Below are positions 1-64,000 of a stretch of 64,000 bases of DNA, piece by piece. The position numbers and the translations under genes were made by a program. The first letter of the stretch is position 1. Every line of letters begins with the position of its first letter. Below the pieces are notes generated by a model, which was not told the DNA's origin, searched no databases, and was given only the letters and a program-made list of their open reading frames with translations. The DNA is from Dokdonia sinensis (lineage in GTDB: Bacteria > Bacteroidota > Bacteroidia > Flavobacteriales > Flavobacteriaceae). Where the stretch lies: contig NZ_REFV01000015.1 of the NCBI RefSeq assembly GCF_003688895.1, positions 1 to 64,000 on the forward strand. Direction: 5' to 3'.

Positions 1-145
1 TGTTCATTTTCTTTGAGAGCTTTGATAATCTGACTCTCACTAAATTTGCTGCTTTTCATAATGACAGTTTGAATTTAAAGTTAGTAAATTCGAATTAGTA
101 ACTGTCCTATTTATGGGGAAGTCTACATTTATGGGGAAGTCTACA
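1..145 (-). mobile_element. IS3-family insertion sequence, one end with start of OrfA
   Basis: Read on the minus strand, an ATG at 59-57 opens a frame beginning MKSSKFSESQIIKALKENE that runs off the left edge. This is the typical N-terminus of the helix-turn-helix OrfA of IS3-family transposases. About 85 bp upstream the element ends with TGTAGACTTCCCC (minus strand, from 145), which has the terminal TG expected of this family. The element enters a neighbouring gene, whose stop codon lies inside the IS tip. Only one end is in the window, so completeness and activity cannot be judged. IS3 family is fairly secure; subgroup unknown. Confidence 0.75.
110..145. repeat. Exact tandem duplication of 18 bp at the IS tip
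   Basis: TTTATGGGGAAGTCTACA occurs twice back to back (110-127 and 128-145). The outer copy is the IS terminus, so the element carries a doubled tip. Confidence 0.85.
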
Positions 146-572
146 TTATAGCTGAAGAAAGAGAAGACATTCTTAATTCAAGAGAATTATGCGAACCCCA
201 ATTAAAAGTCAGAACGAATTTACAATCGGCGAGTTTTGAGTCAATTTCAGTGTTTGCGTATTCCACTTTTTTATTTGATTTATTCATCAACCTTTGGAAG
301 AATGACTTTTTAGGCTGAAGAGATTCAAGTTCTTTTTGTAAATCAAATTCATCTTTGTAAAATTCAAAGTCCGAAATGAATTCCTTGTCCTTTAATTCCT
401 CATTTTTTGGATTATTAAGTCGAATTTTAAAAGGTAAAAATCCACTATGGTCATTAAATGAAAAGTCAGGATGTATTTCACATTCCATATCAAATTGATT
501 CATTCTTTCAATCCATTTAGGAATAATAGAATCATCAATTTTTTTTACATAAACATTTAAATCTAAACTCAT
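141..572 (-). CDS. Hypothetical protein, C-terminus cut by IS element
   Basis: This 143-residue acidic, soluble protein has no signal peptide or membrane segment. I do not recognise the family. It begins MSLDLNVYVKK and has a Lys-rich middle (PKKSFFQRLMNKSNKKVE, about 87-104). The stop codon (141-143) and last residues are encoded by the tip of the IS3-type element, so the native C-terminus has been replaced and the original protein was probably longer. It sits between the IS end and a recombinase relic, in what looks like a decayed accessory island. Function unknown; it may be non-functional. Confidence 0.55.
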   Translation of the reverse strand: MSLDLNVYVKKIDDSIIPKWIERMNQFDMECEIHPDFSFNDHSGFLPFKIRLNNPKNEELKDKEFISDFEFYKDEFDLQKELESLQPKKSFFQRLMNKSNKKVEYANTEIDSKLADCKFVLTFNWGSHNSLELRMSSLSSAIM

Positions 573-644
573 ATTTTCAATTTTGGTCTAATGGATGCTA
601 ACTCGTTATCTAACAATTTTTATTATCGATATACTGGAATATAC

Positions 645-878
645 TCAGGTTATCTTATAAGAATTGTTATCGTTATCTCGTAAAGATAACCCATTAAGTC
701 CATTGTCTAAAGGGCTTCTTATCTGTTGTAAATCTTTATTTGTCACTTGGGTATATATCATAGTAGTTTCTGGTCTACCGTGACCTAATAGCTCTTGTAT
801 ATAGCGTACATCTGTGCCCTTTTTTGAGTCGTTGTTGTATACGTATGGACTAAACCGTAAGGTGAAATATTCTTATTA
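645..878 (-). pseudogene. Tyrosine recombinase (phage-type integrase) C-terminal relic
   Basis: The minus strand encodes GTDVRYIQELLGHGRPETT followed by MIYTQV, the C-terminal catalytic block of tyrosine recombinases: LLGHG carries the active-site His and MIYTQV the nucleophilic Tyr. It ends with a stop at 645-647. Just upstream, the preceding conserved block appears as NISPYGLVHTYTTT in a different frame, where the family has PHGLRHTYAT. The gene is therefore frameshifted at about 815-835, and the conserved Arg of the R-H pair reads Val. No upstream domain is visible. This is a dead remnant of an integrated element, consistent with the adjacent IS end. Confidence 0.7.
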
Positions 879-897
879 TTTATCTTTTAGCTAACAT

Positions 898-910
898 TTT
901 CGCGAAAGCG
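898..910. repeat. Iterated palindrome, half copy (TTTCGCGAAAGCG)
   Basis: Intergenic copy of the window-wide palindrome with intact core TTTCGCGAAA and right arm; the left arm is lost. It lies downstream of pnp, beside its terminator. Confidence 0.9.
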
Positions 911-916
911 AAACAC

Positions 917-950
917 AAAAAAATCGGCTACCCAATAAAGGATAGCCGAT
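917..950 (-). terminator. Rho-independent terminator downstream of pnp
   Basis: On the minus strand ATCGGCTA and TAGCCGAT form a stem that TCC/GGG can extend, followed by a run of seven T. It lies 87 bp past the pnp stop. Confidence 0.75.
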
Positions 951-1036
951 TCTCAGGATATCTAAGAGCAAGCTTTTAAAAGCTCACATTTATCATCTCA
1001 AATCTTAAAAAGATCCTGATCTACATCAGGAAAGTT

Positions 1037-3262
1037 TTAATCTCTCTTACGATCATCACGTCTGTTATCGCGACCTCCGCCACGATTATCACGACCACCA
1101 CGATCATTGCTGCGCTCTCTAGGAGCAGGAGCTTTATAGCCTTCTGGCTTTTCCATAAGCGCCTTACGAGATACTTTCTCTTTGCGAGTACGCTTGTCTA
1201 TACCGAAGTATTTTACCTCAAGTTCCTCACCCATAGAAAGTACGTCAGAAGCATTTTCTGTGCGTTCCCAAGCAAGCTCAGATACGTGTAGTAATACTTC
1301 ATTTCCTGGAGCGTCCAGATATTCGACCACCGCACCAAAATCAAGCATCTTAATGACCTTAACCTTATAGGTGTCTCCTACAACTGGTTTAAAGGTAATA
1401 GAGTCTATTTTTGCAAGTACTGCGTCTATTCCTGCTTGTCCTGTTCCTAAAATTTCTACAACACCTTCTTCAGTTACTGGATCCTCGTTTATAACGATAG
1501 TGGTTCCAGTTTCTTTTTGGAGCTCTTGTATCACTTTTCCGCCAGGTCCTATTAATGCACCTATGTACTCATTTGCAATACGTACAGAAACCATTTTTGG
1601 AGCATATTCTTTTACATCTGCCCTTGGAGTGGCGATGGTATCCGTAAGCTTAGTCAGGATGTGTAAACGACCATCTCTTGCTTGCTTTAATGCAGCAACG
1701 AGAATCTCATAAGAAAGACCTTTTACTTTAATATCCATCTGACAGGCGGTAATACCGTCTGCCGTTCCAGTTACTTTAAAGTCCATATCTCCTAAGTGAT
1801 CTTCATCTCCTAAGATATCAGAAAGTACTGCATACTTTCCAGTGTTACCGTCAGAAATAAGTCCCATCGCAATACCAGAAACTGGCTTAATCATTTGTAT
1901 ACCAGCATCCATCATCGCCATGGTTCCAGCACAAACTGTTGCCATAGAAGAAGAACCGTTAGACTCTAGTACTTCAGAAACTACACGTACTGTGTATGGG
2001 CAATCATCTGGTACCATTCCTTTAAGACCACGCTGTGCAAGATTACCGTGACCTACCTCACGACGTGAAGTCCCACGGATGGGTCTTGCTTCTCCTGTAC
2101 AAAAAGGAGGGAAGTTATAGTGTAAGTAAAAACGCTCTTCACCTTCGTGAGATGGCATATCTATTTGATTTGCATCTCTAGATGTTCCTAGAGTTACCGT
2201 AGCTAGTGCTTGAGTCTCCCCACGTGAGAAAATTGCAGATCCGTGCACAGATGGTAAATAATCTATCTCACACCAGATGTCACGTACCTCGTCAGTCTTA
2301 CGACCGTCCAGACGTAAGCCTTCATTTACAGTAAGGTCACGTACCGCAGCTTTCTCAGCCTTACGGTAGTAATCAGAAACTAAATCGCCAAATTCTTCCA
2401 GCTCTTCTTCTGTAAAAGAAGCTTTTACTTCTTCTTTAATAGCCGCAAATGCAGCACTACGCTCGTGCTTAGATGATCCAGCTTTTGCAACAGCATACAC
2501 CTTATCATAAGCCATATCGTGCACTTTTTTTACAAGCTCCTCATTATCTACTGGCTCTTCGTACTCACGTACTTCTTTTCTTCCAAAAGCGTCTGCAAGA
2601 CGGTGTTGCGCGTCTATCTGTACTTTAATAGCTTCGTGAGCAAATTTGATAGCCTCTACCATTTCTTCTTCAGAAATCTCGTCCATCTCACCTTCTACCA
2701 TCATCACAGAGTCTGCAGAGGCTCCTATAATCATATCGATGTCAGACTCTGCAAGCTGTGCTCTTGTAGGGTTGATTATAAACTCACCGTTTACACGTCC
2801 TACTCTCGCTTCTGAGATTGCACACTCAAAAGGGAAATCTGATAACTGTATAGCCGCAGATGCAGCAAGACCTGCCATTGCATCTGGCATAACATCATCA
2901 TCGTGAGACATTAATTGGATCATTACCTGCGTCTCTGCGCTGTAATTTTTTGGGAACAATGGGCGTAATACACGATCCACAAGACGCATCGTCAGTACCT
3001 CACCGTCAGACGGGCGCGCTTCTCTTTTAAAGAAACCACCAGGGTAACGACCTGCTGCTGCAAACTTCTCACGGTAATCTACCGTGAGCGGTAAAAAGGG
3101 TAAGTCTTTTTGTTCATAGTTAGAAACTACTGTACAAAGTAGCATACACTTTCCAGACTGTACAACTACAGATCCGTGTGCTTGCTTTGCAAGTTTTCCT
3201 GTTTCGATAGAGATTTCTCTACCATCGCCAAGGTCGATGACCTCTTTGTAAACTTTTGGCAT
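1037..3262 (-). CDS. pnp: Polyribonucleotide nucleotidyltransferase (PNPase)
   Basis: PNPase is a phosphorolytic 3'-5' exoribonuclease that degrades RNA to nucleoside diphosphates as a cytoplasmic trimer. Two RNase PH-type domains flank a helical domain. The second contains the catalytic region [18 protein letters not shown] domain ([16 protein letters not shown]) and an S1 domain ([20 protein letters not shown]) follow, then an Arg/Gly/Asp-rich tail ([17 protein letters not shown]) likely to contact RNA. I start at [12 protein letters not shown], giving 741 residues. The open frame extends 21 codons upstream, but that stretch is encoded by a dispersed hairpin repeat and is unlikely to be translated. 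rpsO lies upstream in the same orientation, the usual rpsO-pnp pairing, here separated by about 580 bp. Confidence 0.95.
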
Positions 3263-3284
3263 CATAAAATAAATGTTTTTGTCT

Positions 3285-3302
3285 TTCCCGTGAAGACGGG
3301 AA
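3285..3302. repeat. Dispersed hairpin repeat (TTCCCG...CGGGAA)
   Basis: Inverted repeat TTCCCG / CGGGAA around TGAAGA, 23 bp upstream of the chosen pnp start. It belongs to the hairpin family seen ahead of several genes in this window. Confidence 0.7.
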
Positions 3303-3567
3303 TCTCCTTGCTTAAGAAGAATCATAATAGTTATAATCCCGCTTTCGCAAAAAATGTTAATTCATCGAACACCCTTCGTGGGCATTCACTTGTGTCGTTG
3401 TGTTGTAGTTGTAGTTGATGTACTTTTTAAAAAGTACGGGTGATTAAGGGGTAGTTACTTCCCAGAATCGGACACCAATGAAAAACTAGCTGTTTAAGCT
3501 TTCTTTGTCTGACCTCGACTAGGCTCGGCCGCCAAACTTGTATGTTAATCCTATATAACTCTCGATG

Positions 3568-3585
3568 CCTGAGCGTAGTCGAAGG
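3568..3585. repeat. Dispersed repeat, CTGAGCGTAGTCGAAGG type
   Basis: CCTGAGCGTAGTCGAAGG matches, in reverse complement, the copy at 34975-34994 and resembles the ends of the GIY-YIG element at 32478-32862. Confidence 0.7.
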
Positions 3586-3783
3586 CGGAGATGTTATTTT
3601 GCCTTGCGGCAAAAAACTGTTTCTATTCCAAAGTTCTAATCATCATTGATAATAAGAAATTTTAAGTATCTACAGTTTTTAATCCGTTCTAAATATATTT
3701 TAGCAAAAGCGTAATTAAGAACATCAGTATTTCAAAAAAAATATCAAGAATATCACAATTTTGTCGCTTACTCTTGAGTGGGA

Positions 3784-3801
3784 TTCCCACCTTCGTGGGA
3801 A
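3784..3801. repeat. Dispersed hairpin repeat (TTCCCAC...GTGGGAA)
   Basis: TTCCCAC and GTGGGAA pair around CTTC. This is a variant of the hairpin family, directly before the rpsO terminator. Confidence 0.6.
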
Positions 3802-3811
3802 TAGACAAAAG

Positions 3812-3839
3812 AAAATGGGAGCCATACGGCTCCCATTTT
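3812..3839 (-). terminator. rpsO terminator
   Basis: Perfect 12-bp stem AAAATGGGAGCC / GGCTCCCATTTT with a 4-nt loop, starting seven bases past the rpsO stop. Confidence 0.85.
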
Positions 3840-3845
3840 AATAAT

Positions 3846-4115
3846 TTATTTACGGATACCTAGCTCCTTAATAATAGCTCTGTAACGTAAGATGTCTTTC
3901 TTGATTAAGTAATCAAGTAAAGCACGACGCTTACCTACTAGCATTACTAGTGAACGCTCTGTAACGTAATCTTTACGATTGTTCTTGAGGTGAGCACTCA
4001 GGTGTGAGATGCGTTGTGTGAACAATGCTATCTGACCTTCGGCCGATCCTGTATCGTTCTTTCCTTTTCCGTGTTTTGCAAAAAGCTCTTGTTTTTGCTC
4101 TTTTGTTAAATACAT
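3846..4115 (-). CDS. rpsO: 30S ribosomal protein S15
   Basis: An 89-residue primary binding protein of the small subunit that binds the central domain of 16S rRNA. The family core is clear: GSAEGQIALFTQRISHLSAHLK, then RSLVMLVGKRRALLDYL. Length matches bacterial S15. It is transcribed toward pnp with its own strong terminator, so the two are probably not obligately cotranscribed. A TATCTTTG promoter box lies 54-61 bp upstream of the start codon, leaving a leader of about 45 nt where S15 autoregulation could act (inference). Confidence 0.97.
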   Translation of the reverse strand: MYLTKEQKQELFAKHGKGKNDTGSAEGQIALFTQRISHLSAHLKNNRKDYVTERSLVMLVGKRRALLDYLIKKDILRYRAIIKELGIRK

Positions 4116-4168
4116 TCCAATATTGTTTTAATGAGATTCATGTATATGATAGTATGTCTATCAGCGCG

Positions 4169-4176
4169 CAAAGATA
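4169..4176 (-). promoter_or_regulatory. -7 promoter box of rpsO (TATCTTTG)
   Basis: Minus-strand TATCTTTG matches the Bacteroidota -7 element TAnnTTTG. A TTG lies about 25 bp upstream, slightly farther than ideal. Confidence 0.6.
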
Positions 4177-4208
4177 CATTTTTGTTTTTAATATAACACC
4201 TCAAAATA

Positions 4209-5105
4209 TTAATTTGCAGTCAACTCCGCAAACAAACCTTCCAGACTCGCATTTTTCTGATTAAGCTGTAAAATCTTGAGTTCATTGTCGTGGGCAAAGT
4301 CAAAGACTTTAGCACGCATATCCTCCTTTGTGGCAAAGGTGATTTCATAAATGAAACCACTCGTATTTTTTGCAGATTTTACCTTGTCCAGTTTACTCAG
4401 AGCTACTTCCTCCACACGATAATCAAACTCTACGATGACTGTTTGCTCCTGCCCGTCGCGTAGCTCGCTCATTTTCTTGTCTGCAACGATGTGACCTTTG
4501 TTTATAATGATGACTCGGTCGCATATCGCTTCTACCTCTTGCATAATGTGGGTGCTCATTAATATGGTTTTTTCCTTTCCTATATTTTTAATCAGGTTGC
4601 GCACTTCCAGTAATTGGTTCGGGTCCAGGCCGGTGGTAGGTTCATCCAGAATCAACACTTCTGGGTCGTGCAAGAGTGCCGTTGCGAGTCCCACACGCTG
4701 GCGGTAGCCTTTAGAGAGTTGGCTTATTTTTTTATGAGCTTCAGGGGCAAGTCTCGTTAGATCTATGACTTCTTGAATTCTATTTTTTAATACCTTATAC
4801 ATGTCTGCATTAAATTGTAAATATTCCCGAACATACATTTCTAAGTACAGCGGATTGTGTTCCGGAAGATATCCCACGGCTTTACGCACCGCCTGTACGT
4901 CATTATGAGTGCTAAACCCATTTACCATCGCCGTTCCTTGAGACGGAGAAAGGTAGGTGGTGAGAATTTTCATCATCGTACTCTTTCCAGCCCCGTTGGG
5001 GCCAAGAAAACCCACAATCTCTCCTTTGTTTAATGTAAAGGAAACAGCGTCTAGTGCTTTTTGGGTGCCGTAGGTTTTAGAAATTTCAGAAACGGTGATG
5101 GACAT
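4209..5105 (-). CDS. gldA: Gliding-motility ABC transporter ATP-binding protein GldA
   Basis: ATPase subunit of an ABC-2-type exporter; in flavobacteria GldA works with the permeases GldF and GldG in gliding. Walker A GPNGAGKST lies at 35-43, the signature LSKGYRQ at 130-136, Walker B LILDEP at 151-156 and the switch His in STHIMQEV at about 186. The 298-residue length and the C-terminal extension after the nucleotide-binding domain fit GldA. No gldF or gldG is in the window, which is common because gldA is often separate. A TAAATTTG box lies 17-24 bp upstream of the start. Another ABC-2 ATPase of the same subfamily cannot be excluded by motif reading alone. Confidence 0.85.
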   Translation of the reverse strand: MSITVSEISKTYGTQKALDAVSFTLNKGEIVGFLGPNGAGKSTMMKILTTYLSPSQGTAMVNGFSTHNDVQAVRKAVGYLPEHNPLYLEMYVREYLQFNADMYKVLKNRIQEVIDLTRLAPEAHKKISQLSKGYRQRVGLATALLHDPEVLILDEPTTGLDPNQLLEVRNLIKNIGKEKTILMSTHIMQEVEAICDRVIIINKGHIVADKKMSELRDGQEQTVIVEFDYRVEEVALSKLDKVKSAKNTSGFIYEITFATKEDMRAKVFDFAHDNELKILQLNQKNASLEGLFAELTAN

Positions 5106-5121
5106 AAGATTCGGTTTGCAA

Positions 5122-5129
5122 CAAATTTA
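5122..5129 (-). promoter_or_regulatory. -7 promoter box of gldA (TAAATTTG)
   Basis: Minus-strand TAAATTTG fits TAnnTTTG and lies just upstream of the gldA ATG, implying a leader of about 10 nt. No clear TTG -33 partner was found. Confidence 0.5.
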
Positions 5130-5184
5130 AAGAAAGATGTACGATTTATAACTAACGTTCGGTAGCAGGGAAAAGTGTGTTTTT

Positions 5185-5202
5185 ACGCTTTCGCGAAAGC
5201 GT
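5185..5202. repeat. Iterated palindrome, full 18-bp copy
   Basis: Perfect ACGCTTTCGCGAAAGCGT, intergenic between gldA and the pheA leader. Confidence 0.95.
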
Positions 5203-5305
5203 AATCTCAATATTTCTCCTTTTAATTGAAAATATGATAAAAGTGATTTTCTGGAATGGTCACCCACAAGATTTTTTCTACATTAGCAATTCAAAACATT
5301 TCATA

Positions 5306-5380
5306 ATGACTAAGAACATTTATTACTGGAACAGCTTTTTTACTTTCTTCTTTTATAAGAAGCAAGCAGGACTGTTATAG
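5306..5380 (+). CDS. Aromatic-rich leader peptide of the Phe/Tyr operon
   Basis: A 24-codon frame encodes MTKNIYYWNSFFTFFFYKKQ then AGLL and stop. It holds five Phe, three Tyr and one Trp, and nine of its 24 residues are aromatic. It ends 28 nt before a strong terminator hairpin that precedes pheA. Its last codons contain CAGGACT (5367-5373), complementary to the 5' arm of that terminator. This is the layout of a transcription attenuator in which ribosomes stall on scarce Phe/Tyr codons. Translation is inferred. The same frame is open upstream to 5177, so a longer product is possible. Confidence 0.8.
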   Translation: MTKNIYYWNSFFTFFFYKKQAGLL

Positions 5381-5437
5381 TGTAAATGTAAAAACACTCA
5401 AACGTATTAGTCCTGATTCACCATCAGGACTTTTTTT
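5367..5437 (+). promoter_or_regulatory. Attenuator: antiterminator and terminator before pheA
   Basis: Terminator: AGTCCTGAT (5409-5417) pairs with ATCAGGACT (5423-5431) around TCACC, followed by seven T (5431-5437). Competing pairing: CAGGACT inside the leader peptide gene (5367-5373) is complementary to AGTCCTG (5409-5415). A ribosome that finishes the leader covers CAGGACT and lets the terminator form. A ribosome stalled at the Tyr/Phe codons leaves it free to form the antiterminator. The T-run abuts the pheA start region. Confidence 0.8.
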
Positions 5438-5443
5438 ATGCCT

Positions 5444-6259
5444 ATGAAAATAGCGATACAAGGAATAAAAGGATCATTTCACCACAAGGTAGCTCAGGAG
5501 TTTTTTACTCCAGATGTCACCGTGACAGAGTGTGCTTCCTTTCCTATACTAATAGATGCGCTTCTTAGTGGCAAAAGCACGGACGCCGTGATGGCGATAG
5601 AAAATTCTATTGCGGGAGCCATATTATCTAATTATGCCTTGCTAGATCAGTATGACGTTAATATCGAAGGGGAATTTTATCTATCTATCCAGCATAATTT
5701 AATGGCGCTGGAAGGGCAGTCTATAAAAGATATTAAAGAGGTGTGGTCACATCCTATGGCGATTTTGCAATGTCGCGAATTTTTTAAAGATTATCCGCAA
5801 ATAAAATTAGTGGAGGATATAGACACCGCAGATGTTGCTAGACGAATCCAGGAAAACCAACTCGAAGGCATTGCCGCGATAGCCAGCGAGGCCGCTGCGC
5901 AAATTTATGAACTGGAAATTCTCGCATCTTCTATCCAAACAATTAAGGATAACGCGACCCGCTTTTTTATTCTGAATACAAACGGAAAAGTAGAACATAC
6001 CGAGGCGACCAAAGCATCCCTACGCATCACCACAGATCACAATCGCGGGAGCCTAGCCGCAGTATTAAACGTCTTGAGCGATTGTAAACTCAATCTTACA
6101 AAAATTCAATCAATGCCCATTATACAAAGGCCTTGGGAATACGCTTTTTTTATAGACGTCACCTTTGACAACTATAAAGACTATGCAAAGGCAAAAAAAG
6201 TGATGCACATCCTAGCCAAAGACTTTAAAGTACTAGGAGAATATAAAAACACAAAATGA
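5444..6259 (+). CDS. pheA: Prephenate dehydratase
   Basis: Converts prephenate to phenylpyruvate, the committed step to phenylalanine. The N-terminal two-lobed dehydratase domain (about 1-185) starts KIAIQGIKGSFHH and has the catalytic TRF motif in NATRFFIL. The C-terminal ACT domain (about 193-267; SLRITTDHNRGSLAAVLNVL) is where phenylalanine normally binds for feedback inhibition. There is no fused chorismate mutase; that activity is on the fourth gene of the operon. The start is MKIAIQG; an in-frame ATG two codons earlier touches the attenuator T-run. It overlaps the next gene by 4 bp (ATGA), implying translational coupling. Confidence 0.93.
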   Translation: MKIAIQGIKGSFHHKVAQEFFTPDVTVTECASFPILIDALLSGKSTDAVMAIENSIAGAILSNYALLDQYDVNIEGEFYLSIQHNLMALEGQSIKDIKEVWSHPMAILQCREFFKDYPQIKLVEDIDTADVARRIQENQLEGIAAIASEAAAQIYELEILASSIQTIKDNATRFFILNTNGKVEHTEATKASLRITTDHNRGSLAAVLNVLSDCKLNLTKIQSMPIIQRPWEYAFFIDVTFDNYKDYAKAKKVMHILAKDFKVLGEYKNTK

Positions 6260-7410
6260 GTATTAAACCAGCACATCGCCTCGCCGAAACAAAGGAATAC
6301 TACTTCTCGAGAAAACTCAAAGAAGTACGTGCCCTCGTGGCAGACGGACACCCTGTAATAAATATGGGAATAGGAAGCCCAGATTTGCCAGCACCACCAG
6401 CGGTGACTACGGCCTTGTTACAAGGAATGCAGGATAAAGTAGCACATCAATATCAGAGTTACACGGGTATTCCAGCATTACGGGAAGCAATAGCAGCATT
6501 TTATAAAAAACAATATAACGTAAGTACAGACCCTGCCACCGAAATTCTCCCGCTTATGGGTTCTAAAGAAGGGATTATGCACATCAGTATGGCGTTTCTA
6601 AACCCTGGTGATAAAGTCTTGATTCCTAATCCTGGTTATCCCACATATAGTGCTGTAACAAAACTTGTAGAGGCCATTCCCGTTACCTACGATCTCGATG
6701 CGAGCAATGCGTGGATGCCAGATTTAAAAGCGCTTGCTCAACAGGATCTTAGTGATGTAAAAATTATGTGGGTAAACTATCCTCATATGCCCACGGGAGC
6801 AACTGCAGTAAAGGGATTGTTTGAGGATTTGATATCTTTCGCGAAAGCGCAATCCATACTAGTAATAAACGATAACCCTTATAGCTTTATCCTTAATGAA
6901 GAGCCACGTTCTATTTTAGATATAGACGGAGCCAAAGAAGTAGCACTCGAACTCAATAGCTTGAGTAAAACCTTCAATATGGCGGGCTGGCGTGTAGGAA
7001 TGGTGCTGGGAAGTGCAGAAAATATAAATCATATTCTCAAAGTAAAGTCCAATATGGACAGCGGGATGTTCTACGGTATACAAAAAGGAGCCATTGCGGC
7101 ATTGGGATTAGGAATAGATTGGTTTGAACATATCAATAAAATATACAATCGTCGCAGAGAAGCTATTTATAAACTCGCCGAAACCCTGAACTGCACCTTT
7201 GATAAAAGTGCTGTAGGAATGTTTGTTTGGGCAAAGCTACCCGCGGGAATTGATGCCGAAGATTTCATAGATAAGGTGCTTCTCGAGAAATATATCTTCA
7301 TCACCCCAGGAACAATTTTTGGGAGTCAGGGAGAAGGATATATTCGATTTAGTTTATGTGTGGAAGAAGAAGAGATTGAGGAAGCGATTAGAAGATTAGA
7401 CGATGAGTAG
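6256..7410 (+). CDS. PLP aminotransferase of the Phe/Tyr operon (class I/II)
   Basis: A 384-residue fold-type I aminotransferase. The PLP-binding Lys238 is in SLSKTFNMAGWR and the phosphate-binding Arg follows in GWRVG. Its position between pheA and tyrA suggests it transaminates phenylpyruvate and 4-hydroxyphenylpyruvate (or prephenate). Aspartate aminotransferase activity is possible, and substrate cannot be read from sequence. The N-terminus AHRLAETKEYYFSRKLKEV is typical of the flavobacterial subgroup. It overlaps pheA by 4 bp. A copy of the palindrome is read in frame as SFAKAQ at about residues 195-200. Confidence 0.85.
   Translation: MSIKPAHRLAETKEYYFSRKLKEVRALVADGHPVINMGIGSPDLPAPPAVTTALLQGMQDKVAHQYQSYTGIPALREAIAAFYKKQYNVSTDPATEILPLMGSKEGIMHISMAFLNPGDKVLIPNPGYPTYSAVTKLVEAIPVTYDLDASNAWMPDLKALAQQDLSDVKIMWVNYPHMPTGATAVKGLFEDLISFAKAQSILVINDNPYSFILNEEPRSILDIDGAKEVALELNSLSKTFNMAGWRVGMVLGSAENINHILKVKSNMDSGMFYGIQKGAIAALGLGIDWFEHINKIYNRRREAIYKLAETLNCTFDKSAVGMFVWAKLPAGIDAEDFIDKVLLEKYIFITPGTIFGSQGEGYIRFSLCVEEEEIEEAIRRLDDE
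6836..6849. repeat. Iterated palindrome inside aminotransferase gene
   Basis: CTTTCGCGAAAGCG with intact core, translated as SFAKAQ on the coding strand. Confidence 0.9.
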
Positions 7411-7564
7411 ATGGGATGATTTGAAAATGAATAATTAAGTAGCACAATCAAAGGTGGTTGAGTGATTTTTATAAAGTGCAACGCACTTCATAAAAATTGT
7501 ATCGAAACTACCTAAAACAAAAAGCCGAATTGCGGGAAGAGATTTCCGACTTCGCGGAAAATAG

Positions 7565-8416
7565 ATGAAAAACATACACATCATAGGAATAGGATTAATA
7601 GGAGGCTCGTTTGCTCGGGACCTCCGAGTTGTAAATCCGAAGATGAACATATACGGGATCGATGCAAATCCAGAACACATTACTCAAGCCGTAGCGTTAG
7701 GAATTATTGATGCTCAAAGTTCGTTGTCAGATCTTAAAGATGCTGACCTTGTAGTGGTGGCAGTTCCCGTAGATATTGCAACGACCATTCTTCCAGAGGT
7801 ATTAGATCATATAGGTAAGGATACGTTAGTTATCGATATGGGCTCGACAAAAAAAGCAATATGTGAGAGCGTTGCCACGCATCCTAACAGAAGAAACTTT
7901 CTAGCCTGTCACCCTATTGCAGGAACAGAGTTTTCTGGACCAGGTGCGGCAATTAAAGGGTTGTATGCGGGAAAGACAAATATCATTTGCGAAGTGGAAA
8001 AAACAACATTCAAGCTCCAAGAAAAAGCATTAGAGCTTTTTAAGAGTATCGGAATGCGTATACGCTATATGGATCCTGTGGCTCACGATAAGCATATTGC
8101 ATATATGTCACACTTATCACACATAAGTTCCTTTATGCTTGGTAAAACAGTTATTGAGAAGGAGAAGAATGAGCGTGATATTTTTGATATGGCGGGTAGT
8201 GGATTTGCATCTACTGTAAGACTTGCAAAGAGTAACCCTACAACATGGACATCTATTTTTAAGCAGAACAAGGAAAATATTCTTGAAACGCTCGAGGAAT
8301 ACATTGAGAACTTAACCCATTTCAAACAACTGATGCAAGAGGATAATTTTGAAGGTGTCTATACAGAGATGGAACAAACGAATCATATTAAAGAAATATT
8401 AAAAGGACTAGAATAA
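7565..8416 (+). CDS. tyrA: Prephenate dehydrogenase
   Basis: NAD-dependent oxidative decarboxylation of prephenate to 4-hydroxyphenylpyruvate for tyrosine. The N-terminal Rossmann motif IIGIGLIGGSFARDLR (4-19) is followed by DMGSTKKAIC and HPIAGTEFSGPGAA, which carries the catalytic His. The helical C-terminal domain includes MSHLSHISSFMLG. At 283 residues it has neither a fused chorismate mutase nor an ACT domain. A 154-bp spacer with degenerate repeat sequence separates it from the aminotransferase, so the operon continues without tight coupling. Confidence 0.92.
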   Translation: MKNIHIIGIGLIGGSFARDLRVVNPKMNIYGIDANPEHITQAVALGIIDAQSSLSDLKDADLVVVAVPVDIATTILPEVLDHIGKDTLVIDMGSTKKAICESVATHPNRRNFLACHPIAGTEFSGPGAAIKGLYAGKTNIICEVEKTTFKLQEKALELFKSIGMRIRYMDPVAHDKHIAYMSHLSHISSFMLGKTVIEKEKNERDIFDMAGSGFASTVRLAKSNPTTWTSIFKQNKENILETLEEYIENLTHFKQLMQEDNFEGVYTEMEQTNHIKEILKGLE

Positions 8417-8439
8417 TTATTAAAATGGCTCTTAGGGCC

Positions 8440-8447
8440 TAAATTTG
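8440..8447 (+). promoter_or_regulatory. Possible internal promoter box before DAHP synthase (TAAATTTG)
   Basis: TAAATTTG ends 7 nt before the ATG at 8455. It would give an essentially leaderless transcript independent of the attenuator. No TTG was found at the expected -33 distance. Confidence 0.45.
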
Positions 8448-8454
8448 CAGGATT

Positions 8455-9546
8455 ATGGAAAACAAGAAAGAATTAAGAAACTGGTTAGATGCTTACGGAT
8501 TAGATCATCCGCTTGTAATCGCAGGACCTTGTAGTGCAGAGACAGAGGCACAGGTTTTAAAAATTGCTCACGAACTAAAGGATACGGATGCAACCGTATT
8601 ACGTGCTGGAATCTGGAAACCTAGAACGCGTCCTGGAAACTTTGAAGGAGTAGGCGCTCTTGGGTTAAAGTGGCTTCAAAAAGCAAAGGAAGAAACAGGA
8701 ATGCAAATCACTACTGAAGTGGCAAATGCAAATCACGTAGACCTAGCCTTAAAACATGATGTTGATATTCTATGGATAGGTGCGCGAACTACGGTATCTC
8801 CATTTATAGTTCAAGAAATTGCAGAGGCACTCAAGGGTACGGATAAACCTGTACTTATAAAAAATCCAGTAAATCCAGATCTAGCACTCTGGCTAGGAGC
8901 AGTAGAGCGTTTTTATACTCAGGATATTAAAAATCTAGGAGTAATCCATAGAGGATTCTCTACATACGAGAAAACGAGATATAGAAATAATCCAGAATGG
9001 CAAATTGCTATCGATTTACAAGCTAAATTTCCAGATTTACCTTTGATATTAGATCCGTCGCACATTGCTGGGCGTCGTGATATTATATTTGACCTTTGCC
9101 AGACAGGTCTCGATCTTAATTATGATGGTATCATGGTGGAGACACATTACGATCCAGATAACGCATGGAGTGATGCGGCGCAGCAAATTACCCCGTCTAC
9201 ACTCGTGCAGATGATGGTTGATCTTAAGATTAGAAAGGAAGAAGGAAACGATGCTGCTTACAATAATAAGCTCAACACCCTCCGAACTCAAATAGATGTT
9301 GTAGATCATCAACTGATTGAAAATCTGGGGAAACGTATGAAGATTTCAGACCAGATAGGAGCATTAAAAGCCGATAATAATGTGGCAATCCTCCAGACAA
9401 AACGATGGAATGAGATTTTAGGTAAAATGATTCTCGAGGGTGAGCAGAACAACCTGAGTGAAGAATTTATCCTTAGAGTTTTCAAAGCAGTACACCAAGA
9501 ATCAATAAACCACCAGAAGAAAGTGGCAAAGATGGAGGAGGCATAA
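8455..9546 (+). CDS. aroF: Bifunctional DAHP synthase / chorismate mutase
   Basis: First enzyme of the shikimate pathway fused to chorismate mutase. The N-terminal type I-beta DAHP synthase (about 1-260) shows VIAGPCSAE, RAGIWKPRTRPGNFEGVG and DPSHIAGRRDII. The C-terminal AroQ-type mutase (about 272-355) begins LNTLRTQIDVVDHQLIENLG, with the active-site Arg in LRTQID and the following RMKISDQIGALK. In Bacteroidota this fusion supplies prephenate and lets the mutase domain mediate feedback on DAHP synthase (family knowledge). It is the last gene of the operon, followed directly by a terminator. The symbol is one of several in use. Confidence 0.92.
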   Translation: MENKKELRNWLDAYGLDHPLVIAGPCSAETEAQVLKIAHELKDTDATVLRAGIWKPRTRPGNFEGVGALGLKWLQKAKEETGMQITTEVANANHVDLALKHDVDILWIGARTTVSPFIVQEIAEALKGTDKPVLIKNPVNPDLALWLGAVERFYTQDIKNLGVIHRGFSTYEKTRYRNNPEWQIAIDLQAKFPDLPLILDPSHIAGRRDIIFDLCQTGLDLNYDGIMVETHYDPDNAWSDAAQQITPSTLVQMMVDLKIRKEEGNDAAYNNKLNTLRTQIDVVDHQLIENLGKRMKISDQIGALKADNNVAILQTKRWNEILGKMILEGEQNNLSEEFILRVFKAVHQESINHQKKVAKMEEA

Positions 9547-9563
9547 AAGCACTTAGTTAACAT

Positions 9564-9606
9564 TAAAAAAGGTCAAAGACGGTTTACGAGTCTTTGACCT
9601 TTTTTT
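9564..9606 (+). terminator. Terminator of the Phe/Tyr operon
   Basis: AAGGTCAAAGA pairs with TCTTTGACCTT, preceded by A6 and followed by T7. It can serve the convergent xyl operon on the other strand. Confidence 0.85.
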
Positions 9607-9620
9607 GTACAAATTTCATC

Positions 9621-9705
9621 TGGTGCGCCTTTGTAAGGCGTATCTGCTTAAGTTGTGCATTTCAAATGCACGCTACAAGTGGGAACGCGATGCAATCGCG
9701 CACCA
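9621..9705. repeat. Multi-hairpin repeat-like element bounded by TGGTGCGC / GCGCACCA
   Basis: Outer 8-bp inverted ends enclose three successive hairpins: CGCCTT/AAGGCG (9626-9640), GTGCATTTCAAATGCAC (9655-9671) and GCGATGCAATCGC (9687-9699). It encodes nothing and lies between convergent operons. No second copy is visible in the window. Confidence 0.55.
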
Positions 9706-9771
9706 AATTAAAATATCCACGCACTGCTATTCAACTTCAATTTCGATTTTCTGTTTCGATTTCAAGTTCCT

Positions 9772-11082
9772 CTAGATATATTGATTCATAATATTCTCAA
9801 ATAGTTCTTGCTTTCCACTTTTTCGATCAATTGCACCTTGACCATTAGCTATTTTATAAAGTTCTTCGAGGCTGAGGTTTCCGTTTTCAAAAGCCTTTCC
9901 ATCTCCGCTGTCAAAGGAAGAGTAACGCTCTTCTCTCATCTTTGTGTAATTTGAAGTAGAAATGATTTTATCTGCAATTAATAGTGCTCTTGCAAAAACA
10001 TCTGCACCGCCTATATGCGCATAAAATATATCTTCAAGATCTGTAGAATTTCGGCGGATTTTTGCGTCAAAGTTCACGCCACCACCCTGCAATCCTCCAG
10101 ATTGTAAGATGACGAGCATCGCCTGAGTCACTTCCCCAATATTATTCGGAAATTGATCCGTATCCCAGCCATTCTGGTAATCACCGCGGTTTGCATCTAT
10201 GCTTCCCAGCATTCCAGCATTTGCCGCCACCTGAAGCTCGTGCTCAAAGGTATGGCTGGCAAGCGTCGCGTGGTTTACCTCCACATTCATTTTAAAATCT
10301 TTATCAAGTCCATACTCTCGCAGAAAACCTATTGCAGTAGCAGCGTCAAAATCATACTGATGCTTCATAGGCTCCATAGGCTTCGGCTCTATAAAAAATG
10401 TTCCCTTAAAACCCTGTGATCGCGCATAATCTCTGGCTTTGGTGAGAAACATTCCCATATGGTCCAGCTCGCGTTTCATATCTGTATTGAGAAGGCTCAT
10501 ATATCCTTCTCGACCTCCCCAAAAGACATAGTTCTCTCCACTCAGAGCAATCGTTGCGTCAAGTGCATTTTTAACTTGGCCGGCGGCGTGAGCCACCACT
10601 TTAAAATCAGGATTGGTCGCCGCACCATTCATATAGCGAGGGTGGGAGAAGCAGTTTGCAGTTCCCCATAAGAGTTTGATGCCCGTGTCCTTCTGTTTTT
10701 GCTTATGATAATCTACAATAGTGTGTAGGCGTTTTTCGCTTTCGCGAAAGCTATCTCCCTCAGCAACAAGATCAAAATCGTGAAAGCAATAATAGTCAAA
10801 TCCCATCTTGCTTATGAACTCAAAAGCCGCATCTGCCTTAGCTCTCGCCGCGTCCAAAGGATCTGATGGTCTATCCCAAGCAAATTGTTGCGTGCCAGGT
10901 CCAAAGGGATCTGCGCCCTGACCGCAGAAGGTATGCCAGTATGCGATGGCAAACTTAAAATGCTCGCGCATCGTCTTTCCTGCGACAACTTGCTCGGGAT
11001 TATAATATTTAAAAGCCAAAGGGTTATCGGATTCCTTTCCCTCAAATTGGATTTTGGAGATGTTTTTAAAATAAGTTTCCAT
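9772..11082 (-). CDS. xylA: Xylose isomerase
   Basis: Interconverts D-xylose and D-xylulose with two divalent metals. Diagnostic blocks are FHDFDL (catalytic His/Asp), [34 protein letters not shown] and [16 protein letters not shown]. At 436 residues from METYFKN it has normal length; the frame is open 16 codons farther upstream but that part overlaps xylB. Its ATG overlaps the xylB stop as TAATG, so xylB-xylA is a coupled operon. A palindrome copy inside the gene is read as DSFRESE. No transporter or XylR-type regulator adjoins, so uptake must be encoded elsewhere. Confidence 0.96.
10738..10751. repeat. Iterated palindrome inside xylA
   Basis: GCTTTCGCGAAAGC, read in frame as SFRES within [13 protein letters not shown]. 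Confidence 0.92.
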
Positions 11083-12581
11083 TAAATGTTGGTTTTTAGT
11101 TTTTGAATTGCCTCTAGGGCATTTTTCCATTTGGAGTAGGCTTCGTGATAGGTGGCACCTTCTTGATCTGGAGAAAAAGTTGCTACCCTATCTTTTTCTA
11201 TAATTTGTTGGAGCGTTTTGAAATCTCCCGTTGCAAGACCCGCACATCGGGCCGCACCCGTTGCTCCATTTGTTTCGTAGATTTCTATAGGCTGTTTGAG
11301 CAATGTGGCTAGGGTAGTAGGAAGTACGCTTGCGCGAAACAAGTTGTCATTCCCTGCCCGAATCACTTTTGCGCTAACTCCATCATTTTTGAGAATTTCC
11401 ATTCCGTAAGCGTAGGAGAAAGCCAGTCCTTCTAATGCTGCTCTGAAAAAATGCGCCCTAGTATGGATGTTAAGGTTGAGGTTTAAAATGTGGGCACCTA
11501 TGTTTTGATTATTGAAAATACGCTCTGCTCCATTGCCGAAAGGAAGTATGATTAACCCATCTGAACCTACGGGCACTTTTTCTGTCAGTTCATTCATTTC
11601 TTCATATCCATCTTCACTTACTTTAAAATTGTCTTTAAGCCAGCGATACAATATCCCAACGGAGTTGAGGCAAAGTAGCTTCCCAATGCGTGGTTTTTCT
11701 CTGGAGTGATTTACGTGAGCAAAGTTATTAATGCGCGTTCCCTCTTGTGTGTCCATACTGTCGGTCACCGCATAGAGAACGCCGGAGGTCCCACCGGTGG
11801 CAGCAATTTCACCAGGTTCCAAAACGTTAAGAGCCATTGCATTGTTGGGCTGGTCGCCAGCTCTGTAAACGATAGGCGTATTTTCGGTGAGGCCAGAGGA
11901 TCTTGCTCCTTCTTTGTTTACAGTGCATTGATGTCCTAAAGATGGAGTGATCGAGGATAATACATTTTCCTCAAAACCAAAATGCTCCATAAGCATTGTA
12001 GAAACTTCGTCTTTTTTAAAATCCCAGAAAACCCCTTCGGAGAGTCCAGATTTTGTAGTGGTTGTTTCTCCCGAAAGACGGTAAGCGAGATAATCGCCGG
12101 GGAGCATTATCTTATGAATTTGAGCAAATTTTTTAGGTTCGTTATCTTTTATCCATTTTAGTTTTGAGGCTGTGAGGTTTGCAGGGGAATTCAACAGAGA
12201 GTTTAAGGATCTTGTCGAGCCCATTTTCGCGAAAGCGGAATCCCCTATATCTACCGCACGACTATCGCACCAAATAATTGCTGGTCGTACGATATTGCCA
12301 CTCTTGTCTATAGTTACAAGTCCGTGCATTTGGTAAGCGATACCTATTCCCTTAATATCTTTAGGGACAATAGTCTTTTCCTTGAAGAGCCGTTTAGTGG
12401 CTATGCACAGGTTGTTATACCACAACTCTGGATCTTGCTCTGCCCATTCCGGTTGCGGGGTTTGAAACTCCATTTCGGTGGCGGGCTCTTGTGTAGTTGC
12501 GATATTCATTCCAGTACCAGCATCTATCAAAGATACTTTGAGGGAGGAAGTTCCTAAATCGTAACCTATATAGTATTTCAT
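11082..12581 (-). CDS. xylB: Xylulokinase (FGGY family)
   Basis: Phosphorylates D-xylulose to xylulose 5-phosphate. The N-terminal actin-like phosphate loop [15 protein letters not shown], the substrate block WCDSRA and the C-terminal ATP-binding [11 protein letters not shown] place it in the FGGY carbohydrate kinases; adjacency to xylA indicates xylulose. I start at [10 protein letters not shown] (499 residues); the frame begins six codons earlier. A palindrome copy is read as SAFAKMGS, and a degenerate one lies at about 11328. It is the first gene of the two-gene operon and is divergent from rsgA with 71 bp between. Confidence 0.93.
12225..12238. repeat. Iterated palindrome inside xylB
   Basis: TTTCGCGAAAGCGG (left arm degenerate), read as AFAK. 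Confidence 0.88.
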
Positions 12582-12628
12582 TAATGGTTTTGGTTTCAAT
12601 AAAGCTACTAATAATCCATTAAAGATTC

Positions 12629-12636
12629 TATTTTTG
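12629..12636 (+). promoter_or_regulatory. -7 promoter box of rsgA (TATTTTTG)
   Basis: TATTTTTG fits TAnnTTTG and lies 16 bp before the rsgA ATG, implying a leader of roughly 10 nt. Confidence 0.5.
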
Positions 12637-12652
12637 TGGAAGAATAGAAACT

Positions 12653-13606
12653 ATGACAGGAACTGTTTACAAATCTACTGGAAGTTGGTATACCGTTAAG
12701 GCGGAAGATGGACAATGGTTTGAGTGTAGAATAAAAGGTAAGTTTCGTATTCAAGGCATAAAAAGCACAAATCCCGTTGCCGTAGGTGATGTTGTAGATT
12801 TTGATATTGACACAAAAAGTGATGTAGAAACGGGTGTGATCACTACTATTCACGATCGTGAAAATTATATCGTGCGCAAGTCTGTAAATCTTTCTAAACA
12901 GACACATATTATTGCTAGCAATGTAGATCTGGTTTTTCTGCTAGTCACACTTAATAATCCTCCTACATTTACCGCATTTATTGACCGTTTTCTGGTTACC
13001 GCAGAGGCGTATCATATCAAAGCTGTTTTACTTTTTAATAAAATTGATACTTATACTGAAGACGAGTTGTTAGAGATAAAATATCTCGCAGCGATGTATA
13101 GAGAGGTGGGGTATGAGTGTATTGGGATTTCGGCGATTGAGAATAAAAATATTGATCAGGTTAAAGAAATGATGTTGGGTAAAACCTCAATGTTTACGGG
13201 TCATAGTGGAGTGGGTAAATCTACGCTCGTCAATGCCATTGAGCCATCGCTCGATATTAAAACAAAGCAGATAAGTGAGCAACATAAGCAAGGGCAACAT
13301 ACTACGACCTTTGCAGAGATGTTTGATCTGCACTTTGACGCAAGAATCATAGACACGCCAGGTATCAAAGGTTTTGGCATTGTAGATATGGAGCCAGCCG
13401 AAATCGGCAATTATTTTCCAGAGTTCTTTGCACTCAAGGATCAATGTAAATTCAATAACTGCTTGCACGATAAGGAGCCACATTGCGCCGTAAAGGAAGC
13501 ACTGGACAATGACGAATTGCACTGGTCACGCTACAAAAGTTACCTCCAGATGTTAAGTGGAGAAGAGGAACACTACCGCAAGGACGTTTATCCAGAAGAT
13601 CAATAA
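12653..13606 (+). CDS. rsgA: Small ribosomal subunit biogenesis GTPase RsgA
   Basis: A circularly permuted GTPase that assists late 30S maturation. An N-terminal OB fold (about 1-75) is followed by permuted G motifs in the order NKID (G4), GHSGVGKST (G1), DTPG (G3). A C-terminal zinc-binding region has CKFNNCLHDKEPHC. Length (317) is typical. Its stop overlaps the dtd start by one base (TAATG), which starts a string of same-strand genes: rsgA, dtd, two DUF3857 genes, mazG-like and aroA. Confidence 0.95.
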   Translation: MTGTVYKSTGSWYTVKAEDGQWFECRIKGKFRIQGIKSTNPVAVGDVVDFDIDTKSDVETGVITTIHDRENYIVRKSVNLSKQTHIIASNVDLVFLLVTLNNPPTFTAFIDRFLVTAEAYHIKAVLLFNKIDTYTEDELLEIKYLAAMYREVGYECIGISAIENKNIDQVKEMMLGKTSMFTGHSGVGKSTLVNAIEPSLDIKTKQISEQHKQGQHTTTFAEMFDLHFDARIIDTPGIKGFGIVDMEPAEIGNYFPEFFALKDQCKFNNCLHDKEPHCAVKEALDNDELHWSRYKSYLQMLSGEEEHYRKDVYPEDQ

Positions 13607-14058
13607 TGAAAGCAGTCATTCAAAGAGTTTCTAAGGCCTCTGTCACTATAGATGGAAATGTAAATGGAGCCATTGATCAAGGTCTGTTAGTATTACTGGG
13701 AATTTCAAATGACGATTCCGCAGAGGATATCGAGTGGCTTACGAATAAACTTATCGGCCTCCGTATTTTTAGTGATCACGAGGGGGCAATGAATCTTTCG
13801 GTGATGGATGTAGATGGAGATATTCTTGTGATTTCTCAGTTTACATTGCACGCAAGTACTAAAAAAGGCAATCGTCCCAGCTTCCTGAACGCTGCAAAGC
13901 CCGATGTTGCCATTCCTTTATATGAGGAATTTTTGAGTACGCTTTCGCGAAAGCGTAACAAATCCATTCCCTCTGGTATCTTCGGGGCAGATATGAAGGT
14001 GGAGCTACTCAATGATGGGCCGGTGACTATCATTATTGATACGTTAAATCGTGCCTGA
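13606..14058 (+). CDS. dtd: D-aminoacyl-tRNA deacylase
   Basis: Removes D-amino acids (and glycine mischarged on tRNA-Ala) from tRNA. The active-site block SQFTLHAST and the Gly-cis-Pro motif in NDGPVTIIID are present, giving the normal 150 residues. It starts at the overlap with rsgA. A full 18-bp palindrome copy is translated as TLSRKRNK at about residues 112-119, where family members have an ordinary variable linker before SGIFGADMKV, so the insertion was tolerated. Confidence 0.95.
   Translation: MKAVIQRVSKASVTIDGNVNGAIDQGLLVLLGISNDDSAEDIEWLTNKLIGLRIFSDHEGAMNLSVMDVDGDILVISQFTLHASTKKGNRPSFLNAAKPDVAIPLYEEFLSTLSRKRNKSIPSGIFGADMKVELLNDGPVTIIIDTLNRA
13939..13956. repeat. Iterated palindrome, full copy inside dtd
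   Basis: Perfect ACGCTTTCGCGAAAGCGT, read in the LSRKR frame. Confidence 0.95.
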
Positions 14059-14111
14059 GCCATTGCGAACTAGAATACAATATTTATTTTCGCCGCACCA
14101 ATCATAATTGA

Positions 14112-16004
14112 ATGCGATTTTTAATATTTCTTATGACCTTGACACTATTACAAAGTGTGGCAGGTCAAAATTATTCTTTTCGAAATATTTCCTCTGAATT
14201 AATAGAGAATTCAAATAGTGTTGTCCGTTTGGACAGTACCGTCGTGACAATTCTCAATCAAGAAACCCTAGAGATTCACCGAAAAAGAATTGTGACGGTT
14301 CTCAATCATAAGGGAGATATCGACATTGATGCTTATGTTCACTACGATAAAGAAACTAAGGTTAAGGATATTGAGGCTCTTGTTTTCAATTCTAGTGGTA
14401 AGGAGATAGAGAAGTTAAAAAAGCGAGATTTTAATGATGTAAGTGCAATTTCTAATGGTACATTATTTTCGGACTCACGTGTTTTGTTTATGAATTATAC
14501 ACCAATTTCTTATCCGTATACGGTTGTTTTTAGTTCAACTACGAGGTCTGAAAATACAGCTTTTATTCCGAGTTGGGAACCTACAAGACGTTTCAATTCG
14601 AGTACTGAGAGAAGTGTTTATACTGTTTATCATAACGGTGACCTAGGTTTGAAGTACAAGGTGCTAAATGATACAGATTCCATCTTGATTAGTGAAGAAC
14701 CTTATAAATTGACAATCTCTACTGAAAATTATTCATCTATTACACCAGAAGCCTATGGCCCTTCTTTTGATAAAATAGTACCTCAAATTATGTTCGGCCT
14801 TGATGAGTTTTACTTAGCCGGAGTGTCGGGAATTGGTACTGATTGGGAAAGTTTTGGACGGTGGATGGATGTAAACCTCTTAGAAAATACTCGAGATTTG
14901 CCCGAAAATACAAAGCAACAAATTATAAACCTTGTTAGTGGAATTGATGATAAGGTTGAAAGAGCAAGGAAGATTTATCAATATGTACAGGATAAGACAC
15001 GCTACATAAGTGTTCAAGTAGGAATTGGAGGGTGGAAACCGATGCTAGCCTCGGAAGTAGATAAATTAGGCTATGGAGATTGCAAAGCTCTGACAAATTA
15101 TACGAAGGCACTTCTAGAAGTGGCTGATATATCTTCATATTATACCATATTATATGCAGGACAAGAAAAAAAAGATATACAAGAGGATTTTGTGTCAATG
15201 CAGGGAAATCACGTGATTTTGAGTATTCCAATAGAGGATCGCTACATATGGTTAGAATGCACAAGTCAAGATTTACCCTTCGGATTTTTAGGTGATTTTA
15301 CGGACGATAGAGAAGTCCTTCAAATTACACAAGATGGTGGTCAACTCGCTCACACCGATATTTACCAAACAAAAAATAATGGACAGCAGATAGATGGTTC
15401 TTATAGAATTAGGGATGATGGAAGTATTGAGGCTTCTGTAAGGCTCATTTCTTCAGGAGTACAATACGACAATAAATATTTTGTTGCTAGTAAAACAGAT
15501 GAAGAAAAAAAAGAATTTTACTATAATCATTGGGATTATATTAATAATATGTCTCTTCATGATATTGATTTTGTAAACGATAGGAATGCTGTAGTTCTTA
15601 CAGAAAAAGTAAATTTTACTGCAGAACGCTATGTGTCATTTGCAGGAGAAGAGATGCTTGTTCCATTAAATGCATTTAACAGAATGACTACAATTCCTAA
15701 AAAATATAAAGAAAGAAAATTTGATTTTCAAATTGATAGGGGTTTTGAAGATGCAGATAGGGTTTCAATCGCTTTTCCAGTAGATTACTTTCTAGATGAA
15801 TTGCCTGAGGATGTTGAGATTGTAACAGACTTTGGATCTTACAATTTGTCTTATACAAGAGTTGAGGAAGGAATCAATTATTTCAGAAAACTTGTTGTAA
15901 ACGACGGCTTATATCCTAAAGAAAAATATGAAGATTTTAGAAATTTTTTAAAGCGAGTAGCACGGCAGGATAAACAAAAAATGATCTTAAGAAAAAAGAA
16001 GTAA
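14112..16004 (+). CDS. Secreted DUF3857 / transglutaminase-like protein
   Basis: A 630-residue exported protein with signal peptide MRFLIFLMTLTLLQSVAGQ. It has a DUF3857 domain (about 50-210) and a transglutaminase-like core (about 260-385). Cys324 sits in GYGDCKALTNYTKAL and a candidate catalytic His in NHVILSI. A beta-rich C-terminal domain follows. Such proteins are common and usually tandem in Bacteroidota; a periplasmic or surface peptide-modifying or proteolytic role is plausible but unproven. It is followed after 6 bp by a second DUF3857 gene, likely in one transcript. Codon use is more AT-rich than in its neighbours. Confidence 0.8.
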   Translation: MRFLIFLMTLTLLQSVAGQNYSFRNISSELIENSNSVVRLDSTVVTILNQETLEIHRKRIVTVLNHKGDIDIDAYVHYDKETKVKDIEALVFNSSGKEIEKLKKRDFNDVSAISNGTLFSDSRVLFMNYTPISYPYTVVFSSTTRSENTAFIPSWEPTRRFNSSTERSVYTVYHNGDLGLKYKVLNDTDSILISEEPYKLTISTENYSSITPEAYGPSFDKIVPQIMFGLDEFYLAGVSGIGTDWESFGRWMDVNLLENTRDLPENTKQQIINLVSGIDDKVERARKIYQYVQDKTRYISVQVGIGGWKPMLASEVDKLGYGDCKALTNYTKALLEVADISSYYTILYAGQEKKDIQEDFVSMQGNHVILSIPIEDRYIWLECTSQDLPFGFLGDFTDDREVLQITQDGGQLAHTDIYQTKNNGQQIDGSYRIRDDGSIEASVRLISSGVQYDNKYFVASKTDEEKKEFYYNHWDYINNMSLHDIDFVNDRNAVVLTEKVNFTAERYVSFAGEEMLVPLNAFNRMTTIPKKYKERKFDFQIDRGFEDADRVSIAFPVDYFLDELPEDVEIVTDFGSYNLSYTRVEEGINYFRKLVVNDGLYPKEKYEDFRNFLKRVARQDKQKMILRKKK

Positions 16005-16010
16005 AATATT

Positions 16011-18041
16011 ATGAATAAACTATTACTAGGAGTACTTATTTCAGTGGTTATGATCCAATTTTCAATAGCCCAAGATTATAGGTTTGGAAAGGTTTCTAAA
16101 GAGGAATTAATGGAAAATAAACATCCTCTCGAGAATGATGCAAATGCGGCTATTTTGTATAGAAGAATGCGCACAAGCTTTAATTACTCTCAAGACAACG
16201 GATTCGTTGCAAGGACAGAAGTACACGAACGAATTAAAATTTATAACAGAGACGGATATAATTGGGGAACAATAAGTATTCCATATTCAAATTCAGGAAG
16301 ATTGAAGGAGAGTGTCGAAGGCTTGAAGGCTTTTACTTATAATCTTGAGGGAAAGAAAGTGGAAAAAGAAAAATTAAAAAATAAGGACATTTTTGATAAA
16401 GAAATCAACAAATACAGAGAAGAAAAGACATTTACGATGCCTGCTTTAAAGGAAGGAAGTGTTATCGAAGTAAGTTACATATTGAACACTCCCTTTATAG
16501 GAAAAATGGGGAAATATACATTGCAGGAAAATATTCCTATCAAAAAAGTAGATTTTCAATTCAATTCCTTAGAATGGCATTCTTACAAGCCTTATATCTA
16601 CGGATGGACGAAATATGATATTGCTCAAGAGAGAGTCCCTAGGACGCTTAAATATACTTATACTAGCACAAATAGAGCGGGCACGTCAGGTAGGTTGCCC
16701 AGTTCTGTGACAAACAGATCTAATGAAGCTATAGAATTATCAGAAAATGTTTACCGTCTTGATGTGGACAATGTGGCTTCTTTAGGAAGCGAACCCCTCG
16801 CTCCAAATATTTCAGCATATCGGTTTGGAATAGAATTTGAACTCGCTCAAGTCAATTTACCTAATTCGCCTATAAAAAGATATTCCAAAAATTGGGAGAG
16901 CGTTGCAGAGTCTATTTATTTTTCCTCAGATTTTGGGAGTCAATTAGAAAAGTCTCGATTTTTTGAAAAAGACATCGATAATCTTATTTCTAATATTTCA
17001 AACCCTTTGGAGAAAACCATTCGAATTTTTGAATATGTAAAAAATAGAATGAATTGGAATGGTGTATATGGAGCTTATGCCGAAAATGGAGTTTCTAAAG
17101 CCTACGATGACCAATCTGGAAATGTTGCAGACATCAATTTGATGTTGGTCAGTATGCTTAAATATGCAAACATTGATTCTGCACCCATACTTTTAAGCAC
17201 TAAGAGCAACGGCGTTCCATTATTTCCGACCCTATCTGGATTTGACTTTGTTATTGCCGCTGCAAATATTGGGGGCAACACAATTCTCTTGGATGGAACT
17301 GATAAAATGGGAGTTCCTAATCAATTACGTCCAGAATTAATAAATTGGTATGGACGATTAGTCCAGGAGGATGGGACTTCTGAAACTATTGGGCTTGATC
17401 CAGAAAAAGCGATACACCAAGTAATAATAAACGCTAGTATCAACCCTGAAATTGACGTCGTTGCTCAAGTAAAAAGCAGGTATTCGGGTCATTGGGCTAA
17501 CAAATTTAGATATCAGCTTACAAACAGAACATTAGAGGATCAAAATAAAGCTTTATCCGATCATCACTCCATTGATAATTTAAAAAATTTAGAGTTTAGT
17601 GAACTATCTGATATTTATAAACCATTAGGTATAAACTACGATGTTATTTTAGAAGATGATATTGAGGATATGGAAAGTAAATTGTATGTAACCCCAGGAC
17701 TATTTCTTACAATGGATCATAACTTTCTAAAAGCAGATACACGCTTGCTACCTATCGATTTTGAATTTCCTCAGGAAGAAAATTACATAATCAAAATAAA
17801 AATCCCTGACGGTTATAAAGTAAACTCATTGCCAGAATCCATATCCTTGAACACAGCAGAAGGTATTGGTAGTTATAAATACCAAGTTTCAGAAAATTTT
17901 GGAAATTTGCAAATTGCAATTACAAGAACAATTAATAAGTTTCTAGTAAGTTCAAGTTACTATGGAGACTTGAAATCATTCTATGACATAATAATTGAAA
18001 AAGAAGCTGAGAAAATCGTACTTTCAAAGGTTCAAGATTAA
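16011..18041 (+). CDS. Secreted DUF3857 protein, Cys-less transglutaminase fold
   Basis: A 676-residue exported protein with signal peptide MNKLLLGVLISVVMIQFSIAQ and a DUF3857 domain (about 60-220). Its transglutaminase-like region has SGNVADINLMLVSMLKYA at about 369-386. At the position where active transglutaminase-like enzymes have Cys, this protein has Val372. It is probably a binding or structural relative rather than a cysteine hydrolase. It forms a pair with the preceding Cys-containing paralogue, and the two may work together (inference). The following mazG-like gene starts 8 bp later. Confidence 0.75.
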   Translation: MNKLLLGVLISVVMIQFSIAQDYRFGKVSKEELMENKHPLENDANAAILYRRMRTSFNYSQDNGFVARTEVHERIKIYNRDGYNWGTISIPYSNSGRLKESVEGLKAFTYNLEGKKVEKEKLKNKDIFDKEINKYREEKTFTMPALKEGSVIEVSYILNTPFIGKMGKYTLQENIPIKKVDFQFNSLEWHSYKPYIYGWTKYDIAQERVPRTLKYTYTSTNRAGTSGRLPSSVTNRSNEAIELSENVYRLDVDNVASLGSEPLAPNISAYRFGIEFELAQVNLPNSPIKRYSKNWESVAESIYFSSDFGSQLEKSRFFEKDIDNLISNISNPLEKTIRIFEYVKNRMNWNGVYGAYAENGVSKAYDDQSGNVADINLMLVSMLKYANIDSAPILLSTKSNGVPLFPTLSGFDFVIAAANIGGNTILLDGTDKMGVPNQLRPELINWYGRLVQEDGTSETIGLDPEKAIHQVIINASINPEIDVVAQVKSRYSGHWANKFRYQLTNRTLEDQNKALSDHHSIDNLKNLEFSELSDIYKPLGINYDVILEDDIEDMESKLYVTPGLFLTMDHNFLKADTRLLPIDFEFPQEENYIIKIKIPDGYKVNSLPESISLNTAEGIGSYKYQVSENFGNLQIAITRTINKFLVSSSYYGDLKSFYDIIIEKEAEKIVLSKVQD

Positions 18042-18049
18042 ATTATTTT

Positions 18050-18376
18050 ATGAACATTCAAGATTCCCAGAAAGCCGTAGATGAGTGGATTAAAAATCAC
18101 GGCGTACGTTACTTTAACGAGCTCACAAATATGGCGCAACTTACTGAGGAAGTAGGAGAGGTCGCCCGTATTATCGCCCGTCGCTACGGGGAACAGAGCG
18201 AGAAGGAAAGCGATAAGGATAAAGATCTAGGCGAGGAGCTGGCAGATGTGATGTTCGTGGTATTGTGTCTTGCAAATCAAACGGGAGTAAATCTGCAAGA
18301 AGCTTTTGACAAAAAACTGGATATTAAGACTAAAAGAGACCACGATAGGCATCATAATAATGAGAAATTAAAATAG
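18050..18376 (+). CDS. MazG-like nucleotide pyrophosphohydrolase
   Basis: A 108-residue all-alpha NTP-pyrophosphatase of the MazG superfamily, likely a house-cleaning enzyme that hydrolyses non-canonical NTPs. The metal-binding EExxE pattern appears in LTEEVGEVARIIARRYG and the second acidic motif in LGEELADVMFVVLCLANQ. It is a single-domain form, shorter than E. coli MazG. It sits tightly between the DUF3857 pair and aroA, 3 bp before the latter. Exact substrate unknown. Confidence 0.85.
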   Translation: MNIQDSQKAVDEWIKNHGVRYFNELTNMAQLTEEVGEVARIIARRYGEQSEKESDKDKDLGEELADVMFVVLCLANQTGVNLQEAFDKKLDIKTKRDHDRHHNNEKLK

Positions 18377-18379
18377 GCT

Positions 18380-19651
18380 ATGTTATTAAAAGTCTCTCAT
18401 AAAACTGTGTTGCCACCAGCCGAAATTGTAATCACAGGTTCAAAAAGTGAATCTAATAGATTGCTCATTCTACAAGCGCTTTTTGATAATCTTACCATAG
18501 ATAATGTCTCTAATAGTGATGACGCTGCTGTGATGCAAAAAGCACTAGCATCCACTCAAGAAACGGTGAATATTCATCACGCAGGTACAGCGATGCGTTT
18601 CCTTACCGCATATTTCTCTATTCAAGAAGGTAGAAAAACCGTACTTACGGGAAGCGAACGTATGCAGGAACGCCCTATGAAAATACTCGTAGAGGCACTC
18701 CAAACTCTAGGAGCAGATATTTCGTATGTAAATAATGAGGGCTACCCACCTTTGCGCATTAAGGGAAAATTACTCCAAGAAAAGAAGGTAAGCCTGCAGG
18801 CAAATGTGAGTAGCCAGTATATCTCTGCATTAATGCTCATTGGAGGAGCTTTACCGGAAGGACTTGAGATACATTTGGAAGGAAAAATCACCTCTATACC
18901 CTATATCGAGATGACGCTTGCTTTACTTCTGGATGTCGGTATTCAGGGCTCATTTAAAAATCAAATAATTACGATTCAATCGCTAAAACAGAAACTGCCG
19001 GCTAAGAAAATAGTCGTCGAGTCAGACTGGAGTAGTGCGTCCTATTATTTTAGTATCGTCGCGCTCTCTGCGAGACAAGCTCAAGATAAATCGCAAAAGC
19101 AAAACCAATCAAATTCAACTATTTCCATTTCCAGTTATAAAAAAGATAGTCTTCAGGGAGACTCCGTTCTTCAGTCTATCTACGCGCAATTAGGGGTGTA
19201 TTCTAAAATTGCGGGGCATCAATTGAATCTTTCTTTAATTGAAGATTTTAATTTCCCAGAGCAGATTAGGTTAGATTTATCTAAATGCCCAGACATTGCC
19301 CAGACCATTGCTGTGACTTGTTTAGGTCTCGGTATTTCCTGCGATCTTACGGGACTTCACACCCTAAAAATCAAAGAAACCGATAGGCTAGAGGCGCTAC
19401 GTGAAGAAATATCAAAGTTAGGTGGCAACATTACAGTTACAAACGATAGTTTGCATTTAGAGGCTCAAACTACCCCGCTTACATCTGGTGTTTCTATCGC
19501 GACTTACCACGACCATAGGATGGCGATGGCCTTTGCACCTTTGGCAATGCTCGTGCCGTTACAAATTGAAGATGCCGGTGTTGTTTCAAAATCCTATCCA
19601 GATTTTTGGAGTGATCTTGAGCAACTTGGATTCTTGACAGAGCAAGTTTAG
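18380..19651 (+). CDS. aroA: 3-phosphoshikimate 1-carboxyvinyltransferase (EPSP synthase)
   Basis: Condenses shikimate 3-phosphate with phosphoenolpyruvate, the sixth shikimate-pathway step. Recognisable blocks are TGSKSESNRLLILQALF, HAGTAMRFLTAYF, RMQERPMKILVEAL, SSQYISALMLIGGAL, ESDWSSASYYF, LKIKETDRLEALREEI and HDHRMAMAFAPLAM. At 423 residues it is the compact Bacteroidota form. It belongs to the rsgA gene string and is separate from the Phe/Tyr operon 9 kb away, so it is probably not under that attenuator. Confidence 0.95.
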   Translation: MLLKVSHKTVLPPAEIVITGSKSESNRLLILQALFDNLTIDNVSNSDDAAVMQKALASTQETVNIHHAGTAMRFLTAYFSIQEGRKTVLTGSERMQERPMKILVEALQTLGADISYVNNEGYPPLRIKGKLLQEKKVSLQANVSSQYISALMLIGGALPEGLEIHLEGKITSIPYIEMTLALLLDVGIQGSFKNQIITIQSLKQKLPAKKIVVESDWSSASYYFSIVALSARQAQDKSQKQNQSNSTISISSYKKDSLQGDSVLQSIYAQLGVYSKIAGHQLNLSLIEDFNFPEQIRLDLSKCPDIAQTIAVTCLGLGISCDLTGLHTLKIKETDRLEALREEISKLGGNITVTNDSLHLEAQTTPLTSGVSIATYHDHRMAMAFAPLAMLVPLQIEDAGVVSKSYPDFWSDLEQLGFLTEQV

Positions 19652-19736
19652 GCCACTCTTCCGAAGATATTTTTGGTAATTCAGGTGGACTAAAGCATAA
19701 TATATGTGATGTACGCCGTATTAATGCCCAAAATAC

Positions 19737-19768
19737 TTGACAACGCCTATCGCGAGATTGTATATTTG
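19737..19768 (+). promoter_or_regulatory. Promoter upstream of queA
   Basis: TTG (19737-19739) and TATATTTG (19761-19768) are 21 bp apart, matching the Bacteroidota pattern TTG / TAnnTTTG. The predicted leader is about 85 nt and contains a full palindrome copy. Confidence 0.7.
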
Positions 19769-19802
19769 CAACTTTGTAAATAATAAGAGGGGGAAGGTGA
19801 GT

Positions 19803-19820
19803 ACGCTTTCGCGAAAGCGT
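19803..19820. repeat. Iterated palindrome, full copy in queA 5' region
   Basis: Perfect ACGCTTTCGCGAAAGCGT between the predicted queA promoter and its start codon, so it would be transcribed as a stable hairpin. Confidence 0.95.
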
Positions 19821-19861
19821 AAACCTAAAACACCACTTAAACTCAAAACACACGCTATTTA

Positions 19862-20911
19862 ATGAAACTATCACACTTCCATTTTGACTTACCAGAAGAG
19901 CTCCTAGCCGAACGTCCCGCAGAAAACCGTGACGAATCCCGTCTTATGGTCCTCAACCGAAAGGAACAGACTATTGAGCACAAACAATTTAAGGATCTTA
20001 TCAACTACTTTGATGAGAAAGATGTGATGGTGTTAAATAATACGAAGGTTTTTCCTGCCCGTCTTTATGGGAATAAGGAAAAAACTGGAGCGCGTATCGA
20101 GGTTTTCTTGTTGCGTGAGCTTAATCCAGAAACACGTCTGTGGGATGTACTTGTAGATCCTGCACGTAAGATTCGTATTGGGAACAAGCTATACTTTGGA
20201 GATGATGAAACGTTAGTAGCAGAGGTTATAGATAACACAACATCCAGAGGTCGTACACTTCGTTTTCTGTATGACGGTTCTTACGAAGAATTCCGTCAGA
20301 AGTTAACAGAGCTGGGAGAGACACCCTTGCCTAAATACATTCAGCGTGAAGTTGAGCCGGAGGATGAAGAGCGCTACCAGACAATTTATGCTACAGAAGA
20401 AGGTGCAGTTGCGGCTCCTACTGCTGGGCTTCACTTTTCAAAGCACCTGTTAAAGCGTCTTGAAATTAAAGGAGTAGATTTTGCAGAGGTGACCTTGCAC
20501 GTAGGTTTGGGGACGTTTAGCCCTGTTGAGGTGGAGGATCTTTCTAAGCATAAAATGGATAGTGAGGAAGCTTATGTAAGAGCAGATACTGTTGCGACCA
20601 TAAATAAGGCACTTACAGAAAAGCGTCGTATTTGTGCCGTGGGGACTACAGTAATGAGAGCGCTGGAAAGTTCTGTTTCAAGTTCAAATACCTTAAACGA
20701 ATTTGGTGGATGGACAAATAAATTCATCTTTCCGCCATATGACTTTAGCATTGCAAACTGTATGGTGACAAATTTCCATACGCCTAAGTCTACGTTATTA
20801 ATGATGGTTTCTGCATTTGCAGGGCACGATTTTATGAAGAGAGCTTATGATGAGGCAATCAAAGAGAAATACAAGTTTTATTCTTACGGAGACGCGATGT
20901 TAATCATCTAA
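19862..20911 (+). CDS. queA: S-adenosylmethionine:tRNA ribosyltransferase-isomerase
   Basis: Transfers and isomerises the ribosyl group of SAM to preQ1 in tRNA, giving epoxyqueuosine. The N-terminal block [22 protein letters not shown], the central [11 protein letters not shown] and [11 protein letters not shown], and the C-terminal [18 protein letters not shown] are characteristic. Length 349 is normal. It stands alone between its own promoter and a terminator; no other queuosine gene is in the window. Confidence 0.96.
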
Positions 20912-20934
20912 TCTGTACCTAAATTTTTAAATTG

Positions 20935-20964
20935 AAACCCAGTACAGTTGTGCTGGGTTTTTTA
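20935..20964 (+). terminator. queA terminator
   Basis: AACCCAGTAC pairs with GTGCTGGGTT, followed by a T-run; 24 bp past the queA stop. Confidence 0.8.
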
Positions 20965-20966
20965 GT

Positions 20967-20980
20967 ACGCTTTCGCGAAA
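20967..20980. repeat. Iterated palindrome, half copy
   Basis: ACGCTTTCGCGAAA with the right arm eroded, directly after the queA terminator. Confidence 0.88.
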
Positions 20981-21037
20981 AGAAAAGAAGAAAAATCCAT
21001 TACGTTTTCTGACTATAGACTACCCACTAAAAACCCG

Positions 21038-21045
21038 TACTTTTG
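21038..21045 (+). promoter_or_regulatory. -7 promoter box of rlmN (TACTTTTG)
   Basis: TACTTTTG ends 4 nt before the GTG start of rlmN, so the message would be essentially leaderless. Confidence 0.5.
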
Positions 21046-21049
21046 CCCT

Positions 21050-22090
21050 GTGCAGATAAAGAAAAAAGACATACGAGCATTATCAAAAGAGCAACTGCGT
21101 GACTTTTTTGTAAGCGAGGGAGATAAGGCCTTTCGTGGCAATCAGGTGTACGAATGGCTCTGGCAAAAAGGCGCTCATACCTTTGAGGATATGACAAACA
21201 TCTCGTTACAAACAAGAGAGATGCTGGATACACATTTTGTCATAAACCATGTCGCTGTAGATCAAATGCAACGTAGTAATGATGGCACGATTAAAAATGC
21301 TGTAAAATTACATGACGGATTAACCGTAGAGTCTGTACTCATACCCACAAACAAACGTACGACCGCTTGTGTATCTTCTCAAGTAGGCTGTAGCCTAAAC
21401 TGTAAATTTTGTGCCACAGCGCGACTCAAACGTATGCGCAACCTGAATCCAGATGAGATTGTAGATCAAGTTGTACTTATAGATAGACAGAGTAAATTGT
21501 ATTTTAACCGTCCCCTTTCTAACATTGTTTTTATGGGAATGGGCGAGCCATTAATGAACTATAACAACGTACTCAAGGCAATAGATAAAATCACCGATCC
21601 AGAAGGTCTAGGGATGTCTCCTAAACGAATAACCGTTTCAACTTCTGGAGTGCCTAAGATTATAAAAAAAATGGCAGATGAGGAAGTGCGTTTTAACCTT
21701 GCAGTTTCTTTACACTCGGCGCTAGATGAGGTACGTACCGAGATAATGCCCTTTAACGAGCAGATGCCACTTAAAGATTTAAAAGAGTCATTAATATATT
21801 GGTATGAGAAAACAGGTAAACGTATTACCTATGAATATATCGTTTGGGGTGGGATAAATGATAGACGGGAAGATATAGATGCGTTGTTGGAATTTTGTAA
21901 AGCTGTGCCCAGCAAGGTAAATTTAATAGAGTATAACCCAATAGATGACGGACAATTCCAACAAGCAGCTCCAGAGATCATAGATCATTACGTAACCGTT
22001 TTAGAGGCAAATGGAGTAACAGTAACTGTACGTCGCTCTCGAGGGAAAGATATAGACGCAGCTTGCGGACAACTGGCTAACAAGTCTTAA
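21050..22090 (+). CDS. rlmN: Dual-specificity 23S rRNA / tRNA adenine C2-methyltransferase
   Basis: Radical-SAM enzyme methylating C2 of A2503 in 23S rRNA and A37 in some tRNAs. The cluster motif CSLNCKFC lies in SQVGCSLNCKFCATARLKRM, followed by FMGMGEPLMNYNNVLKA. A catalytic Cys near the C-terminus is in DIDAACGQLA. I accept a GTG start (MQIKKKDIRALSKEQL) because the N-terminus then matches the family and a promoter box sits directly before it. Length 346 is normal. Confidence 0.95.
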   Translation: MQIKKKDIRALSKEQLRDFFVSEGDKAFRGNQVYEWLWQKGAHTFEDMTNISLQTREMLDTHFVINHVAVDQMQRSNDGTIKNAVKLHDGLTVESVLIPTNKRTTACVSSQVGCSLNCKFCATARLKRMRNLNPDEIVDQVVLIDRQSKLYFNRPLSNIVFMGMGEPLMNYNNVLKAIDKITDPEGLGMSPKRITVSTSGVPKIIKKMADEEVRFNLAVSLHSALDEVRTEIMPFNEQMPLKDLKESLIYWYEKTGKRITYEYIVWGGINDRREDIDALLEFCKAVPSKVNLIEYNPIDDGQFQQAAPEIIDHYVTVLEANGVTVTVRRSRGKDIDAACGQLANKS

Positions 22091-22122
22091 TATTTCTTAG
22101 AGAGGATATAAAGTATACCAAT

Positions 22123-22152
22123 AAAAAAAAGCGACCCTCGGGTCGCTTTTTC
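22123..22152. terminator. Bidirectional terminator between rlmN and T9SS protein
   Basis: AAAAAGCGACC / GGTCGCTTTTT around CTCG, with A-run and T-run on either side. It serves both convergent genes. Confidence 0.85.
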
Positions 22153-22173
22153 AATATATTATAAGTTGTAAAA

Positions 22174-23076
22174 TTATCTCTTTACAATCTTAAATGTTTC
22201 TGTTTGTCCAGCAACACTTACACGAGCGATGTAAACGCCAGCGTTAAGGTCAGAAAGGTTTACGGTCTCATTGTTAGAAGAAAGTGATTTATTTACCACT
22301 TGCTGTCCTACGATGTTAAAAAGGGCAACATTCTCTAAAGTTACGTTTGCACGTAAGTTAAGGTTTGAGTTTGTATCAAGGAATTGTGTGAAACCAGCAA
22401 TGTTGTTATCATCTAAGCTTAAAGTATTGTCCGTTATTGTAAGAGTATCAACACCTACTGCGTTAGAATTATTACCACCTGGACCACCATCAGTAACAAA
22501 GTATCTAAAAGCCACGCGAGCAGCAGTTTCATCGGTTAATCCAGAAATAGTAACCGTGAATTCCTGCCAGTCCAACGGATAGTCAGTTGTATTCAAGTCA
22601 GGATTTATTTCGAGTAAAAGTGTTTCATAAGTTCCAACTTCGTCAGATGTAGTTGGTAATTCTGAATCATCACCGTCTGAACTTAAGCGTACTTCTAATC
22701 TGTCAGGGAATACAGTAGTTCCATCTTGACCAGTTGTGCTTCTAGTAAAGAATGTTAATTCGTCTCCGTCTTGTAACATTAATGTGGGAGTAGCTGCCCA
22801 ATTACTAATCGTAAAACCTGTCGCAGCATTACCTGTAGTAGATTGAAAATTTGCCAATAGGTAGGCAGTTGGTTCTCCTTCTTGAGATTCAAAGATATTA
22901 TCAGCGCCTTGTCTCCAGATAGCGGCTGCATCTGCCATATCACTTGCATTAGAGAAAGTCCAACCAGCCCCTTCCAAAGTTGTTGCATCGTCAAACGCCT
23001 CTTCAAGTATAACATCTTGAGCATTCATAGTAAAAACTGCAAATATTGCAGCAATAAGAGTAATTTTTTTCATCAT
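22174..23076 (-). CDS. T9SS-exported choice-of-anchor J domain protein
   Basis: A 300-residue secreted protein with signal peptide MMKKITLIAAIFAVFTMNAQ. A jelly-roll domain of the choice-of-anchor/MAM-like type (about 22-205) starts with the repeated motif EEAFDDATTLEGAGWTFSNA. The last 75 or so residues form a type IX secretion sorting domain (LENVALFNIVGQQVVNKSL, ending GVYIARVSVAGQTETFKIVKR). It is probably cell-surface or secreted, perhaps carbohydrate- or protein-binding. No catalytic residues are recognised. It is a single-gene unit with its own terminator. Confidence 0.85.
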   Translation of the reverse strand: MMKKITLIAAIFAVFTMNAQDVILEEAFDDATTLEGAGWTFSNASDMADAAAIWRQGADNIFESQEGEPTAYLLANFQSTTGNAATGFTISNWAATPTLMLQDGDELTFFTRSTTGQDGTTVFPDRLEVRLSSDGDDSELPTTSDEVGTYETLLLEINPDLNTTDYPLDWQEFTVTISGLTDETAARVAFRYFVTDGGPGGNNSNAVGVDTLTITDNTLSLDDNNIAGFTQFLDTNSNLNLRANVTLENVALFNIVGQQVVNKSLSSNNETVNLSDLNAGVYIARVSVAGQTETFKIVKR

Positions 23077-23213
23077 TCAGTTTGTTTTAAATTAGGTTAA
23101 ATTTTTAAAAAGGAAAGTTAATGATAAAAGTTAAGTATTACTACTAATTTAACATAGTGCTTACAATAATTTCAAAATGAAGTATAGGCTGTATTCTCTA
23201 TCTTTACAAACCT

Positions 23214-24188
23214 ATGAAAGTCGTTGCACAAATTAAAGAGCCCATTGCTTACGAAATGGAAATTTTTGAGAAAAAATTTGCACTTTCTATGCAGTCTAGA
23301 GTAGCACTTCTCAATAAGATAACTCACTACATCGTAAACCGTAAGGGAAAGCAAATGCGACCTATGTTCGTATTTCTTGTAGCAAAAATGTTTGGGGGAG
23401 GAGAAGTAAATGATCGGACATATAGAGGAGCCTCCGTTATAGAACTTATTCATACCGCTACACTAGTACATGATGACGTAGTAGACGATAGCAATAGGCG
23501 ACGCGGTTTCTTTTCTCTTAATGCATTGTGGAAGAATAAAATTGCAGTCCTAGTAGGTGACTTTCTATTATCTAAAGGACTTTTGTTGTCTATAGACAAT
23601 GAGGATTTTGATTTGCTCCAGATTATTTCTGTTGCTGTACGTGAGATGAGCGAGGGGGAACTCTTACAGATAGAAAAAGCACGACGCCTGGATATAACAG
23701 AAGATGTATATTTTGAAATTATCCGCCAGAAAACCGCAACGCTCATTGCAGCCTGCTGTTCCTTGGGCGCCTGCGCCGTGCACGCAAAAGAAGCTGTTGA
23801 GCCTATGCGTAAATTTGGAGAGCTTATAGGAATGGCTTTTCAAATAAAAGATGATCTTTTTGATTATGGGACCAAAAAAATAGGAAAACCTACTGGAATT
23901 GATATCAAGGAGCAAAAAATGACCTTACCATTAATTTATGTGCTCAATAACACTACCGCTAAAGACAAAAAGTGGCTTATAAATAGTATTAAAAATCATA
24001 ACCTAGATAAGAAGCGCGTAAAGGAGGTAATCACATTTGTTATAGAAAATGGAGGGCTCGAATATGCCGTGACAAAAATGAAAGCATTACAGCAGGAAGC
24101 ATTAACGATCCTTCTTGGTTTCCCAAAATCACCGTATCGTGATTCGCTAGAATTAATGGTTAATTATGTCATTGAACGTAAAAAATAA
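23214..24188 (+). CDS. Long-chain polyprenyl diphosphate synthase
   Basis: Trans-isoprenyl diphosphate synthase, probably making the menaquinone side chain. The first Asp-rich motif is in HDDVVDDSNRRRG and the second in FQIKDDLFDYG, with the Lys/Arg substrate residues in GKQMRP. Length is 324. Chain length cannot be read securely from sequence. It follows a divergent promoter region with a TATCTTTA box about 8 bp before the ATG and is followed by tatA on the same strand. Confidence 0.9.
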   Translation: MKVVAQIKEPIAYEMEIFEKKFALSMQSRVALLNKITHYIVNRKGKQMRPMFVFLVAKMFGGGEVNDRTYRGASVIELIHTATLVHDDVVDDSNRRRGFFSLNALWKNKIAVLVGDFLLSKGLLLSIDNEDFDLLQIISVAVREMSEGELLQIEKARRLDITEDVYFEIIRQKTATLIAACCSLGACAVHAKEAVEPMRKFGELIGMAFQIKDDLFDYGTKKIGKPTGIDIKEQKMTLPLIYVLNNTTAKDKKWLINSIKNHNLDKKRVKEVITFVIENGGLEYAVTKMKALQQEALTILLGFPKSPYRDSLELMVNYVIERKK

Positions 24189-24228
24189 GATTTCAGGCAA
24201 TGAGGTCTTAATAATAAACTTTGCTCAC

Positions 24229-24258
24229 TTGTACTTCTCTACTTAATAAATATCTTTG
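24229..24258 (+). promoter_or_regulatory. Promoter upstream of tatA
   Basis: TTG (24229-24231) and TATCTTTG (24251-24258) with 19 bp between match the Bacteroidota consensus well. The ATG follows 4 nt after the box. Confidence 0.65.
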
Positions 24259-24262
24259 CATT

Positions 24263-24541
24263 ATGTTACTACCACTCTTTATAAGCGGCACCGAGATTGC
24301 CTTTATCATATTTATAGTGATAATAGTTTTTGGCGCAGATAAAGTTCCAGAAATCGCACGAGGACTGGGGAAAGGTATGCGCCAACTCAAGGACGCAACT
24401 AATGACATAAAATCAGAAATTACTAAGAGTGCAGAGAAGAACGGTATTGATATAGATGTTACAAAAGACATCCGTAAAGAGATAGACAAGGCAAAGGAAG
24501 ATATAAATGACATTACTGGGCCCGTAAAAAGAAACCTGTAA
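24263..24541 (+). CDS. tatA: Twin-arginine translocase subunit TatA/TatE
   Basis: Pore-forming component for export of folded proteins. A short periplasmic N-terminus and one membrane helix (about 8-25, TEIAFIIFIVIIVFGADK) are followed by the amphipathic helix PEIARGLGKGMRQLKDAT and a charged tail. I start at MLLPLFISG (92 residues), because the promoter box lies between this ATG and the upstream in-frame one. No tatC is in the window. It abuts the PAP2 gene with no spacer. Confidence 0.88.
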   Translation: MLLPLFISGTEIAFIIFIVIIVFGADKVPEIARGLGKGMRQLKDATNDIKSEITKSAEKNGIDIDVTKDIRKEIDKAKEDINDITGPVKRNL

Positions 24542-25102
24542 ATGTGGGAGCAGCTCAATCGGTGGGATAGAGAACTCTTTGTTTTTCTTAACAGTCTCGG
24601 GATTGATGATCACGATTCTTTCTGGATTTTTGTAACTCAAATAGAACATTGGACACCTCTTTATCTACTCTTCTTTAGTCTGTTCTTTGTCGTATTTAAG
24701 TGGCAGAAAGCACTTATAGCAGTTGGTCTCACCTTATTAACTTTTGCTGTAACACTCGCCGCTACAAATATCACAAAAAATATAGTCGGTCGCCTGCGCC
24801 CCAATAATACCCCAGAACTTGCAGACCTCATCCGTATACTACAAACACCAGATAATTTTAGTTTCTTTTCTGGACATTCGGCAGTTTCTTTTGCCGTGAC
24901 GACTTTTGTAGTATTGGCACTCCGACAACGTTTTAAGTGGGTGTATATATTTTATATATGGCCGCTGCTTTTTATATTGAGTCGCATCTTCGTAGGTGTG
25001 CATTATCCGGGAGATATTTTGGTAGGTGCGCTCGTTGGGACACTTTTTGCAAATCTCATTTGGCGTTTTCTTGGTAAGCATTTATTGTTTGAAAACGGTT
25101 AA
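24542..25102 (+). CDS. PAP2-family membrane phosphatase
   Basis: A 186-residue integral membrane phosphatase with about five helices. The three phosphatase motifs are KNIVGRLRP, FFSGHSAVSF and SRIFVGVHYPGDILVGA. Likely substrates are undecaprenyl diphosphate or other lipid phosphates; the sequence alone does not decide. It starts immediately after the tatA stop, so the two are cotranscribed. Confidence 0.88.
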   Translation: MWEQLNRWDRELFVFLNSLGIDDHDSFWIFVTQIEHWTPLYLLFFSLFFVVFKWQKALIAVGLTLLTFAVTLAATNITKNIVGRLRPNNTPELADLIRILQTPDNFSFFSGHSAVSFAVTTFVVLALRQRFKWVYIFYIWPLLFILSRIFVGVHYPGDILVGALVGTLFANLIWRFLGKHLLFENG

Positions 25103-25129
25103 AGCTTTTCTATAAGCAGGGGTTTAAGT

Positions 25130-25147
25130 ACGCTTTCGCGAAAGCGT
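25130..25147. repeat. Iterated palindrome, full copy
   Basis: Perfect ACGCTTTCGCGAAAGCGT in the 210-bp spacer between the PAP2 gene and the S8 protease. Confidence 0.95.
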
Positions 25148-25312
25148 AAGTCTCATCAAAACATTTAATTAAGGGTAGAATCCGCATCTTAAAAGGGTTT
25201 ATTGTGAGGAAGTGGTAGTAAAAAGACCCATTTTTTGATAATATGATTACAGAGAAGCTATTCTGTTTGGAATCTTTTAATATATTGTCATTCTAAACAA
25301 AAACCACTCTCT

Positions 25313-26842
25313 ATGAAAACACAATTATCCCTGCTGGCACTCGCGGCCACAATAATTATTACTTCCTGTCAAAAGGATGAAATCCAAAACTACGGCACTT
25401 TTGACCTGAATGTTGAAACACTCTCGCAAGAATCAGACACATTCCTTACCATCGAGCAAATAAACACTTACATCGATAAGTCTTTTTCTGAAAAAGGTAG
25501 CTTTTCTTGGGATGATGCACCAGCAAATGTTTTGTGGAGCGCCGCAGTGCACGGTCACGAACTCATAACCGTAGGTTACGGAGGAGAAGGTGAGAGTTTT
25601 AGAGAAGCAAAAAGTACTCGACTAGAAAACATCCAGGATGACATTGTAAATGTTGTTTCTGCTAGCGAAGGCTTGACTAAAAGCGCTGTAAAATACATTG
25701 CTGACGATGTGCTGAATGTAATAGATATACAAGTCACATCATTAGAAACTATACGCACCCTGCGCGCTACGCCAGATATTCGGTATTTGGAGCCCAATGG
25801 ATATTCATTTTATGAACTTAAACCCGCGCAAGGACCCGCGGTAAAGTCTAGCAGTGGTTGTAACTTTGATGGAGCAAACCTTCTAGCTGCAGATTATAGA
25901 ACGGTGGCTCCTAATGCGCTTGTGTCTTGGACCTTTGACAGACACAATATTGAGCAAGCTTGGAGCCTAAGTACGGGAGCAGGTATTACCGTAGGTGTAA
26001 TTGATACGGGACTCTCTGCCAGTCAGCCCAAATTGGGAAGCGAGTTTACAGATGGCTTTTCTATAAATAGTAGAACCGTTCAGAAATATGGAACATTTAT
26101 CGATTCTCCGTGGTGGTGGTCTAATAACTATGACGGACCTAATGACAAGTGCGGTCACGGTACGAGTATGGCGGCAACAATCGCGGCCCCACGTAACGAT
26201 GAGAATATGCCAGTAGGAGTAGCGTATGATTCTAACCTTGTTTCCTATCGCGCTACAGAAGATGTTGTACTCAACGATTATCATGAGCGCAAGGGTGTAT
26301 CTGATGCTCTGAAAGCATTAGGAAATAGAAGTGATGTGAAGATTATTTCTATGTCTGTAGGATATCCTTGGAGTATAGGTAATGTGAGAGATGCGGTAAA
26401 ATATGCTTATAATCGAGGTAAATTGATCTTTGCTGCCGGAGGCACATCTCTCAATTTTACAAACTGGTATCCCGTAATTTTTCCAGCAAGTATGAGCGAG
26501 ACTGTTGCAGTAACAGGAATTACAGATGCAATGGGTTATAATCAATGTGATACCTGTCACGATGGGAGTCAGATTGAATTTACAGTCGTAATGGAACGTG
26601 ATAATGATAATGGCCGTACTGGAGTCACTTTAGGTTTTTATGATGGAGATAATGATTATGTAGGAGGATCTTCTGTTGCAACAGCAACCACGGCAGGGAT
26701 TGCAGCGCTAGTATGGGCAAAACACCCCTCGTGGAGTAGAACACAGGTTCTAAATAAATTGCGTCAGAGCGCAGATTTATATCCTTATAAAGACAACAAC
26801 TATGGCTACGGAAATATAGACGCAAATCTTGCGGTGCAGTAA
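25313..26842 (+). CDS. S8 family (subtilisin-like) serine protease lipoprotein
   Basis: A 509-residue secreted protease with lipoprotein signal MKTQLSLLALAATIIITSC (lipobox Cys at 19), so probably anchored to the outer membrane. A prodomain-like region precedes the catalytic domain. The triad is Asp231 (GVIDTG), His282 (GHGTSMA) and Ser454 (GGSSVATATTAG). Where subtilisins have the oxyanion Asn in AAGN, this protein reads AAGGTS, an unusual replacement that could lower activity. No T9SS sorting domain is visible. It is a single-gene unit ending in a bidirectional terminator. Confidence 0.87.
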   Translation: MKTQLSLLALAATIIITSCQKDEIQNYGTFDLNVETLSQESDTFLTIEQINTYIDKSFSEKGSFSWDDAPANVLWSAAVHGHELITVGYGGEGESFREAKSTRLENIQDDIVNVVSASEGLTKSAVKYIADDVLNVIDIQVTSLETIRTLRATPDIRYLEPNGYSFYELKPAQGPAVKSSSGCNFDGANLLAADYRTVAPNALVSWTFDRHNIEQAWSLSTGAGITVGVIDTGLSASQPKLGSEFTDGFSINSRTVQKYGTFIDSPWWWSNNYDGPNDKCGHGTSMAATIAAPRNDENMPVGVAYDSNLVSYRATEDVVLNDYHERKGVSDALKALGNRSDVKIISMSVGYPWSIGNVRDAVKYAYNRGKLIFAAGGTSLNFTNWYPVIFPASMSETVAVTGITDAMGYNQCDTCHDGSQIEFTVVMERDNDNGRTGVTLGFYDGDNDYVGGSSVATATTAGIAALVWAKHPSWSRTQVLNKLRQSADLYPYKDNNYGYGNIDANLAVQ

Positions 26843-26865
26843 GAAATCTTCGTATTTAAAAATGA

Positions 26866-26889
26866 AAAGCCCCACAATTGTGGGGCTTT
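26866..26889. terminator. Bidirectional terminator, S8 protease / O-methyltransferase
   Basis: A 24-nt perfect inverted repeat, AAAGCCCCACAA and TTGTGGGGCTTT, between convergent genes. Confidence 0.85.
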
Positions 26890-26922
26890 CTGATGATTGC
26901 GCTTTTGTAAAGGGAAAAGAAA

Positions 26923-27564
26923 CTATAGGACTCTACTTACCGTAAGTCCGTCACGTATGGGTAACAATACTGTTTCCAGTCTTGGGTCTTCATTAAGTAA
27001 ATGATTGTACGCTAGAAGCACTTTTGTATCTATATCTTTTTCGTCTACAGGTTCAACTACCTTTCCACTCCATAAAACATTGTCAGAAAGAATAATTCCG
27101 CCGGAATTCATTTTTGGAATTATGGTGTTAAAGTAATTGATATAATTTCGCTTGTCTGCATCTATAAAAACAAGGTCAAATTTTACTTCTAACGTTGGAA
27201 TAATTTCTAAAGCAGGTCCTAAATGTTGTTGTATCGCTTTCGCGAAAGCAGACTTATCAAAATGTTTCCGCTGGAAGTCTACAAGTTCTTCTTTTATGTC
27301 GATGGTATGTAGTATTCCATTATTCTGTAGTCCTTCTGCCAAACATAGTGCGCTGTACCCCGTAAACGTGCCAATTTCCAAAATTGTTTTGGGACGCACC
27401 AGCTTAGAAATCATAGATAGCACTCGACCCTGATAGGCTCCAGAGAGCATACGTGGTTGTAATATTTTTTGATATGTTTCTCGTGTGAGCGCCTCAAGAT
27501 GCTCAGGCTCCTGTGCCGAATGAGTAACAACGTAGTCGTCTAGTTTTTCTGGAAGAAAGTGCAT
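26923..27564 (-). CDS. SAM-dependent O-methyltransferase (caffeoyl-CoA OMT-like)
   Basis: A class I methyltransferase of the small O-methyltransferase family, 213 residues. The SAM motif is ILEIGTFTGYSALCLAEGL, with a metal/catechol-binding pattern FDLVFIDADKRNYINYF and LSDNVLWSGKVV. The substrate is unknown; members often methylate catechols. A palindrome copy is translated as SAFAKAIQQHL. It lies downstream of the tryptophan catabolic genes on the same strand but is separated by 170 bp of repeats, so a link to 3-hydroxyanthranilate metabolism is speculative. Confidence 0.85.
   Translation of the reverse strand: MHFLPEKLDDYVVTHSAQEPEHLEALTRETYQKILQPRMLSGAYQGRVLSMISKLVRPKTILEIGTFTGYSALCLAEGLQNNGILHTIDIKEELVDFQRKHFDKSAFAKAIQQHLGPALEIIPTLEVKFDLVFIDADKRNYINYFNTIIPKMNSGGIILSDNVLWSGKVVEPVDEKDIDTKVLLAYNHLLNEDPRLETVLLPIRDGLTVSRVL
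27235..27249. repeat. Iterated palindrome inside O-methyltransferase gene
   Basis: CGCTTTCGCGAAAGC, read in the AFAKA frame. Confidence 0.92.
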
Positions 27565-27580
27565 TCAGAGTGTTTTTTTT

Positions 27581-27637
27581 TGTCATTTCCGAGCAGGCGG
27601 AAATCTCAATGTATCTAATTCCCGTAAAGACAGGAAT
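27581..27637. repeat. Two dispersed hairpin repeats before the O-methyltransferase
   Basis: TGTCATTTCCGAGCAGGCGG with the arm GGAAAT (27581-27608) and ATTCCCGTAAAGACAGGAAT (27618-27637) are members of the same hairpin family, directly upstream of the minus-strand start at 27564. Confidence 0.65.
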
Positions 27638-27694
27638 CTTAAGTTTAATGTCGTCTAAATTTGAAAGATGAAGCAAATATTTAAATAAATTTTA

Positions 27695-27736
27695 GAACTC
27701 TGAACTCTGAACTCTGAACTCTGAACTCTGAACTCA
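27695..27736. repeat. Tandem heptamer GAACTCT, five copies plus a partial
   Basis: Five exact GAACTCT units and a sixth, GAACTCA, whose last three bases are the stop codon (TGA on the minus strand) of the ACMSD-like gene. A shorter array occupies the same place at the paiB-like gene. Confidence 0.9.
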
Positions 27737-28819
27737 ACCACCCATTATCCTTTTTCGAAACGCTTCCTTACGTTTGTCATCATTCCCGTATAGCCACTGC
27801 ACCACATTATCATCCCAAATCTGGTCGTATTCTGTGGCATTTATAATTTTGCGGTCTAAAGCTAGATCTAATATTTTACCAGGATAACTACTTTGATCAA
27901 TACTTTCCATTTCTCCTAGTGGATACGGGTCGTCCAGACCCATTACGACTTGTTTTGCTCCCTGATTTTCAATCACCATTTTGAGACTATTCGTATCGTG
28001 TACTAAGGTGTCAAAAAAGATATTGGGATGTCCTACAGATTTTCTCGGGTGCACTTTTCCTTCAAAGAGATCTGGTCTTCCATCAAAACCTTGAATTCTT
28101 CTACCTAGGTTTATTTGTGCGAGTTGACCACCGTGAGCAAAACAAACACGCATTCCCGGGAATTTTTGTGCATAACCATTAAGCGTCATAAAATGATAGG
28201 CGTCTGCGCATTGCGCCAGCATCCAGATGAGATGGAAACGCCAACTCGTATTTTCCAGTTTTATAAACTTCTCGCCATCATAAGGGTGAACCTCTACGGC
28301 AAGATTATATTTGCTTGCAAGCTCAAAAATAGGCTCGTTTTCTTCGTCAAAAATACAACGCCAAGTCCCAATCGTGTCCATATAATGTGTGGGAAGACAT
28401 AACAAATCCATTCCCAATACCTCTACACAACGTTCTATTTCCCAAAGCGCACCGCGTACAAAGCCTGGGTGTACCACAAAACCTGTTGTAAATTTATCGG
28501 GATGCTCTTTCTGTACACGTGCATTAAAATCATTTTGAAACTTCAAAGCCTGCTTCATTTCTTCTAATCGCAGGCCATTGCCATAAAGCTGAGAAAGGTT
28601 AAGAACCACGGCGTGGTCTACCTTGTTACGCTCCATCCATTCTAGCTTCTCGTGTAAGAAAAAACTAGAGTCAGTCACCGGGCGACTCCAGTCTTTCTGA
28701 AGCATAAACTTGCGATCTTTATCTACCCAAAAAATCCCCTTATCCTTCATAAACTGAGGAATTTCCTCTGGATAAGGAAGGAGATGCGAGTGGCCGTTAA
28801 TTCTAAGTTTTTTTGTCAT
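27734..28819 (-). CDS. ACMSD-like amidohydrolase (aminocarboxymuconate-semialdehyde decarboxylase)
   Basis: A 361-residue TIM-barrel metalloenzyme of the amidohydrolase-2 family, probably decarboxylating 2-amino-3-carboxymuconate 6-semialdehyde to 2-aminomuconate semialdehyde. The N-terminal zinc motif INGHSHLLPYPEE gives H10 and H12. Later blocks are FAHGGQLAQINLGRR, FFDTLVHDTNSL and GLDDPYPLGEME, with the catalytic Asp. The assignment leans on context: kynU, kmo, aldehyde dehydrogenase and RidA-type deaminase are on the same strand upstream. Its start codon ATGACA is supplied by the edge of a hairpin repeat. Confidence 0.8.
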   Translation of the reverse strand: MTKKLRINGHSHLLPYPEEIPQFMKDKGIFWVDKDRKFMLQKDWSRPVTDSSFFLHEKLEWMERNKVDHAVVLNLSQLYGNGLRLEEMKQALKFQNDFNARVQKEHPDKFTTGFVVHPGFVRGALWEIERCVEVLGMDLLCLPTHYMDTIGTWRCIFDEENEPIFELASKYNLAVEVHPYDGEKFIKLENTSWRFHLIWMLAQCADAYHFMTLNGYAQKFPGMRVCFAHGGQLAQINLGRRIQGFDGRPDLFEGKVHPRKSVGHPNIFFDTLVHDTNSLKMVIENQGAKQVVMGLDDPYPLGEMESIDQSSYPGKILDLALDRKIINATEYDQIWDDNVVQWLYGNDDKRKEAFRKRIMGG

Positions 28820-28865
28820 TTCCGCGATACGCTAAAGTCGTATTTATAAAAGGCGGAAATCTCAT
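28814..28865. repeat. Dispersed hairpin repeat overlapping the ACMSD-like start codon
   Basis: TGTCATTTCCGC ... GGCGGAAATCTCAT with an internal spacer. The CAT inside TGTCAT is the minus-strand start codon at 28819-28817. Confidence 0.65.
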
Positions 28866-28922
28866 CCGCTGTTGATATGTTTAGTTCTTAAAAATACAAT
28901 TATTAAAAGTTTTATGTGGTTC

Positions 28923-28955
28923 AGACCTGATAGGTTTTTAAAGCCTGTCAGGTCT
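28923..28955. terminator. Hairpin GACCTGATAGG / CCTGTCAGGTC
   Basis: Strong inverted repeat between the DUF1648 and ACMSD-like genes. The T-run is on the plus strand only (TTTT), so it may be a repeat element rather than a terminator for these minus-strand genes. Confidence 0.45.
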
Positions 28956-28984
28956 TTTGAGTTTACAATAGAGTGTCAGCTCCA

Positions 28985-29440
28985 TTATTTCCATTTTAAT
29001 CGATAAAAATACAAGCCATATATCACTAAAAAACCTACTCCCAGAAGTGGTAATATAAGTCCGCTTAATCGGGTATCACCAGTAACTGATAAAACCATAA
29101 TCTCGTAAACGCCTGCTGTAAAAAGAATGGTGCAAAGTACTGTCATTTCGGCAATCATAATGCGTGATAATTGCAATTGCCTTTCATTTTTGGCACCGAG
29201 CTTATGAGGATTTATGGTCATTGCATTTTTAGAAATCCAATACATGAGTCCGCATAGGAAAATATTAATAATAGGTAAAATAAAAATCTCACTTCGGTCA
29301 CCCCAGCGGTCTGCTTTTCCCTGCAAATTAAAGTGCATAGGCACTTGCTCGGGAAGTTGGCTCCAATGCACCGCAATCATCCCAAAGCCGAGAAGGGTGA
29401 TGATAATTGCTAAAGTCCATAAAATTTTAGTGTAATTCAT
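28985..29440 (-). CDS. DUF1648-domain membrane protein
   Basis: A 151-residue protein with four predicted membrane helices. The DUF1648 signature lies in the first extracytoplasmic stretch: LPEQVPMHFNLQGKADRWGDR (about 29-49), followed by hydrophobic segments at about 53-70, 95-115 and 125-147. DUF1648 occurs in SdpI-type immunity proteins and many small membrane proteins; no specific function is assigned. It lies within the tryptophan catabolic region but has no obvious link to it. Confidence 0.75.
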   Translation of the reverse strand: MNYTKILWTLAIIITLLGFGMIAVHWSQLPEQVPMHFNLQGKADRWGDRSEIFILPIINIFLCGLMYWISKNAMTINPHKLGAKNERQLQLSRIMIAEMTVLCTILFTAGVYEIMVLSVTGDTRLSGLILPLLGVGFLVIYGLYFYRLKWK

Positions 29441-29507
29441 ATCAAATAAATATTCAGGCTTATAGGGTTAGTGCAATTTTAAAGGCATTAAAAAATTGCT
29501 ACCTACT

Positions 29508-29909
29508 TCATAACTTAGATCTTAAAAAGCTGTTTAAATCTCTCGAGATAGTATCACCATTACTCTTAATGTACAATTCAAAGTTCGAACCACGATTTTT
29601 AATTATCGAATCCCCAACACTCAACTCCTCGTATATATAAAAAGGTATTTCATACTGAGCGTAATTATTTATGAATATAATTCTCGTTGGTCCTTGTTGA
29701 TTAGCATTTCCAAGACTTCTAATTATTGATCTATATTCCTTATTTCTTATCTTCAAATACTCATTTTCTGTGTCTCTAAAATAATTATCTCTTAAGTAAC
29801 CTAAAGCTATAATCAGTATGAAAATAGGAATAAGGACTTGCGCTAGCACACGTCGTATTGTCCTATCTTGTTTTTCTAGGTCTACGTTCTGATTATAATC
29901 TTTTGGCAT
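29508..29909 (-). CDS. Hypothetical membrane-anchored protein
   Basis: A 133-residue protein with one N-terminal membrane helix (about 22-40, VLAQVLIPIFILIIALGYL) preceded by a basic cytoplasmic segment and followed by an extracytoplasmic domain of about 90 residues. I recognise no family. Its ATG lies next to the stop codon of the SDR gene upstream (29910) with no spacer, so it is translated from the same message. Local base composition is more AT-rich than in the neighbouring enzymes. Confidence 0.6.
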   Translation of the reverse strand: MPKDYNQNVDLEKQDRTIRRVLAQVLIPIFILIIALGYLRDNYFRDTENEYLKIRNKEYRSIIRSLGNANQQGPTRIIFINNYAQYEIPFYIYEELSVGDSIIKNRGSNFELYIKSNGDTISRDLNSFLRSKL

Positions 29910-30689
29910 TTATAAGCTTTTAGTCCGTCCACCATCTACCGGCAAGTTAATCCCGTTAATAAAAGATGCTGCCTCACTAGCAAGAAATACAATTGCATTT
30001 GCAACTTCTTCTGGTTGTGCAAATCGTTTTGCAGGCGAAGCATTTGCCATTGCTCGCGATACTTCCTCTGTAGACTTCCCAGTCTTCATTGCTTTATTTT
30101 TGATAATTTCAGAAAGTCTGCCTGTTGCCGTTGCGCCTGGAAGCACGTTGTTTACTGTGATCCCAAATTGTCCCAATTCATTTGCCATCGTCTTGCTCCA
30201 GTTTGCCACCGCACCCCTTATCGTATTACTCACGCCCAGTCCGTCCAGTGGTTGTTTTACCGAGGTAGAAATCACATTGATAATCCGTCCATACCCTTCG
30301 GCTTTCATACCTGGGATTACGGTTTGAGTTAACAGGTGATTGGTTTGTAGGTGTTGTGTAAACGCTTTCGCGAAAGCGTCTACGTCTGCATCCACAATAG
30401 GTCCACCAGGAGGTCCGCCAGTATTATTTATCAAAATATGATACACATTCCCCGTCGCCGAAACGGCATCTGCCACCGCCTGCGGATTTGTGAAATCTGC
30501 TACGACGTAGCTGTGTTTTTGAGTTCCATTATTAGGAAGCTCGGCGAGTACAGCTTTAAGTTTTTCTTCAGTCCGTGCGGCGAGAGTTACATTTGCTCCT
30601 TCCTCGGCAAGTCCCATTGCTGTCGCGAGTCCTATTCCTGCGGTCGAGCCGCATACTAGAGCGTTTTTGTTTTTTAAGTTTAATTCCAT
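29910..30689 (-). CDS. Short-chain dehydrogenase/reductase, atypical active site
   Basis: A 259-residue Rossmann-fold protein with the nucleotide motif CGSTAGIG (13-20), NNTGG (88-92) and a C-terminal PVDGG. Where classical SDRs have the catalytic Tyr-x-x-x-Lys, this one reads Ser154-x-x-x-Arg158 (VSNTIRGAVANW); Ser141/Ser143 remain. A divergent SDR subgroup with this replacement exists, so it may still be active. Its place in the kynurenine cluster suggests a role in processing 2-aminomuconate or 2-oxo products (inference). A palindrome copy is read as DAFAKAF. A hairpin repeat lies directly before its start. Confidence 0.8.
   Translation of the reverse strand: MELNLKNKNALVCGSTAGIGLATAMGLAEEGANVTLAARTEEKLKAVLAELPNNGTQKHSYVVADFTNPQAVADAVSATGNVYHILINNTGGPPGGPIVDADVDAFAKAFTQHLQTNHLLTQTVIPGMKAEGYGRIINVISTSVKQPLDGLGVSNTIRGAVANWSKTMANELGQFGITVNNVLPGATATGRLSEIIKNKAMKTGKSTEEVSRAMANASPAKRFAQPEEVANAIVFLASEAASFINGINLPVDGGRTKSL
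30362..30379. repeat. Iterated palindrome, full copy inside SDR gene
   Basis: Perfect ACGCTTTCGCGAAAGCGT, read as AFAKA. Confidence 0.95.
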
Positions 30690-30691
30690 AT

Positions 30692-30720
30692 TGTCATTCC
30701 CGCAAAGGCGGGAATCTCAT
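30692..30720. repeat. Dispersed hairpin repeat before the SDR gene
   Basis: TGTCATTCCCGCAAAGGCGG followed by GAATCTCAT. Arms ATTCCCGC / GCGGGAAT; 3 bp upstream of the SDR start codon. Confidence 0.8.
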
Positions 30721-30843
30721 CCCGCTTTGGCGTATTTTTTTGTTACTAATTTCTCCCGTCGAGCGTAGCAAAGTAAACTACTCAAGACGACTCATATTTA
30801 AATAAATATGTAACTGTTTCATCCCAACTTACAAGGTTGCCTA

Positions 30844-30864
30844 CATCTCGACTACGCCGGATGA
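30844..30864. repeat. Dispersed repeat, CTCGACTACGC type (fragment)
   Basis: CATCTCGACTACGCCGGATG resembles the GIY-YIG element ends; another fragment, CCCGTCGAGCGTAGCAAAG, lies at about 30755-30773. Both are in the 282-bp spacer between the aldehyde dehydrogenase and SDR genes. Confidence 0.55.
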
Positions 30865-30971
30865 CCACGGCAAAACCTCGCAGGTTAAAAATGCTAGTTT
30901 TCAAAATCTCCCAGCGCAGCGTCCTCCCAAGAAACCGAAAGGTTTCTGTCCTACTCGCAACCAACTAAATT

Positions 30972-32465
30972 CTACTGACTATAAGAAATACAAACATTCT
31001 TAGCCTCCGTAAAAAATCGTAGCACTTCAAATCCTCCTTCACGCCCGACACCACTCGCTTTTACACCACCAAAAGGCGTGCGTAAATCCCGATTCATCCA
31101 CGTATTTACCCAGACGATTCCTGCTTGGAGAGAATCGCTCAATCGCATCGTACGATCTAAATCCTTTGTCCACACGGTCGCAGAAAGTCCATATTTGGTA
31201 CCATTTGCAAGCTGTAAAGCTTCTTCTTCGTTGTCAAAAGGCATAATCGTTACTACAGGTCCAAAAATCTCTTCTTGGTTGAGTTTACAATCATTTGTTG
31301 TCACTTCAATCACCGTAGGTTCTAGATAATAGCCTCCCTCATATCCCTCAACACTAACGCGTTTTCCGCCGCATAATACTGTTCCTCCGTAGGCTTTTGC
31401 ATTGTGTATATAGTCTTCTACTTTTTCTAAATGTGATTTTGATACAAGCGCACCCAAGTCAACTTTCTGCTGTACACTGAACGTTGCAGGTTTTTCCCGC
31501 CCACTGAGCGTAGCCGAAGTGAAGGGATGTCCAACAACCAATTCTTTAACTCTAGAAACAAAATCTTCTTTAAAAGAAGTGTACAGCGATCTTTCCACAA
31601 AAATCCGACTTCCGCAAAGGCAGATCTGGCCTTGATTTGCAAATGAACTCCGCAGCGTTGTGGCGAGCATTTTATCGTAATCACAATCGGCAAAGATTAA
31701 ATTAGGATTTTTTCCTCCTAACTCTAGTGAGAGCTTTTTAAACATAGGCGCACAAGTACGTGCTATATGTTCGCCAGTTTTCGTGCCACCCGTAAAACTA
31801 ATCGCTTTAATTTCTGGGTGTTCAAGAATGGCTTGTCCGGCAGTGGTTCCTAGACCGTGAACGATATTAAGTACTCCTGGAGGTAATCCAGCCTCTGTAC
31901 AAATTTCACCTAGCAAGTAGGCTGTCATTGGGGTGACTTCGCTTGGTTTCGCTATTACACAATTTCCTGCGGCGATGGCTGGTGCAATTTTCCAAGTGAA
32001 TAAATATAAAGGCAAGTTCCACGGTGAAATACATCCCACCACACCTAACGGCTTGCGCAATGTAAAATTCATGGCTTTCAACCCAACACTCTCGTGGCTC
32101 TCTGAAGCAAACTGCGCAATGGCGTGCGCAAAAAATCTAAAATTACTCGCAGCTCTTGGGATGTCTACAGTTTTGGCAAGTGACAGCGGTTTTCCATTGT
32201 CTCTACTTTCGGCTTCGGCAAGTGTGTCCAGTCTCGACTCAATACCATTTGCGATGTTCATTAGGATACGACTACGTTCTTCGAGTGTTGTATTGGACCA
32301 TTTTGGGAATTCCGCTTTCGCGAAAGCGGTTGCCTCCTCAACATCTTCTGCATCACTATTAGGAATTTGCCCGTAGACTTTACCAGACGCTGGCTCGTAA
32401 TTATCTAGCCAATCGTTTGATTGTGGATCTTGGAAGTCGCCGTTTATGTAGTTTTTGATTTTCAT
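30972..32465 (-). CDS. Aldehyde dehydrogenase, probable 2-aminomuconate-semialdehyde dehydrogenase
   Basis: A 497-residue NAD-dependent aldehyde dehydrogenase. Conserved blocks are ISPWNLPLYLFTWK (oxyanion Asn), SFTGGTKTGEHIA, LELGGKNPNLIF (general base) and FANQGQICLCGSR, whose Cys is the nucleophile. Family resemblance and neighbours (kmo, kynU, ACMSD-like, RidA-type) point to oxidation of 2-aminomuconate semialdehyde to 2-aminomuconate. Between VVGHP and LGALVSKSHLEKV it has some 16-20 extra residues compared with the usual spacing, encoded by a dispersed repeat. A palindrome copy is read as TAFAKAE near residue 47. Confidence 0.85.
   Translation of the reverse strand: MKIKNYINGDFQDPQSNDWLDNYEPASGKVYGQIPNSDAEDVEEATAFAKAEFPKWSNTTLEERSRILMNIANGIESRLDTLAEAESRDNGKPLSLAKTVDIPRAASNFRFFAHAIAQFASESHESVGLKAMNFTLRKPLGVVGCISPWNLPLYLFTWKIAPAIAAGNCVIAKPSEVTPMTAYLLGEICTEAGLPPGVLNIVHGLGTTAGQAILEHPEIKAISFTGGTKTGEHIARTCAPMFKKLSLELGGKNPNLIFADCDYDKMLATTLRSSFANQGQICLCGSRIFVERSLYTSFKEDFVSRVKELVVGHPFTSATLSGREKPATFSVQQKVDLGALVSKSHLEKVEDYIHNAKAYGGTVLCGGKRVSVEGYEGGYYLEPTVIEVTTNDCKLNQEEIFGPVVTIMPFDNEEEALQLANGTKYGLSATVWTKDLDRTMRLSDSLQAGIVWVNTWMNRDLRTPFGGVKASGVGREGGFEVLRFFTEAKNVCISYSQ
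31497..31526. repeat. Dispersed repeat inside the aldehyde dehydrogenase gene
   Basis: CACTGAGCGTAGCCGAAGTG with flanking CCGCC and AAGG belongs to the CTGAGCGTAGTCGAA family. It encodes part of the extra loop FTSATLSGREKPATFSVQ. Confidence 0.75.
32312..32329. repeat. Iterated palindrome inside aldehyde dehydrogenase gene
   Basis: Perfect CCGCTTTCGCGAAAGCGG, read as TAFAKAE. Confidence 0.95.
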
Positions 32466-32477
32466 TGTTCAATTTGT

Positions 32478-32862
32478 TGTCCGTTCGAGCGCAGTCGAGA
32501 ACTAAAAGTCAGGTTTATATTTAGAATGACTCGCATTGCGACATTCTGCCAAAATCTGAATCATATCGTAATCTTCTCTTGCTAAAGCTATTTTCTTTTT
32601 AGCACTCCATTTTTTGATTTTCTTTTCGAATGAAATAGCTTGTTCTGCATCATTAAATACTTCGTGCCAAATAAGTTCTACAGGTCTTCTTTTATAAGTG
32701 AAGCTATCCTTGTTTTTACCAAATTGATGTTCTTCAAATCTTCTAGATAAATCATTTGTGATTCCAGTATACAAAAGGTTATCACTACATTTCAAAATAT
32801 AAACGTAATAGGTTTTCAAATTGTTAATATGAAAAGAGTTCTCGACTGCGCTCGAACGGACA
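32478..32862. mobile_element. GIY-YIG unit with perfect 26-bp terminal inverted repeats
   Basis: Positions 32478-32503 are an exact reverse complement of 32837-32862, with core TTCGAGCGCAGTCGAGAA. The 333 bp between them are nearly filled by a GIY-YIG nuclease-like gene whose stop codon overlaps the left repeat. Single copies of the same repeat, without the gene, are scattered nearby (for example 33382-33406 and 34975-34994). It therefore looks like a compact element that splits the tryptophan catabolic gene run. No clear target-site duplication was seen. Confidence 0.7.
32502..32819 (-). CDS. GIY-YIG nuclease domain protein
   Basis: A 105-residue single-domain protein of the UPF0213/YhbQ-like group. 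The signature is YYVYILKCSDNLLYTGITND (4-23, with YVY and YTG), then LSRRFEEHQFGKN and the catalytic Glu region EKKIKKWSAKKK. GIY-YIG domains cut DNA in homing endonucleases and repair enzymes; the small stand-alone forms are poorly characterised. Here it is enclosed by perfect inverted repeats and unrelated to the surrounding metabolic genes, so a role in moving or processing the repeat is possible (inference). Confidence 0.85.
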   Translation of the reverse strand: MKTYYVYILKCSDNLLYTGITNDLSRRFEEHQFGKNKDSFTYKRRPVELIWHEVFNDAEQAISFEKKIKKWSAKKKIALAREDYDMIQILAECRNASHSKYKPDF

Positions 32863-32880
32863 TTGCTATTGAATTCATAA

Positions 32881-33312
32881 TCAAAGCGGCTTATACGCCA
32901 TCACCTTAATCTCTACCACCAGATGCGGGTGCGGTAATTGATGCACCGCAACCGTCGTTCTCGCGGGCCCCGTTTCTTTATTAAAAAACTCGCCATAAGC
33001 TTCATTATACCCAGCAAAGTCGTTCATATTTACAAGAAACGAAGTCACGTCGACCACATCTGCCATCGTAGCATCTGCTGTGCTGAGGGTTTTTTCTATG
33101 TTTTTAAGCACAGCTCGGGTTTGCTCTTTGATGTCAAGATGCATTGTACCCATCTCGTCTATCACGTTTACGCCGGCAAAGGTGTTATCTGCTTTCCGGC
33201 TACTGGTGCCTGAAACAAAAAGGAAATCTCCTGCTCGTTTTATATGTGGGTAAGCCCCTCTTGGTGTTACTGAATTCCCGTGGAGGCGGGAATCTTGTTC
33301 TGAATTAGACAT
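32881..33312 (-). CDS. RidA-superfamily protein, probable 2-aminomuconate deaminase
   Basis: A 143-residue member of the RidA/YjgF superfamily, resembling the 2-aminomuconate deaminases of nitrobenzoate and aminophenol pathways. Conserved stretches are [40 protein letters not shown] and [20 protein letters not shown]. It should release ammonia from 2-aminomuconate after the aldehyde dehydrogenase step. The first 13 or so residues ([13 protein letters not shown]) are encoded largely by a hairpin repeat; no better in-frame ATG exists before the conserved domain, so this start is kept with caution. Confidence 0.8.
33274..33295. repeat. Dispersed hairpin repeat within the RidA-type 5' coding region
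   Basis: ATTCCCG / CGGGAAT around TGGAGG; translated as DSRLHGN, the same peptide that the pnp-upstream copy would encode. Confidence 0.75.
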
Positions 33313-33381
33313 AAATAGTATTGTTTATCATTTTTTCTAAAGCGGGAATATTAATCGCTTCTGAAATAGGTTATTGTAAAC

Positions 33382-33406
33382 TGACCTCTCGACTGCGCTC
33401 GAGGGG
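33382..33406. repeat. Dispersed repeat, CTCGACTGCGCTCGAGG type
   Basis: CTCTCGACTGCGCTCGAGGG, a solo copy of the GIY-YIG element end, 7 bp past the kmo stop codon. Confidence 0.75.
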
Positions 33407-33412
33407 ATCGTG

Positions 33413-34813
33413 TTATAAATTTTGAAGAACCGCATCATCGTGCAGTATATCGTTAGTTGCTTTTAGTACGGCTTCTAGTTGTTGCTTTCGCGAAAGCGTA
33501 CCTGGTAAAACTCCATCATCTAACAAGTTTAAAATCGCTTTATTCTGCGCACGTCCGCGTATCATTGCTTCCCGATACCCTATCTCTTCCTTGAAAGTTA
33601 CTAAACTATATTTAGAATAGTACTCCTCTGGAAATTCCTTTTCAAAAGCGGTTTCTAGTTTTCGCTTTTCTTGAAACATGGGGTGTGCCGTGTGCTCTTT
33701 CATCTCGTGAAAGTTGTCTACCGCAAGATCTGCAATGGCATCGGTGTCTGGTTTTCTCGTTTTTTCAAATTCTTTAAACACCTTTTCCCATCCTTGATCA
33801 CCAAATTTATCAAGCGTTTCATCAAAAACAACCACATCTTCAAAACTCGCATTCATCCCTTGACCGTAAAAAGGAACAATAGCGTGCGCTGCATCTCCCA
33901 TAATACAAACTTTGCCAAATGCATTCCAAGGATGGCATTTTATAGTTCCTAAAGGTCCTACAGGATTTTCTTCATAATCTTTTACAAGGTCTGGCATCAT
34001 AGGCACTGCGTCGGGAAACTGGCGAGTAAAATACTCGGTAATAGCTTCTGGAGAATTTAAGGATGCAAAACTATCTGGGGCGTCTTCATAGTCAATAAAA
34101 AGTGTGACTGTAAAACTGCCGTCAAGGTTAGGAAGCGCGATAATCATATCTCGACCGCGTGGCCAGATGTGTAGTGCATTTTTTTCTGTTCGGTAACCAC
34201 CATCTTCGGCAGGAGGGAAGGTGAGTTCCTTATAACCGTGCCCGAGATAATCTTGAGAAAAGCTAAACAGGAAATCCCTGCTCATATACATACTCTTGCG
34301 CACTGCTGAGCCTGCACCGTCAGTGCCCAGAATGATGTCTGCAGCGATAGTTTGCTCTTCTTTAGTATGATAATCTACAAAAGTGGCGGTTGCGTTTTTA
34401 AGATCTACGTCTGAGCAGCTTTGGTTGAACAACACTTGTAATGTGTCATATTCATCTGCTGCGTTAAGTAACATAATGTTGAGGTCTGTACGCGAGATAG
34501 AATTGATAAACTCATCCGTACGACCCGAATACGGACTAAAAAGTGTGTTACTTTCCTTGTCGTGTAGCATTCGTCCATTCATTGGGATGCACAACTCTCG
34601 CACTCGATCTTCTAAGCCTACAAGCTTAATGCCTTTCAAACCACGATCTGATAACGCAAGGTTTATAGACCTACCCGCGTCTTGGTGGACTTCTCGTAAA
34701 TCTGGACGTCTCTCTATAAGTGTGACTTTATAACCGCGTTGCGCCATACGTAATGCGAGTAGGGAGCCGCATAAGCCTGCTCCGATGATTAATATGTGTT
34801 CTTGTTTGCTCAT
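33413..34813 (-). CDS. kmo: Kynurenine 3-monooxygenase
   Basis: FAD-dependent aromatic hydroxylase converting L-kynurenine to 3-hydroxykynurenine with NADPH and O2. The N-terminal dinucleotide fold is IIGAGLCGSLLALRMAQRGYKVTLIERRPD, followed by GRSINLALSDRG (substrate/FAD block), GTDGAGSAVRKSM and the second FAD motif CIMGDAAHAIVPFYGQGMN. Start chosen at MSKQEHILIIG (466 residues); an ATG three codons earlier lies in a hairpin repeat. It is downstream of kynU and the paiB-like gene. A palindrome copy near the C-terminus is read as GTLSRKQQ. Confidence 0.93.
   Translation of the reverse strand: MSKQEHILIIGAGLCGSLLALRMAQRGYKVTLIERRPDLREVHQDAGRSINLALSDRGLKGIKLVGLEDRVRELCIPMNGRMLHDKESNTLFSPYSGRTDEFINSISRTDLNIMLLNAADEYDTLQVLFNQSCSDVDLKNATATFVDYHTKEEQTIAADIILGTDGAGSAVRKSMYMSRDFLFSFSQDYLGHGYKELTFPPAEDGGYRTEKNALHIWPRGRDMIIALPNLDGSFTVTLFIDYEDAPDSFASLNSPEAITEYFTRQFPDAVPMMPDLVKDYEENPVGPLGTIKCHPWNAFGKVCIMGDAAHAIVPFYGQGMNASFEDVVVFDETLDKFGDQGWEKVFKEFEKTRKPDTDAIADLAVDNFHEMKEHTAHPMFQEKRKLETAFEKEFPEEYYSKYSLVTFKEEIGYREAMIRGRAQNKAILNLLDDGVLPGTLSRKQQLEAVLKATNDILHDDAVLQNL
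33484..33499. repeat. Iterated palindrome inside kmo
   Basis: GCTTTCGCGAAAGCGT, read in the LSRKR frame close to the C-terminus. Confidence 0.93.
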
Positions 34814-34816
34814 TTT

Positions 34817-34845
34817 TGTCATCTCCGCGCAGGCGGTGATCTCAT
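34817..34845. repeat. Dispersed hairpin repeat at the kmo start
   Basis: TGTCATCTCCGCGCAGGCGG followed by TGATCTCAT. Its TGTCAT contains the upstream in-frame ATG of kmo. Confidence 0.7.
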
Positions 34846-34974
34846 CCGGCTTGCGCTAAATTAATATTATTCAGATAGGTGCTCACTGTTGCGAACATCC
34901 ACCCCAGCCTTTCTTCAAAGGAGGGAGTTATTAAATTATTTTCATTCCGGAGGTATCGATACATTTCCAACTTA

Positions 34975-34994
34975 CCCTTCGACTACGCTCAGGG
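34975..34994. repeat. Dispersed repeat, CTTCGACTACGCTCAG type
   Basis: CCCTTCGACTACGCTCAGGG, a near-palindromic solo copy in the 240-bp spacer between the paiB-like gene and kmo. Confidence 0.75.
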
Positions 34995-35035
34995 GGCGTT
35001 GGAATCTATGAACCTTCATAAATTTTTATTCTTTA

Positions 35036-35056
35036 GAACTCTGAACTCTGAACTCA
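35036..35056. repeat. Short GAACTCT array at the paiB-like stop codon
   Basis: Two GAACTCT units and a partial GAACTCA, the last three bases of which are the TGA stop (minus strand), as at 27695-27736. Confidence 0.8.
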
Positions 35057-35668
35057 ATTCCTCATCTTCTTCATTTCTTCAGCCACTGCTTTATCTTGAA
35101 CACTCCCATTTTCGCGTAAGCGTTCTACCACCGCTGCGTGATTTTTATCATCTCTGTTTTGAGACATCTTTTTTGCGGCTTCTATACTTGTGATTTCAAT
35201 TTCAAAACCTACAACACCGTTGATTTGGCGCATTGTTTTTTCAGAAAGCTTGTCCATATCGATCGGCTGTTTTTGACCCGATTCGTATTTGTCCATGAGT
35301 GCTTTTATAGATTTATAAACGCCTTCCTTATCGAGAATTTTGAGGGTGCCACGGACTTGTACAGCAATGTAATTCCAAGTAGATACTTCTTCAAAATCAT
35401 ACCAACTCGCCGAAATATAGCTGTGTGGGCCATTAAAAATACAAAGTGCCTCGGCTCCATTTCCTAAATGGGCTACTTGCTCGTTTACTTTTGAAATATG
35501 ACCGTGTAAAATTTCTGTTCCGTCGTCTCGTGTCCCTAGTTCTAAAGGAATATGAGTTGCACAGGATTTTCCGTCTTTGTTTGTGACTAGAATGCCGAAT
35601 GCGTTGGCTCTCAAGAAATCTCTGATTTCTTTTGGGTCTTCATTTTTATAGATTTCTGGTATGTACAT
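35054..35668 (-). CDS. PaiB-like FMN-binding protein
   Basis: A 204-residue split-barrel flavoprotein of the PaiB (FMN-binding, negative transcriptional regulator) family. It starts MYIPEIYKNEDPKEIRDFLRANAFGILVT and has SWYDFEEVSTWNYIAVQVRGTL and INGVVGFEIEITSIEAAKKMSQNR, the conserved core. In Bacillus, PaiB is associated with repression of sporulation and protease genes. Here its position between kynU and kmo suggests a link to tryptophan breakdown, either as regulator or flavin-dependent enzyme, but this is only contextual. A degenerate palindrome (TTTTCGCGTAAGCG) is read near its C-terminus. Confidence 0.82.
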   Translation of the reverse strand: MYIPEIYKNEDPKEIRDFLRANAFGILVTNKDGKSCATHIPLELGTRDDGTEILHGHISKVNEQVAHLGNGAEALCIFNGPHSYISASWYDFEEVSTWNYIAVQVRGTLKILDKEGVYKSIKALMDKYESGQKQPIDMDKLSEKTMRQINGVVGFEIEITSIEAAKKMSQNRDDKNHAAVVERLRENGSVQDKAVAEEMKKMRN

Positions 35669-35689
35669 ATACTTTTATCGTTGGGTTCC

Positions 35690-35820
35690 CACCCACTTTG
35701 TGGGAGGAATGTCAGAACAAAGTTCTGACAGGGTGGGGTGTTTTTTGTACTCGCTACCTTAAAACACCCCGCTCCGCCAAAGCGAAGCTTTGCCACCTCA
35801 CCCACAAAGTGGGTGAGGAA
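35690..35820. repeat. 131-bp nested inverted-repeat element between kynU and the paiB-like gene
   Basis: Outer arms CACCCACTTTGTGGGAGG and CCTCACCCACAAAGTGGGTG pair, as do GGTGGGGTGTTTT and AAAACACCCCGCTCC. Each side carries its own small hairpins: GTCAGAAC/GTTCTGAC at 35711-35729 and CAAAGC/GCTTTG at about 35778-35792. It has no coding capacity and fills the whole spacer, resembling a miniature inverted-repeat element or an elaborate intercistronic RNA structure. Confidence 0.65.
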
Positions 35821-35821
35821 C

Positions 35822-37093
35822 TTAATTGTATTTCAATATTTTCTTTAATCGTTCTACCATCTCAAATACATCCTCATAACTATTATACAATGGCGCAGGA
35901 GCAACTCTAATCACATCTGGCTCACGCCAGTCTGAAATTACTCCGGCTTTTGTGAGTTTATCGTGTAACGATCTGTCTGCGTTTTTTACTTGAATAGACA
36001 GCTGACAGCCGCGTTGTTTTGGGTCGCTTGGGGTGATGATTTTTATATCATCATTATTCAAGTCATTGATTAAAAACTCTAAATACCCAGTCAGTTTTTC
36101 AGATTTTGCGCGTATGTTTTTCATTCCCGCTTCCGCGAAAATGTCTAAACTAGCACGCACGGCCGCCATACTCAGTATAGGCGGGTTTGATAGTTGCCAA
36201 CCTTCTGCCGTCGGGATTGGGTCAAAGCCTTTGCGCATATTAAAACGCGTGTCTTTATTCTGTCCCCACCAGCCTGTAAATCGCTGAATGTTTTTGTCTT
36301 TGTGATGGCGCTCGTGTACAAAGCAACCGCCCAGACTTCCTGGGCCACTATTCAAATATTTATAAGTACACCATACTGCAAAGTCAGGTCCATTATCGTG
36401 CAAGTCTGGCATTATGTTTCCCACGCCGTGGGCGAGGTCAAAACCTACTTTGCTGCCGTTTTTATGACCGAGTGCTGTAATTTCTTTGACGGGATAAAAC
36501 TGTCCTGAGTAGTAATTTGTATTTCCTATAAGCAAAAGGGCTACGCTGTCACCGTGCTCATTTACAAGCGCTTCCAGATCTTCAAGTCTACAGAGTTCTT
36601 CGCCCGCTCTGGGTTGCCAGAGGAGTAAACTATCGCTCGGGTCGTACCCTCGTTGTCTAATCTGACTTTCTACTGCATACTTGTCTGACGGGAAGGCGTC
36701 ACTTTCTATGATGATTTTATGCCGGTCTGGTGTTGGGTTGTAAAAGGAGACCATCATCAGGTGCAAGTTGGTCGTGAGCGTATTCATAATGACCACTTCG
36801 CTGGGTTTTGCACCTACGATATCTGCCATAGGTTTTGCCAGTTTCTCGTGATACGGCATCCACGGGTTTTCTGCGTCAAAATGGCCTTCTACTCCCAGAT
36901 CTGCCCAATCATTCAGCTCTTGCTCGATGTAACTGGCGACTGATTTTGGCTGGCAGCCCAAGCTGTTTCCGCATAAATAGATAAGCTCATTGTTGTCGCT
37001 ATCTACTGGAATATAAAACCGATTTCTAAAGCTAGAAAGTGGGTCTTTTTCGTCTTGCGCTTTCGCGAAAGCGTAATTGTTTTCAAACTTCAT
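35822..37093 (-). CDS. kynU: Kynureninase
   Basis: PLP enzyme cleaving kynurenine or 3-hydroxykynurenine to (3-hydroxy)anthranilate and alanine. The PLP lysine is in CTYKYLNSGPGSLGG (about 244). Upstream are GNSLGCQPKSVASYIEQEL, MNTLTTNLHLMMVSFY and VGFDLAHGVGNI. The 423-residue length is typical. It is probably the first gene of the kynurenine run. A full palindrome copy near the N-terminus is read as YAFAKAQDEKDPL, only about 8 residues from the start. Confidence 0.95.
   Translation of the reverse strand: MKFENNYAFAKAQDEKDPLSSFRNRFYIPVDSDNNELIYLCGNSLGCQPKSVASYIEQELNDWADLGVEGHFDAENPWMPYHEKLAKPMADIVGAKPSEVVIMNTLTTNLHLMMVSFYNPTPDRHKIIIESDAFPSDKYAVESQIRQRGYDPSDSLLLWQPRAGEELCRLEDLEALVNEHGDSVALLLIGNTNYYSGQFYPVKEITALGHKNGSKVGFDLAHGVGNIMPDLHDNGPDFAVWCTYKYLNSGPGSLGGCFVHERHHKDKNIQRFTGWWGQNKDTRFNMRKGFDPIPTAEGWQLSNPPILSMAAVRASLDIFAEAGMKNIRAKSEKLTGYLEFLINDLNNDDIKIITPSDPKQRGCQLSIQVKNADRSLHDKLTKAGVISDWREPDVIRVAPAPLYNSYEDVFEMVERLKKILKYN
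37057..37074. repeat. Iterated palindrome inside kynU
   Basis: GCGCTTTCGCGAAAGCGT, read as AFAKAQ just after the start codon. Confidence 0.95.
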
Positions 37094-37238
37094 GTTCTAT
37101 ACGGCTAGCGATTGATGATTATTCTTTAAAAATAAGAATTTATGAAGGAGTATTGCTCAAAATTATGGTCTCATTAGATGCAGTTTTTTTATATCAGATA
37201 AAGGGGTTAGCTTTAAGTCATAACAAAAACCTATACTT

Positions 37239-37844
37239 ATGAGAAATTTTCTAATTATTTTGGGACTATTTTTTATAGCATTTGGAAACGCTTACGGACA
37301 AGAGGCTGGGAAGTTTCGATTTGATATAAGTCTAGGCTACGCCGCCATCGCCGATACGGATAGTGACGGACTGACATTTTATCTAGAACCCAAATGGACT
37401 TTAAATAATCGTATGAATGTAGGTTTGAGAATAGGAGGGTCTGTTATTGGGAAAGAAATAGGAGAAGATGCCGAGGGTGATTTTGCAGTGCCTGAAGTTG
37501 CTTTTAGTGGTTCGTATGTTGGGACTTTTGATTACTATTTTCATAAAAGTGGATCTGCTTTTGCACCTTTCGTAGGCGCTGGTTTTGGATATTACGAGGT
37601 TGCAAATGTTGAAACAGAAAACGCTCAAGGCGAAAGCGTTGAACTTAAAACAGATAGCAAGGCCGGAGGCTTGGTTAGACTTGGTTTTGACTGGTATAAG
37701 TTTCGATTGGGCTTTGAGTATAATTTAATTCCTACTTCTGATTTGCGAGATTTAGATAATGTTGTTATAGGTACATCTAAAAATAATTATTATGGTGTGA
37801 GTTTAGGATTTTACTTTGGTGGAGGTAAATGGAAGCGTAACTAA
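37239..37844 (+). CDS. Outer-membrane beta-barrel protein
   Basis: A 201-residue protein with signal peptide MRNFLIILGLFFIAFGNAYGQ and alternating aromatic/hydrophobic strands (for example LGYAAIADTDSDGLTFYLEPKW, MNVGLRIGGSVIG, GFDWYKFRLGFEYNLIP) typical of an 8-strand OmpA/OmpW-like barrel. The C-terminus YGVSLGFYFGGGKWKRN is near a canonical barrel end. The ligand and role are unknown. The MFS gene begins 10 bp after its stop, so the two are probably cotranscribed. Confidence 0.75.
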   Translation: MRNFLIILGLFFIAFGNAYGQEAGKFRFDISLGYAAIADTDSDGLTFYLEPKWTLNNRMNVGLRIGGSVIGKEIGEDAEGDFAVPEVAFSGSYVGTFDYYFHKSGSAFAPFVGAGFGYYEVANVETENAQGESVELKTDSKAGGLVRLGFDWYKFRLGFEYNLIPTSDLRDLDNVVIGTSKNNYYGVSLGFYFGGGKWKRN

Positions 37845-37854
37845 CTTTACTTGA

Positions 37855-39009
37855 ATGCATTCATTAGTTCTTATTCTTGCTAACAAGCGTTATTTTGCCC
37901 CCTCCTGGGTTTTTGCCTCTCTAAACATTATGATAGGCACTTGGGTGTTATATATACCTAGGGTAAAAGATGCTTTGGGACTGGATGATGGGGAAATAGG
38001 GATTGCACTTTTTTGTCTAGGTCTTGGTACACTTACGAGTTTGACCTTTGCCTCGAGAGTTATTAAAAGTTTAGGTGTTGGTAAAAGTACTATTGTTGGT
38101 ATCTCAATTTTTGCATTGTTATACATTTTTCCATTGCTGGCACCTTCTTATTTATTGCTTTGCATAGCCTTATTTTTAGTGGGTATTTTTTCTTGCTTTA
38201 CAGATATTGCTATGAACGCATTAGTCTCTGACCTTGAGACCGAAGATGAAGTTCATTTTATGAGCTCGGCTCACGGCTTCTTTTCCATAGGTGGCGCGAT
38301 TGCCGCTGGGGTGGGATATTTTATTATTGACCACATAGAAGTTCCTGTGTATCACATAATGGGAGCCGCTGTAGTAGTTTTAATCACAAATGCCTTCTTA
38401 GCCAAAAACTACATTCATATCAAAGCCCCAGTAGAAGAAAATGAGGGAAAGGTGAATTTAGGGTTGCTAAAACCGCTTTTAGGGTTGACCATCATCGCTT
38501 TTATTATAATGGGGAGTGAGGGAGCGATTGAGCAATGGAGTAAATTATATCTGGAAGATGTTGTACAAGTTACCTCGGAAAAAACCGCAGGGATGGGTTT
38601 TTTAATGTTTTCCCTATTTATGGCATTAGGAAGGTTTTTTGGTGATGGTGTGAGTAAGCGTTTTGGTGCTTTGAAGATAATAATTGGAGGTTCTACGCTC
38701 GCATTGCTAGGCTATATGCTGGTTCTTACTGCAATCACTTATACCGCAATTATCGGTTTTGCAATCATAGGTTTGGGTTTTTCTGTGGTTATTCCAGAGT
38801 TACTACGACTAGCTGGTAAGGTGAAAGGCGTGTCTAGTGCTGATGGTATTTCCTTTGTCGCGGGAGCAGGGTTTATTGGCTTTTTAGGAAGTCCGCCACT
38901 CGTAGGTTTTCTGGCAGATATGTCTAGCTTAAAGTTGAGTTTTATGGTGCTGGCCGTAGGGAGTATGATTGCTACTTTAGTGGGGCTTGTGAAAATGAAA
39001 AATTCTTAA
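37855..39009 (+). CDS. MFS transporter
   Basis: A 384-residue polytopic membrane protein with about 12 helices in two halves joined near residue 200 (NYIHIKAPVEENEGKVNLG). The MFS pattern is visible in the first half (GEIGIALFCLGLGTLTSLTFASRVIKSLGVGK) and again after helix 8 (ALGRFFGDGVSKRFG). It resembles the YbjJ-type group of sugar- or drug-permease-like transporters. Substrate not predictable. The preceding barrel protein may share the message. Confidence 0.82.
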   Translation: MHSLVLILANKRYFAPSWVFASLNIMIGTWVLYIPRVKDALGLDDGEIGIALFCLGLGTLTSLTFASRVIKSLGVGKSTIVGISIFALLYIFPLLAPSYLLLCIALFLVGIFSCFTDIAMNALVSDLETEDEVHFMSSAHGFFSIGGAIAAGVGYFIIDHIEVPVYHIMGAAVVVLITNAFLAKNYIHIKAPVEENEGKVNLGLLKPLLGLTIIAFIIMGSEGAIEQWSKLYLEDVVQVTSEKTAGMGFLMFSLFMALGRFFGDGVSKRFGALKIIIGGSTLALLGYMLVLTAITYTAIIGFAIIGLGFSVVIPELLRLAGKVKGVSSADGISFVAGAGFIGFLGSPPLVGFLADMSSLKLSFMVLAVGSMIATLVGLVKMKNS

Positions 39010-39104
39010 CGCTGCTTAAAATATTTTGTAAGGTTTTATTAAGCTTAAAGAAAATTGCAGATCGAGTTCTGCACCTTATATGTTAATTTTAAAAATTTTA
39101 GTTT

Positions 39105-39386
39105 CTAGGATACAACCTCCACACCCCGCCAAAACGCCACGCGGTTTTTTATTCCTTTTGCTAGTTCACTCACTTCTGGATAAAACCAAGCTGCGTCTTT
39201 ATTTTCTTTTCCGTTTACTTCTAGACTGTAATAATGCGCTTCTCCTTTCCAAGGGCAAGTGCTGTGCAAGGAGCTCGATTTAAAATATTCTTTTTTTATA
39301 GCGTCGTGAGGGAAATAATGGTTGTTTTCTATAAGTACGGTGTCGTCACTTTCGGCGATAATGGTGTTGTTCCAGATGGCTTTCAT
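39105..39386 (-). CDS. DUF427-domain protein
   Basis: A 93-residue small globular protein with the DUF427 core: KAIWNNTIIAESDDTVLIENNHYFP, then CPWKGEAHYYSLEVNG and AAWFYPEVSE. The strongly conserved TCPWKG/AxYY segment marks the family; biochemical function is unknown. It is monocistronic, with a gap before egtD on the same strand. Confidence 0.85.
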   Translation of the reverse strand: MKAIWNNTIIAESDDTVLIENNHYFPHDAIKKEYFKSSSLHSTCPWKGEAHYYSLEVNGKENKDAAWFYPEVSELAKGIKNRVAFWRGVEVVS

Positions 39387-39513
39387 ATTTTTTTACATTT
39401 GTGCGAAAGTGTAATTCTCATTAACTAATCGCAATTAATAATTTGTTTGATTTTTATCTTTTAAATTCCGTAATTAAAACGAGAATAAGCACAGCTCTAG
39501 CAAAAGCGCAGTC

Positions 39514-40482
39514 CTATCTCTTCTTAAAAAGATAATTCTTATAATATTTTTTACTGTCTGTGAACTGATTTACAATTTCCAGCCCTGATTCTTCTGCAAG
39601 CCAACTTACAATATCATCATCATATTTCTGACTGATCTCTGTATGGATAGATTCCCAAGGAGCAAAATTTATACTTAAATCTAAGTCATTTATGGCGACT
39701 GTTTGTGCTTGCGTGCTTACAAGAAAACTTTTTGCAGTTCCAGTTTCTGGGTCATAAACTTCCCAATGTTTAAAATGGTCTACATTAAAATCTGCATCCA
39801 TTTCTCGATTAATGCGATGAAGTATATTTTTGTTAAAAGCAGCAGTAATCCCAGTCTCATCATTGTAAGCATCAAAAATTGTCTGCGGATTTTTTTTCTG
39901 GTCAAAGCCCATAAAGAGCATATCCTTATTACTCATCGCGTCCTTAATATTCCTTAAGAAATCTATGGCTTGCGGGTGCAATAAATTCCCTATGTTAGAC
40001 CCTAGGACCATTATAACTTTCTTGCGACTATTATAGCTTGCCACCTCTGACAATACTTCAAAGTAAGTGCCTTGTTGGGGTTTTATAGTTACTCGAGGGA
40101 TTTCATCATTCACACTTCTTTCTAGACCGTCCAGAACATTCTGGCTAATGTCTATGGGGAGATATACAAAATCGCACTCTGTTTCTATAAGGTGTTTTAA
40201 GAGGATTTTTGTTTTCTTCCCATCACCGGCACCCAGCTCTATAAGGTCAAAACCGTCATCACTAGCAAAGGATTGGGAAATGTTTTCTTTTTGGGTTTCC
40301 AAGATTTCAAACTCGCAGTCCGTAAGATAGTAGGACGGCATTGCCATAATATCCTGAAAGAGTTTATCTCCAGCTTTATCGTAAAAATATTTTGAGGATA
40401 AATATTTAGGAAAAGTAGTAAGTCCTTCGGTCACTTCCCGGTGAAAGGATGAGGTGTATGCTGTTTTGGTTTCCGTTTTCAT
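39514..40482 (-). CDS. egtD: L-histidine N(alpha)-methyltransferase EgtD
   Basis: Trimethylates histidine to hercynine with three SAM, the first ergothioneine step. The 322-residue protein shows SSKYFYDKAGDKLFQDI, LIELGAGDGKKTKILL (SAM site), YLPIDISQNVL and VLGSNIGNLL, all typical of the EgtD family. It lies 34 bp downstream of egtB on the same strand, and such pairing strongly supports the assignment. Confidence 0.92.
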   Translation of the reverse strand: MKTETKTAYTSSFHREVTEGLTTFPKYLSSKYFYDKAGDKLFQDIMAMPSYYLTDCEFEILETQKENISQSFASDDGFDLIELGAGDGKKTKILLKHLIETECDFVYLPIDISQNVLDGLERSVNDEIPRVTIKPQQGTYFEVLSEVASYNSRKKVIMVLGSNIGNLLHPQAIDFLRNIKDAMSNKDMLFMGFDQKKNPQTIFDAYNDETGITAAFNKNILHRINREMDADFNVDHFKHWEVYDPETGTAKSFLVSTQAQTVAINDLDLSINFAPWESIHTEISQKYDDDIVSWLAEESGLEIVNQFTDSKKYYKNYLFKKR

Positions 40483-40516
40483 AGTTGGTTTTGTCGTTCA
40501 AGATTCTCTTGCCTTT

Positions 40517-41677
40517 CTATTTGGCTAGGCGCAATCCTGTAAATTGCCAGCGCAGTCCTGTCTGGAAGAAATTGCGATAGGTGTGACGCGTATGTTTGTC
40601 TGATGTTGCTACTGAGCCACCGCGTAGAACTTTCTGGTTGACCATAAATTTACCGTTGTATTCTCCCAAGGCACCTTCTTCTTTCATATAGCCAGGGTAG
40701 GGTAGGTAGGCACTTTCTGTCCATTCCCATCGCTCACCCCAATTAAATTTTTTATTTGCGATTTCCCACTCAAATTCGGTGGGGAGTCTTAATCCCTTCC
40801 ATTGGGCATAAGCAAATGCTTCGAAGTACGATATGTGTGATACTGGAGCGTCTTGGTCTATTTTACCCAGTCCTTTTTCTAGAGTATATTGATACCACTC
40901 ATTATCTACAAGATGCCAATACATTGGTGCTTTAATGCCATTTGCATTTACCCAGTCCCAACCTTCGGCGTGCCAGAGGAGTGTTTTATTATATCCACCA
41001 TCATTTATAAAGTCTATCCACTCGGCATTTGTGACTAGATTATTAGAAATAGAATACTCGTGTGTATAAACTTTGTGTTGGCTTAACTCGTTATCATAAC
41101 AGAAATCTGTGCCTGAGTGGCCTATGATATAAACTCCCTCCGGAATATGAATCCATTGTTGTGCGTTTTTTACGCTTTCGCGAAAGCGTAACCCACCTCC
41201 ATATTCAGGCATTAATGGATTGTTGCCCAAAATATACTTTATATCTGTAATGAGCAATTCTTGATGCTGTTTCTCGTGATGAATACCGATGGTCACGAGT
41301 TTTTCTATCTCTGGTGTGATTTCTTTTTCTAATACTTCCAGTAACGCATTTGTAACATACGCACGATAGGCATATACTTGAGCCACGGTAGGTCGGGATA
41401 GATTGCCGCGGTCTGTGCGCACTACGCGCTTTCCCACGCTCTCGTAATAGCTGTTAAAAACAAACGCAAAATCATCGCTAAAAAGCTTATAGCCTTTCTG
41501 ATTTTTTAAAATAAATTCTTCAAAAAACCAGGTAGTGTGCCCTAGATGCCATTTGGGCGGAGAAACATCTACAATAGGCTGTACCACATAATCTTCAATT
41601 TGTAGGGGTTTACAAATGGTTTTGGTATGTGTCCGAGTTTCAAGAAAAAAATCCAATAACGTTTGGGTAGCGATCAT
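40517..41677 (-). CDS. egtB: Ergothioneine sulfoxide synthase EgtB
   Basis: Non-haem iron enzyme that joins hercynine to a thiol donor (gamma-glutamylcysteine or cysteine, depending on subtype) with O2. An N-terminal DinB-like domain supplies the iron ligands: HLGH at 44-47 and HHEKQHQE at 133-140. A C-terminal formylglycine-generating-enzyme-like domain (about 175-386) ends RHTYRNFFQTGLRWQFTGLR. Length 386 is normal. No egtA, egtC or egtE is in the window. A full palindrome copy is read as LRFRESV at the domain junction. Confidence 0.92.
   Translation of the reverse strand: MIATQTLLDFFLETRTHTKTICKPLQIEDYVVQPIVDVSPPKWHLGHTTWFFEEFILKNQKGYKLFSDDFAFVFNSYYESVGKRVVRTDRGNLSRPTVAQVYAYRAYVTNALLEVLEKEITPEIEKLVTIGIHHEKQHQELLITDIKYILGNNPLMPEYGGGLRFRESVKNAQQWIHIPEGVYIIGHSGTDFCYDNELSQHKVYTHEYSISNNLVTNAEWIDFINDGGYNKTLLWHAEGWDWVNANGIKAPMYWHLVDNEWYQYTLEKGLGKIDQDAPVSHISYFEAFAYAQWKGLRLPTEFEWEIANKKFNWGERWEWTESAYLPYPGYMKEEGALGEYNGKFMVNQKVLRGGSVATSDKHTRHTYRNFFQTGLRWQFTGLRLAK
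41172..41189. repeat. Iterated palindrome, full copy inside egtB
   Basis: Perfect ACGCTTTCGCGAAAGCGT, read in the RFRES frame at the junction of the two domains. Confidence 0.95.
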
Positions 41678-41722
41678 AAAAAAGAGCGACCGTTTGTGGT
41701 CACTCTAAATTTCGGGTTTTTT

Positions 41723-41740
41723 ACGCTTTCGCGAAAGCGT
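41723..41740. repeat. Iterated palindrome, full copy
   Basis: Perfect ACGCTTTCGCGAAAGCGT, intergenic upstream of egtB and only 534 bp from the copy inside egtB. Confidence 0.95.
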
Positions 41741-41759
41741 AATCACGTTAAGACCGCGT

Positions 41760-41790
41760 TAAAAGCAAAAGAGCCCGTGAAGGCTCTATT
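41760..41790 (-). terminator. Terminator of the TonB-like gene
   Basis: On the minus strand AGAGCC and GGCTCT pair around a short loop, followed by TTTTGCTTTT. Confidence 0.7.
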
Positions 41791-41809
41791 TATATATGAA
41801 AAGTATACC

Positions 41810-42235
41810 TTAAAATGTAAACGGCATCGTGTATTGAATCTCTTTGGGAGTTCCGCCTATGTGTCCAGGTTCCATTTGTGGTAGGGAGGTAATTTGTCTT
41901 TTTACTTCATCTTGAAGCGCCTTGTTACCACCTGTTACTTTTTTTACAACAGCTTTTCCGGTTTTATCGATCACAAATGCTACTGTCACTTTAGTACCTC
42001 GTTTGTGTCCTGGAGGAAATTTAAATCCTTTTACAACGTGTTTTGCAAGGTTTTGATTAAAGCAGTTTCCTCTTTGAGTTCTAGACCCTTTACAGCCCGG
42101 CCAGGTAGGAGGGTTTTCACTCATTGTGAGCGTGTTCCCTTTCATTGAGATTCCATCTTGACTAAGTTTTGTTGTGCGTTGCCCTAGGGCTATTGCGCTT
42201 ACTAAAAAGAGCGCAATCATTAATAAATTTTTCAT
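41810..42235 (-). CDS. Secreted TonB C-terminal-domain-like protein
   Basis: A 141-residue exported protein with signal peptide MKNLLMIALFLVSAIALGQ. The mature part has the flavobacterial TonB-box-like segment PPTWPGCKG..RGNCFNQNLAKHVVKGFKFP and a TonB C-terminal fold (KVTVAFVIDKTGKAVVKKVTGGNKALQDEVKRQI). Unlike true TonB it lacks a retained membrane anchor and Pro-rich spacer, so energy transduction is unlikely; a binding or receptor-associated role is possible. It follows thyA on the same strand after 34 bp. Confidence 0.78.
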   Translation of the reverse strand: MKNLLMIALFLVSAIALGQRTTKLSQDGISMKGNTLTMSENPPTWPGCKGSRTQRGNCFNQNLAKHVVKGFKFPPGHKRGTKVTVAFVIDKTGKAVVKKVTGGNKALQDEVKRQITSLPQMEPGHIGGTPKEIQYTMPFTF

Positions 42236-42269
42236 CTGGGGATTAAAATTTGTAGGTTAAGATTTATAG

Positions 42270-43094
42270 TTAAACGGCGACCATACCCTTTATATGCGGA
42301 TGTGGGTCATAATTTTCCAATGTAAAGTCATCAAAAGTAAAGCCAAAGATGTCTTTTACCTCTGGATTTATTTTTAAAGTGGGTAAACTACGACATTCTC
42401 GGGATAGTTGCAACTCCACCTGTTCCATATGGTTACTGTAAATATGAGCATCGCCAAAGGTGTGGATAAACTCTCCAGGTTCATAGCCGCACACTTGAGC
42501 CATCATCATCGTGAGCAGGGCATAGCTCCCTATGTTAAAAGGTACCCCCAAAAATATATCTGCACTACGCTGGTATAGCTGGCAGCTCAATTTTCCATTG
42601 GCCACATAAAACTGGAAGAACGCGTGACAGGGTGGGAGTGCGGCCTTACCATTTGCCACATTTTCCGAAAAGGAAACCGACGTGTCTGGAAGTACCGAGG
42701 GGTTCCAAGCACTCACAAGCATACGTCGCGAATTAGGATTTTTCTTGAGTGTTTCTACTATTTCTTTTATTTGATCTATCTCATCTCCGTTCCAGTTACG
42801 CCACTGGTAACCGTATACAGGCCCCAAGTCTCCTTGTTCATCTGCCCATTCGTTCCAGATACGTACACCGTTTTCTTGAAGGTATTTGATATTAGTATCT
42901 CCTTGTAGAAACCAAAGAAGTTCATAGACAATGGATTTGAGATGTAACTTCTTAGTGGTGACCATTGGGAATCCCTCAGCGAGATCAAAACGCATCTGGT
43001 ATCCAAAAACACTTTTGGTTCCCGTACCGGTACGGTCTCCTTTTTCATTTCCGTTCTCGAGAACGTGTCGTATAAGGTCGTGATATTGTTTCAT
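42270..43094 (-). CDS. thyA: Thymidylate synthase
   Basis: Methylates dUMP to dTMP using methylenetetrahydrofolate. The nucleophilic Cys is in [12 protein letters not shown] (about 154); other blocks are [38 protein letters not shown] and [20 protein letters not shown]. The 274-residue length and the [14 protein letters not shown]-terminus are canonical. It is part of the usual flavobacterial neighbourhood with a nucleoside transporter and bifunctional nuclease upstream. Confidence 0.97.
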
Positions 43095-43182
43095 TAATGA
43101 GGCTGTGTGCGTTTAATACGTATAAATTTTTAGGTTGCGACCGCATATTAGGGCTCTAACCGCTGTTTTTTAGTAGCGTACT

Positions 43183-43222
43183 AAAATAAAAAACACCTTT
43201 CATTCCTAAGAACGAAAGGTGT
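43183..43222 (-). terminator. Terminator between the CarboxypepD_reg-like gene and thyA
   Basis: Minus-strand ACACCTTTC / GAAAGGTGT stem followed by TTTTTTATTTT, 33 bp past the stop at 43255. Confidence 0.8.
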
Positions 43223-43254
43223 GTTGAGTTATTATGAGTTATTAACTAGAGGCT

Positions 43255-44544
43255 TTATTTTCCGCCCAATCCAGAGCCCTGTGGAGTTGTTTTTTCTAGG
43301 CGTCTCTGTATTTTTCTAATTGCACTCTCTATAGATTTCTCAGGCTCTATAACATTGTATTCTCCCCAGAATTCTGGGTCATTAAAACCTGAACTTTGAT
43401 CTGCCATTATAATAGACTCAGATATGTTTTCGCCCGTTGCAAGCGAACCAGAGGTGGCAACTTCCCAATCTGTAACTGCCATCTCACAAGAAAGCGTATA
43501 GATTGATTTAAAGAGTTTTTTGCGTTTTTTTACTTCAAAAGAGAGTTCTGCATTACTATATCCATAATACCACTTTCCATTTTTCTGACGGTAATTAACC
43601 TCATAAGAAATATTACGTGGTTTAATGCGTACGTCATTAGGTTTTCTTCTAACAAACATTTTTACAACTTCTGAGTTGTTTGTAATATTTAAATTATAAG
43701 TAGCCTTGACGAGTGCTAGCGAAGAGCCGTTTATATAAAGCTTTCCTTCATATAATGGCGTGACAACATTGTCGCCTTGTTTAAAATTAACGGTATATAC
43801 CATCTTATTATCAACCTCAGTCATTTCGCCAAATTGGAACTCGTATGCATCCATAGTTTCGGGTGTAAAAATATACTCAGGATATTTCATCACATCTACA
43901 TAGAGTGTACTAAAAGGTCCTCCTTGTAATTTTAAAGCAATAGTGTCAAGCCTGCTATAATCTGTATTTTTTCTAGATTTAATTAAACTAATTCCATCTT
44001 TAGAAGGCGAAGCATAAGGTTCTTTATGGATGTTCAGAACAGCCTCAGCCAGAGATGCGTTTTTATTACGTTTTTTAATCGTTTCACGGTAGAAGGCAGT
44101 CATAACGGTTTTATCAGATAAGTAATTATCTCTTTTCTCATTAAAGACCTTCTTTACAAGCTCTTTTGCATTTTTATACGTTACTACATTTACTTCATTC
44201 AGATTAATGGAGCTTGGAGCAAGTGAGATTTTTATTTCTTTTTCATCTTGCGGTATTGCTATCATTTGTTGGTCGTGACCTATAGCCTTTATAAGAATTT
44301 TACCAGAGAGATGTTTTGAGGGAACTTTGAGAAGAAAATCACCATCCATATTAGTTACGGTACTAATGTTAGTGCCTACAATTGTAATGGTGGCGGAGGC
44401 TATTTCTTTGTTTGTGTCTTGGCTTTCTACAGCGCCTTTTACCTCTTTAAAGCCATCTTGACTAAAAGATATGAAAGGAATTAAAAAAGCAATCATAAGA
44501 ACAAATGTCTTGATCGTCAGTCGGGAATGTGAGCGCTTTTCCAT
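43255..44544 (-). CDS. Carboxypeptidase-like regulatory-domain outer-membrane protein
   Basis: A 429-residue exported protein. A basic N-terminus and hydrophobic helix (about 11-28) form a signal peptide ending FISFSQ. A CarboxypepD_reg-like beta-sandwich follows (about 33-110; VKGAVESQDTNKEIASATITIVGTNISTVTNMDGDFLLKVP). The remaining 300 residues are beta-rich, similar to the N-terminal part of DUF5686-type proteins but without the C-terminal barrel. Function unknown; probably envelope assembly or surface binding. Confidence 0.72.
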   Translation of the reverse strand: MEKRSHSRLTIKTFVLMIAFLIPFISFSQDGFKEVKGAVESQDTNKEIASATITIVGTNISTVTNMDGDFLLKVPSKHLSGKILIKAIGHDQQMIAIPQDEKEIKISLAPSSINLNEVNVVTYKNAKELVKKVFNEKRDNYLSDKTVMTAFYRETIKKRNKNASLAEAVLNIHKEPYASPSKDGISLIKSRKNTDYSRLDTIALKLQGGPFSTLYVDVMKYPEYIFTPETMDAYEFQFGEMTEVDNKMVYTVNFKQGDNVVTPLYEGKLYINGSSLALVKATYNLNITNNSEVVKMFVRRKPNDVRIKPRNISYEVNYRQKNGKWYYGYSNAELSFEVKKRKKLFKSIYTLSCEMAVTDWEVATSGSLATGENISESIIMADQSSGFNDPEFWGEYNVIEPEKSIESAIRKIQRRLEKTTPQGSGLGGK

Positions 44545-44718
44545 AATTTAAAAGATTTGTTAGGAGTATTATCCTAAATTATATCTTATGAAGTTACAAA
44601 AAAAATGAAGACGCCCGACGAGCAAATGTCAGGTTTATAGATTGTTAAATATATCTTTAAAACAGGGGCTTAGAACTTTGATCTAAGAAAATAGAGTAGA
44701 TTATTGTGTTTTTTTGTC

Positions 44719-44735
44719 CGCTTTCGCGAAAGCGT
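44719..44735. repeat. Iterated palindrome, near-full copy
   Basis: CGCTTTCGCGAAAGCGT, intergenic between the CNT transporter and the CarboxypepD_reg-like gene. Confidence 0.95.
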
Positions 44736-44810
44736 AACTTTTCACTCATTATAGATTTGAGTACGACGCATCAGGTAGTATATTACTTTTCTTACTTTAT
44801 GTAAACCCGA

Positions 44811-46211
44811 TTATCCGATTATCATCCCAGCGATGGTTGCCGAAATCAAGGAAGCAATGGATCCTCCTATAAGAGCTTTCATACCAAAACGAGAAAGTTG
44901 TGTGCGTTGTTTAGGAGCAAGAGAGCCTATACCTCCTATCTGAATTCCAATAGATGCAAAGTTTGCAAATCCGCAGAGCATATAAGTTGCCATTATTATA
45001 GACTTCTGGTAATTGAGGTGTACAGCGTTGGACGTATCTTTGAGTTCTGCAAGCTGTATGTACCCTACAAATTCACTAGCTGCAAGTTTAATTCCAAGGA
45101 GCTGTCCCATCATAGTTGTATCTTCACTAGCAACTCCTATAAGCCACATAAGAGGGGCAAATATAGTTCCAAGTATAGCCTCGAGAGAAAGTTTGGGATA
45201 AGTAGAGTTTTCTGCAATCCAATTATTAATAGAGGTAACCTCGCCTAGCCAGCCTAAAACACCATTTGCCATTGCGATAAATGCAACAAATACGAGGAGC
45301 ATCGCACCTACGTTTACGGCTAGTCTTAGACCTTCAGTCGTACCGTTTGCTATGGCGTCTAATACGTTTGCGCCTATTTTGTCATTAGATACAGTAACGT
45401 CTGTATTAATCTCTTCGGTTTGCGGATATAGAATTTTTGAAATTACAATTGCACCTGGTGCAGCCATAACAGAGGCTGCGAGAAGATGTTTTGCAAAAAT
45501 GAGACGTAAGGCTTCATCTTCTCCACCTAGAAAACCTATATAAGCAGCAAGAACGGCTCCCGCCACAGTCGCCATTCCTCCTATCATCACGAGAAGGATT
45601 TCAGACTTATTCATTTTTTCTAGGTAAGCCTTAATAAGTAATGGTGCTTCTGTTTGTCCTAAGAAAATATTTCCAGCGACACTTAAACTTTCGGCACCAG
45701 AAATCCCTAAGAGTTTTGATAACAACCATCCAAAAGCTTTTACCACTTTCTGAATCACTCCAAAGTAATACATTACAGAGGTGAGAGCAGAAAAGAATAT
45801 AATAGTAGGCAGCACTTGGAAAGCAAAAATATAACCGAATGTGGTTGTGTCGCTCACAAGACCTTTAAAGAGAAAATCGCTACCAGCTAGAGTAAATTCT
45901 AGAATACTCACAAAAATACTCCCAATGAAGTCAAAAATCGTTTCAATAAATGGAACCTTTAGTACTCCAATGGCTATAATTAATTGAAAAGCTAATCCTA
46001 TACCAACAGTTTTCCAGTTTATCGCTTTGCGGTTACTACTAAAAAGAACAGCAACAAAAATAAGTGTAATCATCCCTAAAACACCGCGGCCTAGACTTTC
46101 TAATGAGAAACCTTGAGATGGAATTACATCTGTCATAACCTGAGATGTTTCCTGCGCAAAAGCTGTAAATGAAATTAATAAGACTAGTAACGTGAGTAGT
46201 AGTTTGCGCAT
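44811..46211 (-). CDS. Concentrative nucleoside transporter (NupC/CNT family)
   Basis: A 466-residue inner-membrane symporter. Family landmarks are the gate and core segments LGISGAESLSVAGNIFLGQTEAPLLIKAYL, GGMATVAGAVLAAYIGFLG and NFASIGIQIGGIGSLAPKQR. An N-terminal signal-like segment (MRKLLLTLLVLLISFTAFAQ) precedes the first core helix, as in many Bacteroidota members. Coupling is likely to Na+ or H+. It lies 20 bp downstream of the bifunctional nuclease, suggesting a nucleoside salvage unit together with thyA. Confidence 0.9.
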   Translation of the reverse strand: MRKLLLTLLVLLISFTAFAQETSQVMTDVIPSQGFSLESLGRGVLGMITLIFVAVLFSSNRKAINWKTVGIGLAFQLIIAIGVLKVPFIETIFDFIGSIFVSILEFTLAGSDFLFKGLVSDTTTFGYIFAFQVLPTIIFFSALTSVMYYFGVIQKVVKAFGWLLSKLLGISGAESLSVAGNIFLGQTEAPLLIKAYLEKMNKSEILLVMIGGMATVAGAVLAAYIGFLGGEDEALRLIFAKHLLAASVMAAPGAIVISKILYPQTEEINTDVTVSNDKIGANVLDAIANGTTEGLRLAVNVGAMLLVFVAFIAMANGVLGWLGEVTSINNWIAENSTYPKLSLEAILGTIFAPLMWLIGVASEDTTMMGQLLGIKLAASEFVGYIQLAELKDTSNAVHLNYQKSIIMATYMLCGFANFASIGIQIGGIGSLAPKQRTQLSRFGMKALIGGSIASLISATIAGMIIG

Positions 46212-46231
46212 TTAGATATTATTAATAGGGT

Positions 46232-46843
46232 TTAGTTCCTTTTTGAGATTTCATCTCTTAGTTGTGCCGCCTTCTCGTAGTCTTCATTATTTACGGCTTC
46301 ATCTAAACTTGTGTGCAATTCCTGAAGGGACATTTGCTTATAATCGTTGTCACTGGAGAAGTCATCTTCTAGTACGAGCTCGTCCATAAGTACTTCGTCA
46401 TCATCCGTGTATTCTGTAGGGTCAGTATTTCCTTTGAGAAAAATCCCCGCTTTGTCCAGAATATTTTTATAAGTAAAAATAGGAGCTTGAAAACGCAATG
46501 CCAGAGAAATGGCATCGCTGGTACGAGCATCTATAATCTCTTCTATCTTGTCTCGTTCACAGATGATACTTGAGTAGAACACACCATCTACAAGTTTGTG
46601 AATGATTACTTGCTTGATGATGATGTCAAAACGGTCGGCAAAATTTTTAAAGAGATCGTGGGTTAGTGGTCTGGGTGGTTTTATCTCTTTTTCTAATGCA
46701 ATAGCGATGGATTGCGCTTCAAATGCACCTATAACAATAGGAAGTTTGCGCTCACCATCTGCTTCATTTAAAATAAGCGCATACGCACCATTTTGTGTTT
46801 GACTATAAGAGATTCCCTTTATGTTTAACCGAACTAGACTCAT
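46232..46843 (-). CDS. Bifunctional nuclease family (DUF151) protein with UVR motif
   Basis: A DUF151/bifunctional-nuclease domain (about 1-125; ALILNEADGERKLPIVIGAFEAQSIAIAL and ARTSDAISLALRFQAPIFT) is followed by an acidic linker and a C-terminal UvrB/UvrC motif (LDEAVNNEDYEKAAQLRDEI). Family members show DNase/RNase activity in plants and occur widely in bacteria. The start is MSLVRLNIKG (203 residues): the next in-frame ATG upstream lies inside a TATTTTTG promoter box and so would not be transcribed. First gene of the unit with the CNT transporter. Confidence 0.88.
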   Translation of the reverse strand: MSLVRLNIKGISYSQTQNGAYALILNEADGERKLPIVIGAFEAQSIAIALEKEIKPPRPLTHDLFKNFADRFDIIIKQVIIHKLVDGVFYSSIICERDKIEEIIDARTSDAISLALRFQAPIFTYKNILDKAGIFLKGNTDPTEYTDDDEVLMDELVLEDDFSSDNDYKQMSLQELHTSLDEAVNNEDYEKAAQLRDEISKRN

Positions 46844-46849
46844 AAGTTG

Positions 46850-46857
46850 CAAAAATA
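46850..46857 (-). promoter_or_regulatory. -7 promoter box that sets the bifunctional nuclease start (TATTTTTG)
   Basis: Minus-strand TATTTTTG ends 6 nt before the ATG at 46843 and overlaps the alternative start at 46852, which it excludes. No TTG partner at standard distance. Confidence 0.55.
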
Positions 46858-46939
46858 GGAAAAAGGGATTATAAAGTAAGATTATTTAAGAGTCGAGAAG
46901 TTATGAGGATTCCTTTGAGCACTAATATGGAGCTTAAAC

Positions 46940-46975
46940 TAAAATGAGCCTAAGAAATCTTAAGCTCATTTTTTA
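46940..46975. terminator. Terminator downstream of etfA
   Basis: ATGAGC(C)TAAG pairs with CTTAAGCTCAT, with T6 on the plus side and TTTT on the minus side. Confidence 0.7.
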
Positions 46976-46995
46976 AATATCTAAATATTTATGAA

Positions 46996-47961
46996 TTAAC
47001 TATTGGCTGCTTTAAAAGCTTTTAGTTTCTCATTAAGCTTCGGTACAATTTCAAAGGCATCACCTACAATTCCATAGTCTGCTGCCTTAAAGAAAGGTGC
47101 TTCTGGGTCGTTGTTAATTACCACTTTAGTTTTTGAAGAGTTAATCCCTGCAAGGTGTTGTATGGCTCCAGAGATTCCAATTGCGATATACAGATTTGCC
47201 GCTACGGGCTTTCCTGTTTGTCCTACGTGTTCTCCGTGAGGTCTCCATCCTAGGTCAGAAACTGGCTTAGAACAAGCGGTTGCTGCTCCGAGGATATCTG
47301 CCATTTCTTCTATCATTTCCCAGTTCTCAGGTCCTTTGAGACCACGACCTGCAGAAACAACAATCTCGGCATCTGCAATAGCAACTTTATCTGTTGCTTT
47401 GTCTATAGATTGTACTTTTACTCCAGAGGTGTCCCCTAAATCTACTGCGAAATCTTCGGTTGCTGCGGCTCCTGATGTTTCATTAAGGCCAAAAGCGTTC
47501 TTTCCTAATCCTACGATTTTCACATCGGTTGTAATCTCGGTATTACTGAAGGCTTTATTTGTAAATGCTGTGCGCTTTACCACAAATGGACTTGTACTTT
47601 CTGGTAATCCTACCACGTTAGATGCATAACCTGCTTCAAGTTCTATCGCGAGTAGGGGAGCGATGTATTTTGCATTTGCACTTTGGCTCAATACAATGAC
47701 CTTTGCTCCTTCGGCTTTTGCTGCTTGGGCAATCGCTTTCGCGAAAGCGGACGCATTAAAATCTCCCAACGCATCATTTGTTATATTAAGAACTTTATCT
47801 ATTCCGTGTGCGCCTAGTGAGATCGTGTCTCCGCCATTTATGGCAACTGCCGTAGCGGTAGTTCCCATCATATCTGCAATTCCCTTTGCGTAGCTGGCTA
47901 CCTCGAGGGCGGTCTTTTTATAAGTACCGTTTTCTGATTCTGTATATACTAAAACTGACAT
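46996..47961 (-). CDS. etfA: Electron transfer flavoprotein subunit alpha
   Basis: FAD-binding subunit that accepts electrons from acyl-CoA and other dehydrogenases and passes them to ETF-quinone oxidoreductase. The C-terminal FAD domain is clear: [65 protein letters not shown] and [20 protein letters not shown]. It follows etfB with a 124-bp spacer containing GAGTTCAGAGTT-like repeat sequence. A palindrome copy is read as [12 protein letters not shown] at about residue 72. Confidence 0.95.
47734..47749. repeat. Iterated palindrome inside etfA
   Basis: CGCTTTCGCGAAAGCG, read as AFAKAIAQ. Confidence 0.95.
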
Positions 47962-48085
47962 AGTGTTTTGAGTTATGAGTTAAGAGCTATGAGTTCAGAG
48001 TTAAAAATGCTGAAACCATAACTCGACTGTAAGCGAACTTGCTGTGCGCGTCGCTTTTCTAATTTCTTTTTTCGACTTTCTACTT

Positions 48086-48826
48086 TTAGATGGCTTTTGC
48101 TTCGTTATGAAGTAAATCGATCAGCTCATCTACATTATCTACAAGCTTTACGGCTCCCTTAGGTGCTGGTTTTTCGAAGGATATTGCTTTTGTTTCGGCT
48201 GCAGCTCCTGTGGGTTCTACTACGTTAAGTGGCTTTTTACGTGCCATCATAATTCCTCTCATATTAGGAATACGAAGGTCACTTTCTTCTACAAGGCCTT
48301 TTTGACCACCAATGACTAGGGGCAAACTTGTTGTTGCGATTTCCTTTCCTCCGTCTATCTCACGTATTGTCGTTGCGGTATTTCCATCTACTTCTAAGCT
48401 TATACAGGTATTAACAAAGTTTGCTCCTGTAAGTCCTGCGAGCATTCCTGGTACCATTCCTCCATTGTAATCTATGGATTCACGTCCTGCGATTACAAGG
48501 TCGTAGCCTCCATCTTGAACAACTTTTGCCAGTTCTTTGGCTACTTGGTAACCGTCGGTTGCCGGAGTATTTACGCGTATTGCGCTATCTGCTCCTATGG
48601 CGAGTGCCTTGCGCAAGGTAGGCTCGGTTTCTGGTCCTCCTACATTTACAACATCTACAGATGCGCCTTGTTTTTCTTTAAACCACATTGCTCTGGTTAA
48701 ACCAAATTCATCATTCGGATTGATTACAAACTGTACTCCGTTTGTGTCGAACTGAGTATCGCCGTCTGTGAAGTTGATTTTTGAAGTCGTATCAGGCACG
48801 TGACTGATGCATACTAGTATTTTCAT
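48086..48826 (-). CDS. etfB: Electron transfer flavoprotein subunit beta
   Basis: AMP-binding partner of EtfA. The protein (246 residues) begins KILVCISHVPDTTSKINFTDG, continues NPNDEFGLTRAMWFKE and has the ETF-beta signature in VIAGRESIDYNGGMVPGMLAGL with EESDLRIPNMRGIMMARKKPL. It is the first gene of the etfBA operon; a TACCTTTA-like box lies about 20 bp upstream. Confidence 0.95.
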   Translation of the reverse strand: MKILVCISHVPDTTSKINFTDGDTQFDTNGVQFVINPNDEFGLTRAMWFKEKQGASVDVVNVGGPETEPTLRKALAIGADSAIRVNTPATDGYQVAKELAKVVQDGGYDLVIAGRESIDYNGGMVPGMLAGLTGANFVNTCISLEVDGNTATTIREIDGGKEIATTSLPLVIGGQKGLVEESDLRIPNMRGIMMARKKPLNVVEPTGAAAETKAISFEKPAPKGAVKLVDNVDELIDLLHNEAKAI

Positions 48827-48856
48827 AAGAATATTTTATATAAAGGTACGCTTTCG

Positions 48857-48876
48857 CCCCTCGACAGCGCTCGGGA
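48857..48876. repeat. Dispersed repeat, CTCGACAGCGCTCG type
   Basis: CCCCTCGACAGCGCTCGGGA, fused directly to a half palindrome (ACGCTTTCGC, 48848-48857). Confidence 0.65.
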
Positions 48877-49223
48877 TAAACACGCGATTTGCGTACTATT
48901 TCGTTTTCGTAACAAAAATATGATAAAAAACTTTGATTTGCTATGCGTGCATAGTAAAATTTTAAAGAAATGTAATTTTTTGAGGTTTTGGAATTGCTTA
49001 TTTTTGTCTTCCAGAAAAAATAGTAATCATCTTTGAGAGTGAAATCAAGGATTTAAAAGATACTCGCCTGCGGCGTATCTCTGACGAGTGAGGTGCGAGC
49101 AAGAGTTATTATATTTTGAACTGAGTCTTTTCTTAAGTAAGAAGAGGTTTGATAATTAAAAAGATACCCGCCTACGCCATATCTCCGACGAGTGAGGCAC
49201 GAGCGAGAGGAAGATAAAAAAGT
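48877..49223. other. etfB-pdhB intergenic region with 47-bp direct repeats
   Basis: Divergent spacer with no gene. It carries two imperfect direct repeats, 49059-49105 and 49163-49209, the second ending 14 bp before pdhB. Confidence 0.6.
49059..49209. repeat. Pair of 47-bp direct repeats upstream of pdhB
   Basis: 49059-49105 and 49163-49209 align without gaps with eight differences in 47. Shared core: GACGAGTGAGG followed by CGAGC. Each copy contains internal inverted pieces (GATAC/GTATC in the first). Confidence 0.8.
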
Positions 49224-50201
49224 ATGAGAACAATCCAATTTAGAGAAGCCATCTGTGAAGCAATGAGCGAGGAGATGCGTCGTGATGAATCCGTGTACCT
49301 TATGGGCGAAGAAGTTGCCGAATACAATGGAGCTTATAAAGCCTCAAAAGGGATGCTAGACGAATTTGGTGCAGACCGTGTGATCGATACGCCCATCGCC
49401 GAGCTTGGTTTTGGAGGAATAGGTGTAGGAAGCACAATGACGGGATGTCGTCCTATTATAGAGTATATGACGTTTAATTTCTCACTCGTAGGGATTGACC
49501 AGATTATAAATAATGCGGCGAAAATTCGCCAGATGTCTGGAGGGCAGTTTCCGTGTCCTATCGTTTTTCGTGGTCCTACGGGATCTGCAGGGCAACTGGG
49601 AGCGACACACTCACAGGCTTTTGAAAATTGGTTTGCAAATACACCAGGATTAAAAGTAGTTGTACCGTCTAACCCTTATGATGCAAAAGGATTACTTAAA
49701 GCCTCTATACGCGATAATGATCCCGTAATATTTATGGAGTCAGAGCAAATGTATGGTGATAAAGGCGAAGTGCCAGATGGCGAATATGTTCTGCCCATAG
49801 GCGTTGCAGATGTAAAAAGAGAAGGAACAGATGTAACTATTGTTTCTTTTGGGAAAATTATTAAGGAAGCATACAAGGCTGCAGAGGAGCTTGAGAAAGA
49901 TGGTATCTCTTGTGAAATTATAGACTTACGTACGGTAAGACCTATGGACCACAAAGCAATTTTTGATTCGGTTAAGAAGACCAATCGACTTGTAATTCTG
50001 GAGGAAGCGTGGCCTTTTGGGAACGTAGCGACTGAGATTACATATCAGGTACAAGAAAATTGTTTTGATTATCTAGATGCACCAATTATAAAAATAAACA
50101 CAGCAGATACGCCAGCACCGTATTCGCCCGTTCTACTAAAAGAATGGTTGCCTGATCACGAGGATGTGGTGAAGGCTGTTAAAAAAGTGTTGTATAGATA
50201 A
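49224..50201 (+). CDS. pdhB: Pyruvate dehydrogenase E1 component, beta subunit
   Basis: The beta subunit pairs with E1-alpha to decarboxylate pyruvate with thiamine diphosphate. Blocks are REAICEAMSEEMRRDESVYLMGEEVAEYNGAYKASKG, DTPIAELGFGGIGVG, FRGPTGSAGQLGATHSQAFENWF and YDAKGLLKASIRDNDPVIFMESEQMYG. The 325-residue length is typical. No E1-alpha or E2 gene adjoins, so the complex genes are dispersed. A related branched-chain 2-oxoacid E1-beta is the main alternative, but the sequence favours PDH. The last base of its stop codon is the first base of a palindrome copy. Confidence 0.9.
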   Translation: MRTIQFREAICEAMSEEMRRDESVYLMGEEVAEYNGAYKASKGMLDEFGADRVIDTPIAELGFGGIGVGSTMTGCRPIIEYMTFNFSLVGIDQIINNAAKIRQMSGGQFPCPIVFRGPTGSAGQLGATHSQAFENWFANTPGLKVVVPSNPYDAKGLLKASIRDNDPVIFMESEQMYGDKGEVPDGEYVLPIGVADVKREGTDVTIVSFGKIIKEAYKAAEELEKDGISCEIIDLRTVRPMDHKAIFDSVKKTNRLVILEEAWPFGNVATEITYQVQENCFDYLDAPIIKINTADTPAPYSPVLLKEWLPDHEDVVKAVKKVLYR

Positions 50202-50218
50202 CGCTTTCGCGAAAGCGG
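50201..50218. repeat. Iterated palindrome overlapping the pdhB stop
   Basis: ACGCTTTCGCGAAAGCGG begins with the A of the TAA stop codon. Confidence 0.95.
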
Positions 50219-50231
50219 ACTCACCCTTAAC

Positions 50232-50265
50232 AAGCTTCTGTCTCAATGACGGGAGCTTTTTATTT
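50232..50265 (+). terminator. pdhB terminator
   Basis: AAGCT(T)CTGTC pairs with GACGGGAGCTT, followed by TTTTTATTTT; 30 bp past the pdhB stop. Confidence 0.7.
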
Positions 50266-50273
50266 TAGAACTT

Positions 50274-52817
50274 ATGCGCACAAAGTTATATTTTCTTTTT
50301 CTATTACTTCCTGTTGTCGCTCTTGCCCAAACTAAGGTGAGTGGTCTGGTCAAAGATGAAAATGGGGAATCTGTTCCCTTTGCAAACGTTCTGTTTGTAA
50401 ACTCAAATGAGGGAACAATTACAAATGAAGACGGTCGTTTTTATCTAGAATCTGACGAAACGTGGTCTACACTCCGCGTGTCTTTTATAGGTTTTGAAAC
50501 ACAAGATATCGAGCTTGACCAAAAAGTAAATTACAAAATGGAAATTGTTCTAGGCTCTGGTGCTGAGGCAATGAGTGAAGTAGTTATTTTTTCAGGAAAA
50601 ACATCAAAAGACGAAGCTGAGAATCCTGCTATTAAGATGCTACGCAAAATTTGGGCTAATAAACGTGAGAATGGACTGCGCCAGTTCAAGCAATATAAAT
50701 ATGACAAGTACGAGAAACTTCAGTTTGACCTAAATACAATAGATAGTGCGCTCATAAATAGTAAACTATTCAAAGGAATGGAGTTTATTTTTGATCAGAC
50801 AGATACTTCACGAGTAACTGGAAAAACGTATCTACCCATCTTCGTAAACGAGGCGTTTTCTAAAGTGTATGGAGATAATGTAATTAATAAGGAGAAGGAA
50901 ATTTTAGAAGGGAACAAGAATAGTGGTTTTAGTGAAAACCAGACCATCATCACCTTTGTAAAAGACCTTTACAATGATTACGACGTTTATAGTAATTACT
51001 TACAGTTTTTTGACAAGAGTTTTACGAGTCCCATATCTCGTACGGGAATCCAAACATATAACTACGTACTGGCCGACAGTACGTTTATAGATAATAAGTG
51101 GTGTTATAATATTATCTATTATCCGCGTAGGAAAAACGAGCTTACATTCAAGGGAGATTTTTGGGTAAATGATACCACTTGGGCCATTAAGGAGATCAAT
51201 ATGCAACTCTCTAAAAGTGCAAACATAAACTGGGTCAAGGAAATCTATATGGAGCAAGAGTTTGATATTGTAAACGACTCCACCTTCTTGCTTGCTCGTG
51301 ATTATTTCCTTTCTGATTTCTCATTCCGTAAAAAAGAAGAATCTCGTGGAATGTATGGTAAGCGCACGACACTTTATGAGAATTACGATTTTGATAAAGA
51401 ACTGGACAAGGATTTTTATGATAGGGAAGTGTACAACTACGATAAGGATGTATACAATCGCGACGATGCCTTTTGGGAAGAAAATCGATTAGAGTCTTTG
51501 AGTAAGGATGAAGCTGGTGTCTACAAGATGCTAGATACACTCAAGACGGTCAAGAAGTTTAAAAACCTGTACAATGCGGGTTCCATACTTGCCTCTGGAT
51601 ATTGGGAAATCCCTAGTTTGAATTTTGATTACGGCCCTATTTTCTCTACGTTTGGGTTTAATGATGTAGAGGGATTACGTATTCGTACCGGAGGTCGTAC
51701 CTATTTTGGGCAAAATGACCTGTGGCGACTAGAAGGATTCCTTGCGTATGGATTTAAGGATAAAAAAGGCAAGTTTGGATTATCAGGTAAATGGCTTGTA
51801 GATAAAAAAAGCAGGCTTATTTTCTCTGGAGGATACCGTCAGGATGTAGAACAAATAGGGGCGAGTCTCACCACATCTCGGGATGTATTGGGTCGTAATC
51901 TCGCATCATCTTCCCTTGTTAATACCGCAGTAAATGATAAGTTAACATCAATAAAACTTGCAAATGTTGCAGTAGAGATAGAACCAATCCAAAATCTAAA
52001 ATTCCGTACAGACCTTTCTTTAAGAGAACTGGCATCTGCATCGCCTACGTTTAGTTTAGACTATTTTACGGATGAAGCAATGACAACCACCACGGGTGAA
52101 CTTAAACAAGCTGAGGTCGTGTTTACCACTATATGGGAACCAGGTAAGAAAACTTCTGGTTTTGGAGTAGAGCGTCGTACGGCAAATGAGTGGTTTCCCA
52201 CATTCTTTGTGAGTTACACTCGAGGATTAGAGGGAACGCTAGATAGCGACTTCGAGTACGATAAATTACAATTCTCATTTAAAAAATCAACGCGTTTAGG
52301 TGGTTTTGGACAATTAAGTATCTCAACGGAGGTGGGTAAGATATTTGATGAGGTGCCACTTGCCTTATTGAGTCCCGTACCAGGAAACCAATCACTATTC
52401 TCTATATTCAATACGTATAGCCAGCTCAATTTTTATGAGTTTGTGACCGATGAGTATGCTTCTGTGCAGTTAGAACACAATTTTGGCGGGCGTATTTTCA
52501 ATAGAATTCCATTACTAAAAGGTTTAAATCTGCGTGAGATTATAGGAATACGCGGAGTGATAGGTAATATTTCTCAAGGAAATATCGATTTAAACAGACC
52601 GGCTTTTGAAGATTTACTTTTTGAAGACGGTATGATGCCTACAGCAATCACACCTAATCTTATTGCACCTTCTAGCGAGCCTTATTATGAATATAGTTTT
52701 GGGGTGGGGAATATCTTTAAAGTCTTTCGTATCGATTTAAATATCCGTGGGAATTACAATTTCTTGCCTGATGCTAGGAAGGTTGGGGTTACTGGGAGTT
52801 TTGGGTTTTATTTTTAA
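50274..52817 (+). CDS. DUF5686 / carboxypeptidase-like regulatory domain outer-membrane protein
   Basis: An 847-residue outer-membrane protein with signal peptide MRTKLYFLFLLLPVVALAQ. A CarboxypepD_reg-like sandwich (about 20-110; VSGLVKDENGESVPFANVLFVNSNEGTITNEDGRFYLES) is followed by the long DUF5686 region. Its C-terminal half is a predicted beta barrel ending FLPDARKVGVTGSFGFYF, with terminal Phe. Such proteins are abundant in Bacteroidota; function unknown. It begins 8 bp after the pdhB terminator, in a single-gene unit. Confidence 0.85.
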   Translation: MRTKLYFLFLLLPVVALAQTKVSGLVKDENGESVPFANVLFVNSNEGTITNEDGRFYLESDETWSTLRVSFIGFETQDIELDQKVNYKMEIVLGSGAEAMSEVVIFSGKTSKDEAENPAIKMLRKIWANKRENGLRQFKQYKYDKYEKLQFDLNTIDSALINSKLFKGMEFIFDQTDTSRVTGKTYLPIFVNEAFSKVYGDNVINKEKEILEGNKNSGFSENQTIITFVKDLYNDYDVYSNYLQFFDKSFTSPISRTGIQTYNYVLADSTFIDNKWCYNIIYYPRRKNELTFKGDFWVNDTTWAIKEINMQLSKSANINWVKEIYMEQEFDIVNDSTFLLARDYFLSDFSFRKKEESRGMYGKRTTLYENYDFDKELDKDFYDREVYNYDKDVYNRDDAFWEENRLESLSKDEAGVYKMLDTLKTVKKFKNLYNAGSILASGYWEIPSLNFDYGPIFSTFGFNDVEGLRIRTGGRTYFGQNDLWRLEGFLAYGFKDKKGKFGLSGKWLVDKKSRLIFSGGYRQDVEQIGASLTTSRDVLGRNLASSSLVNTAVNDKLTSIKLANVAVEIEPIQNLKFRTDLSLRELASASPTFSLDYFTDEAMTTTTGELKQAEVVFTTIWEPGKKTSGFGVERRTANEWFPTFFVSYTRGLEGTLDSDFEYDKLQFSFKKSTRLGGFGQLSISTEVGKIFDEVPLALLSPVPGNQSLFSIFNTYSQLNFYEFVTDEYASVQLEHNFGGRIFNRIPLLKGLNLREIIGIRGVIGNISQGNIDLNRPAFEDLLFEDGMMPTAITPNLIAPSSEPYYEYSFGVGNIFKVFRIDLNIRGNYNFLPDARKVGVTGSFGFYF

Positions 52818-53315
52818 GCGCAGGGTAGCCAAAAGTTTGTGCTTCTTATAATTCAGGTTTTGAATTGCTTTGCCTTCGGTGAACCTCGTGGGTCGCGCTA
52901 GTGTTTTTCGAAGTTATATTATACGAGCTGTTGACGATTTTTGGCGGGAGATTGTTGATTCAGGTTTCAGTTCTTTAATTTTAAAGTTCAATCACAGTGC
53001 ACTCTTTCTTTGTTAAACTAGAAGGGAGATCCTAGATTCCTTCATCATTCTAGTCAAGTTCCTCCAGAGATATGCCCATAATGATCATCTTTTAAGTGCA
53101 TCCCTTCCCATAAACTATAATCCTCCCATAAAGACTTGGTTTATACCTCCATAAAGACCAATTACTCATAGTTGAAATTAACCCCAACTAGGTAGTTCCT
53201 AGAGTATTTCTAACATCATATCGAAAAGTTGTCCTGATACTACGACAAGCTGATCCTAATTTCTATATTGGATCAGAATTCAATTGATTATCCCCCAAAT
53301 TAAAACAACAATACG
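52818..53315. other. 498-bp gene-free region
   Basis: No convincing open frame, RNA gene, palindrome copy or terminator was seen. It contains a few loosely repeated words (CCATAAA near 53107, 53126 and 53150) and is AT-rich. It may hold a degraded gene. Confidence 0.4.
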
Positions 53316-53945
53316 ATGAAAAAACTAGCACTATTGGTTTTGGGGATATTACTTCAGACAACAGCAATCTCCCAAGTATATCAAACTAAAGACGGACTTA
53401 CGGTCACTTTAAAAAAAGTAAAAAATGTAAGGGATAAAGGAGATTTAAAATCCAATGTAAAAATCACAGATCAAGATGTGGATAAAATAGTAGTAAAATG
53501 CTACATCGAGTCCAATGATAACGAATCGGTAGATGTTAATTCCTTTGCCCTCGTAGATCAGGAGCATAAGCTACGTTACAGGATGGTAGATTTTCTGGAT
53601 TATCGCGGTTTCACTTCCTTTGGGAGCGAAAACAAGATAGCGAGAAAAATGCTTAAGGAACCTGTTGAAATCCAAAGTCCTTACGGCGATAGGATAGGGG
53701 CAGTATATAATCCCGAAGTTAAGGACACCTTTTTAGACTTTGAAATGGGCGATTATGAAAACGTAGAGACTAAGGTAAATCTAGGCTCAAAGCGCAACCC
53801 GCACTGTAGCTCCATTTATTACTCACCTACAAAGTTAAATGAGTTTACTGCAGAATTCTTCTATGCAGTTTCTAGAGAGAAAACGGCTTCCTCTTATGAC
53901 CTATATTATAAGGGAGAAAAACTGTTTGAGGTTGGAATGCCTTAA
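53316..53945 (+). CDS. Hypothetical secreted protein
   Basis: A 209-residue protein with signal peptide MKKLALLVLGILLQTTAISQ. The mature part is Lys/Asp-rich and predicted to be mostly beta structure; I recognise no domain. A region around LVDQEHKLRYRMVDFLDYRG resembles calcium- or ligand-independent beta sandwiches only loosely, so no function is offered. It is isolated, with about 500 bp on each side without genes. Confidence 0.65.
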   Translation: MKKLALLVLGILLQTTAISQVYQTKDGLTVTLKKVKNVRDKGDLKSNVKITDQDVDKIVVKCYIESNDNESVDVNSFALVDQEHKLRYRMVDFLDYRGFTSFGSENKIARKMLKEPVEIQSPYGDRIGAVYNPEVKDTFLDFEMGDYENVETKVNLGSKRNPHCSSIYYSPTKLNEFTAEFFYAVSREKTASSYDLYYKGEKLFEVGMP

Positions 53946-54171
53946 TGGACTACCCTCACAGTCTATAAGTTAGATCTTATTGCTATTTCAGGTTTTGCCT
54001 TTTAAAGATTAATAATCTTATTAGGATGGCTTATATTCTTCATCGCATTGATTTTTTGACGAAACGGGAATTTGTATAAAATCTTTCTTTGTCATTTATT
54101 CTCTGTTGGATGGCGATATGATTAGAATGGAGCGTGTGTCCTCACATAACCTAAACTTAACACGCCAAATT

Positions 54172-54202
54172 TTGTCCAATCCACCATTTCAGCGTATTTT
54201 TG
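54172..54202 (+). promoter_or_regulatory. Promoter of ppa
   Basis: TTG (54172-54174) and TATTTTTG (54195-54202), 20 bp apart, match the Bacteroidota consensus. Predicted leader is about 190 nt, long for this genome and containing several hairpins. Confidence 0.65.
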
Positions 54203-54295
54203 CATCCCGAAAGAAGAGATTTTTGCTGGAAAGCGTTCATAACAATTTGGTTTTCAGTTTTTAAGAGTCCGTTCCCGAAATGAATTCGGGATAAA

Positions 54296-54309
54296 TTTCG
54301 CGAAAGCGT
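54296..54309. repeat. Iterated palindrome, half copy
   Basis: TTTCGCGAAAGCGT; the left arm is degenerate. Lies in the predicted ppa leader. Confidence 0.88.
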
Positions 54310-54402
54310 AATACAAATTACATAGTGCTATCTAAAGATTCTAGCTATTTAGAATTGGGTAGGAGCATTCTTTAAAACATACCCGCGTGCGCGGGCAATA
54401 TT

Positions 54403-54930
54403 ATGACAGCAGATAAAGTAAAAACATTTGACGTACTCATTGAGATTCCTAAGGGAAGCCGTAACAAATACGAATACGATTTTGAATTGAAGAAAATACG
54501 TTACGACCGTATGATTTTTTCTTCAATGATGTACCCGGCAGATTATGGGTTTATCCCAGAAACATTAGCCCTAGATGGAGATCCCCTAGACGTTTTAGTA
54601 CTGGTTACAGAGCCTACTTTTCCAGGTTGTGTGATTGAGGTAAAGCCTATTGGAGTGTTCCATATGGCAGATGAGAAAGGACCAGATGAAAAAGTAATCT
54701 GTGTGCCAGTGAGTGATCCGTCTGCAAGTAAGCTTACTGATCTTTCTGACTGTAATCCACACCTTATAAAAGAGATTGAGCATTTTTTCCAAGTATACAA
54801 AGACCTTGAAGAGAAGAAAGTAGACGTTGGTGGATGGGGAGATGTGCACGAAGCTCGCGAGATTGTGGCAAAATGTATAGATCGTTATCAAGACTCAGAC
54901 GTGCCTCGCAGTGAGGTTAGCATCTACTAG
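54403..54930 (+). CDS. ppa: Inorganic pyrophosphatase (family I, soluble)
   Basis: Hydrolyses pyrophosphate in the cytoplasm. Family I landmarks are EIPKGSRNKYEYD, YPADYGFIPETLALDGDPLDVLVL (metal-binding Asp cluster) and IKEIEHFFQVYKDLEEKKV. The 175-residue length is typical. It is followed by its own terminator and then by the membrane pyrophosphatase gene on the same strand, so two unrelated PPi-hydrolysing enzymes lie side by side. Confidence 0.96.
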   Translation: MTADKVKTFDVLIEIPKGSRNKYEYDFELKKIRYDRMIFSSMMYPADYGFIPETLALDGDPLDVLVLVTEPTFPGCVIEVKPIGVFHMADEKGPDEKVICVPVSDPSASKLTDLSDCNPHLIKEIEHFFQVYKDLEEKKVDVGGWGDVHEAREIVAKCIDRYQDSDVPRSEVSIY

Positions 54931-54957
54931 GTGACACATTTTTAACGAATTAGCTTT

Positions 54958-54990
54958 AAGCCTCAACACCTTGCGTTGAGGCTTTTTTTG
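54958..54990 (+). terminator. ppa terminator
   Basis: GCCTCAAC / GTTGAGGC stem with 7-nt loop and T7. Confidence 0.88.
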
Positions 54991-55073
54991 TTTGGTCTAT
55001 TTTCCTACTTTAGCGGGAATGTAAAATGTTAAGGATTTTTTAAAATATCCTTTATAAAACCAAACAAAAATTT

Positions 55074-57467
55074 ATGGAATCAATAATGATCTACGTGCCT
55101 ATCGCGCTGGCATTACTAGGGCTTATCTATATGCTCGTAAAACAATCTTGGGTAATGAAACAAGATGCCGGAGACGGTAAAATGAAAGAAATTTCAGATC
55201 ACATCTACGAAGGCGCACTCGCTTTCCTTAATGCCGAATATAAATTACTGACCATTTTTGTGGTCATCGTGAGTGTCTTGCTCGCCATAGTATCATTTGT
55301 AGTACCTACTACACACTGGCTCATAGTTATTGCTTTTATATGTGGTGCTGCATTTTCTGCATTTGCAGGAAATATTGGGATGAAGATAGCAACTAAAACA
55401 AATGTACGTACTACGCAAGCAGCGCGTACGAGTTTGCCTAAGGCACTTGGTATCTCTTTTGGTGGAGGTACTGTGATGGGGCTGGGTGTTGCAGGACTTG
55501 CAGTATTAGGACTTACAGCATTCTTTATATTTTTCTTTCACTTCTTTATGGGAGGTGTGTGGACAAACACAATGGATATGACCATAGTACTTGAAACACT
55601 AGCTGGTTTCTCGCTAGGTGCAGAGAGTATAGCACTTTTTGCAAGAGTAGGTGGAGGAATCTATACTAAGGCGGCAGACGTAGGCGCAGATCTTGTGGGT
55701 AAAGTTGAGGCTGGTATTCCAGAAGATGATCCACGTAACCCTGCAACGATTGCAGATAATGTGGGAGATAACGTAGGAGATGTTGCGGGAATGGGAGCAG
55801 ATTTATTTGGTTCCTATGTGGCAACAGTACTCGCGGCAATGGTCCTGGGGAACTATGTTATAAAAGATATGGGTGGAAGTATTGCCGACGGTTTTGGAGG
55901 AATAGGACCTATCTTATTGCCTATGTCCATTGCAGGTGTGGGGATTATCATTTCTATTATCGGTACAATGCTGGTAAAAATTAAAAATAACGATGCAAAA
56001 GAATCTCAAGTTATGGGAGCACTTAACATCGGGAACTGGACTTCTATAGTTCTTGTAGCAGTTGCTTGTTTTGGTCTATGTGTGTGGATGCTTCCAGAAA
56101 CAATGCAAATGGAATTCTTTGGAGAAGGGTTACAAGAAATTTCTTCTATGAGAGTATTTTATGCAACACTCGTTGGGCTTGTTGTAGGAGCAGTTATTTC
56201 TTCAGTAACCGAATATTATACGGGATTAGGAAAGAAGCCTATTCTTAAAATTGTACAACAATCAAGCACAGGTGCGGGAACAAATATTATTGCAGGTCTT
56301 GCCACGGGAATGATTTCTACTTTCCCATCGGTTTTACTTTTTGCTGGTGCGATTTGGGCATCGTATGCATTTGCAGGATTTTATGGAGTTGCGCTAGCGG
56401 CTTCGGCGATGATGGCTACTACGGCAATGCAACTTGCGATTGACGCCTTTGGACCTATATCTGACAACGCTGGTGGAATTGCCGAAATGTCTGAGCAAGA
56501 GCCTATCGTACGTGAGCGTACAGATATTCTTGATTCTGTAGGAAACACAACAGCAGCAACTGGAAAAGGATTTGCAATTGCTTCTGCAGCCCTTACTTCG
56601 CTGGCACTTTTTGCGGCTTATGTAACTTTTACAGGAATCGACGGAATTAATATTTTTAAAGCTCCTGTCCTTGCGATGCTCTTTGTAGGAGGTATGGTGC
56701 CCGTTGTTTTCTCTGCACTCGCAATGAATGCGGTAGGAAAAGCAGCAATGGAGATGGTGCAGGAAGTTCGTCGCCAGTTTAGAGACATTCCAGGGATTAT
56801 GGAAGGAACAGGAAAACCAGAATACGATAAGTGTGTGGCGATTTCAACAGAAGCTTCTCTTAAGCAAATGTTGCTTCCTGGTGTATTGACGATTGGTTTT
56901 CCACTCGTGATTGCATTTGTACCGCTTGCTTTTGGGATGAATAATCTTGCCATTGCAGAGATGCTAGGAGGTTATATGGCTGGAGTTACCGTTAGCGGTG
57001 TGCTTTGGGCTATTTTCCAGAATAATGCTGGTGGGGCCTGGGACAACGCAAAGAAATCATTTGAGGCTGGCGTAATGATTAACGGCGAGATGACTTATAA
57101 AGGGTCGGACGCTCACAAGGCGGCCGTAACTGGAGATACGGTAGGAGATCCATTTAAGGATACTTCTGGACCTTCTATGAATATCTTGATAAAGCTTACG
57201 TGCCTTATCGGTCTTGTGATTGCCCCTATATTAGGAGGTCATAGCGATGAGGGTGAGACCGCTTTCGCGAAAGCGGAAATCTCAAAAGAAATACGCGTAG
57301 AGATGAATGCAACTGATGACAACCAGGCAACTGCAGTAGTGACAACGGTTACCACAAAGAATGGAGAATCGACCACAGATGAAAAGGTAATCACAGGCAC
57401 CACCGAAGAAGTGGAAGCCCAAGTGAATGCAATGAAAAATGTAGAGGTAAAGGTGGAAAAGAATTAG
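55074..57467 (+). CDS. hppA: Membrane-bound ion-pumping pyrophosphatase
   Basis: Couples PPi hydrolysis to H+ or Na+ translocation, with about 16 helices. The substrate site is [62 protein letters not shown] has Ala where K+-independent enzymes have Lys, so this is predicted K+-dependent. Whether it pumps Na+ or H+ cannot be settled here; marine flavobacteria often use Na+. After the last helix comes an extra tail of about 65 residues (Thr/Glu/Val-rich) that begins at a palindrome copy, read as [13 protein letters not shown]. Confidence 0.95.
57260..57277. repeat. Iterated palindrome inside hppA
   Basis: Perfect CCGCTTTCGCGAAAGCGG, read as TAFAKAE, exactly where the C-terminal tail begins. 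Confidence 0.95.
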
Positions 57468-57490
57468 TTTTCTCTCTTGTAAATATTAGA

Positions 57491-57522
57491 AACGCGAGCT
57501 TCACGGCTCGCGTTTTTTATTT
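57491..57522 (+). terminator. hppA terminator
   Basis: AACGCGAGC / GCTCGCGTT stem followed by TTTTTATTTTT, 23 bp past the stop. Confidence 0.88.
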
Positions 57523-57537
57523 TTCAAGTTTTGGGAT

Positions 57538-57720
57538 TATGGACGTAGGACTTATGTCGCTGCGCTCCATTGACATAGGACGTAGGAAAAATTAGCTGGT
57601 ATTAGAATCAACTCTACATCAAGCAAGCATTCAAATTTTGATTTTAGTATTCTATCTTTTGAGAACCATCTTTTAGTCCTACGTCATATCGCCGAAGGCG
57701 ATGCAATCCTAAGTCGGACA
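57538..57720. repeat. GGACGTAGGACT-type repeats, two copies in opposite orientation
   Basis: First copy (about 57538-57588) has GGACGTAGGACTTATGTC and its near inverse GACATAGGACGTAGG; the second (about 57672-57716) has TAGTCCTACGTCATATCGCC. A third lies at 61721-61770. They fill most of the 367-bp spacer after hppA; no gene is seen there. Confidence 0.65.
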
Positions 57721-57834
57721 CTCACTGTTTTTGTTTTTCTAACCTCTACTTTAAGCACTCCTTAACAAACGTTTAATATCCCATTGTGAGTCCTATTCTA
57801 GATTGTATGGTAATTTTAGAAAAAAGAAAGAACT

Positions 57835-58365
57835 ATGATACTACCAAGAACAAAAGTGCCAAGTCTAGAACTAGATCTTATAAATGATACCAAGTGGAAA
57901 CTGGCAGATCAGACTCCAGAAAATTTTACACTCATTGTGTTTTACAGAGGATTACATTGTCCCGTATGCAAAAAGCAACTTGAAGAGCTAGCAGGGAAAT
58001 TAGATAAGTTTACAGAAAGAGGAACAAATGTAATTGCTGTGAGCGCAGATTCAGAGGATCGGGCAAAAAAAGCTGGAGAGGACTGGAACATTCCATCATT
58101 GCCTATAGGCTATGAACTCTCATTTGAAAAGGCCAAAGAATATGGATTGCATATTTCTGAAGGCGTGAACGACAAGGAACCAGAATATTTTACAGAACCA
58201 GGGATTTTCTTAGTGCGTCCAGATGGGGAACTGTACTTTTCATCAGTACAATCTATGCCGTTTGCTCGACCCCAGTTTGATGATATCTTAGGGGCCATCG
58301 ATTATGTGCTTAAAAACGACTATCCAGCACGAGGAGAGCTTAAAGAAGTTGCCGTCGAAGCTTAG
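57835..58365 (+). CDS. Peroxiredoxin-like (AhpC/TSA family) protein
   Basis: A 176-residue thioredoxin-fold protein with the redox motif FYRGLHCPVCKKQLEEL (CPVC at about 43-46). It resembles the peroxiredoxin-like group rather than classical 2-Cys AhpC, whose FTFVCPTE motif is absent; here the peroxidatic site lies in a CxxC arrangement. Later FTEPGIFLVRPDGELYFSSVQSMPFARP is typical of this subgroup. Probably reduces peroxides or acts as a thiol oxidoreductase in the cytoplasm. A single-gene unit with its own terminator. Confidence 0.83.
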   Translation: MILPRTKVPSLELDLINDTKWKLADQTPENFTLIVFYRGLHCPVCKKQLEELAGKLDKFTERGTNVIAVSADSEDRAKKAGEDWNIPSLPIGYELSFEKAKEYGLHISEGVNDKEPEYFTEPGIFLVRPDGELYFSSVQSMPFARPQFDDILGAIDYVLKNDYPARGELKEVAVEA

Positions 58366-58385
58366 AGATAAACACAATCTAACAT

Positions 58386-58422
58386 AAGCGTAAATCAGCA
58401 ATATGATTTACGCTTTTCTATT
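58386..58422 (+). terminator. Terminator after the peroxiredoxin-like gene
   Basis: AAGCGTAAATCA / TGATTTACGCTT stem followed by TTCTATTTTTATT. Confidence 0.85.
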
Positions 58423-58516
58423 TTTATTACGCTCTCGCGTATTTATCTCTAATTCATTTCGGGAGCATACCTAGCAATAAATTTAAGCGGAGTACCTTTA
58501 CTAAAAACCAACCTAT

Positions 58517-59524
58517 ATGTTATTCTCAAGAAAAGCCGATCCCATTCAGATAGACGGATATCAATCTTATGGAACTTCTAACCACCTTTATATTTTGGGG
58601 CGAGCATTAGAACACGAGGGTGTAAATCTGGAGAAAACAGGATTTTTATCTGCTTTAAAAAATGCTTACAAGCAATTTGCAAGTGACGAATTGAGGCACA
58701 CAAAATTGCGCATTACACTACCAGATGATAGAACAATATACACCACCACAGATGCCGAAGGTTATTTCAAAGTAGACGAGCAAGTAGAAGGTCTAGGAGC
58801 ACTAGCAAATAGCCAAGGATGGTTGCAAATGGTTGTGAGCTTTGACGATGTGCAAAAAGATGTGGTGGTAATAGGTGAAAACCAGTTTCCTATAGAGATG
58901 CTCATACCATCAGAAACTGCTGAGTATGGAGTGATAAGTGACGTAGATGATACGATTCTTCATACAGGAGTCGCCTCGCTACTCAAATGGCGTGTTATCT
59001 TTAATACTTTATTTAAAAGTGTGGATAAACGAACCTCACTTGAAGGCGCACCAGAATTATATCAAAAACTACATTTAGGAAAATCCGGAAAAAATGCAAA
59101 TCCTATGTTCTACGTGAGTAATAGTCCGTGGAATTTGTACAATTATCTGGAGGCCTTTATACGCAATGCAAAATTCCCAAAAGGCTCCATCCTACTCCGT
59201 GATTTCCGAGGGCCTCTGGATAAGATTCCTAAACCAGAGAAGCCCCACAAACAGCACGAAATACGCAATATATTAAATACCTATCCAGATTTAAAATTTG
59301 TGCTCATAGGAGATAGTGGTGAGCACGACGTAGATATTTATCTGGAGGTAGCAAAAGAATACCCAGAGCAAATTATAGCGGTGTACTTACGAAGCGTTGA
59401 CCACAAGAAAAAGGTACTTCGAGTGGAAGGGGTTTTAAAACAGTATGAAACGACACCAGCGGTCTTAGTAAAGAAAAGCTCCTTTGCCGAAGAGCACGCA
59501 AGGAAAATAGGTCTAATCGCCTAA
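58517..59524 (+). CDS. App1-type (DUF2183) phosphatase
   Basis: A 335-residue HAD-like phosphatase related to the catalytic domain of yeast phosphatidate phosphatase App1. The HAD nucleophile motif is GVISDVDDTILHTG, followed by MFYVSNSPWNLYNYLEAF and VLIGDSGEHDVDIYLEVAKEYP. The N-terminal 130 residues form a beta domain. Likely acts on phosphatidic acid or another phosphate ester; no signal peptide. Its stop overlaps that of the convergent deoxynucleoside kinase by 4 bp. Confidence 0.88.
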   Translation: MLFSRKADPIQIDGYQSYGTSNHLYILGRALEHEGVNLEKTGFLSALKNAYKQFASDELRHTKLRITLPDDRTIYTTTDAEGYFKVDEQVEGLGALANSQGWLQMVVSFDDVQKDVVVIGENQFPIEMLIPSETAEYGVISDVDDTILHTGVASLLKWRVIFNTLFKSVDKRTSLEGAPELYQKLHLGKSGKNANPMFYVSNSPWNLYNYLEAFIRNAKFPKGSILLRDFRGPLDKIPKPEKPHKQHEIRNILNTYPDLKFVLIGDSGEHDVDIYLEVAKEYPEQIIAVYLRSVDHKKKVLRVEGVLKQYETTPAVLVKKSSFAEEHARKIGLIA

Positions 59525-60135
59525 AATAAACCGTGCAACTCGGCGTCTATACGGTTTATGATATTTCCTAAATCCTCTGGATTATCTACAAAGTTGATAT
59601 TATCTACGTCAATGATGAGTAGCTTTCCTTTTTCGTAACCGTGTATCCACGCTTCGTAACGCTCATTGAGACGACTTAAGTAGTCTATTGAGATCGAGTT
59701 TTCATACTCGCGACCGCGTTTGTGTATTTGGCTCACTAGGTTTGGGATAGAGCTACGTAGGTAAATCATCAGGTCCGGCGCATCTACCACACTTTCCATC
59801 AGGTCAAAGAGCGATTTGTAATTATTATAATCCCGATTTGTCAGTAATCCCATTGCGTGCAGGTTAGGAGCAAAGATATAGGCATCTTCATAAATTGTCC
59901 TGTCCTGTATGATCGTTTTTTTACTGTCCCGTATGTCTAGCAATTGGCGAAAACGGCTATTTAAAAAGTACACCTGCAAGTTAAAAGACCACCGTTCCAT
60001 CTCGTTGTAAAAATCATCTAGATATGGATTATCCACTACGTCTTCGTATTGTGGAGTCCATTTAAAATGTTTGGCGAGAAGTCTGGTCAGCGTCGTTTTA
60101 CCGGCACCGATGTTTCCAGCGATGGCAATATGCAT
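59521..60135 (-). CDS. Deoxynucleoside kinase
   Basis: A 204-residue dNK/dGK/dAK-type salvage kinase. P-loop IAIAGNIGAGKTTL (3-16), the substrate Glu region YEDVVDNPYLDDFY, the DRS-like motif QDRTIYEDAYIF and LID segment HKRGREYENSISIDYL are present. Base specificity (dA or dG) cannot be assigned. It starts 3 bp after the stop of the upstream hypothetical gene and overlaps convergent App1 by 4 bp with no terminator between. Confidence 0.92.
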   Translation of the reverse strand: MHIAIAGNIGAGKTTLTRLLAKHFKWTPQYEDVVDNPYLDDFYNEMERWSFNLQVYFLNSRFRQLLDIRDSKKTIIQDRTIYEDAYIFAPNLHAMGLLTNRDYNNYKSLFDLMESVVDAPDLMIYLRSSIPNLVSQIHKRGREYENSISIDYLSRLNERYEAWIHGYEKGKLLIIDVDNINFVDNPEDLGNIINRIDAELHGLF

Positions 60136-60138
60136 ATC

Positions 60139-60978
60139 TTAATTTTTTGGTGGTTTGAGGCTAAAAGAAGTCACTTTTAAGCCGTCGTAAATATACAGCC
60201 TTTCACCGTTCAACGAAAGCTGTTTTATGACTAAATCTGGTAATTTCAAAGGAACAAAATCTTCGGCAGAGGATGATTTGTAATATACTTTTGGTTTTAA
60301 ATTTTCAGTTTCCGCTACTTTGGCTTCGCTCAGCACAGATTTTGCGAAAGCGATAACATTCCCATTCGCCTGAGCTAAACTGATATCTGTAGGTATCTTG
60401 CTCAGGTCTATGCTGTCTATGGCACTTCCATAATTATTAAACATAAGTAGGCCACTTTCTGTAACCAGCCAGCAAAAGTTGAAGTTGCTCGTGGTTGCCA
60501 AAGCATTAGTTTGCAACGGTGGGGATTGCACGACCACTTTCCTGCTGTTCCAGTCAAATATTTCTAGCTGTTGCAAGTCTGTATTAAATATCCAAAATCT
60601 CCTGTCGTTTGCCGTGGTCGCGTGACTCACGTTTCTAAAATTCTCAATGGCCGAAAAGTTGATGCGAGTGATTTCAGATAGCGTGTTGTCCAGTACAAGC
60701 GCGGTATTAGACATTTCATAAAACACCGTAATCTTGAGCGGATTCACAATATCTACCGAACTAATTTTCCCCAGCTGTAGCGCCGTAAACTGGTAATTGT
60801 TCTTATCGCCTTTTTTAAAAAGTGCGTTGTTTTTAGAATAATACACCGCTCCATAATCATCCACTCCGTAAAATACTTCGGCATCCAGCGGAGTGCTTTG
60901 TAGTAATTTCGGACTCAATTCTTGAGCAGAAAGTGAGAAGCCTAGGGCTAGAATGAGAAAGAATAGAAAGTTTTTCAT
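60139..60978 (-). CDS. Hypothetical secreted protein
   Basis: A 279-residue exported protein with signal peptide MKNFLFFLILALGFSLSAQ. Regularly spaced beta-strand blocks with repeating phi-D/N turns (PLDAEVFYGVDDYGAVYYSKNNALF, STALVLDNTLSEITRINF, RRFWIFNTDLQQLEIFDW) suggest a beta-propeller-like fold. No enzyme motif is seen. It is probably cotranscribed with the downstream kinase (3-bp gap), a pairing found in flavobacteria. A degenerate palindrome (TTTTGCGAAAGCG) is read as IAFAKSVL. Confidence 0.7.
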   Translation of the reverse strand: MKNFLFFLILALGFSLSAQELSPKLLQSTPLDAEVFYGVDDYGAVYYSKNNALFKKGDKNNYQFTALQLGKISSVDIVNPLKITVFYEMSNTALVLDNTLSEITRINFSAIENFRNVSHATTANDRRFWIFNTDLQQLEIFDWNSRKVVVQSPPLQTNALATTSNFNFCWLVTESGLLMFNNYGSAIDSIDLSKIPTDISLAQANGNVIAFAKSVLSEAKVAETENLKPKVYYKSSSAEDFVPLKLPDLVIKQLSLNGERLYIYDGLKVTSFSLKPPKN

Positions 60979-61028
60979 CGGCTAGCAAAGTACAAAAACC
61001 TCGCCGTTTTATATGTTATATTTACGAT

Positions 61029-61421
61029 ATGAAGCCCGATATAGAAACCCGTGATGATGTCCACCTATTAGTAACGACTTTTTACGGTCGGATTCGGGCA
61101 GATGTCTATCTGGGACCTATTTTCAACAAACACGTGACGAACTGGCCAGCACACTTTGAGCATCTCACCGATTTTTGGGAAGGGAATTTATTCCAAAAAA
61201 GAATTTTTAAAGGCAATCCGTTGCGTGAACACAAGCGGGTCGATAGGGAAGAGGGATATGTGATAAACGAGCAACACTTTGGCGTCTGGCTCAACCATTG
61301 GGTGCAAACGATAAATGATTTGTACGAAGGAGAACGCGCCGAAATGGCAAAGTTCCGTGCTCGTAAGATTGGAACTTTTTTCTTAGTGTCACTTTTTGAG
61401 GCAAAGCCAAAGATGAGTTAA
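61029..61421 (+). CDS. Group III truncated haemoglobin
   Basis: A 130-residue haem protein of the truncated globin family. The distal region HVTNWPAHFEHLTDFWEGNLF with its conserved His and Trp, and the proximal His in INEQHFGVWLNHW, match group III members. A role in O2, NO or peroxide chemistry is likely but uncharacterised for this group. A TATATTTA box lies just upstream of the ATG. Confidence 0.88.
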   Translation: MKPDIETRDDVHLLVTTFYGRIRADVYLGPIFNKHVTNWPAHFEHLTDFWEGNLFQKRIFKGNPLREHKRVDREEGYVINEQHFGVWLNHWVQTINDLYEGERAEMAKFRARKIGTFFLVSLFEAKPKMS

Positions 61422-61483
61422 GAATTTAGAATGACATTGTATTTGTCGAGAATACATCTTTGCAGAATCCTTATCTTTAAATT

Positions 61484-61660
61484 ATGGAAGTAACTTTTAC
61501 CACAAAAGAAGAAAGTAACAAACTGCAAGAGAAAGCTTTTCTTGCGTTGTCTCCGTCTGAGCGTTTTCTAGCATTTTTAAATTTAAGTATCGCCATACAA
61601 AGATTGCATCCTACAGAATTTGATCCAAAAGAAAATTTTGTTCTCAAGAAGAAGAAGTGA
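61484..61660 (+). CDS. Small conserved-type protein (58 residues)
   Basis: A 58-codon frame encodes MEVTFTTKEESNKLQEKAFL, then ALSPSERFLAFLNLSIAIQR and a Lys-rich tail (FVLKKKK). The N-terminal SNKxQxxAFLALSPxERF pattern resembles small proteins often found directly before nucleotidyltransferase genes in flavobacteria (from memory, unverified). A TATCTTTA box lies 4 bp before the ATG. Its frame stays open after the TGA stop (next entry). Confidence 0.55.
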   Translation: MEVTFTTKEESNKLQEKAFLALSPSERFLAFLNLSIAIQRLHPTEFDPKENFVLKKKK

Positions 61661-61717
61661 AAGCGCAAAAATTTATTAGACATTCAAGAATTGGAAAGAA
61701 GAAAAGCGCAGGAGTAA
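61661..61717 (+). pseudogene. In-frame remnant after the small gene (nucleotidyltransferase tail?)
   Basis: After the TGA at 61658-61660 the same frame continues KRKNLLDIQELERRKAQE and stops. That resembles the C-terminal end of small nucleotidyltransferases (LLDIxxLExRK), suggesting that a downstream gene was deleted leaving only its tail. Read-through is an alternative but unlikely. Confidence 0.35.
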
Positions 61718-61720
61718 GTT

Positions 61721-61770
61721 TTAGTCCTACGTCCTAGGTCAAGCAAGCGTAGCGCGCTAAGTCCTAAGTC
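61721..61770. repeat. GGACGTAGGACT-type repeat, third copy
   Basis: TTAGTCCTACGTCCTAGGTC followed by GCTAAGTCCTAAGTCA. Related to 57538-57720 and fused to a half palindrome at its end. Confidence 0.65.
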
Positions 61771-61773
61771 ATT

Positions 61774-61787
61774 TTTCGCGAAAGCGG
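61774..61787. repeat. Iterated palindrome, half copy
   Basis: TTTCGCGAAAGCGG, just downstream of the response regulator stop. Confidence 0.88.
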
Positions 61788-61795
61788 AAAAAAAA

Positions 61796-62491
61796 TCAAC
61801 AAATCAATTTATACCCATAGCCTCTCACATTTACAATTGAGACATTCGGGTCATTACTCAATTTCTTGCGGAGTTTTGTGATAAAAACATCCATACTCCG
61901 GCCGGAGAAAAAGTCATCATCTCCCCATAACTTTTTGAGTATAAGAGAGCGATCGAGTACTTGATTTTTGTTTTTGACTAAGTGAAACAAGAGATGTGCC
62001 TCGCGGTGAGTGAGATTTTGTTCTTCTTGTGATTCGTTTCCGCTTTCGCGAAAGCGTAAAATCTGCCGAGGAAAGTCAAAACGATAATCTCCTATTTCCA
62101 GCACCTCACTTTCTCGCTGAAGTTTTGTGCGTCCCAATAAATTATGAATCCTCACAATAAGCTCCTCAACGCTAAAAGGTTTTTTCATATAATCATTCCC
62201 GCCTATGGAGAATCCCTCAACAACATCTGCGGTTTGGGATTTTGCGGTGAGGAAAATGATTGGGATTTCTTCGTTTGTTTCTCTAATTTTTTTGGCAAGG
62301 GTAAATCCGTCCATTTTTGGCATCATTACATCGAGTACGAGGATAGCAAACTCACCATTGTTGAATTTCTCCAAAGCTTGCGCTCCATCTTTACAAAGCG
62401 TCACGTCAAAATCACGAGTTTCAAGACTTTCTTGGACGATTTGACCAAGTGCTGGCTCATCCTCGGCGAGGAGTAGTTTTATTTTAGACAT
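61796..62491 (-). CDS. OmpR-family response regulator
   Basis: A 231-residue DNA-binding response regulator. The receiver domain (1-118) has acidic pocket AEDE, phospho-acceptor Asp in LVLDVMMPKMDG (about 54) and the Lys in KKPFSVEEL. The winged helix (about 135-231) ends NVRGYGYKLIC. It is the cognate partner of the overlapping histidine kinase and resembles the RprY group of Bacteroidota. A palindrome copy in the interdomain linker is read as LRFRESGNE. Confidence 0.93.
   Translation of the reverse strand: MSKIKLLLAEDEPALGQIVQESLETRDFDVTLCKDGAQALEKFNNGEFAILVLDVMMPKMDGFTLAKKIRETNEEIPIIFLTAKSQTADVVEGFSIGGNDYMKKPFSVEELIVRIHNLLGRTKLQRESEVLEIGDYRFDFPRQILRFRESGNESQEEQNLTHREAHLLFHLVKNKNQVLDRSLILKKLWGDDDFFSGRSMDVFITKLRKKLSNDPNVSIVNVRGYGYKLIC
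62041..62057. repeat. Iterated palindrome inside response regulator gene
   Basis: CGCTTTCGCGAAAGCGT, read in the RFRES frame between receiver and DNA-binding domains. Confidence 0.95.
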
Positions 62492-64000
62492 AAGGCAATG
62501 TGATTGTAAATGTAGTTTGTGGCGTGGTGGTCAGTTTTATGGTTCCGCCGTGTTTTTCGATGATGGTTTTCGTGTAGTATAAACCGATACCAAAACCTTT
62601 TACATCGTGCGTATTTCCCTTAGGCACGCGGTAAAATTTCTCAAAGACCATTGTCGCTTGCTCTTTGGTTAGCGATTTTCCACCGTCTTTTACAGTTATG
62701 ATAAGTTTATCTTCTTCTCGTTCTTTTTGCAAGGTGTTTATGCCAATTTCAATTGGAGCTTTCCCATACTTATAAGCATTGTCTACTAGATTATCCAAGG
62801 CATTTTCTATGTGAAAAATATCTACCTCTGTCATTAAAGTTTCACCACCTGGGATAAAATATATTGGGATATCTGCATTTAGGCTTTTGTATTTGTTTAC
62901 GATGGTTTCTAGGAGCTCCACCATATCTGTTGGGGCTTTCTGGAGGGCGAGGTCTTCTTTGTCTAGCGTAGCCGTATCAAGAATACGCTCTACCATCGTA
63001 TTAAGCTTTACGAGTTGGTCTGAAGACATATCGAGATATTTCTCGGTTTTCTTTGGATCATTTTCTTTATTAAACGTTCGGATACCTTCTACGGCCGCGC
63101 TTATGGTCGCAATAGGAGTTTTAAACTCGTGGGTGATATTGCTTATAAAATCGTTTTTGATTTCGGCGAGTTGTTTTTGTTCCTGAATGATTTTTAAGAG
63201 GTAAAGAAGACTGGCTATCACTGCGCCCACAAGAAGAATAGAAAGTAAAATCCCCACCATATTACGCTTGAGTACAACGCCAGCGACATTATTGAAGCCC
63301 ACCAGTAGTGTGCTCCGTTCGGGAAGCAGTTGCGAGTTTGAGGCAACCTTGAGCGCGTAGTTTTTGGTAGAAGGAATACTATCTAAATCTGGTTTCTTGT
63401 AAATCATCTCATAATCGGTCTCTGCAAGATTTTTACGGTTGAGCTCTGCTCCTATGAGACTATCTAGCACGGGTTCATCCACATCATCATCATTAAAGGA
63501 GAACACTACACTCGTCGTAAGTTCGGATAGCGCCTTAAATCGATCTGGAAATTTATAAGATGAAGTGTCGTTTTGAGATAATGAGTCTCTCGAGAAAAAG
63601 CCTATGTTATTCTTTATTCTGTTTGAGAGACTATCTACAATTTCTTTATTGTCGCCATATATTTTATAAGTGGTACTTGAGCCATTCTCATTAGAACGTT
63701 TTTCTATTTTTTGGGTATAACTGGAGTCTATAGCTATATGAAGGCGTTTCAAGCCCATTTGAGTTTCTCTATTTTCTTTTTTGACCAGCTCAGGAAACGT
63801 TACATTTTTGGCCCTGCCAGATAGGTCGATGCCTTTTAGATCTACAGTACCACTATCAATTCTTTTTGCGAGGCGCTCAAACCTTTCTGAGGTTAGAAAA
63901 GAATTCATTTCACTATCCGAACCAAAAAAACTCAACGTGTTCTCCTCCGCCAGTTGCTCGTAGTATTGTGTCACCGCATTGTCCATACTCGTCTGTACAT
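62484..64000 (-). CDS. Sensor histidine kinase, 5' end beyond the window
   Basis: An RprX-like two-component kinase. The visible part comprises an extracytoplasmic sensor region (to about residue 235), a membrane helix (NMVGILLSILLVGAVIASLLYLL), the H-box FISNITHEFKTPIATISAAVEG, N-box DNLVDNAYKYG, G1 VKDGGKSL and G2 GFGIGLYYTKTII. The frame stays open through the window edge: an ATG at 63986 exists, but the expected first membrane helix is missing, so the true start lies farther right. It overlaps the response regulator by 8 bp, which ensures coupled expression. The signal is unknown. Confidence 0.9.
   Translation of the reverse strand, partial: VQTSMDNAVTQYYEQLAEENTLSFFGSDSEMNSFLTSERFERLAKRIDSGTVDLKGIDLSGRAKNVTFPELVKKENRETQMGLKRLHIAIDSSYTQKIEKRSNENGSSTTYKIYGDNKEIVDSLSNRIKNNIGFFSRDSLSQNDTSSYKFPDRFKALSELTTSVVFSFNDDDVDEPVLDSLIGAELNRKNLAETDYEMIYKKPDLDSIPSTKNYALKVASNSQLLPERSTLLVGFNNVAGVVLKRNMVGILLSILLVGAVIASLLYLLKIIQEQKQLAEIKNDFISNITHEFKTPIATISAAVEGIRTFNKENDPKKTEKYLDMSSDQLVKLNTMVERILDTATLDKEDLALQKAPTDMVELLETIVNKYKSLNADIPIYFIPGGETLMTEVDIFHIENALDNLVDNAYKYGKAPIEIGINTLQKEREEDKLIITVKDGGKSLTKEQATMVFEKFYRVPKGNTHDVKGFGIGLYYTKTIIEKHGGTIKLTTTPQTTFTITLPYV

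What the first reader, a model, noticed from the sequence alone, without database searches (positions are those of the whole stretch)
898..62057. Highly iterated 18-bp palindrome ACGCTTTCGCGAAAGCGT (23 copies in 64 kb)
The core TTTCGCGAAA occurs at 23 places: 898, 5185, 6836, 10738, 12225, 13939, 19803, 20967, 25130, 27235, 30362, 32312, 33484, 37057, 41172, 41723, 44719, 47734, 50201, 54296, 57260, 61774 and 62041. A random 10-mer is expected about 0.06 times in 64 kb. Most copies extend to 14-18 bp of perfect dyad symmetry, and arms erode before the core does. Further decayed copies occur near 3345, 3703, 11328, 35110, 36127, 48848, 58426 and 60341. The density (one per 2.8 kb) recalls the HIP1 palindrome of cyanobacteria, DNA-uptake sequences or nucleoid-protein sites, but the sequence is unlike any I know with a defined role.
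Basis: partly seen in the sequence, partly recalled or inferred. Interest (0 to 1): 0.87.

Follow-up and report, generated by a model that had tools for sequence, protein, structure and literature searches.

The report
Genome-wide self-mark palindrome of marine Flavobacteriaceae
A 14-letter DNA palindrome recurs about every 3,000 letters, nearly perfectly spelled and evenly spaced, through the chromosomes of some marine bacteria, which makes it a candidate "self" label for DNA exchange of a kind well known in only two other bacterial families.

Summary
The unit is GCTTTCGCGAAAGC within ~66 bp whose 3' flank on each strand is poor in G. All 18 genomes searched of the genus (Dokdonia, inferred), 3 of 3 Nonlabens (inferred) and one genome of a third genus carry 369-905 copies; the other 391 of 397 family genomes carry 0-19. 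Sites are evenly spaced, enriched between genes, conserved far above background, change by substitution, and 0 of 6 aligned sites are shared between Dokdonia and Nonlabens. In several motif-poor genera copies cluster in stretches, some with metal-efflux genes; there copies with a damaged core are commoner (28 of 110) than in motif-rich genomes (32 of 371), so upkeep seems to depend on the host. The closest likeness is a DNA uptake sequence (Haemophilus USS, Neisseria DUS); I rate that about 0.45. No reader protein was found, the type IV pilus ATPase is missing from 5 of 8 motif-rich genomes tested, and uptake was not measured. Rivals: a chromosome-organising site or a palindromic Chi equivalent.

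The parts
898..907 (.). core TTTCGCGAAA, right arm only (GCG), intergenic by rough ORFs
5185..5202 (.). full 18-mer palindrome (core 5189-5198), intergenic
6837..6846 (.). core, right arm only, inside ORF 6256-7410
10738..10751 (.). 14-mer palindrome (core 10740-10749), inside ORF 9772-11130
12225..12234 (.). core, right arm only, inside xylulokinase-like ORF 11082-12599
13939..13956 (.). full 18-mer (core 13943-13952), inside ORF 13606-14058
19803..19820 (.). full 18-mer (core 19807-19816), intergenic
20971..20980 (.). core, left arm only (ACGC), intergenic
25130..25147 (.). full 18-mer (core 25134-25143), intergenic
27236..27249 (.). 14-mer palindrome (core 27238-27247), inside ORF 26923-27564
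30362..30379 (.). full 18-mer (core 30366-30375), inside ORF 29910-30689
32313..32328 (.). 16-mer palindrome (core 32316-32325), inside ORF 30972-32465
33484..33497 (.). 14-mer palindrome (core 33486-33495), inside ORF 33413-34822 (FAD monooxygenase-like, best below-cut-off hit VioC)
37058..37073 (.). 16-mer palindrome (core 37061-37070), inside kynureninase ORF 35822-37093
41172..41189 (.). full 18-mer (core 41176-41185), inside ORF 40517-41677
41723..41740 (.). full 18-mer (core 41727-41736), intergenic
44719..44734 (.). 16-mer palindrome (core 44722-44731), intergenic
47734..47749 (.). 16-mer palindrome (core 47737-47746), inside ORF 46996-47961
50202..50217 (.). 16-mer palindrome (core 50205-50214), just downstream of ORF 49224-50201
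54296..54305 (.). core, right arm only (GCGT), intergenic
57260..57275 (.). 16-mer palindrome (core 57263-57272), inside membrane pyrophosphatase ORF 55074-57467
61774..61783 (.). core, right arm only, intergenic
62041..62056 (.). 16-mer palindrome (core 62044-62053), inside ORF 61796-62491
35107..35122 (.). probable decayed copy, 3 mismatches to the 16-mer
36128..36143 (.). probable decayed copy, 3 mismatches to the 16-mer
60337..60352 (.). probable decayed copy, 3 mismatches to the 16-mer

Best explanation
The palindrome is a genome-wide self-recognition site that works like a DNA uptake sequence. A trans-acting reader, present in Dokdonia, Nonlabens and at least one further genus and lacking (or lacking this specificity) in their relatives, binds GCTTTCGCGAAAGC plus about 28 bp of G-poor (per strand, 3') flank on each side and so favours entry and recombination of DNA that carries it. 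Repeated uptake of fragments a few kb long converts sequence towards perfect sites, fills long gaps, gives no advantage to a second site close by, and repairs decaying copies. SHOWN here: abundance, near-perfect spelling, wide context, even spacing, differences between relatives by substitution, strong conservation, patchy spread, and more damaged cores in stretches that now lie in motif-poor genera.
For: Even spacing: gap CV 0.54 against 0.91 for random placement, lowest of 2,000 simulations 0.71; 4-9 cores per 20-kb block over 23 blocks of a complete genome, index of dispersion 0.26; repeated in the first 349 kb of own contig 1 (1 of 99 gaps under 900 bp against 22.5) and the first 377 kb of G120 (3 of 99 against 21.1); E. 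coli Chi is clumped instead (CV 1.60). Near-perfect spelling: in 524 kb 162 exact 14-mers, 7 with one mismatch, 25 with two (15 of these one arm short, core intact). Substitution: for example an aligned GGDISRKRKL stretch (translated by eye) in which only synonymous differences separate a Dokdonia site from the siteless Nonlabens sequence. Maintenance: at 70-75% alignment identity 50 of 124 site rows conserved against 2.0% of other 14-mers; at 85-90% 12 of 13 against 21%. Host dependence: one-mismatch copies 28 of 110 in stretches within motif-poor genera against 30 of 369 in motif-rich DNA, p 7e-6; copies with one or two mismatches that damage the core 28 of 110 against 32 of 371, p 1e-5. Between genes 81 of 180 against 13.6 expected, in-gene copies favouring one frame, AFAKA 46 of 99. 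Two Nonlabens phages: 0 cores in 71 kb. Flavobacteriaceae transform naturally with genes unlike known machinery (PMC8459023, abstract, passages, sections 19-20) and Riemerella columbina prefers its own DNA with no uptake sequence established (PMC7965970, passages and section 16).
Against: No uptake or competence assay was possible, and the 15 papers listed of 928 show none on competence of Dokdonia or Nonlabens. The pilus ATPase family PF00437 passes its cut-off in only 3 of 15 genomes tested (3 of 8 motif-rich, 0 of 7 motif-poor), so the classical machine is absent from 5 of 8 motif-rich ones. The Riemerella surface candidate DUF5689 is over cut-off in all 18 genomes tested, motif-poor ones included, and its poorly supported tree mixes rich and poor genera. 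At least one genuine phage contig carries the site at near-host density, which uptake alone does not predict. USS and DUS are not palindromes (recalled), and a strand-asymmetric G-poor flank is not a feature of them that I know. PMC1939737 (passage) holds that uptake sequences are less evenly spaced than compaction sites should be; strong evenness here could equally fit a chromosome organiser. The decay contrast weakens if every one- and two-mismatch copy is counted (41 of 123 against 102 of 441, p 0.026), and in single motif-rich subsets it is not significant (PNPase blocks p 0.08, Nonlabens p 0.12, G207 p 1.0; others p 4e-7 and 0.007).
Confidence: 0.45

Rival explanations
1. A chromosome-organising or replication/repair site read by a cytoplasmic DNA-binding protein (HIP1-like in being an unexplained genome-wide palindrome): the protein binds about 1,000 evenly spaced sites and folds or segregates the chromosome.
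For: Even spacing and uniform density along the chromosome; a palindrome fits a dimeric intracellular protein; apparent host-dependent upkeep; a phage contig also carries sites.
Against: No cognate protein found (none of the searches was aimed at nucleoid proteins); close motif-poor relatives live without it; expansions of the same letters in distant genera need the same protein to arise or move more than once, unless many lineages lost it.
Confidence: 0.25
2. A palindromic Chi equivalent: an AddAB-type helicase-nuclease stops degrading and loads RecA at the site; the palindrome makes it active from both directions, and the G/T-rich 5' flank on each strand is where RecA would load.
For: Density (one per 3.3 kb) resembles Chi; flanks are C-poor and G-rich 5' and G-poor and C-rich 3' on each strand, a strand-specific signal that a dsDNA-binding site need not have (RecA's liking for G/T-rich DNA is recalled, from no call).
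Against: E. coli Chi is clumped (CV 1.60, per-10-kb dispersion 1.91) and is a short non-palindrome; RecC (PF04257) is absent from 18 of 18 genomes tested; AddAB was not tested; intergenic enrichment.
Confidence: 0.13
3. A methyltransferase or restriction site, avoided or favoured through TCGCGA.
For: The core contains TCGCGA.
Against: TCGCGA outside the sites occurs 11 times in the window, near its base-composition expectation of about 9 (worked out by hand from the base counts); a 14-bp recognition plus 28-bp flanks is beyond known methylases (recalled). Methylation data were not available and no methylase family was searched.
Confidence: 0.05
4. A small mobile palindrome (REP, MITE-like) that spread by insertion.
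For: Hundreds of near-identical copies, enriched between genes.
Against: Of 16 rows with the site lost, none is a clean insertion and several ungapped coding ones are substitutions; some gapped rows are unclear; even spacing; flanks carry a composition bias, not a repeat.
Confidence: 0.04
5. Transcription terminators or regulator operators.
For: Hairpin-forming, enriched between genes.
Against: 99 of 180 are inside genes; present in convergent, co-directional and divergent gaps; the 3' flank is A/C-rich rather than a T run.
Confidence: 0.04

Closest known systems
Uptake signal sequence (USS) of Pasteurellaceae / DNA uptake sequence (DUS) of Neisseriaceae
   Same: 1,465-2,206 or 1,892 copies there (PMC7811141 passage) against 1,107 here; even spacing (Karlin et al., as cited in PMC1939737); evolution by point mutation and contributing flanks (PMC7811141 passages); in and between genes.
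   Different: Palindrome; longer and stricter (14 bp); strand-asymmetric G-poor flanks; 5 of 8 motif-rich genomes tested lack the pilus ATPase; uptake preference untested.
HIP1 (GCGATCGC) of cyanobacteria (recalled)
   Same: Highly iterated palindrome of unknown role in a clade.
   Different: 14 bp with ~66-bp context, evenly spaced, in a few genera of Flavobacteriaceae, enriched between genes.
Chi sites (E. coli GCTGGTGG)
   Same: Similar density; possible strand-specific flank.
   Different: Evenly spaced rather than clumped; palindromic; no RecC.
Nucleoid-occlusion / chromosome-domain sites (Noc, SlmA, matS; recalled)
   Same: Palindromic protein-binding sites on the chromosome.
   Different: Many more copies, and uniform over the 23 blocks sampled.

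Membership tests
USS/DUS uptake sequence | Genome-wide, far above chance | tested here: met
   1,107 vs 15 reversed; 18 of 18 genus genomes
USS/DUS uptake sequence | Even spacing | tested here: met
USS/DUS uptake sequence | Evolves by point mutation and is maintained | tested here: met
USS/DUS uptake sequence | Preferential uptake of DNA carrying it | not testable with these tools
   needs a competent culture
USS/DUS uptake sequence | Type IV pilus uptake machine in the hosts | tested here: not met
   PF00437 over cut-off in 3 of 8 motif-rich genomes (G121, G126, G258), not in G000, G120, G122, G010, G207
HIP1 | Octamer GCGATCGC in cyanobacteria (recalled) | tested here: not met
   different sequence; related genomes are Flavobacteriaceae
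Chi | Recognised by RecBCD or AddAB | tested here: inconclusive
   RecC absent, 0 of 18; AddAB not tested
REP/MITE mobile palindrome | Arises by insertion | tested here: not met
   16 lost rows of 94, none a clean insertion; several gapped rows unclear
Intrinsic terminator | T run after the hairpin, at gene ends | tested here: not met
Methylase-linked palindrome | Cognate methylase and modification | not tested
   no modification data; methylase families not searched

The most novel reading that the evidence does not exclude
This is the first short-motif DNA uptake sequence outside Pasteurellaceae and Neisseriaceae and the first palindromic one, read by a pilus-independent Flavobacteriaceae transformation machine, whose identical 14 letters rose to genome-wide abundance separately in at least three genera, so that Dokdonia, Nonlabens and a third genus can share one DNA-exchange dialect.
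Probability: 0.35. Interest if true: 0.93.

Novelty: new variant of a known kind. Interest (0 to 1): 0.8.

Why it matters
Preference for short sequence motifs in DNA uptake is described for two families (PMC7811141, introduction passage). A third, independent and palindromic case in marine bacteria would show how such drives start, would give a handle on how Bacteroidota tell self from foreign DNA, and could ease genetic work on Dokdonia and Nonlabens (put the 14-mer on the transforming DNA). If the site instead organises the chromosome, it is a dense, evenly spaced system with natural 'without' cases in sister genera. One pull-down and one competition assay would largely decide it.

Tried and rejected
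Literature: no paper in the open library holds TTTCGCGAAAGC; 10 hold TTTCGCGAAA, all unrelated by title; 'highly iterated palindrom' with Bacteroidetes 0; Nonlabens or Dokdonia with 'palindrom' 7 and 5, none on this by title; all seen as listings. Only open-licence papers are held, so absence in print is not proven.

oriC/ter or strand trend: none seen in 23 blocks. The orientation-specific 16-mer TTTCGCGAAAGCGTAA is balanced in four of five genomes (185/201, 269/283, 47/45, 55/52); the third genus has 9 forward and 18 reverse in runs along the chromosome, too few to build on. Longer hairpin: flank complementarity is not above expectation in Dokdonia; in Nonlabens some positions are, but 44 of the 48 loci used there were picked for the 22-mer. 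A reader from the Riemerella screen (DUF5689): over cut-off in 18 of 18, its tree (6 of 15 inner branches well supported) mixes rich and poor. RecC: 0 of 18. Another palindromic 12-mer in motif-poor relatives: none repeated in 20-40 kb each of g77, g55, g74. Sharing by position between Dokdonia and Nonlabens: 0 of 6, a small number.

Weak points: rough ORF calls overstate coding fraction; conservation counts use both directions of each pair and related species, so they are not independent; one core of 181 near a block end was dropped (180 used); the tree is one gene, and PNPase of the window's own genome groups with motif-poor g77 and g55, so exchange may blur it; a single gain with many losses is not excluded. 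In the decay test the stretches in motif-poor genera were picked because they hold exact 14-mers, which works against finding decay; the loci were picked for the 22-mer and their 115 selected copies were taken out; five further G120/G000 loci sets (L001-L004, L228-L232) were not counted. Genus names are inferred: titles are Dokdonia and Nonlabens, contig length 1,129,740 links G258 to Nonlabens xylanidelens and contig length 850,193 links G135, of the window's genus, to an uncultured Dokdonia; the third genus is unnamed.


Full report
WHAT IS THERE. The window holds 23 copies of TTTCGCGAAA, 17 of them as GCTTTCGCGAAAGC, 14 as the 16-mer and 7 as the full 18-mer. Expected by Markov models: 0.06-0.27. 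The genome in which it lies (3,647,482 bases, 43 contigs) has 1,107 cores against 15 for the sequence read backwards, 857 14-mers against 0 and 202 18-mers against 0.

SPREAD. The 14-mer occurs 369-905 times in each of 18 of 18 genomes of the genus. In a draw of 397 genomes of the family (237 genera) six genomes stand out: two of the own genus (857, 903), three of g11 (578, 664, 609) and one of g191 (408); the other 391 have 0-19. In a draw of 395 genomes of the phylum none outside the family has more than 1. Contig lengths tie g11 to Nonlabens (G258) and the own genus to Dokdonia (G135).

SEPARATE EXPANSIONS. In a PNPase tree of 29 rows Nonlabens is split from all others with 100/100 support and g191 pairs with motif-poor g43 (97/96), while motif-poor g77, g55 and g74 lie next to Dokdonia. 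PNPase identity to the window is 91 and 86% for two g77 genomes, 88% for g55, 76% for g191, 73% for Nonlabens. Of six aligned Dokdonia-Nonlabens sites none is shared by position (two further rows, Nonlabens against the unassigned MAG, are shared). So the same letters rose separately, or were lost many times. One gene, one small set: suggestive, not settled.

ANATOMY. In 524 kb of Dokdonia (window plus 23 blocks of the complete genome G120) there are 127 exact 16-mers, 37 with one mismatch (33 in the outermost C), 9 with two and 21 with three, the last largely one arm missing; thirty control palindromes average 0, 0, 0.03 and 0.97. For the 14-mer: 162 exact, 7 with one mismatch, 25 with two, of which 15 keep the core. 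Beyond the palindrome the 3' side of each strand is poor in G (0.01-0.14 per position from +5 to +28, genome 0.19), with A and C raised nearer the core; this ends near +28. It holds inside genes (G 0.103) and between genes (0.078), and in Nonlabens. The two flanks are not more complementary than chance in Dokdonia.

PLACEMENT. 81 of 180 cores lie between genes against 13.6 expected from a generous ORF call; 99 are in genes, 50 of them in one frame (AFAKA 46 of 99); sites occur in convergent, co-directional and divergent gaps. Spacing is even: CV 0.54 against 0.91, 3 gaps under 500 bp against 26; in the first 349 kb of own contig 1, 1 of 99 gaps under 900 bp against 22.5, CV 0.59; in the first 377 kb of G120 3 of 99 against 21.1, CV 0.74 with two gaps near 17 kb. 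Those two gaps hold ORFs of 4,431 and 5,060 codons. E. coli Chi in 200 kb (55 sites) is clumped, CV 1.60; a control 7-mer in Dokdonia is random, 0.93. No trend along the chromosome in 23 blocks.

EVOLUTION. Within Dokdonia, aligned sites are kept far beyond background 14-mers: 2 of 9 against 1.7% at 65-70% identity, 50 of 124 against 2.0% at 70-75%, 30 of 48 against 4.5% at 75-80%, 12 of 21 against 11% at 80-85%, 12 of 13 against 21% at 85-90%, 26 of 27 against 47% at 90-95%, 4 of 4 against 65% above (pairs counted both ways). Four 20-kb blocks round PNPase in motif-poor g77 (2), g55 and g74 have no core; 13 Dokdonia blocks there (12 of 20 kb, one of 12.8 kb) have 3-8. Differences are substitutions in ungapped rows; no clean empty site was seen among 16 lost rows of 94.

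A NATURAL TEST OF HOST DEPENDENCE. In several motif-poor genera the few copies are clustered: in G076 all 16 lie in one 78-kb stretch, in G303 18 of 19 in two stretches, in G353 7 of 8 on one contig. Not all are: G345 has 6 scattered and G161 9 mostly scattered. Eight proteins scanned from four such stretches (L115, L116, L118, L119) are seven metal-efflux-type proteins (RND pumps, outer-membrane and fusion proteins, P-type ATPases) and one Fur-family regulator; G076 and G303 share the 933- and 2,446-bp site spacings of those stretches, but their genes were not scanned. The stretches align between genera, so transfer is likely. In 550 kb from 11 motif-poor genomes there are 82 exact and 28 one-mismatch 14-mers, against 339 and 30 in the motif-rich sets counted (p 7e-6; window plus G120 alone, 162 and 7, p 4e-7; with island copies collapsed to 43 and 18 clusters, p 1e-5). 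Counting one- and two-mismatch copies whose core is hit: 28 of 110 against 32 of 371, p 1e-5; counting every one- and two-mismatch copy, which at home are mostly one arm short with the core intact: 41 of 123 against 102 of 441, p 0.026. The mismatches away from home include CpG-type transitions in the core. Cores thus seem to decay away from home, as if upkeep were supplied in trans. Caveats: copies are related, mobile DNA may be kept less well at home too, and I found little of the same stretches in the motif-rich DNA held.

VIRUSES. Two Nonlabens phages have 0 cores in 71 kb, where the Nonlabens density (595 in 3.2 Mb) would give about 13. The 16-mer is found in 41 stretches of the viral collection; one of its contigs with terminase, portal, protease and baseplate proteins has 7 cores in three stretches totalling 28 kb.

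MECHANISM. Even spacing, near-perfection, substitution, wide context, patchy spread and host-dependent upkeep are together the pattern of an uptake sequence under biased uptake and recombination (model from PMC1939737 and PMC7811141, passages read). Against it: PF00437 over cut-off in 3 of 15 genomes, no reader, no assay. Flavobacteriaceae do transform with genes unlike the known machinery (PMC8459023, abstract, passages, sections 19-20) and R. columbina prefers its own DNA, with no uptake sequence established (PMC7965970, passages and section 16). A cytoplasmic organiser and a palindromic Chi equivalent stay open; the strand asymmetry of the flanks is better explained by the Chi idea than by uptake.

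VERDICT. Real, large, not found in the open library by the searches listed, and closest in behaviour to USS/DUS without being shown to be one.

Noticed in passing
L115-L124; by shared site spacing also L293-L297 and L301-L304: Stretches with metal-efflux genes (RND pumps, P-type ATPases, CusB-like proteins; scanned in L115, L116, L118, L119) shared between several Flavobacteriaceae genera and bearing the palindrome; site pairs 933 and 2,446 bp apart recur between genera.
   Followed up: partly
L228, L229 (G120:C1:286000-322000): Two neighbouring giant ORFs (4,431 and 5,060 codons) that contain no site, with sites just outside them.
   Followed up: no
L205, L222, L225 (IMGVR_UViG_3300040781_000495): A phage contig with terminase, portal, protease and baseplate proteins that carries the palindrome about every 4 kb.
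   Followed up: partly
L307 (G412:C1:1099779-1109380): Five 14-mers at regular 2.3-2.6-kb steps in a motif-poor genome, possibly a tandem gene repeat.
   Followed up: no
window 1037-3325: PNPase of the window's genome groups with motif-poor g77 and g55 rather than with the other members of its genus: a possible gene exchange or a deep branch.
   Followed up: no
L248, L249, L250: A T2SSE/PilB-like ATPase (PF00437) far over cut-off in only 3 of 15 genomes, all three motif-rich (two Dokdonia, one Nonlabens).
   Followed up: no
L258-L275: DUF5689 surface proteins, linked to transformation in Riemerella, appear by eye to differ in their C-terminal part between close relatives, as if that part were swapped.
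   Followed up: partly
G207:C1: In the third genus the 27 copies of TTTCGCGAAAGCGTAA lie in long runs of one orientation, unlike the balanced counts in Dokdonia.
   Followed up: no
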